Source: Pomacea canaliculata
Lineage: Eukaryota > Mollusca > Gastropoda > Architaenioglossa > Ampullariidae
Direction of reading: 5' to 3'
NCBI RefSeq assembly: GCF_003073045.1
Contig: NC_037597.1
Coordinates: forward strand, 4,708,717 to 4,772,716
DNA: 64,000 bases
Every line of letters starts with the position of its first letter. Position 1 is the stretch's first letter. Under the pieces are notes generated by a model. The model made no database searches. It had not been told where the DNA came from and saw only the letters and a list, made by a program, of their open reading frames with translations. A program made the position numbers and the translations under genes. Positions 1 through 64,000 of this stretch are shown here, piece by piece.

Positions 1-157
1 TAGGATAAATTTGAATCTCGTCTATTTATATGTGTGTTCATGTGGAAAACGTTGAAGGTTTTTAGTAGAATGTTGTGTTTAATAAGAGAAATTACACGGG
101 ACTCTTTTTTTGCTTCGACGAAATCTCGTTCTCCGTCACGTGACCATCGTGAAAACC

Positions 158-345
158 ATGCCTCGAGAATGTGCTGCACCCGATTGCCACGAAAAGAAGG
201 GAAAAGAGTCTAAAGTTTCTTTTCATCAGTTTCCTAAAGACAAGATGATACAAAGCGAGTGGTCATACCCATAGAAAGGCTCGATCCCGGTACGAAAAAG
301 CTTTGGGAGCCCAGAGAGTGGGACGTATTATCCTCCAAGCCATTT
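158..345 (+). pseudogene. Degraded THAP zinc-finger domain
   Basis: An ATG at 158 opens a 38-codon frame that begins like a THAP DNA-binding domain: MPRECAAPDC supplies the first Cys pair, followed by the FHQFPKD block and a conserved Trp (SEW) before a TAG at 272-274. In the next frame, the stretch 263-345 continues the family pattern (REWDVL, then SSK.F where THAP domains have CSKHF), so the second half looks shifted out of frame and the third zinc-ligand Cys is replaced by Ser. THAP domains occur in host regulators and in P-element transposases; no transposase body is visible here. An exon boundary instead of a frameshift is possible, but the lost Cys favours decay. Confidence 0.5.
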
Positions 346-417
346 TGATTGTAGATTAGTTTGGATATCACTGATCCAACGCAAAATCTTCGCAATGACC
401 ACAGACACTTCATGTCA

Positions 418-502
418 GAGACTGACGTCATAAGGAGACTGACGTCATATGGAGACTGACGTCATAAGGAGACTGATGTCATAAGGAGACTGATATCATA
501 AG
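418..502. repeat. Five 17-bp repeats carrying CRE palindromes
   Basis: Five direct copies of a 17-bp unit, GAGACTGACGTCATAAG and variants, run without a gap. The first three contain the full palindrome TGACGTCA, the consensus cAMP-response element bound by CREB/ATF factors; the last two have decayed to TGATGTCA and TGATATCA. Whether this works as a regulatory site is not shown by the sequence. Confidence 0.85.
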
Positions 503-810
503 GAGACAGTCTTCCATCTCGGGAAGATATCGCGAATACTCGGCGGAAGGACACAAGGGTCGATTTCACTGGATTATTTCGATTTTTATAAACATCGGCA
601 ACCGAAATAGTGCTAATAAGTGGTAATTCAGCGAGAAACGAATCCTTTAATTATTTCTCCTGCATTGCTCTCGTGCTCTGTAATTGTAACTAAATATATT
701 TTTGAAACGTTAGACCGTCGCCACAGCCTTATCACAAGCCTTGAGTATCCCTTTAAGTCCTTAGGGTTTCTCATCGAGAACATCTAGGCCCTCTAGAACC
801 ACCAGTTCTC

Positions 811-925
811 ATTAAGTGTCTGGGGATTAAGTGCTTAGGGATAAAAAGTCTAGGGGATTAAGTGTCGGGGAGTAAGTGTCGGGGAGTAAGTGTCGGGGGT
901 TAAGTGTCAGGGGTTTAAGTGACTA
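811..925. repeat. Degenerate 14-16 bp tandem repeat (TTAAGTGTCGGGG)
   Basis: About seven imperfect copies of a unit close to TTAAGTGTCGGGGG, some with small length changes. The array ends a few bases before the point (about 932) where similarity to intron 5 of GH10 copy C begins, so it may mark a rearrangement junction. Confidence 0.75.
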
Positions 926-931
926 GACACC

Positions 932-1500
932 ACTTTATGAAACTTCAAGGGTATAGTTCTCTCTCTTTGACTGTCCTTTGATCCATTACGAAATGGTAAC
1001 TGTATCTGTGTCACGTGAATTTCAAACACTGTTGCTGAAGCGTTAAAAGTTTAATTTCTGTGGAACTAATGAGCCATAGGCTGTCACCTGCTCAGGTAAC
1101 AAGGGCAGAAATTGTCTGCTAAACTTGGTTATTTGGCATTACTAGAATGCAATCGTTGAGCTTGATTTCACACCATGTTCCTGCACCTCTCATCTGTCAC
1201 CACGGAGCACAAATCACCAATCAACATGATACTGCCATAAAATGTGTATATGTGTGTGTCTATACTATGTCTATACTATGTCTATACTATGTCTATAGAT
1301 AGTACTGACAGAAGAGGACATACCACAATTCTGACATGATGTTGCTTTTCTTCTGAAGGTGGTGCTGTCGTCAATTGTCGGAGTCGACGTTGACCTCGTG
1401 TACAGGTCTCGTCTGTTGCAATGTGTACTCCACTTGCCGAACCTTGGTAGTAGAAGGTGGCTGCAGTGAAAGCTTTGAAACAGTTTGTTTGTGTCACCAG
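932..1500 (-). pseudogene. GH10 xylanase relic (part of intron 5, exons 5 and 4)
   Basis: Positions 932-1320 closely match intron 5 of GH10 copy C (24,130-24,520). Moving right on the minus strand, the match continues into the end of exon 5 (HDVRIV-like, about 1,327-1,345) and then directly into exon 4, recognised by TAATFYYQG and, in another frame, HEVNVDSDN. Intron 4 and most of exon 5 are missing, so exons 4 and 5 are joined by a deletion. Exon 4 is frameshifted after its first third and the conserved Trp of DNWRQ has become a TGA stop. No exon 6-12 remains to the left. This is a dead fragment of a fifth family member, closest to copy C rather than to its neighbour A. Confidence 0.75.
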
Positions 1501-1626
1501 GCTGCCATCTCCCAAAAGAGTAAACACATTTGCAAGGACGTTACAAACTGTAATGTCGACGTTGTAGGCTACCATGGATACAGACAGCATCCTTCAATAC
1601 CCTAACAGGCTGGGAACCTCTGGACC

Positions 1627-1702
1627 TACCACAGCTAGCCATATAGTAACAACGGTTTATGTCTGACCGCAGCTAGCCCTATGATACTAATGCTTTATGT
1701 CT
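1627..1702. repeat. Short tandem duplication, about 38 bp x2
   Basis: Two adjacent imperfect copies sharing CAGCTAGCC near the start and TTTATGTCT near the end. No function is evident. Confidence 0.6.
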
Positions 1703-1762
1703 TCCAAAAGCCAGAACTAAAGAAGGTAATGGGTACATTAGAAAGTTTTCTTTGTTTTCCTT

Positions 1763-2005
1763 TCATGAAAGGAGACAGATACCCGGAGGAAGGCTATTGC
1801 TGTTTACAGCACCCATCCCCAGATTCGTTTCGTCACCGTGGTTACCGTCGGCAGGTAGAATGTGGGACCCAATCTTCAATAGCATCGTCTGCGTGTTCCG
1901 GGCAGCATTCACATCGCTCCTGTAACCTACTGGGTCGTCAAACCGACAATATCTGTCCAGATCGTAGTGCGTGTGCCCGCCATTGCTTGCTAACAGCTTG
2001 AACAC
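1763..2005 (-). CDS. Unrecognised 80-codon open frame
   Basis: An 80-codon minus-strand frame that reads like real protein (GGHTHYDLD near the start, ILPADGNHGDE in the middle) rather than low-complexity sequence, and has GC content closer to the exons than to the surrounding spacer. I do not recognise the family, and it does not resemble any GH10 exon in the array. It could be one exon of a gene fragment carried in with the neighbouring relic, or chance. No splice partners were identified. Confidence 0.2.
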   Translation of the reverse strand: MFKLLASNGGHTHYDLDRYCRFDDPVGYRSDVNAARNTQTMLLKIGSHILPADGNHGDETNLGMGAVNSNSLPPGICLLS

Positions 2006-2267
2006 GAGGAATCTATCGCGACCGTGACGGTCAAGTCTCAGGTCAGAGGTTATCAGCTTGACCGGTCTGCTAGAGAATTATAGCATCGAAAAGAAAAGCC
2101 GCAGAGAAACATGTTATGGTCTCATTTCTGGAGTTTTGGTGAACAATAAAACAGGGAAAGATCCAATTAGAAAGCATTGTTCTAATTTAATCACTATTTA
2201 TGAAATGTGCGCCACACGATTACAAGAACGTAAAAATATGAGGTCAACACTTGCTTTTTGAAATACA

Positions 2268-2273
2268 TTTTAT
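2268..2273 (-). promoter_or_regulatory. Poly(A) signal of GH10 copy A
   Basis: AATAAA on the minus strand about 110 bp past the copy A stop codon. The same signal sits at the equivalent place behind copy B. Confidence 0.6.
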
Positions 2274-4980
2274 TATTCTGGGTTGTCTACAAAACGGGTT
2301 TTCTAGTGATGTTGGTGGCCCATGTTTAAAAAAAGGCTTTTCTTTATCCTGATGACTGTTGTCTGTGGAAATGAAAGAAATGTCTATTTATGGACGTTGA
2401 TGGTGACAGGGTGCGCCGTCCTGCCCAGTGAGAAGGTCTGCCTGAGGGCCGTCAGCTCGTGGTTCTGGTAGAAGACAGAGATTTGGTAATCACCATGGAA
2501 ACCGCGCACAGTCAAACTGCTGATTGGCTGTAGACAGGGTATGAGACTCGTGTGTCATCCACTGGTTCTCCAGCAGGTCCAGCACACGCCGCCCAGCCTC
2601 CGTCAGCTGCAACAACGGATATGAGATGTCAGTCATGTCACGTGAGCAGAAGAAACAGAGAGAGAGAGAGTGGGGGAGAAGAGAGAGAGAACATTGGCAA
2701 TTTCCTCATGATGCGTCTGACTGATGCACTGTTGGTGTGTTTGTCATCGTGATACTTTTCCCACTCCATCACTTACATCCAGGTTATTGCCTCTGACCAG
2801 AGCGGACTTCTCGCCGGCGTAATGAGCCTGGTCCCAGAAGCCCCAGAACAAGATGCCCTCCACCGCCTCGTGGCCGTACAGGGCGCGCAGTGCTCGCTCA
2901 TAGTGGTCTGCCCTCTTATGTTCATCAGCGACCTCCACCGTCAGCTCCGTGGCCCAGATGGGCAGACCTGCTTGAGCCAGAGTGTCCAGGCGGTACTGTG
3001 GACAATAGAGATCAGTCATTATTATCTGCTTTACTTAAAGCACTTTCATGTTCAGGTATGATACTTAATGGTCGTATGTTAAGCCCATATAACTGGTTTA
3101 TTGTGTCCAGGGTCCAGCATATAGGTCCCGCCCTTGGTTTACGGAGCCTCGACCTTCCCCGATAAACCGTCATTGGAATGGGGTGTAGCTGGTGGCTTCC
3201 AACCTCAGACCGAATCCGGTATTCCAACCCGCTTACTCGCCGAGAGTACTATGTGAGGCATCGAATGCTTTCTTAAAATCTGATTGCTTTCTCTTGGTTT
3301 TATTCAAGTCTGAATAACTTGCCAGAAACAGAACAAGGTTTTTGCGTCTCACCTTGATCATCGTGGGGGAGGGTTCCGTTTCTGCTGGCATGTGGCACTG
3401 GGCTCCGACGCCATAAATGTTGACATTGGCTGCTTTAAATTTATGTGCCTGAGCCAGGTAGGCCTGGCAAGAAAATATACATCGCATATAAAAATCATGT
3501 CATCAAAACTTGCTTTGTCGTCCAACATCCTTAAGCTCAATATGAATATTAATTAGAAAAAAACTGCTTCATTTAAGACTTTGGAATAAACAAAAATTGT
3601 CCAGGACTTATACTTAGGTTATACTTCTATGATAGTTTACACACGTACAGATGTTCTCTTACCCACTACTACTCACCCTTTCATTCGTACATTATTGCGC
3701 AAATAAAATACTGTTCTTTACACATAAAGTAAAACTAATTTATGAATGTGGTAGAAACGGTTAAAATATTATTGAGAATCGTTCCTGGGTAAGCTTAAAA
3801 TTAGAGCAATGATTTCCAAGTAGTGATCGCAGAATACGTAGGAAAAACTAAGTCTCATTTAAAATTACAAAAGGTTAAAGTTATTGTCTGAAGATAAAGC
3901 TGTGAGCACTCACCCCGTTGAGTCACCATACATTACAACACCATAGTCGTTGAGGAAGAGGTGAACGTTGGGGTCAGCAGCATGAGCTTCTCGGAAAAGT
4001 TCAAGGTCGTAGTTGATGTCATGGAGTGTCCTTTGATACCAGGATCCGTGCAGATTCTCGTTGTTTACATCCCAATGTTGCACCCTGTGTGGTGAAGACA
4101 TATCTTAGTATGGCATGAGTATGTGAGTGTGCAATCGTCCTGTCAGTAGTTGAGTAGGGTCACCACCTTACAATAGTTCATTAGGTGTCACATTAGCAGT
4201 GAGTTTATTAGAAAGACGGCCTCTGCCCTAACATCGTGTTTCCAGTCGGTTCTGTATTGTCTGTGTCGAGTATATAGAACATTGTAAGTGAGTGGAGCCT
4301 ATCATAGCACTTACTTACATTGTTTATTCCCAGATTACATTTTTTAGGAAAGAATATAATCCGGATCACCGAACACTATAGTGAGGTCTTTTGCTGAGAA
4401 AACTCTTTTTAATTAGAGAGCAGAGTTCAGTTCAAAATACTGTTTCCCCATATCGATACCATTTCCATTCTCCATACGTCATGATTGTACCTGGATACGT
4501 TTGCGTTAAATATGCGTATCCATGGAAACATTTGACTCTAGGAGTTAACTTCTTTCTATGTCTGGTGATATTTGGACATGTATATTGATAACAATATATT
4601 GAGACAATATTTACACAGGTTTAGAAAATAAGACCTTGTACTGAGTTTGTTTTGCTGTCTAACAGACATTTCAAGATACATTGAAAGAAAGGTGTTGAGT
4701 TCTGAGAGGTTAATGTGTTTGCTGTTGAATAAGAGTGGTGTTCAAAGGACCACCAAGACAAGACTGAAAAACAGTGAACACCACTCACAGCCCGCGGGTG
4801 AGCTGACAAGTCCACTGGATGTGTTTGCGCACCGTGTCGCGCAGCTGGTTTCCGGTCTGACCCCTGACGTAACTCGGCACATAGTTGTCATATGACTGGA
4901 CAAGGTTATGCCCTCTGACCCTTATTCTGTTTTTAGAGCAAATCAAAACACTGTGACTATAAATTGATTTTGGATTAATG

Positions 4981-5103
4981 TAATTAACTAAGTAACAATG
5001 TGCTAGTATTTCACAGTAATTAACTAAGTAACAATGTGCTGGTATTCCACAGTAATTAACTAATTAACAATGTGCTAGTATTCCACAGTAATTAACTAAG
5101 TAA
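4981..5103. repeat. 36-bp tandem repeat in intron 7 of copy A
   Basis: Three full copies and a partial fourth of a 36-bp unit beginning TAATTAACTAAGTAACAATG. The equivalent intron of copy B (about 14,262-14,305) has only one unit, so the expansion followed the A/B duplication. Confidence 0.85.
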
Positions 5104-7614
5104 CAAGTGTCGTTGAGTGTGAGCAAGTCTGTGTACAGAGTGAAATCTCACTAAGTGATTACCCATGGCTTGTCAGTCCTTTGAGAGCCTGGATTACATG
5201 GTCGTACTGATAATGGCCCTGTGATGGGGAAAAAAAGCCTTGAGTGACGACTGTTTGCTATACACAACTGTATAAAGGCGGCCATTTCTCACCCAAGATT
5301 CATTATATTTCCAACAACCACACATACAAACAAAACGCACATATTTCCCACGTTACAATGGTTTGAGCCAAAAATAAAAATTTGTTTTGTTTTGTGGAAA
5401 ATAATTTCAGAAAGGATAAACGTAATAAACCACATATTGCAAGATACAGTAAAATCTACAAATAGATTATATATATATATAAACATGCAATACATAGTTT
5501 AGACAAAGCTCCTGTCTGCTGTCTAAGGTACTGCAGACTGATGACACCAAAAGACACACAATAATAGCTTAATGAACTTCTGGAAATACTAATGTGGGAT
5601 AAAAAAAAAAGGGTAATATGTTACTGAATGAAAAAACACACAAACACAGGTTAATTCTTTGTAGTTAAACGTTCTTCAACTGCTAATACGAGGTTTGGAT
5701 ACGAGCAATGACGACTGCATAGATTCCATAACTTGTATACATCCACATGGTCAACAACGATGTCATCTATGAAGATTTTTTTTCGCCTTACCTGAGTCGG
5801 TTCGAGAAAGTCCCACTTGAGGGCGTTCTCAATCACGGCCCAGTTGAGGTGAGTGTGGATCCAGTCCCGGTACTTCTGCTGCGCCGAGTCCGTGTACTTA
5901 TACGCGCTGACGGCGCTGCCAAAGGGGAAGGACTTCTTGGTCTGCTTGACCTGCAACATCCACGTCCTCCCCATCATGAGACACATGTTTCTTTTATCCA
6001 ATGAGAGTGTCGAATTCTTCAAACCTCTAGTTTATTTACGTCGATCACTACTGTGGGATTATTTTTAGAGGGAGCACACTCGTCACTATCCATCATGATC
6101 CAATGTATCGTGAGATGGTAGGTCAGGGTTAGAACATGTAGCTGTGAGGACATGCCAAGAAGATTCGTGTCATCAGAAGTCGACATTAAAATATTCACAG
6201 CGCTAATGTTGGTGACAACACAACAACTGAACTCATCTCACTCACCTCAATCCTCACGTCGTGTGGAGCTATTCCGCTGGCGGTGGTGACACTGAAAAAA
6301 GAGAAATAGCAGGTGTAGCAGAATGTTTCACACCTGTATCTTTCCATACACCACGGTGTCAAGTACATGAAGAAAGGGATTTTCTTACTGGAAGTTGATG
6401 TCACTTTTTCCTAATTCTGTTGATGACTGCATCAGTCCTCTGTCGCCAGTTATCAGCGTTGACGTTAACCTCAACCATGGAGGCCTGGTCCACTAGGAAC
6501 TCTACACCTGCTTCGGGTCCCTGATAGTAGAAGGTTGCCGCTGATATAGCTGTAATACAAATAAACATTGCTCCTAAGTAGCATTTGATAAGATGAGCAC
6601 GGAAGTCCAAACCACCAGAGTGGATTTGCACCATCAAAAACTGGACCAGGTGTTTATGTATTAAAAAGACAATAAAGATTCATGTTGCGCATTTTTTCAC
6701 TGTGCAGTGGACTCGATGAACTTTACAAATGTTTCTGATTAAAGAATGAAAACAATTAAAGAACTCATGCAAACAGATACAAAATGGATATAATAAACAT
6801 ACGGACACAGACCAAAACACATCAGCAAACAAAGGCTAGAGACACGTTAGAGACAAAGGTGGAGACATCTGCTCATGAAGAGTGCCATGGGTTTGGTATA
6901 GGGTAGACTGCTGTCCATTGCGACCCTGACAATAACGAGTGGCATAACAGGTCCACCAACAGTCAAGAAAATTCATGGTTTAGTTACAGAAAATTCTAAT
7001 TTGTTGACACATAGTTCCAAAAGCGGCAAGATGGCGCAGATATGCCAGCAGAGACCACTAGTCCACCATTTAAAGTGGTTCATAAGAAAAAAGCTTCTTG
7101 GCGTAGACATAAAAGAACAATCAAGAAGATAGCAAGTGGCGTACGAATAACAGATCAGACAGTAGACACAACGCGTAATGATACATTGCATTGCCTGATA
7201 CTGTATGTTATTGCAGTGAGTTGTGCTGCATTGTATTTGACTAGTCACCTCACAGGTGAAACCAGTAACTTTGTCTCCCTCACATTTCTATGGTCGTCAT
7301 ACGCAAGAACTTCCGTCCAGACGTGAGTCTGACAGTCCTGCTCACCTTTGTTAGGAGTCAGGAAGTCGCCCTGCATGAGCACCCATCCATCAGCAACGGT
7401 CAGCAGGTTGCGCACAGCCCCAGTGATGAAATCAGTCTGACTACCTGTAAGTTGAACAGAATGGACTGTGCTGACTGTTCCTCTGACCTCTAATCACACC
7501 ATGCGACAACTACTACTATCTTTGACCACAACTCTACAACAAACTTACACGCTTGCAAACTAAACTATATTTCATGTTCTTCATTAACAAAGGTAAGCAA
7601 GCAATATTAATTAG

Positions 7615-7692
7615 CAAAGAAGGAATGAATGAAGGAAGGAAGGAATGAATGAATGAAGGAAGGAAGGAAGGAAGGAAGGAAGGAAGGAAGGA
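7615..7692. repeat. (GGAA/GAAT)n microsatellite in intron 2 of copy A
   Basis: Runs of GAAGGAAG and GAATGAATG ending about 15 bp from the GC splice donor of exon 2 of copy A. The opposite strand is a polypyrimidine tract. Confidence 0.9.
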
Positions 7693-8716
7693 GAAGGTAA
7701 TGCTCGCCTGAGTGAGAAACAGAGATCTCCAACATGATGGTGTGGCCGATATGGTTGGGCAGCTGGTTGAGCAGCTTCACGTAGCTCTGCACCTTGTAGT
7801 AAGTCCCGGGCTTGAGATTCACTGGTTGTGACGGCCCATGGTACGTCTGAGTTCTACAACATCCATCATCACCAACCTTCATCTTGCTTCCTTAAAAAGC
7901 CTTTAGTAAAACTTTGACCTGAGGTGATCAGACCACTCAAAGATCAAGTAGCCAGTCACAAGAAAAAGATGATAAGAGGGATGTTAGCAGAGAAAATACT
8001 TTTAAAACAAGCAGAACGTTTTTTTTAAAAATATAACACCTAAAATAATAAATAAATATCGTTTGCTGTCTACTCTCAGCGTTTTTTTTTTTTTTTTGTT
8101 TCTGCTGTGGACTAGCAGTGCATCTCAGTACGCTAGTAAACACTAAACATACGCTATGGAGACTAAATGCCAATAATGTTGTTTATCGCTCTTTGAAATT
8201 AAAAGTACGACAAAAACTCATTGACCTTTAACCTTCTAAAATTTATTTGCAATGCGGCAAAGCAGATTGACAGAATAGAAAGCATAGAAACAAAAATGAT
8301 CTTACAGACCAAGATAAAGAAGAGTAAAGGGAATCGGGCGACAGATATTAAAAAGTTCGTTAAAATATGCACTCAAAGACAAAGACAACATTATGTATTA
8401 AAACATGACCATAAAAATTATAAAGTGGAGAGTATGTCCAGTCACCTGCCAAAAGCCTTGAGAGAATGAGAACCAAAGCGTGAGTCGCCAGGAGCAACAA
8501 GTTCACATTTCAAGCCCCCGCAGTTCCAGTTGTTCAAGCTCTCAAAGCCGCCATTGAGGAGCTGTTCTCCTCCCACCAGACAACTCAGGACAACCAGGAG
8601 GACGCTGGTCCTCGTCCACAGGTCCACTGGAGTCCACATCGTGAGGAGTGAGGGTAGAGATGGCTCACCTTGCCTCCAGGTCCTTTGCGATGTGAATGAA
8701 GACTAAGGAGAGCTGC

Positions 8717-8723
8717 CTTTTAT
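8717..8723 (-). promoter_or_regulatory. TATA-like box of copy A
   Basis: Minus-strand ATAAAAGG about 80 bp upstream of the copy A ATG, at the same place as the TATAAAAGG of copy B. Only the first T of the box differs. Confidence 0.5.
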
Positions 8724-10261
8724 TTCGTGAAATGTTCCAATCTCCTCCTTGTCACATTTTTGTGACCCCAGAGAGCAGTAACTGCTCCAACTTGACCTTT
8801 TCTTATCTGATATCTCCTTGTCATCCTTGGTTTTGCAGTGAAATGTTTTACAACTAAATATCGTTCGCATTCTGGTGTAGGCGGGGGGAGGGGGGTGGTG
8901 GGGTTCGACAGTAACATTGAGTAGGATTTTCATGCCATATCCGTCTTATCTATTTACATTTACTTTCCGATGAACTAGTCTTGAAGAATAAGCGAACATG
9001 ACAGTCACCTACATTCTATCCGATATGTAGTTTAAACAGGTCAGGGGTCAGTGTGATTTCTGCTGCTGTTTTGTTTCATTTCTTTATTTGTCCTTTAGCC
9101 CAGAAGACATTTGTATCCCTAAATGGTAACATAAACAAAGTTGGGATGTATCTTACAGTAACAACCTTACGAGTACATTATATTTTACAACCTGATATAG
9201 TGACATACAATTTGCCAAACGATCAAGAATTCAAGACATTTCCTTTTAAAAAAGCTACATGCTGCCAAAACATAAAAGTTAGTTCAACAGTGATGATGCA
9301 AGGTGACAACATTTTATGAAATTAATGTAGACTTTTAAGTTTACTAATCATCAGTTGGTAAAATTCAAAAGTCATTCGTGGATATTGTTCCCTCCAAACC
9401 AGAGGTTGACCGTCCTGTAACATTGACAGCATCGTTAAGAAACCTACCCCTGACCTGCCCTAAGGTAACAAATTATTGTCTTATTTCTTCAGTTTTGGCG
9501 AGAAATATAACAGTGAAAGATCCAATTAAAAAGCATTGTTTGAAATGAACCCCTTTGTACGAAATATTTGATCACAAGTAGAAGCCGTGAAGCACCGGAT
9601 ATTACTGGAGGCCTTTAATATGAGGCAGGAAGATTTGTTTGCTTAGTGCACATTTGTTATCATGGGGTATAACGAATACATTTCAGGTGGAATGGTTGAG
9701 TATATTTGCTGTTTTTGTTTTTGTCGCAAACCTGGGGCGGAGTCCGTAGATTGGTAGGTGGTATGATATCTGACACTCGGTATAACACACCGTCGACACC
9801 CCCACCTAATGACATTTCACTGCATGCGCTTGTACTAACTTGCAGATCTACACTATAACTTGCTTTACACGAGCCCCCAGCATGCATCACCCTAATGAAA
9901 AACACAACTCGGGGCAATTTAGTACGTTTTAAAGATTAACATAATATACCAAAAATATAACAGGGAATACACAAGAACGAGTAACTTGGTAATAAGTTGT
10001 CTCCCCTAATTTGGCTGGTTCTTAGGTCGTCCCGTTCCCAATTGTTTCCCCTTACATCTAATGTGTCCAGATATCTAATGAGTCACTGTTCAACTAACCT
10101 TAAATCTATTTACACACAGCATACACTACTTCGCACAACACACGCTCGCCACTTATCTCCTTACACCAACAGTCACGTGACCGTGGAGGCCTCCCCTGCT
10201 CGACGTCCCAGAACTGTTTGGGTCACGGTCCGTTGCAGCGGCTTCTCTGTGTCCAGCGCAG

Positions 10262-10365
10262 AGACTCTGGCACTGTCTTGTTTACACAGACTCTGGCACT
10301 GTCTTGTTTACACAGACTCTGGCACTGTCTTGTTTACACAGACTCTGGCACTGTCTTGTTTACAC
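10262..10365. repeat. Four exact 26-bp tandem repeats
   Basis: Four perfect copies of a 26-bp unit beginning AGACTCTGGCACTGTCTTG, followed by a decayed partial copy. Identical copies suggest recent expansion or homogenisation. Confidence 0.92.
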
Positions 10366-10439
10366 AGACTCACTCGTGGCACTCTTGCTCTAGTCTTGCC
10401 GTGTGTCACCCCGGCTCTTCCGTCCCTTTAGATCTGGGC

Positions 10440-10530
10440 GTTGATTCAACAGCAGCACCTCTCAGAGACCGACGTTTCGTCACCAGATTCAGCTTTTACT
10501 GGTTTCATCAACAGCTGTTGGTACTGAAGC
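10440..10530 (-). mobile_element. Possible Penelope-like or non-LTR retroelement remnant
   Basis: Read on the minus strand, the segment has the pattern TGATGAAACCAGT, then GAATCTGGTGACGAAACGT, resembling conserved non-coding ends of Penelope-like and some other retroelements. No reverse transcriptase is present nearby. Weak, motif-based call. Confidence 0.25.
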
Positions 10531-11128
10531 ACTATACACTCTGTTACAGAGCGGGTCAACGCACCTCTGAAATCAACTGTTAAGTCGACACACTACTCAG
10601 GCAGGGTTGCAGTGAAGACTTTAGACAGCTTTGAGCCGACTTCAGTCAACTTTACTCCACAAAAGCTTGCAGGCGAAAGACCCTGACGCTGATGTCACTC
10701 CCCAGAAGTTTCTAGCCAACAACGCTCCGCTTGCCTCTAGATCTTTCTGTCCAAACTCCAGTTCCATTGGCCAGTCCTGCCACCTGACACACCACAACCA
10801 ATCACGCCTCACAGCCACCACGAGCCTAAGCTCCCACCGCACACCCGCGTAAATGACGTAATTTCTAGAGAGAGAAATGACGTCATTTCTAGAGTAAAAC
10901 AGACGTGCAAACCCACACTACAGCCATAACCACACTCTTTCATGACAGCTTTGAAACATTAATGTGCTTTTTCACTGAAATATTGTGCACTTTGGAGACA
11001 TTTACGTTATCTCTGTTAACTTTGTGGTGATGATGTGTTCTGCAGTCGGCTTATTGAAATTTTATCTGATGTAGCATTTATTTTACAAAGGAATGCAAAA
11101 GAGTGGAGATGTTAATCGCTGTAATTTC

Positions 11129-11451
11129 CAGGGTTGTCCATGGGACATATTTTTCTATCCCGTCCCGTCCCATCCCATGGCAATTTATGCCTGTCCCATC
11201 CCGTCCCATCCCACGGGATGTTTCCCATGGGATTCCCATGGTATTAACAATCCTATGGACAACACTGAAAACCACTTTTCGGCTTTTGTTCTATAATTCC
11301 TGCTACTTCACATACAATAGATGATTCAGAGGAAAGATTTAAGATTCAGTAAATTTATTTCCAAGTATCGACTACCATGGAAATACAAATGTGCTCCCAT
11401 CCCATCCCATGGACGTTCCCATGGATTCCCATGGCCCAATGGACAACACTG
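11129..11451. mobile_element. hAT-type MITE, 323 bp, perfect 8-bp TSD
   Basis: The left end CAGGGTTGTCCATGGGA and right end CCAATGGACAACACTG are imperfect inverted repeats. The element is flanked on both sides by the identical octamer GTAATTTC (11121-11128 and 11452-11459), the target-duplication length of hAT transposons. The interior is rich in CCCATCCC/CCCATGG blocks and encodes nothing, so it is non-autonomous. It lies just downstream of copy B. Confidence 0.88.
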
Positions 11452-11480
11452 GTAATTTCAGTTTGCGCCACACTATAACC

Positions 11481-11675
11481 ACGAACTTGTATGACTGGAC
11501 TGCGGGCAGACGATTTTTTTCCCCCAGTTAACTGCTAAAACGAGGCATGAGACGACATAGCTTCCGGTTTATTCACATTCTGTTCTTAGGCTCACCGAGA
11601 CTAACAACGAATCACTTAGCAAGAGGCTAAGCCTTGGTCTCGGCAGACAGACACCAGTCCACCTATACACATCCA
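11481..11675 (+). repeat. Dispersed repeat family 1, copy 1
   Basis: About 195 bp starting ACGAACTTGTAT and ending near CCACCTATACACATCC, with internal marks AAAACGAGGC, CTTCCGGTTTA and GTCTCGGCAGACAGAC. It matches 16,627-16,817 (same strand) and 35,975-36,168 (opposite strand). It has no coding frame; ends and class are undetermined. Confidence 0.75.
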
Positions 11676-11710
11676 TGCTAGAGCAAGTTGAAGCGTGTTT
11701 TGAAATACAC

Positions 11711-11716
11711 TTTATT
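11711..11716 (-). promoter_or_regulatory. Poly(A) signal of GH10 copy B
   Basis: Minus-strand AATAAA about 110 bp past the copy B stop, matching the position of the copy A signal. Confidence 0.6.
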
Positions 11717-14700
11717 ATTGTGGGTGATCTACAAATTCGTTTTGTTAATGAAGGACAATGTTTAAACAAAGGGTTTGCTAGCCCCATGCTGATGACTGTT
11801 GTCTGTGGACATGAAAGAAATGTCTATGTGTGGACGCTGATGGTGACAGGGTGCGCCGTCCTGCCCAGTGAGAAGGTCTGCCTGAGGGCCGTCAGCTCGC
11901 GGTTCTGGTAGAAGACAGAGATTTGGTAATCACCATGAAAACCGCGCACAGCAAACTGTTGATTGGCTGTCGACAGGGTATGAGACTCGTGAGTCATCCA
12001 CTGGTTCTCCAGCAGGTCCAGCACACGCCGCCCAGCCTCCGTCAACTGCAACAGCGGATATGAGATGTCAGTCATGTCACGTGACCTGAAGAGAGAGAGA
12101 CAGAGAGAGAAAAATCTTCATCACTTACATCCAGATTATTGCCTCTGACCAGAGCGGCCTTCTCGCCGGCGTAATGAGCCTGGTCCCAGAAGCCCCAGAA
12201 CAAGATGCCCTCCACCGCCTCGTGGCCGTACAGGGCTCGCAGTGCTCGCTCATAGTAGTCTGCCCTCAGATGTTCATCAGCGATCTCCACCGTCAGCTCC
12301 GTGGCCCAGATGGGCAGACCTGCTTGAGCCAGAGTGTCCAGGCGGTACTGTGGACAGGAGAGATCAGTCCTGAGTTTTAACCACTATTTTCTGTTTTACT
12401 TAAGGCACATTCATGTTCAGAGTATACAGCGTTAGGTTTTCCGCAACTCAAAGGTTGGAGGTAAAGCCAAAGTAACGGGTTCATCGTGTCTAGAGTCCAG
12501 CAGAAAAGTCCAGCTCAGCCTGCAAGAGAAACTGAGAAAGGCCCACTCCATTTGTAGTCTTGACATGCAGATCATGAACCTTATGTTAAACTTTTGACTA
12601 CCCGCTCCAGGTTAGTTGGCCAAATAGAAATATTCGGTCTTGCCACTCGCCGCGTTTCTGCTTAATTAGTTCAAGTCTTTTCGCTTTCACTTTTGCAGAG
12701 AAAGAATTATTTGGACTGTCAATGTCGAAGTGAAACATCGCCAAATCTAAAATATAAAACTAGTCTGAAAGTTGAGTGAATATGCACCCTTACACCTATC
12801 ATAGGGTGGATAGACATAAATAAAAGTTGCGATCGTGCTTTTTGCCTGACTACTAGTGGAGGAAAGGAATGGTAGATTGGATGTCCCACTTCGTAGCCCA
12901 CAGGTGACCTTAGTAACCCATGAACTCTTGCAGGCTGGGTCCCTCTGCTTCTAACAACTCGACCTTCCCCGATGGCTGATTGTGATGGTGGGGCAGCGAG
13001 GCTTCCAACCAGACTCGGCCTCGAACGCACTTGTTTCATTGTCGAAGACACTCTCACACTAAAGACCCTCGCCTAAAGTTTGGCACGAGGCATTGAACGC
13101 TTTCTTAAAATCTGATGGCTTTCTCTTGGTTTTATTCAAGTCTGCGTAACTTGCCGGAAAAAGAAAACATTTTCTGCATCTTACCTTCATCATCGTGGGA
13201 GAGGGTTCCGTTCCCCCCGGTATGTGGGATTGGACTCCGAGACCGTACAGGTTGACATTGGCTGCCTTAAATTTACGTGCCTGCGCCAGGTATGCCTTGC
13301 AAGAAAATATACATTACAAGATTAAATATTATATTACAAAAACATATTTCTGTCGTCAAACATGCTTAAGCAGATTATGAATAAAAAGAAGGAAAACTGT
13401 TTTGTTGAAGACACAGGAATGAATGAAAATGCTCCTCGGAAATATACTTAGAATTGTGTAAGCCCGACAGACATTCATTTTCCCACTGGAGACGAGAAAA
13501 TGATGTATTAAGTGACTTTTTCCTTCTTTTGCAAATTAATTATTATCCAAACAAAAGTACTAAGACGTGAAATACATAAAATATTATTTAGAATCGTTCT
13601 GTAAACTTAAAATAAGAACTTAAGAATTTCCAAGTAATGATTGTAGAATATGTAGGAAAAGTAAATTATCTCATTTGAAGTCACCGGGAACAACAGGTTA
13701 AAGTTATTGTCTGAAGATAAAGCTGTGAGCACTCACCCCTGTTGATGCGCCAGAACCCACAACACCGTAGTCGTTGAGGAAGAGGAGGACGTGGGGGTCA
13801 GCAGCGTGAGCTTCACGGAATATTTCAAGATTGTAGTTGATGTCATGGAGTTGCTTTTGAAACCAGTATCCGTGCAGATTCTCGTTGTTTACATCCCAGT
13901 GTTCCACCCTGTGTGATGAAGACACATCTGAGTACAGTACAGAGTACAAAAGACATGTAAGTTGTATTGAAGGACAGTTGTTATTTCGTTGTGAACAGGA
14001 TTTCTTTTGAATGAGACGTGGTGTCCAAAGGACCATCAAGACAAGTCTGAAAGCATAAGTCCACTCACAGCCCGCTGGTGAGCTGACAAGTCCACTGGAT
14101 GTGTTTGCGCACCGTGTCGCGCAGCTGGCTTCCGGTCTGGTTCCTGACGTAACTCGGCACATACTGGTCAATGGACCACACAAGGTTATGCCCTCTGACC
14201 TTTAGTCTGTTTTTTTGGAGCAAATCAAAGCATGGTGAGTAAAAATTTATTTTGGATTCATGTGTTAGTATTCCACAGTAACTTAACTAAGTAACAATGC
14301 TCCTAAGTGTGAAGTCACAAGTTTCACTCATTACCGATACAGAGGTCAAATGTCACTAAGTGATTACCCATGGCTTGTCAGTCCTTTGAGAGCCTGGACT
14401 GCCGTTCGTACTGCATAATGGCCCTGTGATGGGAAAAATATTCACAACTGTTTAAAGGCAGCCATGCCTCACTCAAGAGTCATTACATATCCTCACAACC
14501 ACACATACAAACAAAACGCACATATTTCCACAATTACTTTTGCAGCACATTAAGGAATCTATAATTAACTCAGCAGTAAAATAGTTTTAGCCGAAAAGAT
14601 TTGAGTTTGTTTTGTGGGATATAATATCGTGAAGAAAAAAAGTAATGCAAACAATATACTGCAAGTTATACTAAAATCTCTTCATATATAAAAGCATACA

Positions 14701-14916
14701 ATACAAACACTTTAAACTTGTCTACTGTCCGTTACAGTACAGGCGGGTGATGCGAAGTAATGAAGTGTTCAGTCGAATTGTTTAATTGATTTTTCACCTA
14801 CTTTACATCGTCCTAGAGGTCTGAAATTTTCACTAGTTACTCATTTCTGGTTACAATGCAATATAAACTCATTTACAGAGGTAAAACAAATTATTTCAGT
14901 AATTTATATACTAGAC

Positions 14917-15066
14917 CAGACCTGGGCAAAGGCCCGGCCACTGGCCTGCCCGCCAGTATACTATATATACAGTATTGGGTAAAACAGTTAACTATATTAG
15001 TCCGGCCCTCTAAAACCATCCCAATTTCTCATGCGGCCCCTTGGGAAAATTAATTGCCCACCCCTG
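14917..15066. mobile_element. hAT-type MITE family 2, 150 bp, perfect 8-bp TSD
   Basis: It begins CAGACCTGGGCAAAGG and ends TTGCCCACCCCTG (imperfect inverted repeats), flanked by the octamer TACTAGAC at 14909-14916 and 15067-15074. It lies in intron 6 of GH10 copy B. A second member is at 31,447-31,616. It has no coding capacity. Confidence 0.9.
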
Positions 15067-16626
15067 TACTAGACCTTAGTTTTCCTAATAAGGGGAGATA
15101 GGTAACTAATGCTCTAAGCCTAGAAAACTATAGGTTATCTCCCCTAATTCAGCCCAAAAGAATTTTTGAAATTTTTTTTTTTTTTTTTTTCTTTTTGCCT
15201 TACCTGAGACGGCTCGAGCTGCCCCCACTTGAGGGCGTTCTCCAGCACGGCCCAGTTGAGGTGAGTGTGGATCCAGTCCCGGTACTTCTGCTGCGTCGAG
15301 TCCACGTACCTCCACGAGTTGATGGCGCTGCCAAAGGGGAAGGACTTCTTGGTCTGCTTGACCTGCAACATCCCAATCCTCCCATCATGAGATACGTGTT
15401 TGTGTTTATCCAATGAGAGTGTCAAATACTTCTAAACCTCGAGTTCATTTACGTCGATCACTAACTGTGGGATTATCTTTAGAGGTAGCACACCCGTCAC
15501 TGGATTTCAGTGTAATGATAGGTGAGAACTTTCACCTTTTAGGCAGTTGTGACGGCAGGGCAATAATGTTCTTGTTACGACAAAGCATCAGAAGTCGACA
15601 TTAAAATATTCACAGCACTAATATTGGTGACAACACACCAGCTGAACTCATCTCACTCACCTCAATCGTCACGTCGTGTGGAGCTATTCCGCTGGCTGTG
15701 GTGACACTGAAAAATATTAAAAGCTCTTTGTAAAAAAAATTATAGAAATAGCTTTGCGTATAAATGTATCAGAATGTGTCACACCTGTATTTTTACATAC
15801 AGCATCTGAGTCCCGAGTACAAGAAGAAAGGATTTTCTTACTGGAAGTTTATGTCACTTTTCTAACTTCTGTTGATGACTGCATCAGTCGTCTGTCGCCA
15901 GTTATCGGCGTTGACGTTAACCTCAACCATGGAAGCCTGGTCCACTAGGAACTCTACACCTGCTCGGGTCCCTGATAGTAGAAGGTTGCTGACGATATAG
16001 CTGTAATACAAATAAACATTGCTTCTTAGTGGCATTTGATGGCCAGGAAATTTGAGAGTGAATATGCTCTGTGAAAACACCGATGCAGATGTTCATGTAT
16101 TCGCATCGCATTGCATTGTATGATACTGAATGTTACTGGAGTGTGTTGTGTTGCATTGTATTTAACTTGTCATGTCACATTTAAGGCAGTAAACGTATCT
16201 CCCTCAAATTACTATGGTCGTTATGTGCAATGAATTCTGTCCAGATGTGGAGTCCTGCTCACCTTGACTAGGAGTCTGGAAGTCGCCCTGCAAGAGCACC
16301 CATCCGTCAGGCAACGGTCAGCAGGTTGTGCACAGCCCCACCAATGAAATCAGTATGTCCGTCTGTAAATAAAACAGTATGCTTCCTCATAATAATTATA
16401 ATCTTAGACAGACCTGCTGGACTATCGTGACGATTCCACATAAAAATTCTTGCGGTATAGTGACGATCGTCCAATAGGGGTTTCCTGCATACGAGGCAAG
16501 AACTCGAAAACAAGCTTACACAGTAAAAAAAAAATTATTATCAAAGGTAAGTAATTAATATCAATGCACACACGCACGCTAACAGGCACGCATGCGCGAA
16601 GGAAGGATGGAGGAAGAAAAAAAAAC

Positions 16627-16817
16627 ACGAACTTGTATTACTGGCCAGCTTGCGTATGAGATTTTTCCCACGTTAACTACTAAAACGAGGCTAATGTATA
16701 CAAAGCTTCCGGTTTAGCCACGTTCATTATTTAGGCTCGCCGACACTAACAGAGGAGAGGTTTGCAACAAGCGTCGGTCTCGGCAGTCAGACAGCAGTCC
16801 ACCTATACACGTCCGTA
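16627..16817 (+). repeat. Dispersed repeat family 1, copy 2
   Basis: Matches 11,481-11,675 along its length (ACGAACTTGTAT at the left, CCACCTATACACGTCC at the right). It sits in intron 2 of copy B and ends about 25 bp from exon 2's decayed donor. Confidence 0.75.
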
Positions 16818-17695
16818 AACGAAGGAAGGAACGAAATGCTTGCTTGCGTGGGAAACGGCGATCTCCATCATGAGGGTGTGGCCGATGCGCTGGCAGCTGG
16901 TTGAGCAGCTTCACGTAGCTCTGCACCTTGTAGTAAGTCCCGGGCTTGAGATGCACCGGTTGCGATGGTCCGTGGTAGAACTTGGTTCTGAAACATCCAG
17001 CATCAGGGAACCTTTATCTTCTGATGAGAAGTCTTCAAGGTGGTAGCAATGATGGTGCGGTTTTGTGACATCACGTACATGACGAGAATAACGTTTTAAA
17101 AATAAAAGACCTAATTTAAATAAACAAATAAATAAACAAACAAACATGGACAGTCGACAGCAAGACGGCTTCCAATATACTGACGATAAATTGAAATCTT
17201 TAGCATGCTTTACTATTGCAATCGGCAAAGCAGATTTATAGTCGAAAGTGTAGCAGCACAAATGTTCTTGAAGATCCAAATAAACATAGATCGAGTCAAA
17301 GGGCAGAAAATATCTAAAATAAATATAAAAAATATATTCCAAGACAAGACAACATTAAGTACTGAGACATGACCGTAAGAATGATAAAGCTCAATTAGTG
17401 TGCGGAGAGTGTGTCCAGTCCCTGTTAAAAGCCTTCAGGGAATGAGAACCTAATCGCGAGTCGCCAGGGCAACAAGTTCACATTTGAAGCCCCCGCAGGT
17501 CCAGTTGTTCCCAAGGTCTCAAAGCCGCCATTGAGGAGCTGTTCTCCTCCCACCAGACAACTCAGCACAACCAGGAGGACGCTGGTCCTCGTCCACAGGT
17601 CCACTGGAGTCCACATCGTGAGGAGTGAGGGTAGAGATGGCTCACTTTGCAGGTAAAAGTTCCTTGCGATGTGAATGAAGACTAAGGAGACCTGC

Positions 17696-17703
17696 CTTTT
17701 ATA
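17696..17703 (-). promoter_or_regulatory. TATA box of copy B
   Basis: Minus-strand TATAAAAG, followed by GCAG, about 80 bp upstream of the copy B ATG. The best TATA match among the array members. Confidence 0.6.
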
Positions 17704-20400
17704 TCGTGAAAGGTTAAAATTCGTCCTCCGGATCCCTTCTTGGTTTGACATCAACAAGCAGTAACGGCTCCAACTCTGTCTTTTCTTATCTGACACCTAT
17801 TGTCATCTTCAAAACCAGGCATGGTTCGCATTCAGGTAATGGGCGGGGTGTTCGACTGTAACGCTTTTTCTTTGATGTAACAGCTTCCTTGAGAAGCTCC
17901 ACGAGTATAAAACTTCGAAGACTAGGGCTGAGCCACAGTAACTTATTCTGTCGTTGTGTTTCATTTTATTTCTTTTTAAGTGGTTTTTTTTTTTTTTGTT
18001 TTTTTTTTAAAGCCGGAATGTCATTTTATAGGTGGTAAAAGAAACAAAATTGGAACATATACAATAAAAATCTTATGTGTACATGACATTTTGCAAGCTG
18101 ACATGGTGACAGAATGCGGCAAAAGGTCAATGCACTTCTATATATATTTATATGACTTAAACAGTAATAATTCAAGGCAAACAACTACTTCAATCAATGT
18201 CTATTTTCAGATTTGCAAACAACAGAAAGAATCTTGCATCTTGTACATGCTGCACCCACACTAACAACCCACAACCAACAATTCATCCATGTTCCTTGTC
18301 AACCTTTATTCACTTCAACAATTCCATCACAATCTTAAGAAATGATTGTCATTATCGGAAATAAGCGACTGTCCCTAATCTGACCACAAAAATCGTGCTT
18401 CTCAAAACATGCATAAAATTATTCAAACCATTCGGCAAGTCCTGATTATTGATGTCATTAAGCTTTTCTGTGTAGTCCACTGAAGACTTCATTCCCTGCC
18501 GGACATGGCAAAGGTCAGCAACAACACCATGTACTCCATGCACTCTTATCTTTAGACTCTTTCTTCGCCTTCCTTATCGTCTCCTTGTTATCGCTGTTCG
18601 CTAATCTTTTTGCCAAGGTATCTCTGGTGAACCCAACAGACGAGTACATATTACATTTTTTTTAGTTACCCAAAGTTATTTATTTGAAATATCACAATAG
18701 TTGTCTAGGCATAACTGCATCAACACCGAAAGAAATGTGATAAAAACATCTGTCATCTAGCTTACCTAGTAAATCATAAAAACATTCTACACAGTGCAAT
18801 AAAAACATTCTGCAAACAAGCAATCAGTTCTTGACTAATTACCAAAAGACTTCAGACACTTACAAACAGGTCTGTACACAGGAGCGAGATACATGATGTG
18901 AAGAAGCTCCCCAAAAAATGGCCATTGTAGGTTTTGTAGGTAGACAAGATTGTGCCATAAATTCAACTTTGCATGTTTGTGGGTTGTAAGACAGGTCACA
19001 TGTTAATCACGATTTTTCGACATACTCGTCAGATCACACCTGTTAAAGCCACGAAAATAAGCTTAGGAGCATTTGGTGACACGAAGTCGTGTGTGTGTGT
19101 GTGCGTGCGCGTGCGTGTGTGTGTGTGTGTGATCAGTGATTACATTCCTAGCAGAAGTAGCTTTGGGCTAGGGGTGAATATAAACTATTGCACTGAACAG
19201 CTGAGAAAATTCCCTGGAAGGCAGAAGCCAAGGGACAGGGACATCAGTTCACTATTTGGAATGAAAATCTTCTCACGCAGTACCACAGTTTTGCAATACC
19301 TTTGGTTAACATACAAACATACAACCCCTCGAAGTTTTATCACTGATGGTTGCTTACAGCCGCACAGAAACCCAGAAAAGTACAGGCGGTCAGATCTCTG
19401 TCTCTCAGCCTCGTTTGCTTCAGTCAAGCAAGCAAGTATCACGATACTCCGTCATCTCATTCCATGTCAACATCCGTTGGTTGTGATTGTAGTACAGAAG
19501 GTAATGGTGACATTCGTTGTTTGTGTACGTCCCTGTCTGTGCAGTATCCTCCCTTCTTCTTTCTGTTTCTCTTACACGATATATTTTCTGGCAGTTAAGG
19601 CTTAGAGCATCCAGTGTCTTCAGGCGTACCATCGGTAGTTTCAAGGAATATGACAGTTGAGTTCAGTTCCAGAACAGGTGAAGGCTTTTTGACGAGAACA
19701 AATCGTACCGAAGCTCTGATGGAACTGAGTCCGAGGTGAACTCACACCACCAGGGCAGGTCTTCCTACCCCAGTGAACAGCTTGCCCACTCTTTTACTTC
19801 ACACTCAACCTTTCTTCTGCCACAGAGTCGACCACCTTGGAGGACCGTCTTGAGCAAGGTGTCATGTCAGATGACAAGACCGAACGATTTCCGATGCTTC
19901 ACCGCAGCAAACAGAGCAGCACAAAAAAAAAATCGTAATTGCATTTATTTGTTATTGTTTTTTGGTAAGTTTGGTTTATCAACAGATGGACAAAAAACCT
20001 TTTCGCGTTACTGCACTTCAATGTTACAGGTAAGAAAGTGAGAGAGTTTTTCAACGAAAAGACACTGTAATGACTTATAATGTATTTCAATGTTTATTCA
20101 TACAATACATTATTCCTTTTATCATTTAAAACAATTTTTGATATTGCATTTAGTTCTGTTTTTAGATTTTATTAGTGTTTTATCTCGCTTGAACGTAGCT
20201 GGGTGTGACACTCACTGGGGAGAGAACTCTAACACTCTGGTTACACTCCGTTGTTACAAGTTTATTATGAAACGTTTGTCGTACTGACTTGTGATCGACT
20301 TCGCGTCAGTGTACGTTGCCTCTGTGTCGACAGTTACGTGCAGTTCACGTCATGTTTGTTTTGCGTGACGTCTTGCTCCTACGTGACTTTGACGTGTTGT
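17704..20400. other. Spacer between GH10 copies B and C
   Basis: No gene is supported. Long frames here run through a GT microsatellite (19,090-19,131) or lack codon structure. Confidence 0.45.
19090..19131. repeat. (GT)n microsatellite
   Basis: A GT dinucleotide run with a few GC interruptions. Confidence 0.9.
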
Positions 20401-20404
20401 CATG

Positions 20405-20507
20405 TGTGTTTGTGACGTTGTTGGTGATGTCATGTGCGACGGTTGAAGTGACGTCCTATTTGTCATTTATCAGACATATTTATCACAAGCTGACGATGAT
20501 GTATTGT

Positions 20508-20540
<33 letters not shown>

Positions 20541-20655
20541 GTGACGTTGTTGGTGAGGTATGTGTGTATGTGCGACGGTTGATGTGACGTCTTGTTTATG
20601 TTTCATGTTTATCATATTTCTATTTATCCCATATACAGAAGTACTCTGACGATGA
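20405..20655. repeat. Tandem duplication of about 125 bp, 3' flank of copy C
   Basis: GTGACGTTGTTGGTGA, GTGCGACGGTTGA and CTGACGATGATGT recur in the same order in two adjacent blocks (about 20,411-20,510 and 20,540-20,660), separated by a GT run at 20,511-20,538. Several TGACGTC half-palindromes are included. Confidence 0.65.
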
Positions 20656-20664
20656 TGTGAAACT

Positions 20665-23600
20665 CTATGTTGTGATGTTGATGTCGACAGTGTGAGCGGT
20701 TTTGACCAGTGAAAATGTTTGCCTGAGGGCCGGCAGCTCCTGGTTCCGGTAATAAACAGACACTTGGTAGTCGCCATGGAAACCACGTACAGTGAATTGC
20801 TGATTGGCTTGCGACACCTCGTGAGTTTCGTGCGTCATCCACTCGTTCCAAAAGAGATCCATCACGCGCCGTCCGGCAGCTGTGAGCTGCACAATAAGAC
20901 AAAAACTTACGTGAGATCTGACGAGAAACTGCGTTAGTGACCGGCAACCGATTTACTTGCTCCTTGCCTCCATGAGAGAAAGAAATACCTATGCACACCT
21001 ACACAATACATAAAGGGCGAACAAAGCACAAAAGATAAAGAACACCATCATTTGTCTTTTACAAGAAAGAAAAAAAAGAGAAAGACTATTAAAAAACTCT
21101 TTAAGGTCTGCAACAATGTTTTCGTCAAACATTTTTTTTTTAAAATAAAGAAGCATATTAACTCTGTTTTCATTTTCAGAAGCACATCCACTCACATCAA
21201 GGTTGTCCCCACTGACAAGTGCGGCCTTGACCCCGGCGAAGAAGGCCTGGTCCCAGAAGCCCCAGAACAAGATGCCCTCCACCGCCTCGTGGCCGTACAG
21301 GGCGCGCAGTGCTCGCTCGTAGTAGTCGGCTCTCTTGTTCTCGTCGTCTGCCTCCACCGTCAGCTCCGTGGCCCAGATCGGCACACCCACCTGTGCCAGT
21401 GTGTCCAGGCGAGACTGGGGAAACAAATGGCAGCTTGATTAGATTTTTTACACATTATTTCGGTTACTTAATATCAAGTGTGCGCCAGTATTTGTACAGT
21501 TTTAAGTTCTATAATATTTATTTGTAATGTAGACATCCTCACTGGGCAAAATCAACGTGAGACCATAGAGTTGACATCCTTGTCAGCTGGTTGTACAACT
21601 ATGACGTCAGCATCAACGTTGGACAGGCAGACAGTGACGTGTGTCTAAGCAGTAAGCACGTGACACGCCTTGTAAACAACATCATGCAAAGTCCACTGGC
21701 TGTAGCTTCAGTGCTTTAATTTGTAGCACTGTGACCCAGTCGCTTTTAATTTATTTTATTGCAATTAGTGGCGAAAGCTAATGAAATAGCTGGGGAGGGG
21801 GTTAGACAATGTCAGCTCACCTTGATCATCGTGGGGGAGGGTTCAACTTCAGGTGTAAAGTGGCACTGGACACCGAGACCATACATGTTGACGTTGGCAG
21901 CTTTAAATTTACGAGCTTGGGCCAGGTAAGCCTGTCAGGACAGTGACACATTACCTTGTAAGGACTAAGATTATTGACAAACCTAAAATAATAGATAAAA
22001 TATATTTCATGCATGTACTCTCTTTAACAAAACAAAACTTAAGCGAAAAAAAAACCTAACAAAACAAAATCAAAGTTAAGAACAAAAGCATAGTGAAAAC
22101 AAATAAAAAAAAGACACAAGGCCGCCAGATAAGTACAGTAAAGACTTATCAATGTGTATGACCGATTACAAGTGTCCATGTCAGGACTGACCCCAGTGGA
22201 GTCGCCTCCAGCCACAACGCCGTAGTCGTTGAGGAAGAGGAGGGCGCGGGGGTCAGCAGCGTGAGTCTCGCGGAAAAGTTCAAGCTCGTAGTCGAGGTCA
22301 TGAAGTTGCCTTTTGAAACCAAAATCCGTGCAAATTCTCGTTGTTTACATCCCAGTGCTCCACCCTGAAAATGGAACACGAAGATATGTGCACTAGTGTC
22401 AGCAACTTAGTCTGGTGTCCACACCAGACCCAAACAAGGAAGAGATAAGAAACTCATCTCTGAACTATTCCAACTGCAAAGATTGTCGGCTGTGGACATG
22501 TGGACACGGTCTGTCGACTATGCAGATACATCCTGTGTAGGAGAATATATTGAGGCACACTACACTGCTCAGTTTTCCAGTGTAAACACTGTACCTTATT
22601 AAAGAATTAAACCTTTTTATAGAACTTGGGCAATTTAATAATAGTTTGCAGTTAAGCTAATGGTTATTTTAAGATAAATTTCAATGCATAAATACGTCAT
22701 GATTCATTGTTTCCGACTTAAATCAAAGTAACTATAATATAATAATATAAATAATAATAATGATGAAGGCAAGTGTTGTATAGCGCATACTCACACTCCT
22801 AAGGAACATGCTCGTAGCGTTTTTGAACAAGAAGGAGACACGAGTAGCACACGAGGAACAGAAGAACAAACAAACAATAATTGTAGAAACGACGGAAGGA
22901 TAAAGTACTTACAGTCCGCGCGTGAGGTTGCACGTCCACTGGATGTGGTTACGAACTGTGGCCTTCAACTCTTCGCCGGTTTGGCCCTTGATGTAGTCAG
23001 GTACAAACTCGTCGATAGACCACACAAGGTTATGTCCCCTGATTTTCAGCCTGTTCAAACACAAACACAAACACACAAACAAAAATACACAAACACAAAC
23101 ACACACATACACACGCACACACACACGCGAGGGCACGCATGCACGCACGCAAAACATTAATGTTCACGTAGATATAACCTAGCAGTGAACATAATTATCT
23201 CCCTTGAGATGTCTTAAAATTACTTCCCTTTCCTGCTGTTTCGTTTTCACACTTTCTGTCTCAAAGGATAAAACTGGGTGAAGGCTAGAAAGAAACGAAC
23301 TGAAAGCAAGAACTCGAGCACTCAATGCATCTCTCTGTGTTGTGTGTATTACTGTAAGATATACTTTACTTACCCGTGACTCTTCAGCCCCTCTAGAGTC
23401 TTCACCGCACGGTCGTACTGCAGGAAACCCTGTGGAGGAGACAAAACACTCTAGGAGTGTAAAGTAAAAACATGCAAGCGTGTGTGTGTGTGTGCAACGA
23501 TTTTACACAAATCGAAAGACAATACCTACGTGGGTTTTCTTACCTATACCCAGCATCAGTTTGACCTGCTTGTCAACAAAAGAAAGCTAGAGCTCGAGAA

Positions 23601-26476
23601 GAACTAAATGTTTTAGTTTCCTTACAAAATGTCAAAGATATTACTCAAATACATTTACAGCTGGGATGATGATAATAATAATTCTTCTTATTAAACATAT
23701 TATTATTATTGGTCATACGTTCAGACTTTGATATCCACACAATGAAGTAGAGTTTGTTTTCAAAAGAGGTTTCATAGCAAGCACCGAACTCAGAGACACA
23801 GACATAGGAGTGATACATAATTCCCGATTGCATCTTACTGTTCAACACCTGTAAATACTAGGGTCAGTCATACTCAGGTGTATGTGTGTATCAGATGAAT
23901 GGACACAGACCTGAGTCGGCTCGAGTTGTTCCCACTTGAGGGCGTTCTCCAGCACGGCCCAGTTGAGGTTGGCATGGATCCAGTCCCGGTACTTCTGCAG
24001 GTTTGGATCCACGTACTTCCACGAGTTGATGGCGCTTCCGAATGGAAAGGACTTCTTGGTCTGATTGATCTGTAACATGCACAGGTAAGTATATAACTAT
24101 ATCGTGTACAGTGATGTACATGTCCAATCACTTTATGAAACTTCAAAGGTGTAGTTCTCTCTTTGACTGTGTCCTTTGATCCATTAGGAAATGTTAACTG
24201 TATCTGTGTCACGTGAATTTCAAACACTGTTGCTGAAACGTTTAAAGTTTAATTTCTGTGGAACTAATGAGCCATAGGCTGTCACCTGCTCAGGTAACAA
24301 GGGCAGAAACTGTCTGCTAACTTTGGTTATTTGCCATTACTAGAATGTAATCGTTGTGCTTGATTTCACACCATGTTCCCTGCACCTCGCATCGGCCACC
24401 ACTGATCACAAATCACCAATCAACATGATACTGCCATAAAATGTGTATATGTGTGTGTCTATACTATGTCTATAGACAGTACTGACAGAAGAAGAGAACA
24501 TACCACAATTCTGACATCATGAAGTGAAACATCGCTTGGTGTAGTCACCCTGAGAAACATGCAAGAAACAGAAACTATCAGGATATACAAAATACCGACA
24601 CGTGCAGTCAAGTAGTTTACAACCCACCCACACAATTTATTTTTAATGTTAGTCTTTTCTGTTGGACGCTTTCATCTTCAAATACTGGACGTCAGTCATA
24701 AATAACTAGGAAGATAACGATGACATAGATGTCAGTAGAGAGACATCCAGGCTGGTCAGAACAGCAATAGACAGACTGGAGGTAGACAACAGATATATAC
24801 ATCCACAAAGGAAATATATATTATAATATAGAGTATATGTGTGTATGTGTGTGAGGGAGTATATATATATGTGAGTAGGTGGGGAGTGTGTGAGAGTGAA
24901 TGTATGTGGAATCGTGTTTACACTCTATCTATGCAGGAAACACAACCAAGAAAGAGGATTCTTACCGGAAGTTGATGTCGCTTTTTCTCACCCTGTTGAT
25001 GACCTCGTCAGTCCTCTGCCGCCAGTTGTCGCTGCTGACGTCCACTTCGGTCATGGTTGCCTGGTCCACGACGAAGTCGACTCCGGGTTCAGGTCCTTGG
25101 TAGTAGAAGGTTGCTGACTTGAAGGCTGCAACACAGAGCATCACCACCCAGTTCACACTACTCTTATACTCGGATCAGTGATCGCAAGGAGCAGTGACCA
25201 CGTGCCACCGTCTGCACGACACGAAGACTATTTGTACCTGTGAGACTAATGACGACCACAGGTACAGACTGTTAGCTTCAAACAACAGGTGAGCATCATC
25301 ATCTGCCGACCCATATTAATGATCAGTTCTGTCCCGTGACATCCTCCAGTCTCAAATATTTTCTTTGCAAGTAAGAACTCGTTTGGGACATTGATTCGTG
25401 ATAAATAATGTTTACCTTGAAATCAGTCTCCTGTTGCTGTACTGGCAGTCATTATTATTTTACTTGCTTCCTCGCCATATTTGTGTTTGCAATGAGACTC
25501 AATGCATTAACAAAAAATGGTTTCTGATATCTTGCACCCTTGCACCTAGAACTTTCCCGTCCTTTGCCGTATCTTCCTATTATGATTATGTCCCCTTGTC
25601 CATTTTCATTATTTCCTGTTACACTTTTATGACCATTTCCACTTACTAAAAGAACATTCAGCTTCATAAAATGTACAAGCCTTTGAAGTTTCAGTCTCAT
25701 TTAGTGTTTCTTCATCATTCCTAAATATAAATATAAACTGTGTTAATTGATAAGCTTTATAAGATGAACCGATGCGAGTATTTTAATTATTTTTAATCTT
25801 GCATCATGCCATAAATCTTCAAACCTTGACTAGGAGTCAGGAAGTCTCCCTGCATGAGCACCCATCCGTCAGCAAGGGTCACCATGTTACGCTGAGCCCC
25901 AGTGATGTAGGTAGAGCTTCCATCTGTAAATACAAACAATCGTGAGATTGGTGACCACACGCATTTGCGTGTAATTGTTGTTCTAAAATGACCCGTTGGA
26001 AACAATACATAACAACGAGTGCTAATTAGTCATATCCAATCAGTGTACACTTGCCTGTCAGAGCGAAGCTGATCTCCAACATGAGGGTGTGGCCGATGGT
26101 GGTGGGCAGCTGGTTGAGCAGCTTCATGTAGCTCTGCACCTTGTAGTAAGTCCCGGGCTTGAGCTGTACATCCTGAGATGGCCCCATGTAGGACTGGGTC
26201 CTGCAACATTCAGAATCAGTCTCAGAGACAGAGAACACAGGGAAGTATGGAGTTTGAAAGTGTGGAAAGTATGTCCAGTCACCTGCCAGACGCCTTGAGA
26301 GAATGAGCACCAAAGCGCGAGTCGCCTGGAGCAACAAGTTCACATTTGAAATTCCAGCAGTTCCAGTTGTTCATGGTCTCAAAGCCGCCATTGAGGAGCT
26401 GTTCTCCTCCCACAAGACAACTCAGCACAACCAGGAGGACGCTGGTCCTCGTCCACAGGTCCTCTGGTCTCAACAT
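20665..26476 (-). CDS. GH10 endo-1,4-beta-xylanase copy C (one frameshift in exon 9)
   Basis: Exons: 26283-26476, 26055-26200, 25825-25923, 24966-25125, 24504-24549, 23911-24069, 23374-23429, 22913-23050, 22192-22364, 21821-21931, 21196-21414, 20665-20886. The expected product is about 573 residues: signal peptide about 1-24, CBM4/9-like domain about 25-170, GH10 barrel about 175-500, C-terminal beta module 501-573. Predicted catalytic residues are Glu-342 (HWDVNNE) and Glu-444 (WATEL). Exon phases agree with A, B and D. Exon 9 has one extra base just after FWFQK, which would end translation soon after the acid/base Glu; everything else is open, so this is a fresh null allele or a sequencing indel. 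The start aligns with the ATG of A and B; an in-frame ATG lies 27 bp upstream. Intron 2 uses CAG|GCAAGT; intron 3 starts GTTTGA. Confidence 0.85.
22740..22815. repeat. SINE/LINE-tail-like repeat in intron 9 of copy C
   Basis: An AAT-rich run, then AAGGCAAGTGTTGTATAGCG and CATACTCACACTCCTAAGGA, resembling conserved 3' ends of animal SINE/LINE families. Identified by pattern memory only. Confidence 0.3.
23055..23148. repeat. (CA)n-rich microsatellite in intron 7 of copy C
   Basis: CA and CAAA repeats starting a few bases from the exon 8 acceptor of copy C, on the intron side. Confidence 0.88.
24130..24520. repeat. Intron 5 segment of copy C duplicated at 932-1320
   Basis: About 390 bp nearly identical to the left-end relic, beginning CACTTTATGAAACTTCAA and including CTGTCACCTGCTCAGG and ATCAACATGATACTGCC. 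It documents a C-like origin for the relic. Confidence 0.85.
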
Positions 26477-26567
26477 TGTCAGCAGTGACAGCAGGAATCG
26501 CACACCTTGCAGGTAGATGGGTCACCAACTGTAGCAACTGTCTGGCTCAGTATTAGTAACTCCCAGA

Positions 26568-26575
26568 CTTTTAAA
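26568..26575 (-). promoter_or_regulatory. TATA-like box of copy C
   Basis: Minus-strand TTTAAAAG about 92 bp upstream of the chosen ATG, at the position where B and D have TATAAAAG. A weaker match. Confidence 0.35.
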
Positions 26576-27491
26576 GACTCGTTATCAGGCTGTTTTTATG
26601 ATGTGGTTTCATAATTCAAAGTTGTACTTATCTGATTTAATTTTAGGTGCTTTGAACAATGTTTTTTGAATTTCTAAAAATACACATACAGTTCACTCTC
26701 TAACAATGGACTTATTTTAGTTCTAAAGCCGATTTAGGTTATCACGTGTCCCAAGGACATTTCCTGGAGACTTTCATCTGCCAAACTTTAGTGCCTGTCC
26801 ACAAGATGGCCTGTATACGAAGAAGATTCTACTTCTCAAAGCTTGAATAAGATTTCTTCGGACAGACACTGTGTTAAGGCAAGGTGAGTGCTGTCCCTTG
26901 TTCACACCCAAAGCAGAAGCGAAAGTAGAAACCACACACAGAGAGACCACACAGGTGGTGCTGATGATGTTGTGTGAGAAGTGATTCCACCTGAAGGCGA
27001 TTCCCACTATCAGGTGTATAGGGTATAGAGGATGAGAGGAGGGGTTTAGGTGTTGTCTACCTTTCTTCCCTCTCTGTTTTCAGTCTGTATGTCTGTATGT
27101 CCAAGCCATCCTTCCATGTGTCTACTTATATACAAGAAATGGCAGATATTTATGCCGCTACTTGCTTCATATTATTGTCACTAAAACAAATACAGTTATC
27201 CGGGAGCACAAACAGTCTGTCAGTGACCGGATGTTTCCAGGTATAGCTAGGTATCTCCAGTGTCTTCTAGGAGCGGAAGAGTGCATTGATCCATATTACT
27301 GGTAATGGCTGCCAGAAGAACACGTGTATTCTTTTTTTTTTTTTTGAGAAAATAATTTTTTTTACGCTAGAGCTTTCAGATCTTTAGAACAGTTCATCTG
27401 TTTATTTGTTGGTTCTTGTATATCGTTACATGGCTGCGCAAATTTCCTTGAAAAATATTTGTACGGTATGTGGATACACTAGAGTCTAGAG

Positions 27492-27937
27492 CAGTGATGC
27501 CCAACCTTTTTCGGCCTGCGGGCCATATCCATTTCGGACAGCCGTGTCGCGGGCCACTTCGCCGCAAAAATACAAAAAGGAAAAAAAAAATAGAGCAGAT
27601 AACATTTTTTATTAGAAACAAGTTGTACTTACCATTAATTATGTACTAATTAGTGGGAAATTTGAAGTTGTTTTCCCGAAACCAACTTCTGAATGTTCGG
27701 CCTCATCGTAGAGACACCAAGTCGGAGAACTGAATCGAAATGTTCGTCCATCGAAAAAAAGATTGAGAGACGCCCCTACGTAGGGATAAATACTTCTTCC
27801 TTTTTTTCGTTTTTTTTAAGGTCTTCTTTTATTACTAACATGCCGATTTCCTGCACTGTGGGCAGAAGTTTCGCGGGCCGGATGGCACCGCGTCGGGGGC
27901 CGGATATGGCCCGCGGGCCGTAGGTTGTGCATCCCTG
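27492..27937. mobile_element. hAT-like MITE, 446 bp, spacer between C and D
   Basis: The left end CAGTGATGCCCAACCT and right end AGGTTGTGCATCCCTG are inverted repeats, continuing inward as GGGCCATATC and GATATGGCCC. The flanking octamers GTCTAGAG and GTTTAGAC match at 6 of 8 bases, consistent with an old 8-bp target duplication. No transposase is present. Confidence 0.75.
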
Positions 27938-28150
27938 GTTTAGACCAACGGAAACAGTCGGACTAACTGACAGGTAGGTAGCTGCCACACTTCAATTTAA
28001 AGCAAGGTAATAAAAAAACTCCTCCGGTCAGGTGTGTCGTCACTGAACATCTACCGGCGTTCTCTTGACCTCGTGAACTCATCGTCTTCTGCTAGCATCA
28101 ACAGTCAAAACAGACACACCAACTAATTTCTTCCTGTTTTCCCAGCTGGT

Positions 28151-28156
28151 TTATTT
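28151..28156 (-). promoter_or_regulatory. Poly(A) signal of GH10 copy D
   Basis: Minus-strand AATAAA about 50 bp past the copy D stop codon. Confidence 0.5.
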
Positions 28157-28204
28157 ATTGCAATTTTATTTACATTTTCTGACCCTCTTGATCCTGTTGT
28201 GTAC

Positions 28205-28551
28205 TCAGGCGGTCACGTGGATGGTGACGGCGTGAGCGGCTTTGCCCAGGGTGAACCTCTGGGTGAGACTACTCTTGGCGCTGCCCTTGTACAGCACAGT
28301 GACCTCGTAGTCGCCGTGGAAACCGCGCACAGTATGCTGGGAGTTGGACGAGGTCGGGGTGAAGGTCTCATCGGTCATCCACTCCTCCTCCAGCAGATGC
28401 AGCACGCGCCTCCCCGCCGCCGTCAGCTGCAACACGCGCATGGATGTATGACATGGATGACATGGATGTAGGACAGAGAATACCTGGCCATAGGCTGGCA
28501 GTTATCTGCCCTTCTCGTTCTTATCTCAAGCATGTTTCCCCCTTATTATTA

Positions 28552-28629
<78 letters not shown>

Positions 28630-31600
28630 GACACAGAAAGCACGAGAGGTGCTAGGAGCAGAAGGTCTCACCTCCAGGTTGTCTCCCCGGACGAGGGCGG
28701 CCTTCTCGCCGGCATAGTGCGCCTGGTCCCAGAAGCCCCACAGGAGGATGCCGTCCACCGCCTCGTGGCCGTACAGGGCCCTCAGGGCTCGCTCGTAGTA
28801 GTCGGCTCTCTTGTTCTCGTCGTCCACCTCTACCGTCATCTCCGTGGCCCAGATGGACACGCCTGCCTGCTTGAGCGTGTCCAGGCGGTACTGCACACAC
28901 GTACACAGGTAAGCCACTTACAAACACACAGGTAAGCCACGTACACACGCACACAACGGCGGTACAGCGCCAACGTGACGTCACTAGTCGCACACATGTG
29001 ACGTCGCACAAAGGAAATGTATAGCAGGTTAAGGTCAAGTCAGAGTAGATGGAGGGTACTGAACCTACTAGACTTACCTTCACCAGGGCAGGGCTGGGCT
29101 CAAAGTTGTAGGCAAAGTGGGACTGTACCCCGATACCCCCGAGGCCAACGTTGGCAGCCTTGAACCTCTTCGCCTGCTCCAGGTAGGCCTTGACACACAC
29201 ACATATGATAAATTATGGGGTCGGTGTACAGAAAAAATATCTTTACGGTTCGCTAACGCTGAGACTACAATACACTGACATTGCTTTATTTACATGCGTA
29301 TGACAATCACCAAAATAAGCATTTTTTTACATGATGGCCTCACAGAAAGCAGGGAAGAGTATGTTTAACAGTAGAAGGCGAACAGTAATAAAGTAAACGA
29401 CTCACCTGTGTGACACCGCCACCGGCAACCACGCTGTACTCATTGAGGAAGAGAAGAGTATCCGGACAAGCTTTGTGCGCGATACGAAAGATTTCCAGGT
29501 CATAGTCACGGTCTTGGAGTCGATCCTGGAACCACCAGCCATGGAGGTTCTCGTTGTTGACATCCCAGTGCTGGAGGCTGACAGAGACAACAACATGTTA
29601 AGCACGCGCATCTCCCACAGAGAGAAAGTCACCGAGTCTTTCACACCTGACATTTGAAGGTTGTAGAAACGCTCATGGAAGGTACAAACAAACAAACAAA
29701 CAAACAAACAAACAAACAAACAAACAAACAACAAACAAACAAACAAACAAACAAACAAACAAACAAACAAACAAACAAACAAACAAACACACACACTTAC
29801 TAGCCTCGTGTCATGTTGCACACCTTCTCGATGTGTTGCTTGACTGTCGTTCGAAGCTGGTCGCCGGACAGTGCGCGGACCCATGGGGGGATAAAGTCTG
29901 TTGAGGCAGACCACACCAGATTGTGACCTCTGACCTTTATGCTGGGATTATGACAAGAAAGGACATCAGCACAATACTTTTGATTAATTTAACATAATGA
30001 CTTGAAATCAAAATTGTATGATGATGATGAAATCCAAACAGACCTGCACCGGAGCTCACTTTCCATGCTTGACTAGTGGGACAGTGGACATCGCAATGAA
30101 AGACAATCATCGAAAAGAGAAAAGACGAGGCAAGGTACGAGGAGCGCGCCAGCAGATAAAGAAAATCGAGCTTTCACGATGTTTTTCTTACCCATGACTT
30201 GTCAGGCCCTTGATGGTCCCCATTGCTGGTTCTGACTTAAAGTTACCCTGTAATAAAGTAAACAAACAACAAATTAACAATTTTCCTTCTGCGAACAGAA
30301 TGAAATGAATAGTTTTCATTGGCCAAAATTCATGTTGTGGTAGTCTTTACGATTGTAACCTGCTGAAATGTAATCTGTAAAACTCAGTTAATTTGTTCTT
30401 CATAACCAGTTCAGACAATCTGAGTTTCTCATGGTTAAAAGTGTCATGTAGGTGCATCCAGTGCTGCTAGGGAGGGTCACCTGGTCCCACTCCAGCATTG
30501 TCCACTTGAGGGCGTTCTCCAGCACGGCCCAGTTGAGGTGAGTGTGGATCCAGTCCCGGTACTTCTGCTGCGTGGAGTCCACGTACTTATACGCGCTGAC
30601 GGCGCTGCCAAAGGGGAAGGACTTCTTGGTCTGCTTGACCTGCAACATCCCCAGCACACGTGACAGATCCCTTATACACATTTACATAAGTTACAAGACC
30701 CTTTGCTGTTAAATGTTTTCTCAAAGCTGTCCAATTTTTTATGACGGCCACAACCCAGTACTGACAACATTCTGAACCGCACCTTAATTTGCACCTGTGA
30801 AGGTGTGACACCGGAGTCGGTCGTGATGCTGTAACAAAAAACACAAGCACACACATACACACACGGTTAAATAAAATATATTTTACGGGAACTAAAAATG
30901 GAAGTTAATATCAACATGACTTCCCAAAGCAGAATATTATTGTAATCTGAAGTGGACCTGGACTCTTGACTTCAAACAATGAGCAAATAAACATACAGTC
31001 AAATCTCCCTACTATGCCACCCCTCTACTATGCCACTCTCGGTATTATGCCACTTTTGCTCGGTCCCGACTATAAATTCAATGTAAAAAAAAATTTACTA
31101 TGCCACCCAGACTCTCGCTACTATGCCACTTTTTTGTGACTGTTAAAAGACACAAGTTGTGAAATTTCGCGCAGTGCTCGAATATTATACTCTATGGTAG
31201 TGTGGGACATCGCTGTTAGTGGGGATGGAACATAGCACGCACACAGGGAGGGTGGAGGCTGGCAATGTGGGGGGGGGGGGGTGGTGTCGCTGGCCGGGTG
31301 ACAGCCACGTGACAGAGGGAAGGTGTGAGGGGGTCGACTAGCGACAGGATGCAGGTGCGCGGATGTGGTTGGAAGGGGTGGAGGATGAAGAGGTGAGGGG
31401 GAGAATGAGAGGAGACAGCTAGCGACGATTCTTGAGAGCTTTGGACCAGACCTGGGCAAAGGCCTCCTGTCTGTGACCGGCCCGCCCACCCGCCCGCCAG
31501 TATATATACTATACATACAGTATTAGGTAAAACTGATTTAACTATATTAGTCCGGCCCTCTAAAACCATCCCAATTTCTCATGCAGCCCCTTGGGAAAAT

Positions 31601-33767
31601 TAATGGCCCACCCCTGCTTTGGACTGACGGGTAACTTGAGCAAATAAAGCCGTTTTTACGAACCCTCTTTACTATGCCACTCTCGCTACTATGCCACTTT
31701 TGCTCGGTCCCGGTAGGTGGCATAGTAGGGAGATTTGACTGTATTACATATTTTAGGATCTGTGTGTAAGGTTTGAACTCGAGCGACGAGAGAGGGTTAG
31801 TGTTTTACTCCGAGTCAGCAACTGAAGTCATATAAGGACCAAGGTGCTGGCCCTGTAAACAGATTGGGACTAGACGAAGGACCCCTATTTTGTGTGAAAG
31901 TTCATATCATCAATTATCTTTGTTATTTCAAAAGCTTTGAAAGACAAGCATATTTTACAGTGTGCACTACTCTGATGTTAGCAACATTAAGTTAACCATA
32001 GTAAGAACGGAATAAATAGTCAGACAATAGTCAGACATGAGTACACACTAACCGTAGATTGATATCACTTTTTCTCACGCGGTTGATGACTTCGTCCGTC
32101 TGCTGCCGCCAGTTGGCATCAGACAGATTTAACTCTGTGATGGACGCCTGGTCCACTGCAAACCCGACCCCAGGCGCAGGTCCTTGGAAGTAGAAGGTAG
32201 CGGAAGTGAAGGCTGTGGTGGAAAGGACAAGTCAGAAGTAAACATTATACAGCCATCATAATATCCTTTGGATAGTAATTGAAGACAAGAAGATTTTCTA
32301 GTATTGTCACCAGGGGCGCCTCTAGGCTCGTGGTGGCCGAGGGCAAAGAACGAAACGGTGGACCCTTCTCCCGCCAATGTCAATAAAACCAAGTGGCGGC
32401 CCGTAATATTCTCACAGACCGTTAGAATACTACACATACTGTATACTGCTCCGACTCTAGCAACATCAACACAGCGAATTAATTAGCAAGAAACAATTTT
32501 TCGGCCACATTGCCGTCAGCTGCGTCCTTATTTTCTCTTTCTGTTTTGTATTTCATATATATTGGCATGGCAGCCCCTGGAACTTGGCGGCCCTGTGCAG
32601 GTGCACAGTTTGCACTTGCCTAAGTCCACCCCTGTTGCTACATAGGCAATCATAGATTAATTAACAATCTTCAGAAAATGTTTCATTTTAAGTCGTGAAG
32701 CTACTTTCGATGAAAATATTTTTCTTTTTACTTCTGTGTTATGTACCAAGCATCCTCCAAAATTTCTTTTGCGCTTTGATAGTTGCAGAGTGTGGGGTGA
32801 AAATTATATTAACGGAAATTGTACAACACAATCTTTTCCTGATTATTCGCTAATTCATGCCAAACCTATGGTGGGAGCCTGGAGGTCTCCCTGCAGACAC
32901 ACCCATCCATCAGCCACCCTCAGCATGGGCTGCAGCGCGGCGTTCATGTAGGTGTTGCTGCCATCTGCTCGAAGAAACAACTGCTTTAACTGTTTTCACC
33001 CTCACACTAACATTGAGATGTTACAAGTTATCTGAAGTAATGTGTTGGAGTAATAGACCTTGGCGACTGATGTCCTGTCTTGTTTTATGTAATAAGGTTT
33101 ATACATACAAGAGATTACTTTCAAATATGTTTTCATCTTGCACTGTATTTTTATTTTACCGAACCTTGACCTAAAATTCAAAAAGACAAATGAAAGGGGA
33201 GACAACTGACCGGCAAAGGTAAAGCTGACCATGAGTTGCAGGGACTGGCCAACCGTGTTGGGCAGATCGTTGAGGATCTTCATGCAGCTCGAGACCCGGT
33301 AGGTCTGTCCTGGCTTCATCTGAACATTCTGGGACGGACCCATCCAGTCTTGTGTTCTGTCACAGGCCACGTACATACAGCGATGTGAGTGTGAGTGGTG
33401 CAATGTGACAAATTACAGTCACTCTCAACTCGGTGTAAAGGCCAAAGGTCAAAGTAAAAGATTCCATAGCCAAGAAGCTGGAGGGGCAGTGAACGTAAGG
33501 GGTTCATCGTATCTAGGAGATAGCTTGTGAAAAGGGATCATAATCATCATCATCCATTCATCCATCATCCATCATCCATCATCATCATCACCTTCCAGTG
33601 GCGCTCAGCGAGTGACTGCCAAAGCGCGAGTCGCCAGAGGCAATGAGCTGACACTGGAAATTCCAGCAGTTCCACCCGGACATAGACTCGAAGTCTCCAT
33701 TCTGCACGAGCTCGCCTGCGACAACGGAGAAGCAGACGGCCAAAGAAAGCAGCATCCAAGTAGCCAT
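28205..33767 (-). CDS. GH10 endo-1,4-beta-xylanase copy D, intact
   Basis: Twelve exons, all in phase: 33592-33767, 33211-33356, 32866-32964, 32053-32212, 30783-30828, 30481-30639, 30192-30247, 29801-29941, 29406-29577, 29078-29188, 28672-28890, 28205-28426 (TGA). They give 568 residues. MATWMLLSLAVCFSVVAG is a signal peptide; the CBM4/9-like domain follows (NGDFES; PGQTYRVSS; the VDQASITE end in exon 4). The GH10 barrel spans about 170-495 with FPFGSAV, GHNLVW, acid/base Glu-337 in HWDVNNE and nucleophile Glu-439 in WATEM; exon 12 adds the VRGFHGDY module. GH10 enzymes hydrolyse internal beta-1,4-xylosidic bonds, and gastropods are known to carry such genes for digestion. D is the most divergent copy, the only one with a GT donor in intron 2 (CCG|GTCAGT), and exon 8 is one codon longer. 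A 5'-UTR intron (about 33,780-33,865) is plausible because TTTTAG lies 10 bp before the ATG. Confidence 0.92.
28543..28626. repeat. (ATT)n microsatellite in intron 11 of copy D
   Basis: About 27 ATT units, ending about 45 bp from the exon 11 donor. Confidence 0.97.
29684..29788. repeat. (AAAC)n microsatellite in intron 8 of copy D
   Basis: About 25 CAAA units with one slip, ending about 12 bp from the exon 8 splice donor (GTTTG repeats on the transcribed strand). Confidence 0.97.
30996..31741. mobile_element. pogo/Tigger-type MITE, 746 bp, TA target site
   Basis: The ends CAGTCAAATCTCCCTACTAT and its inverted complement (31,717-31,741) are near-perfect 25-bp inverted repeats, flanked by TA on both sides as in Tc1/mariner-superfamily pogo/Tigger elements. 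Subterminal blocks ACTATGCCACT recur several times at each end. The interior has no transposase and contains a second, nested element at 31,447-31,616. It lies in intron 4 of GH10 copy D. Confidence 0.9.
31447..31616. mobile_element. hAT-type MITE family 2, nested copy, 170 bp
   Basis: The same family as 14,917-15,066 (CAGACCTGGGCAAAGG to GGCCCACCCCTG), with its own perfect 8-bp duplication CTTTGGAC at 31439-31446 and 31617-31624. It was inserted inside the pogo-type element, so it is the younger of the two. Confidence 0.92.
31795..31885 (+). repeat. Gastropod SINE-like repeat, copy 1
   Basis: AGTGTTTTACTCCGAGTCAG, then CTGGCCCTGTAAACAGAT, matching 43,005-43,130 in order and spacing. It sits beside the pogo-type element in intron 4 of copy D. 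Confidence 0.5.
32311..32634. mobile_element. Probable MITE, 324 bp, intron 3 of copy D
   Basis: Left end CAGGGGCGCCTCTAGGCTCG; the right end, read inverted, is CAGGGGTGGACTTAGGCAAG, matching at about 14 of 20 positions. Flanks (TTGTCAC and TTGCTAC) are similar but not an exact duplication. The CAGGGGCG/CACCCCTG ends suggest hAT-like ancestry. Confidence 0.6.
33542..33591. repeat. (ATC)n-type microsatellite abutting a splice donor
   Basis: ATC/ATCC repeats run up to the exon 1 splice donor of copy D; on the transcribed strand the intron begins GTGATGATGATG. Confidence 0.9.
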
Positions 33768-33949
33768 GATGTCGAGCCTAAAAGTAAAAACTGTCTGAAT
33801 ATTCTCTTGACCACAATGTCCAGTATGTCTTGAAAAATAGAACTTCACGAAGACCAGAAGATTACCAGCAACACTAGGCTTCAATTGTGTGGCGAGAATC
33901 CAGACAGGAGGCCTTCTTGGTTATTTGTGGCTGATTAGTGTGGAGGGGA

Positions 33950-33957
33950 CTTTTATA
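33950..33957 (-). promoter_or_regulatory. TATA box of copy D
   Basis: Minus-strand TATAAAAG about 180 bp upstream of the copy D ATG. The longer distance than in A-C fits a small 5'-UTR intron. Confidence 0.5.
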
Positions 33958-35974
33958 TTCCTCCTGACTGTCATACGTCACTGACTGTATTGTCTTAGTA
34001 TCTCTTTGTGACCTTGATGGACATGTTGGTAGGTATGATAAGGGAACACTGGGCCTGGGACAGCCTGTCATGTTGATAAGCGATTCTTACTTCGCGAACA
34101 AGAAAATTTGATCTTAAGAGAAAAGCAGTTTGAGAAAGAGACTATTGCATGTCTACTGTCATCCTAGCTGCCAGATTAACCTTTTATAAAGAGCAGAGTT
34201 CACAAGATACTGTAGGTGATGGTGGGTGCCCCGAACACCCGACAGGCGAGCGTCATTATCATCTGGGTATCGTCAAGTGGGGATTATTTTTTCTGCCCAA
34301 TCTCCCCTTCTTTAGACATCCCTACATCTAGGTTTCCATGTACATATTTATTCGTCATTGTTGTTGTTTACGTTTACCCTACCCACATCCTTCAACACCA
34401 CTTTGTCTGGCCTCAGTGTGTGGGGCTACACAGGGACTTGACCTCCTTGTCCTCCTCTTGCAGCCAAAGATAACAAGAGTCGGAGTCCCAGATACAAGCC
34501 CCGACACTGCACTGCCTAATCTTGACGAGGGTGTGCCTCCTATTGTCTGCCTGTTGCCATGGTGAGCTCTTTCTTGAAGCCAGAACAATCAGTCGGTGTT
34601 TTGACAGGAGTGCCGTGTGTCCCCTTTGACCTTTTTTTTTTGGAGACAAACACAATCGCCTTAGGTTCTGCTACTGGCAGTTTTCTTAAGAAATTCATGG
34701 TAAGGATTCTGGGATACAATGCACAAAGAGTTCTACCATGACATTGGATCAAACCTCTGACACTCAGGTTGTAAGGGGTTTGTTGTAGCAAATGGATCTG
34801 TGATGCTTGTTTTCTCAAATAAAACTACAAAATACAAAACATCATATTCATCTTTGTCACAAATTGTGGAGTCTAATATGAAACATCAATGTCTACATGC
34901 AGTTCTCCATCTGTAATAATCTAATTTGACACTTACAGTCCCTCTCACATTACAAAATAATTATGTATTCAATGCCATTCATTCATTCTTATTGCCAGTC
35001 TCGTTCCAAACCAAAGTCCAGTTATTGTTGAGATAGAGACCTACTTATTCCAAGAAGACCCCAGTTAGTGACCTTATAAATGACCTATTTATGACTCTTC
35101 AACAGATTGACATTTTGTTGATATCTCCCCCCACCTCAGGCAGACTTTTTGTTCACAGCCTTCCCCTACCCCCAACGTCTAATCCAAGAACAATTTTGTA
35201 TTATCATGATATTGTCTGTAAGGTAGATAGTGACTCTGCTTCTTAGACGACGCATGCTGCAGACTTCTTACACATTTTTTTAAAAAGTTGTGATCGTTAA
35301 TCTACATTTAAAACGCGAATAAAAAATAATTAAAAAACAATTTACTTACATCTACTTAGTCTAATACATACTAATTACAGACTAATAAGAAAGCAAGAAG
35401 TGTTCTTAGATATCGCAACCTCTTAAAAATTAAAATTTGCCATATCTCCTACAAATACATTGCAATTATAAATATTATGTATATTGCAGAGATATATTTA
35501 TGAAGGGTACTTGACGTTGTCTCATCTCCTGACAGGCTGTCAGTTCTCCGTGTGCTTGCGGACCAGACCAAAGAGCAGGCGACAGTTTCAAAAGAAGGGG
35601 AAACATTACAAAACTTGTGGCCATCGCCCGTCTCTCTCTCTCTCTTTATCCCTCTCAGTCTCTCTTTCAGTCAGTCTCTGTATCACATGGTAACCATGGA
35701 AACGATGTTAGTGCCAGCATTTTTTCTGCATAGAAGACTATTTTGAATGTGAAGCTACCAGCAATATTATGTATTAAAATATTCTTCACAGTGTACGATC
35801 TTCCGTAGACGAAATGAGTCACCCGTGTAATTAGGTCCGCCCCTCACTCAACACACTTTGTCACACTGCTTTGATATTTGATATATATATATAGCTAGAC
35901 AGAGACAGAAATATAGATAAAGAGACAGAGACATAGTGATCAAGGCTGGTCTCGTAATTAGCCGCGTGTCATCA

Positions 35975-36168
35975 CAGATGTGTAAAGCTGGACTGCTGTC
36001 TGTCTGCCGAGACCAACGCTTTTCTTCTTGCGAATTTCTCAGCTGTTAGTCTCGGCGAGCATAAACAATGAACGTGACTAAACCGGAAGCTTTGTACACA
36101 CCAGCCTCGTTTCAATAGTTAACTAGGAAAAAAATCATCTGCAAGCAGTCCAGTGATACAAGTTCGTG
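35975..36168 (-). repeat. Dispersed repeat family 1, copy 3
   Basis: Inverted relative to the copies at 11,481 and 16,627: TGGACTGCTGTCTGTCTGCC at the left and ACAAGTTCGT at the right, with AAACCGGAAGC and CCTCGTTT in between. Confidence 0.75.
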
Positions 36169-37479
36169 ATGCCACTCATGTGTGCAGCAAAGCGAGGTAA
36201 CTGCGCCAGCGGGTTGTCGTTACTGAGGTGAGAACATGCGAGGTCACCGCGTACCCAGCAGCCTCCGCTGACAGCCAGTCGCTGTAGCCCTATAGCCACT
36301 CCCACACGCACGCCACCTACGTCAATAGTTCCTGCATCAGCGAGGGAGGTAAACACATTGCACACGTTATTACTTACAGACCTCGGAGGTCCTGTCCGCC
36401 ATTTGCGCGGCTGTTTATGCAACGTTGTGCTGCTGGAGGGACACAGCGACTGACAGAGCTGCGCGGTTACTAACACTTCAAACTTCCCCAGTGAGTATAA
36501 ACTATTATGTTTAACAAAGATGTATTTAAGTATATTTGTAGAACACAGAACAGAATGTTTTTGATGAGTGTGTCGTTGTCGCATGTCATCAAAATGTCTC
36601 TTGTGCACACGCACGCACGCTCACACCCACACTGACACGCATGTGTGCAGATACATAACATTAGGATCAAATGTTCATCAAAATTCATGTTGCAAAAGGA
36701 ATTCGAGACGAGGTAGACGCAGGTGAGAGCATCATTACAGCGTAAACAAACACATCTACATTTCTCTGTCGGTGCAGAACACATGTCGCAGCGACACCTG
36801 TGCCAGCTTTTAATTCATTCGCATGAGACATTCTATTTCTATGCAAGGCGTCAGGTGGCCTTCAGTAGCCAGGTCACGTGTAGTTTAATTGTTTACTTTG
36901 TTGACAAGGAGTTTATTGAGCATGCAGAAGCCAACGTTTGTAGCTTGGTGTGTCAGCACAAGAAGTTTGCTGTTTTCTACTGACCGTTGTTCGTATTTCA
37001 AAAAGCCTGTCCACATAAGGATTCGAACTGGTAGGAGTGTTCGATCACTAGATAACATGCACAGCTGGCAAATTGAAGCTGTTTATTCCCTCACACTATT
37101 TTATCTCTGTCTGTGTGTCTACATGTCTATCATATCTACATTCGCACACTAAGCTATTTCATCATTGATCTCAAAGATTTGCTGAACGGTTTCAGTTGGC
37201 AGTCCATGATTCAGTCAGATTCCTTCAGCAAGTTTGACTATACTACTAATTCCTTAGTAGTTGTGAGTCAGAAATAGAAATCAAGCCTGGCACAAAGCAT
37301 TCTGGATGAACTGGAAATATTAAATATATCTGTACACTGTCCTTGACTGACCTGTACTTATTTTGCTTGTATTTCGTTTAACTGTTAAAAAAATCACGAA
37401 TAAACTAAAAAATGCGATTGTTTTGGTGAATTAAGCCATCCACTGCACAAAGTGTACATTATGCACATGCAAACCATGG

Positions 37480-37830
37480 TAGTGTGAACACTGCTCACCA
37501 GTTACTCAGCAGGAAATATTTCTTAAATGGGGTTAAAATCGGGAAACATGAACCCAAGAAGATGTTTGATACCAGTGGACATAGCCGGATGGCTCGACAG
37601 CTTGTGGGGCAGAGATATGTCCCGATGGCAATCCCCTACAGGATTATACAGATTGTTATAATGCCAGTGGTCTGGGTCCAGGCATCATGTTGAAGAAGGT
37701 ACCGTTACTCCTCCTTGTGCTTCCATGGTGACCGACTTGTTGCCACAGTGAGATGTGCAACAGCTTGAGTGGCCACCGTGACCTCCTGACCTGACTACCA
37801 TCGAGCCCTCGTAAAGGACATCTTGAGACA
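37480..37830 (+). mobile_element. Possible Tc1/mariner transposase relic
   Basis: Around 37,765-37,810 a frame reads LEWPP.PPDLTTIE, resembling the end of the Tc1-family catalytic domain (WPA.SPDLNPIE). Stops break the frame on both sides and no inverted terminal repeats were found. An old fragment if real. Confidence 0.35.
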
Positions 37831-38483
37831 CTGTATTAAGGTGGCTGGCCATTTCTCGAGCGACTTTAGGGACATTTTTTTTTCAGTCTGTGCGAGAACG
37901 ACGAACCGGACGTGCGGCAGGACATGGCTTAGTCGAAATGCACTGACAGTTCCTGCAACTTTTTCATTCAGGGTTGAGGTTGTTTGACTGTTCATTTCTT
38001 GCAAAGCAAGGGCCTTCCACACGTCACTGTCAAATATTGAAATTCAACTGTTACTATATCAACAGTCACACAATTGTTGCGGTTGGTTCAAAGATGATGA
38101 TGGATATATAATCATAATAATACGCATCTACCTCTCCACCCAGACGGGAGGATACACTCAAGCAATACATTTGACCAATCAGATCGTAGGATCAAACATA
38201 CACCCATACACGCAGACCCCGAAATGTATTACACTCGGACACCTGTGATCAGTCCCTACATTCATTCACACGCACGAAGTCATTACAAACAAAAATGAAA
38301 CGGGAGGGGGAAGGAAGGGTGTTACTGAAACAGATGGCATTTTAAAGATTTTTTGAAATAGTTTGCAGTGTAGGAATGTCAGACAGAAAGAGGTAAAGTG
38401 TTCTAAGGCTAACAGGAGAAAACGCTGCTCCTCAGGTGTCTGGGTTACCTTTTTCTGGCCCTTATTTTTTTTTTTTTTTGAAA

Positions 38484-38553
38484 AGTATATTTGTGAGGGA
38501 TATATTTGTGAGCGGTATATTTATAAGCGGTATATTTGTGAGTAGTATATTTG
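38484..38553. repeat. 15-bp tandem repeat (GTATATTTGTGAGCG)
   Basis: About four and a half imperfect copies of GTATATTTGTGAGCG following a T-run. Confidence 0.8.
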
Positions 38554-39260
38554 CAGTTTATCTTTGAGTCTTAACGCCTGTAACTAATGTAAATTGTCCA
38601 TCCTGTGACTACATTCAGAGAGGTTTGTTGATTGTAGTCTGTGGAACTGACTGTGAGAGGGGGATAAGGGGTAAGGGGCTACATTTCGTAATAATTTATC
38701 CAGGGCAGGCCTGTAATTGTGGCATTGACGGAAATGTCAGGGTGACTAGCCGGCAGTGCGAGGGATCGAGGCCTTGTCTACACACCCACAGCTGTTACCA
38801 GTGTGACTAAAACTGCAGGACCACAGATTGTCATGAGTGACACAGTATGGAGCAGAGCCTGCCACATCCTTAATGAGTGTCACTGTAAATGTTTGGCATA
38901 GCTGTCTTACATCTGTCAGTGGGTAACAGTGTTGATGTGTCACTACTTGTGACATTCCTGCAGTAATGAATGCGTACAATTAATGCTGTTAATTAGGAAG
39001 CATGCAAACTGTGAGAATCAAACCATCAGAAATATTGTCGCTCAAGCTTGTTATTACCTACTAGTTTCTATTCTCCTCATAGGGACACTTTTAACCGTTG
39101 ATTTCAGGAATAAATATTTCTAATTTTTTCTAATTAATCCTGTTTAATCCTTCATCAATGTTTTTGTTTCGAAGCAAAAAGAAGTGCTCCGCATGGATTA
39201 ACCACTACACAGTACATCTAGCAACTGCGTCTCGCTGGAGGTCAAAGGGCGGAGGTCAAG

Positions 39261-41840
39261 ATGGCGGGTGTCGAGGAGGGCGAGAAGCAGCCTCTGCAAC
39301 CCACGGTCCAGCCTCGAGACAAGTGGCTCCACCTGGCGTCGTACGGAGCTCGGGTGTGGGGCCTCGTCACCATTGCAGGTGGACCACCAGAGACCATTAT
39401 TTTCCATTTCTTTGTTTTCGTTTTCCTTTACATGCTTCAAAGCGTTTTACAGTATTAAAATATATCTTACTACATCCTGACGAGTCCGAATAAAGACAGA
39501 CTAGAGGTATATACTCATATGTACTCAGTATAGCTAGACTTGGAGTACTTGACATAGTTCTAAAAAGACAGTTGTAAAAAAGTTGATCCATTTTGATAAA
39601 AGACGGGGACACTTTTAGTTTAGCGTGTGGATAAAGATTTATCTCAATTTACTCCAGCATAATTACCTGTATTAAGTGTGGATAAAGATTTATTTTAATT
39701 TATCCACCTGCGAGACGTTGAAGTTGTACGGGTATAGTAGCTGACCCCATGCTGACCCCACACCTTGAAGCTGTCCCCGTGTTGTTTGCAGTCATGTGGG
39801 CCGCCACTGTCACCTCTCTCCAGGGTTACTATGATGTGGAGAAATATGCCATCTACTACTTGCTGTAAGTGTGAGTCTGTCACAGCCATGATGCGCGTGC
39901 TAATTAGTACATGTTATGCACGTGCATCTTATTGTCTTTTTCTATACAATACATTTAAACATTTAATCTATCTCGCTTTATAAGTACGACCTCTGAAGAT
40001 GGCCGTCCATATAAACTGGAGGTTTGTGCGCGTGCATGCATGATTGAAAGAGAAAAGAAGCGAGGAAGACAAGAGCGAAGCAAAGAAAGAGAAATGAAGA
40101 GTGTTTAACTATTTGCAGGGCAGCCAGCGTGGTGCTGACCTTCTTCGAGATCACGTGGATTCTGGACAAGATCGCGTGCTGCGTGTGAGTGGTTGTCCAT
40201 GGCTTGTTTTCACCTGTCGATGGTCTCATTCACGATTACTCACCCCGTCTGTGTACAGCAGTAACTTACCTGTCCTGTGTACAGTAGTAACTTACCTGTC
40301 CTGTGTACTCAGGTCGAACACCTAGACAAGTACACAAAGTTACTGGCACGTGACTTAATTATCCACATTCTTAAGCTATCAGGACCGTAGATGAGACTAT
40401 TATTTTGACCAGCTTACCATTACCATTTGGTTGTAGTCTGCAATGCATGATGGACTCTTGGACCCCACAGCTCCTTGGCGATAATGAAGTAAAATGGCGG
40501 CTTTTTAATGACAGTGTTACGTATCAGAAGAATGTCAATGATTTCTCAGACACAAGGCAGTTGCAGGTGGTGCGTGCAGAATGAGTGTTGAGTGTGTTTG
40601 CCGGGGCAGGGTGGGAACAGAAGTACTGACACGTGTGTCGATGTGTTGGTAGGCGTGCAGGCTGCTGCTGTATCTGCTGGTCCGGGGTGTTGTGGGTGGA
40701 GAACTGGCGCAAGTTCCTGCTCTACGCCTGCCTCAGTGTCCCGCTCTTTCTTCAAGGCTTTCGCTTTGTCTTCGGCGTCGTCAGCGGTACGTCACACCAC
40801 AGGTGTCTATAGAGTAATGTAATGGTAGTCAGCGGTACGTCACACCACAGGTGTCTATAGAGTAATGTAATGGTAGTCAGCGGTACGTCACACCACCGGG
40901 GTCTATAGAATAATGTAATGGTAGTCAGCGGTACGTCACACCACTGTGTCTATAGAATAATGTAATGGCAGTCAGTGGTACGTCACACCACCGGGGTCTA
41001 TAGAATAATGTAATGGTAGTTAGTGGTACGTCACACCACAGGTGTCTATAGAGTAATGTAATGGTAGTTAGCGGTACGTCACACCACCGGGGTCTATAGA
41101 ATAATGTGATGGTAGTTAGTGGTACGTCACACCACCGGGGTCTATAGAATAATGTAATGGTAGTTAGTGGTACGTCACACCACAGGTGTCTATAGAGTAA
41201 TGTAATGGTAGTTAGCGGTACGTCACACCACTGGTGTCTATAGAACAGTGTAATGGCAGTCAGGGGTACGTCACACTACTGGTGTCTATAGAATAATGTA
41301 ACGGTAGTCAGTGATACGTCACACCACTGGTGTCTATAGAGTAATGTAATGGCAGTCAGTGGTACGTCACACCACTGGTGTCTATAGAGTAATGTAATGG
41401 CAGTCAGCGGTGCATGAATGTAGTCGCTCGCCGTGTGTGTGTGTGGAGGGAGAAGGGGAGTGCACAAGGGAGGAGATGGCTGACTGTGAGTATAACAGAA
41501 GTATAAATGTTGCCATGCTAGCAGACTGTCCAACTCGCCCCTACTCGCCTTCCTACACTCTGCTCACTCTGTGCCAGGATTCTGTTTGGTGATACTCGCC
41601 TGCCTCTACCTCCTCAAAACCTTCAGCAAAATGGCCACCAACAAGGCGCAACCACCCCCTCAGCAGCCCGCGGTGGTGAAGCACGAGATGGCTGTGCAGA
41701 CCGAGGTCGGGTGGGTGTCGGAGGAGCAGACACGAGACCCCGGGCCTCGAACCCGACAGCCCCTGGAACCACAGGATCCGACCGCCGGCGCAGGGGAGCA
41801 TCCTCACCATCAGGGCGAGACTTCACTGGCAGAGCACTGA
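39261..41840 (+). CDS. TMEM72: TMEM72-like four-helix membrane protein
   Basis: Five exons with matching phases: 39261-39378, 39792-39864, 40119-40184, 40653-40786, 41578-41840 (TGA), giving 217 residues. Predicted membrane helices lie at about 24-45, 57-78, 105-123 and 124-145, with a short cytosolic-type N-terminus and a Pro/Gln/Glu-rich C-terminal tail (about 150-217). The pattern Y.AR.WGL.T, TSLQG, YYLL, a Cys-rich loop, then WRKFLLYACLSVPLFL aligns by eye with vertebrate TMEM72, which has no well-established function. The tail is shorter than the human one. The ATG at 39261 sits in ATCAAGATGGCGGG, a good initiation context. Intron 4 (40787-41577) is mostly minisatellite. AATAAA follows at 42123. 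The family call comes from pattern recognition, not a search. Confidence 0.7.
40770..41410. repeat. 48-bp minisatellite, about 13 copies, intron 4 of the TMEM72-like gene
   Basis: A unit of about 48 bp (GTCAGCGGTACGTCACACCA, then GTGTCTATAGAGTAATGTAA) is repeated about 13 times with few changes. The first unit overlaps the last bases of exon 4 and its donor (GTCAGCG|GTACGT), so each following unit carries a copy of that donor context. TAATGTAATGG is invariant in most units. Confidence 0.93.
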
Positions 41841-43004
41841 TCTCCGGCTCCCTGCTTCTTTTTCAGTTTTGACATTTTTCGATTGATAGAAGACTTTACA
41901 AACCTGTGGTTCTGACTTCTTTATGAACTGTGAATGTTTGTTTCTTACTTGTAGGTCTTCACAACAGCACAACAATCCAGGAGTGAAGGTATAAATGTTT
42001 CAGCACTGATGACGATCACCACTGACCTGATGATTTGTTTTGGCTTTTTGAAAAAAAAAAAAACTGTTCGGCTTGGGGTTTGGCCTGGACTGGCTGTTAT
42101 GTAGTAGGTGTTACTGAAAGATAAATAAACTTGAACGAATTTGTAAACGTTCACACGAAGCAATGTTCGTAGAAAGTTGAACTCGCATATTCTCTACTAG
42201 TGAAATAGAATACATGGTATAGAAGTAGTCCCCAAATTAGCATTTCATTTTGTCAAAATTAGAATATCAGCACAATTAAATTAAAAAAAAATAAATAAAG
42301 CTCCTATCTTCTAGAACTTAAGCCCTCTTATAGACAAGGCCTTCACTCCATTAATAGAATGGGAAAGATTATGCAAGATATATATAATTAAAGATGTATA
42401 TATTAACATGTCGCCTCATAATAATATAGTAACACGTGACATATCCATTCAGTACTAGAAATTAAAGTATAAAACTTTTAAAAATATAAACAAAAAGCCT
42501 GCGGTAAAATAGTAATTGCAGGTATGGGTAAACATAATGACATAGGATCAATAAATACAGTAAAATAAAATACACCAAAGCCTACAATGTTCTGACTAGA
42601 AGGTAATCAGAGATGAACATACCCGACTACCTTTGCAGACAAAGTGTGAAAACTGTCATGTCTGATTTCTATAAGAATAGAATGAAGACTTTCTTCTTTT
42701 TTTTTTTCAGGATATGTCATTCTCATAGGTTTAAAAATCGAGTGCCTTATTGACAGTCTTGAAAGATATTTTGTTGCTCTACCAATCGAGAAAGTTCTTT
42801 CAGCTGAGTCCTTAAACTTGTCTTTCAATACAATAGTTGTGAACTGTTTACATGTGCATGTTAGTTTTATTCTAATGAGTTGGTGAATAAAATTTCTACT
42901 GATAACAACAAACAGTGACATGTTCGAGTTATTTTCTTTATTTTTAGCATGTGAATAATAAAAAAAGCAAACCGATAGGAAAACCAAACTGGGGGTTGGG
43001 TGTT

Positions 43005-43130
43005 TTACGCCGTGCCAGCAACTAAGGCTATATCACTGCAAGGCAGCCAGCCCTGTAAACAGATGTCACGTGCAGAGAAAGAACAGCGTGCCCGAGACGA
43101 GAAGTGAACTCTGGGCAGTCAACCTTCACT
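43005..43130 (+). repeat. Gastropod SINE-like repeat, copy 2
   Basis: GGGTGTTTTACGCCGTGCCA, then CAACTAAGGCTATATCA, then CAGCCCTGTAAACAGATG. The TTTTACGCCGTGCC block resembles repeats common in gastropod genomes. A shorter relative is at 31,795-31,885. Confidence 0.55.
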
Positions 43131-43555
43131 GTATTGGAAAACCAAACTGAAAGTACAATTTCATTTTACCAGTTATATCCTATTAACTATGAAAAAATAA
43201 AACATCAAAAATGAATACTCCATGTTTATTTTCTGAGATAAATGTTATTTTGATTGTCATTCTGCTGATATTCAGGAAAATAAAGATCAGAGAAAGAAGT
43301 GCGGAATGTGTTAAGTATACTGTGGCTGCACGTAAACCTGAAGGAGACAGTGAAGTCTGCTCAGTAACGTGCCATTGGTCGGCTACGAGGTGCTGTCAGT
43401 CACGTGATTTAAGAGACCGTCGTCGTTGTCCGTGACGCAGGCAATGTTAACTCCGACATGGGAACTCAGTCACAGTGAACATGACAATACTGACAACAAT
43501 GTACAGCGCTGACAACAAAGGTAAAGAGGAAATCGTCTGTAACAAAGACGCCTGG

Positions 43556-43636
43556 CTATGATGATGATGATGATGATGGATGATGGATGATGATGATGAT
43601 GGATGATGATGATGATGATGATGATAATGATGATGG
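43556..43636. repeat. (GAT)n microsatellite
   Basis: GAT/GGAT repeats with a few interruptions. Confidence 0.95.
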
Positions 43637-44944
43637 CGGCGAGACTGTTGAGGAAAACGTAAAGAGGAAGCGTGCGAGCTCCAGGAAGTGGTTATCTCCC
43701 TGTCTCCATATTTCACCAGTTCTGTCCCCTTCATCAAAATAAAGAAGCACAAAATAACCGTTATTTACATTGGGGGAGTGTCGCTGAAAACGTGTTATAG
43801 CTAGTCCGACTCCCCACCCCGCCTTCTCATGCCGATTCGCTGCCTGGACAGGGCTGGGCCATCATGCCGGGTTGACATATAAAAGCTAATGAATTTTAAA
43901 AAATACTATATTTACAGTACGTCTTCAAACTTAATTATTTTGCGAACTTTTCATTAAAGTGTCTTGTTTTGTGTTATTATAAAGTGGCATGATAAATAAA
44001 ATAATTTTAAGAGATAGCTGGTGACGTTTTATTATCGTTAATTAGTGATGTTGCTAACTGTACTATTTAATCAGAAATTAGAGAGACGAAGCCAACCATG
44101 CAATGATAGTTTCTAGCCACTTTGGTAATGCCCCAGCCCCCGGACTGACATTCCAGAGTACACACACACAGCCCAAACCTTTAGCAGTCTCTAGGAAAGT
44201 CAAGCGACAATGCCAAAAGACCCGTAAACAACAATTCTTTGTGACATTCCTTCCTTCCACACAAAAGCAATGACAAACTTATCCACTCACGGTTTTTTTT
44301 CCAAGTGCCCTCCAACCTTCAGACCACACCAAGCCTGACTATGACCTGATAAAACTATCGGACTGTAACGGTTCAATTTGCCGTAATGGAATATTCGGGG
44401 GAAGGTCTTGTCTTTTTCTATAACTTTAAGCATGTGGACCACCTATAAGTGCTGAGCTGAGCTTTCTAGTGCTACCTCTCCACCTTCCCCTCCTGCATTC
44501 GATCCTCCCTCCCACAAAGAAAATCCTAGAGTTTTGTGAAGTAATTTTTTTTTTTAAAAAGGGCAGTAATCTCTTGCACGTCATGAGCGCTCAGTTACCT
44601 CCCTGCTTCAAATGCTATCAGTTCAGTCCGACCTTTAATCACGCGTCTTAGCGGCATAGAGCGGAAACTTCATCAGCGCAGAATAAGCAGCTCAGACTGG
44701 GAAAGATGAGGCCAACTCGAAGAAAAAAAAAAAAAAGAAGTAAAACGTAGACGTAGACTTTTTTTTACCCACATGCATTGCTTTGCACAACAGATTTCAG
44801 AATCTGCATAACGTGGATACGCGTCTATTTTCGTCTGTATGTAAGCTCATTCCCTTTTGTTTAAGACAGTTCATGATTTGACCAAAATTATGTAGAATTT
44901 TTTTTATTTTCCCCCTCCTTTCCTACAGAAAAGAAACATCATTA

Positions 44945-44979
<35 letters not shown>

Positions 44980-47475
44980 ATCGATGCAGAAACAGTTCTC
45001 TCCTCTCCCTTGTTTCTGCCACGTCGACCCAAGTACTTTAGAAGCTTCCAGACGGTCGAGTGACATATTGAATGCAGGCGGCTCACGTGTCCTTACTTTT
45101 GCCATCAGATCGAACTATGACTTAGGATGGGTGAGAACAAGCTAATGAAAATTACCATCAGACTGGCATTGTCTGTTTTGCCTACTTGCACAAAAATGGC
45201 GATTGTGTAACAAACGGTCTCTGGAAACATATGATCGTATATGACTTTGGGAAAATTAAGATATAGACTTATTATTATAGGAAGCCCTTCTAATTAAGAC
45301 GCAGAGCGGGTTTAAGATACTTAATGGTAATGAGGAAGATCACAGAGACGGGGGAGTGAAAAAAGCACTTTTTTTAAGGGTGGAAACCAGTGAGATTATG
45401 TATCACGAAATCATGACGTAGTGATAAATAAAAAACATAATGAAATAGGCGAAACAGACATTTTATTTCTAGTAGTAAAGGAAGAAAACTAATATGAGGG
45501 GATCGAAGATACAAAAAAAAAAAAAAGTGTGTGTGCATATGTGTGGGGAAGGGAGAAGGGATAGAGAGGGGGATAAATGTGGTGGGGGAGGAATCGATGT
45601 TGTACACCAAGTCAGAAACTGTGGTTATATAATGGACGAAATCCAGGCCTGTTATTAAACATGTCACATCCAGCGTGAAGTAACTTATGCCAGAGTCGAG
45701 ATCTGAATCCACAACCCTCCATTCCCCACTGTTTTGTAAGCAGCCAAGCAAACATTGCCAGTCGTCTTCTTCCAGTTCCTCCCAACTGTCATGTATCTAG
45801 GTTGTGAGAGTTCATGTAACTCGCTTGTGAAAGTTTCAGTAGCTTGGTTGTTAGAGTTCATACCCACCATTGAATCCTTTAAACAATCACCATAAACACA
45901 TCTGTTTCACGAGCATTACTCCTTAGGCCAATCAACATAATACTAGTCCATTTTTATACTCTTTCTTTCGCTTATTCCCAATAACAGGCAATCAAAACTG
46001 CCAGTCTCAACTTCCTGACCAGTGGGTTGCTCATTCTTTTGCCAGCATCATTATTACGAGGACACCCAGTTGCTCTTTGGAGAATGTAGTCATCTGTCTG
46101 TGCTGGTGGCATCGCGACTATCCTCATGACCATTGTAACCTTTTGACCCAGTGACAGCCGAACCTGAAAGATGCCCCATTCTGCGAGAACAGTAAATGCT
46201 CCGTACAACGAAGACTGTGTGCGTGTGCATGAAAGTAAGACGAAGGTATCTGTACGGACTGTAGGCATCAACGAGAAAATAAGGAGAAAAAAGGAAAGTC
46301 GATGGCTGGAGCAGCCATGGTCGAAGGATGTAAGCAACAAGATGGCGTTAACATTATCGACTCGCACTACAAGACTTTGGACAAGGCGAGAAGAAGTGTT
46401 GTCGATTTATACAATCGGACGATGTGGGTTTTACTCTCACAGACACACTCACTGACACACAAATACAACAGACACGATGCGAGCGACGAAACCAATCGCT
46501 CCTCAGTGAATAAATACACACACAAGCGTAGGGACAGTCCAAAATACAAGTTTATTAAAACGGCCACTAGACGTGACCAACCAAAAATTTCAAAGAAAGG
46601 GACTTCGAGAATGCAACATAAATGAATAAAAAAAAATAAATAAATAAACTAGCTGGCACTCGCACCAGCCCAGCGCCGCAGGATCCCAGACTTCATAAGT
46701 GTGGAAGGTGTGCTGCGAGGGAAAGTAGACACCGCTCTCACAAAGCCGTGCTCCAAGGTAAATAAGGCTCTTACATCTTCCATTGACCTTTTACCATCTT
46801 CTATTGGTATAGGGTCTGTCATTTTTATGTACATTATCAATGATACGCGTGCAGATACTATAAACCCACTCACTCACCCCCCTACCCACCCACTTTAATA
46901 CAGGTCTTATTCCATTGCCATTCAACACTTATTCTATTTAGACGATTTATAGCAGCAGTAAAAAATGCTCAAAGTACACAATGGATTTTCTAAGATAAAA
47001 AAAATTCTACTTCCTATTCCTTTCATTGTACACAGTGTAAACCCATAAGCTGTGCACATATATTGTTCATGCAGAAACTGCGTCTAGCTGCTGTTTTGAG
47101 TGTGTAGCAGTTTTCAAGTATTTTCATGAAAAAGTCGTTAGAAATCAATAAAGCTTTGTACATAAGCTCCATTCACACCCAGAAAACACAGGGATTTGTT
47201 TGTTTATAACAAAGAATTGCGTACGCTTATTGTTCTTCTTTTCGTTCGCTAGGAAAAAAATGTGAAGGTGATTATGTCAGGTTTCGTAAACATTACTTAG
47301 TCTTCGCATTGTCTGTAACTCCTCACTGACTGATATTTCCATAGTAACCCTGACATATTATAACACTGAGATCTCACAGAGCTATGACAATGTGCACAGA
47401 AGAATAGTAATAAAATGACATTAAACTGCTTTGTGGGAAAGATCATAGAACAAAGTTAATTTGTTGCAATAAAAA

Positions 47476-48528
47476 TCAGAAGTGCAGGTCCTCCTCCAAG
47501 TTCAGACGCAGCTTTATGTTGAAGAAGTGCGACATTTTGCGCACCACCGAACGTTTGCGGTTCTCCACATCACTTTGCACGCGCTCACGCACGGCCTGGG
47601 GCATGCACATGCGCTCGGGGTCGGCGAGGGCGTCCCGCCGGGTACCCCAGCGGTCGTATGCTGGACGTAGGGTACCCCCAGGCCCACATACCCAGACCGG
47701 GCACGCATCGCCCACGTTCTCGCCAGTGTCCTCTGCCCCCACGTTACGACGTAAACCGAATTTGACCCCAACCTTGTCCCACAGCTGTCGTCCGCTTGCC
47801 CTCCTAGGCCGGGCATCCTCTGTCACGTGATCCGACTTCTCACCATCTGTGGTTGAGATGCCAGCAGCCTGATGTTCGCCCAAGACTTCTTCTGGTTCCT
47901 TGGCTTTCACGTGAATCAAAGTTGGGATACAAGTTTGGGTTGGGGTGGGATAAGCTTGCTCCGTGGGTATGTGCTGGAAAGCATTTTCAGGGTCCTGCAG
48001 GGAGAACTCTCTTTGGGTGAACGACCTCACAAAGGAGCAGAGTTTTTTACCCGCGGTACTTTCGCGAGCGTTTGGACGACCTGTCTCTTGTGGAATTTTA
48101 AAAGAGATTTTAGGCAAGCTCTCTATCTTAGGAAGGAATCTTTTATTCGCGTGTCTCGAAAATTTTGCATTCAGAAGTCCGTCTGTTTCAGAAATGGAAG
48201 AACTGATCAGAGTTCCTTTGTGTAGGCATCTTTTGTTGTCCTTTTTGAAGTTCATGACACTGATACTGACGATTGAGCTTCTAGAGCTTATCTTAAGGAT
48301 GTCTTCGGTTCGGGCAGCCGTGATGTAACTCTTGAAACATCGGCCATTGCGGTAAAATTTATGCTGCAAATCCACTGGAAGATCTGAACAATGTACCTCT
48401 GGTATATAGCCTGAATCATTGTCCTCCACTTCCGTCAGCAGTAGCAACGACGTCTGGTGCCCAGAAGACCCTGGATCAGGCGAACCCTGCAAATGCTGTC
48501 CTTGCATAGACAAAGACCTGGGTTTCAT
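47476..48528 (-). CDS. Unrecognised 350-residue protein or terminal exon
   Basis: An uninterrupted 350-codon frame, much longer than chance for this composition, starting at an ATG (MKPRSLSMQGQ) with an in-frame stop about 35 bp upstream and ending EEDLHF-stop. No signal peptide, membrane helix or known domain was recognised. It is rich in Ser, Lys and Arg and probably partly disordered, with a basic C-terminus (RKRSVVRKMSHFFNIKLRLN) that could form an amphipathic helix. A spliced upstream exon is possible: GTGTAG just before the ATG could be an acceptor, and CACCTG|GTAGGT near 49,750 on the minus strand looks like a donor. I assign no function. Confidence 0.6.
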   Translation of the reverse strand: MKPRSLSMQGQHLQGSPDPGSSGHQTSLLLLTEVEDNDSGYIPEVHCSDLPVDLQHKFYRNGRCFKSYITAARTEDILKISSRSSIVSISVMNFKKDNKRCLHKGTLISSSISETDGLLNAKFSRHANKRFLPKIESLPKISFKIPQETGRPNARESTAGKKLCSFVRSFTQREFSLQDPENAFQHIPTEQAYPTPTQTCIPTLIHVKAKEPEEVLGEHQAAGISTTDGEKSDHVTEDARPRRASGRQLWDKVGVKFGLRRNVGAEDTGENVGDACPVWVCGPGGTLRPAYDRWGTRRDALADPERMCMPQAVRERVQSDVENRKRSVVRKMSHFFNIKLRLNLEEDLHF

Positions 48529-50474
48529 GGAGAAAGAAGAAACATTTCCTACACAATCTTGTCAAAGAAGCAAGAGGGAATCAACACAAATAAAACTTCC
48601 TTTCATATGGTTCGTGCAGAAGGTCAAGATCCTGGCAATGCCGATAAGATGAAGTGTCTTGAAGTGTCCAGAAGCCGCGGACAAACCGCGGGTAGATTGC
48701 TGTCTGCTCCGAATGGCCAGCGCCTGGCAGAAAAATGTAACTTGTGAGGTTGTCCTCAGGTGGTGAGGTTCTCAAGGTTGCCTTGCAAAGCTGTGGTTCG
48801 ATGAATCTAGTAAAACAGGCTGAAGAAAAGACAGGAAAATGAAGACTTGTTGAAAGCGCTTGGGGAACGAACAAAAAAGCACGATATAGAATGACAGCAA
48901 GAGTGTTTCAAAACAAAGAAAAGAATCAACAATGTTGAAAGAGAAAAATAAAGAAAAAAATGAAGGGAAAGAAAAAAAAATTGTGTGCCAGCATTAGGAA
49001 AGTGAAATGAAAATATGCTATTTATTTCTCTTGTATAGCGCCAACAAAGCTAAAGCTAACACTTGAAGATTTTTCTGTATACTATGGGACATTAGGAGAT
49101 CGTTTCTTGAGTCGTTATAATCTTCGCATCTGAACAGCACAGAGACACCAAAGATCAGGAAACATGACCCATGACCCCGAGAGTTAGAAGTTCATCGTGT
49201 AATTCTGTTTCTTCCATCTCTCATTCTTCCTGTGCACTGTTAGCAGTTTAATTAACAAGCGCCTGTTACTGAGGTTGACAACAAATTGTCTAAATTAATT
49301 GCTGTGATATCAGACGATGAATTAAAGTTAATAAAGATCCCCAGTTGCAAGATTATTTCATAACAGTACACAAAATTAAGAAACAACGACACAAAGAGCG
49401 AAAAATCAGGAAATAAATATAAAAATATCAAAGTTGCCAAGCAAACAAATAAAAAGTGAAAAAAAAAAAAATTCTAGCAAACCATAATCCATTTACCAGT
49501 AGAAACTATGAACCAAACGCTAAAGAAAGTCTCTCTTACATGTCAAAATTTTAAATACGAGTAAAAATTTTAATTGCGCTAGATTTTCTCTCGACATAGA
49601 AAGGATTAGTAAAGCTTCTGCCTGCATCATACTCTATGGTTCTGTTTTAAAATTAATTTAACAGTGTACCTCTTTGTAGTAGTCGAGCTAATAAGACACA
49701 AACACCTTGAGTCAACAACTGTTTCGAGGTTCTGGTTACCTACCAGGTGAGGAGGAGTTGCTGCTGCAGGGCAGACACGGAGTAGGTCAGCGCTCCGCGA
49801 AGTGTGGAGAGTAAGAAAGGGGCAGTCGGCTTTTTGTACAAGCCAAGAATCGATCATTTTCTGACGCATGTCCCGAGGAGGAACACGTGGCCAGAAACGC
49901 GGGCGAAAGCTCTGTTACACCAACTGGAAACAATCTAGTGGAGGATGTGAGAAATGTGTCAGACTCCTAAATGACAGAAGCAATATTTTAGTTGACCAAG
50001 ATATATATGGAGTACCTTAATCAACAATTAAATAGTAGGACATGACGACTGTATTAGTAGGACCGGAGGCATGTCAAACTGTTAATGAACATGAAAAATA
50101 TCTTAGTCAAAATAGGATGTGTCGAATTTAGTGGTTTAATTAACACAAGCTATAAGGTATGACGAATTTCTTACCTGGCTTACCGAATTAGTAAATTGTT
50201 AAATTAGATTTTGATAAATGTCTCAACTAATGTTAGTATTACTATATATCATAAGTAATGTCTTTGACAGATGCTAGTACACCAACAGTAAATATTTTAG
50301 TCAACTAACTGGGAATTGACTTCAAAGAATATTTACTTTTTAAAAACCCTCCCACATTTTATTTGCCATTGTGATTTGAGTGTAAACTGCCTTGGTAAAA
50401 TGAAGAAGGGAAAATTCTTCCACCATTGACAAATGCTGGCGATACTAGCTGCCACACGCAGGACACGTGAGCAA

Positions 50475-50535
50475 CCAACCCCACCCACTTAACCACCCCC
50501 ACCCACCTAACCACCCCCACCCACCTAACCACCCC
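50475..50535. repeat. Short CCACCCACCTAA tandem repeat
   Basis: About three copies of a 17-18 bp unit built from CCACCCCCACCCACCTAA, strongly C-rich on this strand. Confidence 0.75.
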
Positions 50536-53500
50536 AAACGCGTTAATTCTGTGGATGCGGTTCAGACAGTCCTGATGATCAAAGCCTTTCAGACTCGCCG
50601 AACTCTGGCAAGATGACAGGCTTACAGCCCGGTCCGCCTCCCAGACCAGCATTCATCTCATCCAGTGTCAATCAATCAATTTTTTTTTTAGGTAACGAAG
50701 TTGCAGCATTAATTGATGTCATTTCCCTCTAAATTTAGCCTTGGTGACATGTCATTAAAAATTAATGTTAGTAGAAGGTATTTGAGTGGAGAGAGCTATA
50801 TATACAGAGAGAGAGGGAGAGAATGCCATGTTATGATGATACTCTACAGATTGTGTTTCTTTAATGTTCTGATTTTATTGTTTGTGCTTCTCTCATAGAT
50901 ATTTTCTCCTCCTCATACTGTTACTTCTACTGTTACTACTATCAGAATCCGTTTTGCTGGGACCATGACGGTGATGAAGACCATAATGAAGCCAACGATG
51001 TTTTTGTCTCCTCATCTTCACCATCATTAATTGTAATTGTACCCGGTGATTGCAGTGGCGTAGCAACAAGGAGGGACAAGTAGGAGGGGAAGGCACAGCG
51101 GGTCCTAAAAAACGAGACTGATGAGGCAAGAATGTGAGCGGCGTTCACTGTCAGCATGGAATCCCACCCACCCACACAAAAACTTCTACACCACTGTAAT
51201 TGTAGTGGTGGTGGGATGCTGCTGCTGATGATGATGGTGATGATGACGATGATGATGATGATGAAGAGGAGGAGGAAGAAGAAGAGGAGGAGGAGAAGGA
51301 GGAGGACGAGATTCGTGATATATACGTGTAGTAGCAATAGTGGCTGGTGGAGGTGGTGGTTGCCGTGGCGACGGTTGCCGGCGACCTCTTCTTTCTTTGG
51401 AGACAAACTCTTCCCACACAGAGATTTTGTGTTTCTCTGACACTTTAATGTTATTCTTTCTCGGCACCTGTCAATGCCTGCATGTCTGCCTTGCTGTTTA
51501 CTCTGCATTGCAAACATCAAAAAGTGCCTCAGGTTGTTTTCTTGTTACTTGGCAATGTTTCTTCCTTTGACTCCAATACCCTGGTTATGCTTTAGGACTC
51601 TGTTGACTCTGGTCCCTCGTTTTTCTTGATGTTGGCTGCATCCAGCAACCCATCCAACCATGCAGTCACCCATCCATCCACACATTCATTAATCGATCTT
51701 TCTATCCGGATATTGAAGTAATATTATCAGTCCACTCATCTATCAGCTCACACATCCACAAATATACTTCCACACACAAACGCTGACTCATCCATCCATC
51801 CATCTATTCACCCACTCATTCTCCTATCATCCATCCCACTCATCCACTATACATTCGTGCATCCAGTGATCCATCCACACATCAATCCACAGACTCACTC
51901 ACTCATCTAACAGCTTATTTATACGAATCACAAAAGGATCAAGCGTACTCAACACCGAACTCAAAATGTCATCTTGGTGCCTAACCATTTTTATTATTAT
52001 TTACCTGGCAATAAGAATTTTTACCATATGACTGTCTAACAGTGGAAATATAACGGGCTTGAAGGTCTTTGCTGTAACAAACGCGACATTTCACTATTCT
52101 CTCTCTCTCTCTCACACACAAGCTCTTTCTCTCTCCCTCTCATCCATCTAAGCTAAGATTAAGCCAACATTCATCAAACAAGAGACTAAAGCTTAAACAT
52201 TACGGATAGCTCTACTGCCATGTCCACGAAAAGGTATTTCAATTGATTGTGGTGTTTACATTTTCTTCCATGACTAGGACTGACCGGGTTGAGGAGAGCA
52301 AAGCAAGCTGTCTTTGCACGATCAATGGTGTACAGGCACATTTGAGATATTAAAAGCAGACGTGTTGGCCTGGTCCACCGGCACTCAGGCCGTTGACGTG
52401 GAAGTTCCAACGGTCACGAAAGTGTCGCTGGCACTCAGTGCAGCCAGACACTCGCAGCAATGGCTGGTCCTGGTCCTGGTCCTGGTCCTGGTCCTGCAAT
52501 CAGCTGATGGCGGCTGGCTGTTGATGATGTTCAGGTCGCCTTCATGAAAATTTCATGAGACTCTCATTTTTACTGTTATGTACCATTCACAGCACAGATT
52601 CATATTTACCTAACCACCACCAAGTCGCGGCAGACCTGCGGCTTCATCAAGTATTGGATCCATTAAATGATTGAGCTGATGACTGTCAATCGCAAAATCA
52701 CATTTCAAGTTTACACAAGCGAAACAGTTTGTGCTCTTTATGACTGTCAGACTGGGTGTAGAATATATTGATGGATTTAATAAATTGGTGTAATTTGATA
52801 TTATAAATCTAGGTAAGTTATATGGAGTGTAAATTGATTTACTCTTAAAAAAAGTTGTTTTTTTTCTTAATTTTTGTAGCTGTAGAGGTCTGAGAATTTT
52901 ATTAGTTATTATAGAATGCCCGTTTGGTGATCAGACATGTCCAATTATAATTGTGGTGATTGGGCATTAGAAGTAGTTCACAATAGAAGTGTAAATCGAC
53001 ACTCGAAGTTTATAAAGTTATAATCGAGTCCAGATGATAAATATTTGCTAGCGGCAGGAACAATGGGAAGTGTAACAAAAGCACACTGAACAAATGCTCA
53101 AGGCGCACTCTTGCAGAAACCTCTTCCCCTGCAATGAATAATTCATTGGACAAGTCATCAGGTCCAGACTTTGATTGTGCAGTCATTGGGTCCGATACTG
53201 GAATTCATTATCCAGAGTGGTATGAGAAAGGACCTGTTAATGTTATTTCATCTTCTCTCAGACTGGAAGATGCAAGGTGTTCAATTCTTGCTGTGGACCT
53301 CAGTTATGGAAACTTTTGTCCTGCAGTTTCGATACTTCACCTCTATTTCAACATTCCAATCTCACTTAAAATTCAGCATTTTTGGGGCTCATGGTGTTTG
53401 AGTATGTTATGAAAATGTAGTGCTTTTCATCCCGGGAAGATAGAGGGTGTTCGTTGTGTTTTACTAATGTTGTACATGGCTGAATGTCTGCGCCTAGTAC

Positions 53501-54849
53501 CCGTAAAACAGGCATCATCATCACATTACTTAACAGTGTATAATATTTTCTTTTTCCTTCCTGTTTTTCCCCTTACTTTCTTCTGCCTTTTTTCTTCTTT
53601 CTTCCGATGAGAGCTGCAATGCTCGTATGCAGAATGCAAGATCAATGATTAGTTTTGTTTCTCCCTTCTGCCATTTTACCAGCTTCCTTCCACAAGAGTT
53701 CGATTTTCTCCCCAGCAGTGCTTAAAAAGTGGGATATAATTATTATGAAAATGTTTTGCCACATGTAGCTTGTGCTTCGTGTAACGGTCATAACCGATTT
53801 CCAGTGTCGGGAAACGACATCCTCAGTGCGATTGCCTTAATTGCTCAACACGAATATTCTTTTGGTTGGCGATCGAAGGACAGGTGAACTCTAGCTGTTG
53901 ATGCCAATGCCCTTCATAGATATCAAGATGCAAGACACTCAGCTTTGGACATTTTTTTTGCTCTCTCTCTCTCTCTTGGGTACAGTGGAGGTTACCTTAA
54001 TTGATTATAGGGAGGTTTTGTTTTATATCTGTGTGTGCGTGTGTTCTTTATACAATGCTTTAATTTGAAAGTGTACATTTTGAAATTGGATTAACAATTC
54101 CCCATTATGCCTAGTCTGCTTAAATTTCCATTGATATTAACTGTTTTTGTCGCACAGAAAGTTTCTTTTGGAAATACATGTCTTTCACTCGATCAGTCTC
54201 TCTCTCTTTCTCTCTCTCTCTCTCACACACATGTACATACATCAGTTACAATCCAGTAGGACCAGAGCTTCATTACAAATTCGATGCAGTTGCCGCAGGC
54301 AAAATTGTTTGTCGATTAAGGGCTGCATGCGTGACTATATTTTCTGAATCCGGTGCTATAAGTACTTTAATCAATCACAAACACGAAGGGCCGCCGAAAG
54401 CCCCGAGGCAGACGACCTTTCAATATAACCCCTTAATTATAATGGTTGGTTATTTTCCCAGTATACAAGAGTATGCCTTCGAGCTCTAATTTTACTGTCA
54501 ATATTTACAATTCGTTTAGTAACGTAATGTAGACATGAAACGTAAGGAAAAGTGTACCCGACTATAGGGTCTACAACACTGCACGAGATGAATATTTTAG
54601 AGCTGTGTACACGTGAGTGGTCGGGAAATCATGGATCGAAGAGGATGTGAAAAGAATAAGCTATTCACGCCCCTTTCATAGGAAAATGTCATCAGTGGAC
54701 GTGGGACACTCGACCGATTAAAGAAACGAAAATTAAAAACAATAATTAAGGTTTATACCCTTCGCCTAATGCAGGTTTGATGTCTCATATATTTGGGATT
54801 GTTTTCTATAATGCTTATTACTTCATTAATGTAGTTAATTTCCTTCCCT

Positions 54850-54945
54850 GTAAAGCGCGAGGGCTAAATGAAAAAAAGCGCTCTGTTGCTTATTTTACCC
54901 CTCGTAAATAAAGAATTGTCATTGTCATTGTCATTGGGGTACAAT
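54850..54945 (+). repeat. SINE/LINE 3'-tail-like sequence
   Basis: GTAAAGCGCGAGGGC, AAAAAGCGCTCTGTTG and a terminal TGTCATTG triplication look like the 3' end of a non-LTR or SINE family. No coding part is attached. Confidence 0.4.
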
Positions 54946-55252
54946 TATTAGAGGTAACTATATAGTTATACAACTCAATCTAGTAGTGATGAAGCCTACC
55001 CTTTGTACCGCTCTTTGAGGTCTATTTTTATTTATTTTTATTCGTCATGCCTTTTCGTTTCGCTTTTGTTTGAAAGAAATCGAAAAAAATTACTAAGACT
55101 AATAGGTCCCCTCCACACCCGCGCGGGACCGGGTACACGATACCCCTCCCGGCCGCTGATTTTTTTTTCCTAAACGTCCCAATGAAGGGAAAAACTTCGG
55201 AAGCCTTCGGAAGCGTGACGTCAGCGACCTTGGCCGACCGTGCTCAGAGAAA

Positions 55253-55665
55253 CCCTTCGCTTCAATCTTTGAAAGCTGTGAAAAAGCTATGAAACTTGCT
55301 CTGGGGCTAATTCAACTACTGTTAAACACTATGAAGGGCTGCATTAAATTAATTGTGACAGTCAAAATAACTCAAAGCCTAAAACTGAGGAGAGGTAAAG
55401 GTATAATATATGAGAGCCAACACAACACAATGTTTAACTACAAGTTCAGCAGGTTAAACCTTCGCTTCAATCTTTGGATGCTATGAAAAAGCTATGAAAC
55501 TTGCTCTGGGGATAATTCAACTACTGTTAAACAGTATGAAGGGCTACATTAAATTAATTGCGACAGTCAAAATAACTCAAAGCCTAAAACTGATGAGAAA
55601 AGGTAAATAATAAATGAGAGCCCAAGAACGCAACGCGGACAATGTTTAACTACAAGTAGGTTAGA
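55253..55665. repeat. Tandem duplication, about 205 bp x2
   Basis: Two adjacent copies start CCTTCGCTTCAATCTTTG (55,254 and 55,460) and share AAGCTATGAAACTTGCTC, CTACTGTTAAACA and CAATGTTTAACTACAAG. They differ at scattered positions, indicating some age. Confidence 0.88.
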
Positions 55666-55685
55666 TTAGAGATGACTGTCAGATG

Positions 55686-55775
55686 GCCTCTGTGGCCTAG
55701 TGGCTAGAATCCTCGTCCTAAAATTGATAGGTGTTATGTTCAAATCTTGGAGTGGGGTTTAATTTTTTTTTTTTT
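55686..55775 (+). repeat. tRNA-like sequence or SINE head
   Basis: TGGCCTAGTGGCTA fits a Pol III A box and GTTCAAATCTTG, about 35 bp later, fits a B box; a long T-run from 55,762 could act as terminator. The acceptor stem does not pair, so this is a decayed tRNA or the tRNA-derived start of a SINE rather than a working tRNA. Confidence 0.55.
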
Positions 55776-56188
55776 GTTTTTTTTTGCGTTGGGATGTTTT
55801 CGTTCTCTAATATGATCAATTTCTGTCAAGCCTTTCACGGAAACCTATTGATTGCAAAGCGAAACTATAAAATCTAGTGGTTACAAGCGACCATTAATTT
55901 TGTTTGATATGATCAACTATGTTAAAATCTATAGGTGGAGCTATTTTTTATGTATTTTGTTTTGTTTTTTGTTTATTCTTTTTCTAATATGAACAATTCT
56001 ATGTCAACCATGTCATGAAGACCCACCACTGCATTGGACAATTGCTTCACTAATTGTTTTTAAGATGGAAATCGCATCCGCAAATATACCTATTGTACTT
56101 GAATCGCCCTTTTCTAATCTGGGACAATTCTGACGCGGAAAACGCGCCAAGAAAAATTCAAGCGGAACAAGTCCATTTTGATGTTAGG

Positions 56189-59100
56189 ATGGCATCAGCA
56201 CCAGACACCACACCTGCTTTGAGTGATCACGCCTGTAACGAGCAGCAACTTAAGTGTGTGCAAGTAAGTGTGATTCATTCAACTGACTTTATTTTTTAGA
56301 TAAAAACATGATGTAATAATAACTGCAAGCAAAGCGCGCGAGAATCGGCCACAAGTACGTGATCGATCACATTTCGACCGCGCGCCGACCACTGAATTTG
56401 TTGTCAAACGCTCGCACAAGCAAATAGTAATAAGATCATATCACCTCACAAACTTCTTTTGAAATCGGGTTCATACGAGACATAGTGGGGCAGACGATCC
56501 AAAGGTGCCACGAATATCTTGAATTAGGCGCGCGAAGAAACTATGAAAGTGACAAAGATTACACGCGCATGTAAACCAATCCTGATAAAAGACACTTCAT
56601 CAAACCTGATTTATTAAAAAGTCATAGTTGAATCATTTCGTGGATGATGATGTGATCGAATTGACTATGGGCTGGTCGAATCGGCAATTAAATGGTCTAA
56701 TCCAGTGATTCTCAAAGTATTTCGGACCGCTTACCACTTTAATCTACTAGACGCTAAGCAAAATAAAGTTTTATCAGAAAATCATACATTTTATAAAGAG
56801 TAATGTCAAAACTGAGTGTATGCTATGTTTTAACATATGTTGTAACATCCAAGTATGCATCTTATAATTGCATATGTTATAAATGTAAAGACAGAATGAC
56901 AAATGCCAATTTGCCATAAGTCAAATCAAACAGTTTGCATGTGTGTTTGTGTTAAAAGTATTCTAAAACCAGAACTGAATGTAAGTACAGTATAAGGAAA
57001 TGTAGAAATGTATACACACAAATATAGAAATATATGAAGCAACTGATTGCAAGGTCATTGACACACATACCAAGATTTCTCACTTTTCCAGATATGTTTC
57101 ATCATTACCAAAATATAAAACGTTTATATATCTTCATGAGGATTGTACAGCAAAATATGAATATTAATAATAGATCTAAAAGATGTATAAATATCATGAT
57201 TAAACAGTGGAGATCACAGTCATAACCACTGGAATTCTTCCTGTGGTGTTCATATTTACTACTGTAAAAGTGATGCACATCCGAATATGTATTAGATTAA
57301 GTTTGTATTTTTAAACAAACATCTATCACAATCAGTTACACTTATTTATAATACTTGCATAGCCAAATGCTATAACATTACAGACAAAATTCTTATCTCA
57401 TTATTTTACATTTCCAGGAAATTTTACCACTTGGCTACAGGTATAAAGTGACATCATTTCAGCCAAAATCTGAGGGAAAATTCATATGTGAAGTCCGGCT
57501 GGCAATATTTGATACAGATAGTGCAAAACTGTGGCTTCAGAAATTTCAAGACAGAAGCAAGGTTACATTGCGTGCTAGAGCCAGTGTGCCAGCAAAGGAC
57601 GGGGGCAAAAATATTTATAAACAATACTTCAGATGCCAGCACAATACCAACCCGGTTTCTGCTACAGCCAACAGCCGTCTTGGTTCCAAGAATTCAGAAT
57701 GTCCAGCTCTGCTAACAATTGCTGTACAGAGACAGCTTGGAAAACTCAGCAGGTACTACTCTTGAAGTGTAAATATTATGATGATCAAAAGAAAGATAAT
57801 GAATATGGGCAAAGCATTATGTTAGGTTTACACATATTTTGTCTGTTAATGTTTAAAACCAAAGTAACTACAGTCTGTATGACATTAATTTTAATAGTAC
57901 CAAGCACTCCTCTTGAATTAAGAAATGTTTGTATGCATTGTTTTAGTATATGCATCCATGTGGATTAAATGGAACACTTCTTTTGTTTAACACTTACATA
58001 GTAAATATGAGGAAGACATTTGATCATTGTTGAAGCTGTGATGGGTCTATGGTTATATAACTTTTGTAGCAATGAACAGTCAGTGAGATGTTACATCCTT
58101 TTTTGCAGACCAAAGAACATAGACCCGCTTTTGAGAGATTTCCCTACATGCCTTCGGATTGAACACACTCACAATCATAGTCTGTATAGTGCTGATTCTC
58201 TACGTCATAGGGATGTTAATAATGAAACAATCACCAAATTCAAGGGACTTTTTTCAAAAGGCCATAGTGCATCTTCAGCACTTGAACTGCATAAGCTTGA
58301 CCTCCACATGGAACACGGCGAAAACTATGTTTATGAGGCTGCTGACAGAGCTGTTTGTCCTGATCTGGGGTTTTGCCACAGGTACTTAACATCTGCAGCT
58401 GGTTTTTCAGTAGAATTTGATGTTCATAGCATTTTACACATGACTTGACCATAATTTCACCCATTCTACATAATCCTGAAGTCCCTAGTGTTTCTTTACT
58501 TGTGTATGTTTATACTTTTACTTTGTTACTTTGCAATTAAAAATAAGTTGTCATAAATAAATATGTGCCTTGAGCATTAGAATACAGTATAGTTGATAAT
58601 GTTATACCCTTACAATCAGGGTTTTTGGTTCATTATATTATAGAATTTTATCAGAAACTGCAATATTGATTTGATGAAGAAATGAGAAGTAAATAGTGGC
58701 TAAAATGTCTATGATTTGAACATTTAGCTATTTTTCTTCTATTATAAGGGGTGTTGAATGTCAGGATAGAATCCTTAGTTTGGATCATGAAACGTCAGTT
58801 TTTAAAAACGTTTTTCTGTGTTTTTATTTTATTCTTATAGCATTCTTTAGCTCTTGTAGTGAAGTCTTCTTTTGATGAGCTAATATGACATGTGTATTTG
58901 GTCGATGTAAGGACTGAGCCATTGGGTTAATTAACTTTAATTTATTCAAAACAAAGAATTTAAGACACTCTTTACTATTCAATTTCTTTCTCCCCCTACA
59001 TTTCAGACTGTACAAGCAAGTATTTGATGAGAAATACTCTCCAACCTCTTCAGAACTGTTGATTGACAGCCTAAAGACAGCTTGCAGGACATTCAATGCA

Positions 59101-60831
59101 GAACAAAATGGGGAGTTCTGCAAGGTAAAAGAAACAGCATCAGGGAAGATAGCCATAGCTGTCTGCACTCCCCTAATGATGAGAGTGCACAGACTGCACC
59201 GTGCAAGTGGTGAACTTGTTTTTATGGATGCCTCAGGTGGGATGGACAGGTATGACTGCAGAGTTTTCTTGCTTCTCACTCACAGTGTTGCAGGTGGACT
59301 CCCTTTAGGCTGCCTTATTGTTTCTTCTGAAGCAACAGAAGTAATAACAGATGCTTTGTTACTATATAAAGAACTTTTGCCATCTGATGCTTTTTTTGGA
59401 AGAGGTAATAGAGGACCTCAGGTGTACCTCACAGATGACAGTAGTGCTGAAAGGCAGAGCCTGCAAGCTACATTCCCTGAAGCAACACTTCTTCTTTGTA
59501 CGTTCCATATACTTCAGGCCACTTGGCGTTTCCTTTGGGAGGCTCGGAACAATGTAAAAAAAGAAAGCAGGCCTCATCTACTGAGCATCATCAAGAAAAT
59601 GGTTTATGCTCAGAGTGATGATGAAATAATTAATGTTTATGATAATGCCTGTAGAGATGATGTTGTTAGGGTCAATCCCAAATTCAAACTGTATTTAGAA
59701 AAGCAGTTTGAACGAAGAAGTCTATGGGCAGTCACTTTTAGAAAAGACCTTCCTGTTCGTGGAAATAACACAAACAACTACTGTGAAGCAGCTATGCATG
59801 TTTTGAAAGATAAGATCTTCTGCCGCACACGTGCATATAACATTCAGCAACTGCTTGATTTCTTATTAACACGGTTTCCTGCCTACTATGAAAGGCGGCT
59901 GCTTGACCTTGCCAATGGTAGGAGAGATGTTACGGTTAGCAGACGCTATTTATATGGAACAGAAAGTATTAAGAGGGAAATGGTTCAGGCTGTAGGAGAT
60001 CTTCTTTTTGAAGTTAAAAGTGAGCAGCAGCATGGTAAGTCATACCAAGTAGACATGAACACAGACATGTGTTCTTGCCCACATGGCATGACAGGTGCAC
60101 CCTGCAAGCACCAGCACGCTGTCATGAAATTTTTTAATGTATCTTCATTAAATATATTTCCTGTTAGGGATGCCAAATCAAGGAGACATTTCTTCCACCT
60201 AGCGACTGGACAAGACAATATTCAGCAGGAATGGTTCCAGCCTCTTGTTGATACTCGAGAAGACGTCCCAGAACCATGTACTTCGAGTACAAATGTGGAA
60301 ACTGTCGACACACCATTTCAGACTGACAACAACAACAGGGTTGAAGAATTACTGACGCATGACTCAGAGGACGAGTTTGACATCCCTACCTCTAATGATG
60401 CTTTAATAATACAAGAGTTTAAAAAGAACATTGATAAACTTTTAAAAGATATTGAAAATAATAGAACTGAACTTTTGCCTGCCGTTGACCTCTTTAATAA
60501 AAAAATTGCAAAGTTAAGCACCACAAGTGCACTTTCAACAGCACTTTCCTGTTTTGGAGATAACACCGGAGTCTCTTCAGTTGTTCGACGAGGTATTATT
60601 CCTGTTCAACCATCAGCAATTGCCCGTCGAACAACATATGTTGGGGGCAGGCAGTGCTTGCAAAGTGGCAGGAAACCTATTAATGCCGAATTTTGTGATA
60701 AAACAAAAAAGAGAAAAGTATCAGAAAGCTGCCAGCTTCTGCCCAGAAAAAAACAACGAAAAGCAGCGCACTGTATTAGTCAGTGTGTTAAGAACAACAA
60801 AAGCCTTGGAAAGTGCCACCATGCAAAGTGA
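56189..60831 (+). CDS. MULE (Mutator-like) transposase with SWIM zinc finger
   Basis: Four exons with agreeing phases: 56189-56263, 57418-57752, 58109-58381, 59007-60831 (TGA), giving 835 residues. The N-terminal part has a zinc-binding pattern typical of MULE/FAR1-type proteins (YFRCQHN, SECPALL, then HTHNHS). The DDE-type core shows Asp-302 (VFMDASGG), Asp-371/372 (YLTDDSS), the CTFH pair at 392-395 and Glu-488 (NNYCEAAMH). A SWIM finger follows with Cys-583, Cys-585, Cys-594 and His-596 (CSCP...PCKH). The tail is acidic, then Lys/Arg-rich (KKRKVS). Family members bind and cut DNA ends during transposition; some are domesticated as regulators. No stop or frameshift was seen. ATG 56189 has a good context; an in-frame ATG lies at 56054. 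Poly(A) signal at 61007. No terminal inverted repeats were spotted. Confidence 0.85.
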
Positions 60832-61006
60832 TCATTAATTATTTGATAAATAGTGGGTTGGGTTGAAATCACAAAATAAGCATAGTCTGTTATGAGTAGC
60901 AAGCTCTGTGTGAAAGCTGGCTTAGAAATAGACCTATTCTTATAGGAAATATTTATTCTTCTGGTGTCTACCAGGGATGACTGTAGGCTTTTTTTTTCTA
61001 TTTAGT

Positions 61007-61012
61007 AATAAA
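61007..61012 (+). promoter_or_regulatory. Poly(A) signal of the MULE gene
   Basis: AATAAA about 175 bp past the stop codon, downstream of a T-run. Confidence 0.5.
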
Positions 61013-64000
61013 CTTGCTGTTAAAATGATAAACAATGGAGAATGGAGTCATGTTCTTGGACACGTGTGTGACAAAAGATTTTATTTTGCTGCTTTATTAA
61101 ATTATTCATTTTTCTTGATGTGATGTGGTAAATGAATCTAACACTAATGAAGGTAAAATTTATAGTAGCACTGTTGTAACTACAGAATTGGAGAAAAAAG
61201 AAAGATGCATGTGGAATGGTTTTGTCTGTTGTAAATTTTTATCAAGTACTTGGATATCTACCTTACAAATAGACTCAGTTTTGTATATAGATAATTACTC
61301 TGTAGAGATATGTATTACTAACCCTTTTTTATGCTTTAGTACAACTGTATGTAACCTTTCCTGCAAATATGGGGTTGAGAAAAGCAATGAGCTGATATAC
61401 AGTTACCATTACTTCAATGCTATGTTCATTCACTCAAACTTATTCCAAAATGGATAACAACATAAGAAACTGCAATAATAATTATGTAATGCTATTGAAT
61501 CTTCCACAAAATTGAGTAAAGACATTTGAGAACATTATATTATGTAAAATGTGTGTTTATGTAAAAGAAACACCATCTAAATAATGTTAGGTATGAATGC
61601 CACTTTATACTTTTATGTGAGTTTTTGAAAAGAGCATGATGTAAATTATTTTGCGAATTCTAATGAAATAATCCGTGGGTTAGAAGTAATGAAGGTATTT
61701 CCAATAGCCGCGGTCGTAGCTTGTGGATTGGCTGAGGGTGGGTAGGTGAAGGGGCGACAGAGGGAACACAACAATAAACAGTACTGAAGAGGTCTGCGGT
61801 ATGTTTTTAAAGTATGGAATGACTAGTCAGAGAATCTTTGCAGTGGTGTTGTCTTGCTCGATTCTTTTTAACCAGCTAGGTTTCATTGTTGATAGAAAGA
61901 GTAAATGTCACACATTTTAAGCCCGTAGGGTTTACAGACTACTGATTTCTTGATTCTGTTATGTTTTCCTCCCCAGAGAAAGGAAGACATTTTTTTGCAC
62001 AAAAAGTTTGAGGAGTAGTACACTTGTGAAGTGTTGTCTTTTTCATTTCTTTTCTTTGTGTTTCCCAGTTGAATGATTTGCTGTATAAACACTTCTACCT
62101 GTTTGTGGGTTATAGCATGTTGCTTATGCAGTGATGAATTTCCAGTGTAATAATTTATGTCTGCATGTGTTGGATTGTATGTAATGAAATGCCCCAATGC
62201 AAATGAGACATCACGCCTCAACTCACTGATTACAAGACCGTGATTACTATTTCCACATAGTACCATACTGTCTTATCCGTTGAAATAAAACCTAACTTTT
62301 GCTCTCTCTCTCTCTCCCTGTCACATACATTCTGTATTCTTTACTATTTATTCACCCTCCAAGGGGTACACACTCCCATCCATTGCAATGTACAATATCT
62401 CACATATACATTTTATTCATTTATTTAGTTCACCATCCTTAGTAATATCTTCACAAATCCCGCTAATATGCTGAGGGTCTTTTCGTTTCTTTAAAGCTAA
62501 TAACAGCTGGAATTTATAAGCATTTAGATTGTGAATATAGTAAAGTGGTAAATCATTTCTACACTGGTAGATTTTTTTTTACAGTTAAATAGATTATTAA
62601 TAACAATAGCCACTGCACACTGGGACAATGTAACATTGTGAGGAGAATGTGTACTGAAATGAACAATCTGCATAGCCATATGTTCTTGATTTTAGTAGCT
62701 ACACCCATCTTAATATGAAGCACGAGGGTTCATACTTATGTGGTATTTGGAAATTAGCTCCCGTCTCTGGAGATCTCCACTGAAAAATAAAATTGTGGTG
62801 ATCACACTGCGCATGAAAACAAGAAATATTTAATCGTGATATGCTAAAGCATTACTTATGGACCGACTGATGCATAAATCTTAATAATGACAACATAAGA
62901 AAAAACAAGGTAATAGTAGCAAAATTATATTTTATTATTATTATTGTAAGACTTATTTTGCATTCAAAGTGTTGATTGTAATCCCTTCAAATATAAATGC
63001 TTCAACTTTTTTATATGCAAACATACTACTTTGAATTAGTTGGTAATGATGTCCAGTTTAAAATCTTGCTTCATGCTTTTCTCTCCATGTCTACTTTTTG
63101 CTTATTTACAACCATTCTTTTAAACACCCAAATCATGTGACATTTTGTCATCATCTGGAAAGGTCTGTGTCCATATTAAAGTAATAATACAGTACATGTT
63201 CATAAACTTATGTATTTTATTACATCTTGTAACTGTGCTTACTGTGTAGTACGGAAATAAAGAATGAAACCTAAGCGTCAAAACGACTTTGCTTGATTCA
63301 GTCACGGACTTCTATACACGATCGGTCGTTCAGTATCGCTGAATGTCAATAGCACATTACACGTTTCGTTCATATGAATTAAAAATCAGTCTGTGTGCAA
63401 TATATTAATTAGCACGCTACAATACTATATAATGCCACGAATACAATCCTAGAAAATCAAATAGCAGACGGAACACTACGAAGAAACCGACTAAGCGACG
63501 AGCAAAAAATAAACCGGAGACACAATTGCTTAAGCTCGTGATGATACTTGGCTACAAAATAGCAGACGAACATTTACATAGAAACAGATCAACTAAGCCA
63601 CGAATAAAAATTAAAATCTAACTTACCTTCTTATTTAAGTAGGGCTGATTTTTTATTGAGCTGCATCACAACACGTCCTTGATCCGCGAGTCTACCACAA
63701 TTGACAATGTTACATTCAAGACATACATCCGCACTTGTTGACCCCTGCGCAGTGTGAGAAGGCAATTCGTGAGCTCGTGACACCCACACAAACATTTGAC
63801 TGCACAGCACGACAGTTGCAGCTCACTTAAGTTTTGATGATAAAAAGTTAATACACCCCTCGATCGCTGAATACTAGCTCGATCGTTTGAAATAACAGAT
63901 CACTTCGCAAAGGCGTATCCAACAACTTAATCTCGCAGTGGCTGAGAGTGGTTCGAATTGAGGAAAGAAACACAGATAAAAAAAAGTAAAAATATGTTCT
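61013..64000. other. AT-rich 3' flank without a recognised gene
   Basis: Nothing coding is supported. Two similar blocks near 63,460-63,510 and 63,557-63,610 share AAATAGCAGACG, GAAAC and CTAAGC.ACGA, suggesting an old duplication of roughly 100 bp. Confidence 0.4.

Follow-up and report, generated by a model that had tools for sequence, protein, structure and literature searches.

Background

The closest described systems to the locus analysed here are the family 10 cellulase EGXA and the xylanase of Ampullaria crossean, together with the GHF10 genes of Pomacea canaliculata; these belong to the same enzyme family and come from the same kind of animal, and the likeness is one drawn from their descriptions. 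Two GHF10 genes and their genomic organization were reportedly treated by Imjongjirak in 2008. Transcripts of GH10 type are reported from the apple-snail hepatopancreas (PMC5322654), and an expansion of the GH10 family in Ampullariidae is described (PMC13336756). No paper on the array described below was found among the open-licence papers searched. By analogy with what has been described for snail GH10 enzymes, the products of the array would be secreted and would have plant cell-wall glycans in the gut as their substrates.

The locus adds one more case of tandem turnover to the known GH10 expansion, and what is added in the present work is a corrected count of its intact genes, a pattern of probable exon-scale conversion between its members, and a set of active-site changes that the members share. 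These last bear on a possible departure of some members of the snail GH10 expansion from ordinary xylan hydrolysis.

Organization of the array

The window is the whole stretch of 64,000 nucleotides that was analysed, C8:4708717-4772716 (contig NC_037597.1 of the Pomacea canaliculata assembly GCF_003073045.1), and coordinates below count from its first base, with negative values for positions in the left flank. Comparison of the window with itself gave four minus-strand copies and one fragment, and spliced alignment, with the open copy E as query, bore out the sequence-only reading in its description of four 12-exon genes and a relic lying head to tail on the minus strand, with end coordinates (932 and 33767) that are right. 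That reading had also counted five members and a single full-length enzyme, both of which proved to be artefacts of the window. A protein search of the whole genome (440,159,624 bases in 24 contigs) with copy D, followed by reading of the fetched flanks, located two further open 12-exon genes, E and F, directly to the left. The array accordingly consists of six GH10 genes and one relic in tandem on the minus strand, in the strand order D, C, B, A, relic, E, F, and the number of intact genes at the locus is corrected from one to three (D, E and F). The features are as follows.

28205..33767, minus strand: copy D, a complete 12-exon GH10 gene of 568 codons with no lesion and with all introns GT-AG
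Exons 1-6 of D, minus strand: 33592-33767, 33211-33356, 32866-32964, 32053-32212, 30783-30828, 30481-30639
Exons 7-12 of D, minus strand: 30192-30247, 29801-29941, 29406-29577, 29078-29188, 28672-28890, 28205-28426
20665..26476, minus strand: copy C, 12 exons, frameshifted once, by a single base, in exon 9 a few codons beyond the acid/base Glu
11824..17616, minus strand: copy B, 12 recognisable exons, of which exons 5, 6 and 8-12 are open
2384..8639, minus strand: copy A, 12 exons; single-base frameshifts, three in all, lie in exon 4, at the end of exon 9 and in exon 12
about 931-1480, minus strand: the relic, in which a broken piece of exon 4 is joined to the last part of exon 5, with part of intron 5
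1..930: window edge, across which the array runs on leftward into E and F
C8 4698914-4707634 (window coordinates -1082 to a stop at -9802), minus strand: copy E, 12 exons, open
C8 4688026-4696811 (window coordinates -11905 to a stop at -20690), minus strand: copy F, 12 exons, open

A search for a seventh copy with exon-1 peptides across 114 kb (the locus and its flanks) led to six places and to nothing further that was convincing. A genome search with the Pfam profile PF00331 listed nothing inside the window, probably owing to the low score that an individual exon reaches. Elsewhere in the genome, GH10 sequence was found at C8 20.53-20.63 Mb, C8 25.5 Mb, C7 4.56-4.58 Mb and C13 11.6 Mb; the counts at these places are lower bounds, since 77 of 250 candidates from the protein search with D were scored.

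The relic, which is nearest to C (88% identity over 417 columns), sits in the spacer between A and E, and the spacer between E and F skips the matching stretch. Copies A, E and F are 85-90% identical over a stretch of about 1.4 kb that takes in the surroundings of exon 1 and the sequence upstream of it, which indicates that the gene and its upstream region were duplicated together. The donor of intron 2, as aligned, is GC in five of the six copies (AG|GC in A, C, E and F, and AA|GC in B), and GT in D and in the four copies that were read from the array at 20.5 Mb.

Lesions, age and constraint

The sequence-only reading had called D open, C damaged by one lesion, A by three and B by many, and this tally held when the copies were aligned and read. 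In B, the spliced alignment gives five frameshift calls in exons 1-4, with a one-codon gap adjoining one of these calls, and exon 4, as aligned, also contains an in-frame stop; by reading, the donor of exon 1 is lost, and exon 7 has its usual length but a shifted middle, which is read as two compensating indels. In the assembled sequence, B thus carries the several disabling lesions by which pseudogenes are recognised, and it looks like a real and recent one. In A, the aligner lists two frameshifts, in exons 4 and 12, while the third, a single missing base at the end of exon 9, was hidden by the aligner as a false one-base exon and was confirmed by reading.

The relative ages of the copies can be judged from their silent divergence. 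Values of dS, for which the codons beside frameshifts were masked by hand (a step that removes much of exon 1 of B), are 0.08-0.17 among A, B, E and F, 0.68-0.73 between C and these four, and 1.2-1.4 between D and all the others, so that on this measure A, B, E and F are recent, C is older and D is the oldest, and the earlier claim of a local GH10 array with turnover stands.

How long each copy was retained as coding sequence can be assessed by comparing indels in exons with the number expected at the intron rate. For the pair E-F, 28 indels fall within 1902 aligned bases of the introns that were compared, and none within 1719 bases of coding sequence, where 25.3 would be expected. The corresponding observed and expected counts are 3 and 26.3 for A-E, 3 and 28.7 for A-F, 12 and 78.5 for A-B, and 11 and 129.2 for B-E; the intron rates are taken from introns of similar length, with introns 1 and 7 skipped, and those for B rest on two or three introns. 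The coding sequence was therefore constrained until recently, and the deficit in B implies that even this copy was kept as coding for much of its separate life. The idea that A and C had been in long decay does not agree with the three coding indels of A, set against the roughly 26 that the introns predict in the A-E pair, which make its losses either recent or assembly errors.

A codon model was also fitted, and the branch values of omega are 0.13 for D, 0.20 for C, 0.25 for F, 0.44 for B, 0.77 for A and 0.85 for E, as obtained with a home-made implementation in which the tree is fixed, A, E and F are joined as a star, and conversion is ignored. A value of omega=1 is clearly rejected for D (2dlnL 146.5) and F (16.6) and weakly rejected for B and C (2dlnL 4.6 and 5.4), and the branches of A and E are indistinguishable from 1. 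Because its omega is not distinct from 1, the constraint on E rests on the absence of indels. These patterns suggest that D and F are maintained enzymes, and that E probably is too.

The copies A and C would, on the sequence as assembled, be either very recent pseudogenes or working genes that have been misassembled. The second possibility, in its full form, is that the shifts seen in A and C arose in assembly or are present on one allele, in which case the locus would hold five working enzymes (A, C, D, E and F) and the pseudogene B; it is somewhat less likely than not. The four lesions of A and C are all single-base indels, and three of them lie within runs of four or more identical bases as assembled (one such run spans a splice junction), although these runs make up 2.7% of the coding sequence of A and 4.4% of that of C. 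The likely source assembly was built from PacBio reads and corrected with Pilon, and the genome is termed highly heterozygous (PMC6129957). No in-frame stop was found by the aligner in A or C, and the low omega of the C branch is in keeping with a working gene. Lesions located in runs, however, fit replication slippage as well as they fit errors of a long-read consensus, and real slippage favours such runs too. Against the possibility of error, the A branch has a high omega and A lacks the Trp of the GHNLVW motif, and six copies without a frameshift (D, E, F and three of the four read in the 20.5-Mb array), which were chosen non-randomly, indicate that errors are not everywhere.

Probable exon-sized conversion tracts

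Two stretches of the array are far closer between copies than the remainder of the same genes.

30502..30650, minus strand: probable conversion tract in D, covering most of exon 6 and about 11 bases of intron 5
26262..26510, minus strand: possible conversion tract in C, covering exon 1 and short flanks, with 85-88% identity to A, B, E and F

The tract in D has 93-96% identity to A, B, E and F and drops sharply at either end, the likeness starting about 11 bases upstream of exon 6 and stopping 21 bases before the end of the exon. The pS between D and these four copies is 0.10-0.20 in exon 6 and 0.49-0.96 in the other exons. The tract is thus short and sharp-ended, with silent divergence far below that of the rest of D, as is expected of conversion. 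Of the sites of exon 6 at which A, B, E and F are identical to one another, 15 have D matching these four and not C, and 1 has D matching C and not these four, a pattern that differs from that of the other exons (Fisher P=5.4e-6, or P=1.7e-4 for third positions alone). A stricter scan that uses four-fold sites also picks out the exon-6 segment, with P=0.010, 0.010, 0.032 and 0.036 for D against A, B, E and F respectively; for D against C, the same scan gives P=0.051 for a segment in exon 11. The pS of C in exon 6 is about the same to D (0.35) as to A, B, E and F (0.32-0.36), which suggests that D was the recipient.

In exon 1 of C, the pS to A, B, E and F is 0.06-0.15 (P=3.7e-7, in a test inflated by D's own divergence), and the four-fold-site scan of C against these copies returns segments wider than the exon, spanning exons 1-4 or 1-6, with P between 0.013 and 0.035. 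As judged from these site patterns, both the exon-6 likeness of D and the exon-1 closeness of C would be the product of gene conversion, and in D a short conversion-like tract links paralogues that are otherwise near silent-site saturation.

It might be supposed instead that the likeness of D to A, B, E and F in exon 6 reflects strong constraint on the exon, and such an explanation would gain from the facts that the silent sites of C and D are also closest there (the pS of 0.35 compares with 0.42-0.78 in the other exons) and that the four-fold-site scan is only moderately significant. Constraint of this kind would bind C as well, yet D sides so unevenly with the other four copies against it, and the likeness begins within the intron and ends abruptly inside the exon. 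Constraint as the sole cause was set aside on the strength of the site pattern, and is improbable.

In exon 12 of D (28205-28426), D agrees with A, B, E and F and not with C at 31 sites, and the converse holds at 11 (P=0.003, uncorrected for the 12 exons).

Evolution of the array

The reading that we prefer is that this array of six 12-exon GH10 genes and a relic is evolving by duplication, exon-scale conversion and occasional recent loss, and it is very probably correct. On this model the copies would encode an N-terminal CBM4/9 module followed by a GH10 barrel, tandem duplication would build the local array, gene conversion would act between the copies at the scale of exons, and copies would occasionally and recently have been lost. 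Along the strand, the lesions number 0 in D, 1 in C, many in B and 3 in A, followed by the fragmentary relic and by 0 in both E and F, and so show no relation to position; nor does their number track age, since E and F, which are free of lesions, are of the same recent origin as A and B. A positional gradient of decay was considered, and was dropped after E and F were read. The account in which five family members show graded decay and a single full-length enzyme is left holds for the window taken alone, and deserves almost no credence once the two open copies immediately to the left and the course of the lesions are taken into account. In a tandem array, time cannot be read from the number of lesions.

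Family identity and active site

Matching of whole proteins to Pfam was done for copy D, which matches PF00331 (Glyco_hydro_10) with E=9.6e-44 and 150.3 bits against a cut-off of 22.1, and which has an N-terminal match to PF02018 (CBM_4_9) with E=6.1e-14. The best solved match to D is a bacterial GH10 protein in PDB entries 7d88 and 7d89, with E=5.4e-66 over residues 171-540, which extends beyond the barrel. This protein we take to be XynA of Bacillus sp. KW1. The KW1 XynA is described as GH10 only, with no binding module (PMC6408826).

The acid/base and nucleophile Glu are present in all six copies, in columns checked for D against 7d88 and 7d89, and both catalytic Glu of D align with the Glu/Ala difference between these two entries. 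The wider active site was scored with the list of residues of the -1 and -2 subsites given in PMC6163442, of which 12 of 13 positions were used, placed by motif rather than by alignment to TmxB, with Gln111 and the residues of the +1 and +2 subsites outside the scored set. Ten of these motif-placed positions are kept in all six copies: both catalytic Glu, Glu67, Asn68, Lys71, His104, Asn152, Gln228, His230 and Trp300. Trp108, which is the Trp of the GHNLVW motif, is kept in five and is replaced by Gln in A only, while Trp308 is kept in none, being Tyr in five copies and Phe in C.

A further change shared by all six copies is the replacement by Thr of the Asp that stands two residues past the nucleophile. 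In Cex of Cellulomonas fimi, the nucleophile is part of a network to which the corresponding Asp and the QSH-motif His also belong. Among the solved sequences that were aligned, this column holds Asp in 7d88 and its mutant 7d89, in 1nq6 and in the synthetic construct 6fhe; 1ta3 has the TELD motif but is gapped at the Asp column. The Trp308 column, in the last loop, is Trp in 7d88/7d89, 1nq6 and 1ta3, and lies outside the aligned part of 6fhe. The array therefore differs from its best solved match at both positions.

Within the genome, ten copies of exon 11 from outside the array could be compared. Nine have Asp at the first position, and the tenth, the C7 copy at 4.575 Mb, has Ser where the array has Thr. 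Seven of the same ten have Trp at the second position, one has Gln, one has a different loop, and the C7 match ends before the residue is reached. Since the Thr and the Tyr or Phe are common to intact and broken copies of the array, these changes predate the lesions.

The shared substitutions and the purifying selection on D and F can be brought together in a tentative proposal, which we advance with the balance tilting somewhat against it: the array may represent a branch of GH10 whose active site was remodelled, the changes having become fixed before the copies spread, and whose members might have an altered specificity or pH dependence, or a binding role, instead of being ordinary xylanases, and among which conversion might spread useful segments.

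Other GH10 copies and relatives

The array at C8 20.53-20.63 Mb, of which four neighbouring copies were read as a control from about residue 13-17 onward, closely resembles the present one in exon plan and intron phases, as far as those copies show. Two of the four align in 12 exons, with all 11 intron phases identical in one and 10 of 11 in the other. Three are without a frameshift, and in one of these (g1) the aligner added two introns in the region of exons 4-5, where the structure is unsure; the fourth has altered motifs and received two frameshift calls. Unlike the six genes of the present locus, the 20.5-Mb array keeps the Asp past the nucleophile and, for the most part, the Trp, and it forms a separate group, with modest support (86/86), in a tree of exon 11 that has one row per gene (16 rows, 71 columns, one starred fork of 13) and leaves out the partial 20.576-Mb copy, the 20.555-Mb copy and the C13 copy. 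In the same tree, the C7 copy at 4.575 Mb falls beside C inside the group of the array, on a long branch, so that the array may not be a clean clade. At C8 20.532 Mb, in the 20.5-Mb array, there is a GH10 copy in which the nucleophile Glu is replaced by Ala (ITALD); it is among the ten outside copies of exon 11 compared above, and its match in the genome search has one in-frame TAA.

In prokaryote genomes, one scan yielded 37 candidate stretches, with a single relative confirmed (the bacterial L044), in which the Asp and the Trp are kept. A lone sequence of this sort is not enough to support a claim on origin.

Other features in and near the window

In the remainder of the window, a frame of 361 codons (47476-48561) has no match in Pfam, and neither do 12 others. 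A 637-codon open frame at 58918-60831 on the plus strand matches a MULE transposase (E=2.7e-6), and at 40780-41411 a 48-base unit is repeated about 13 times, with 91% matching. Intron 7 of E holds a long array of a 36-base unit (window coordinates -6628 to -5986), of which there are 3.5 copies in A, at 4980-5106. A repeat, probably a transposable element, is common to introns of B (14914-15066) and D (31444-31616), with 83% identity, and has a shorter match in the right flank near 68205.
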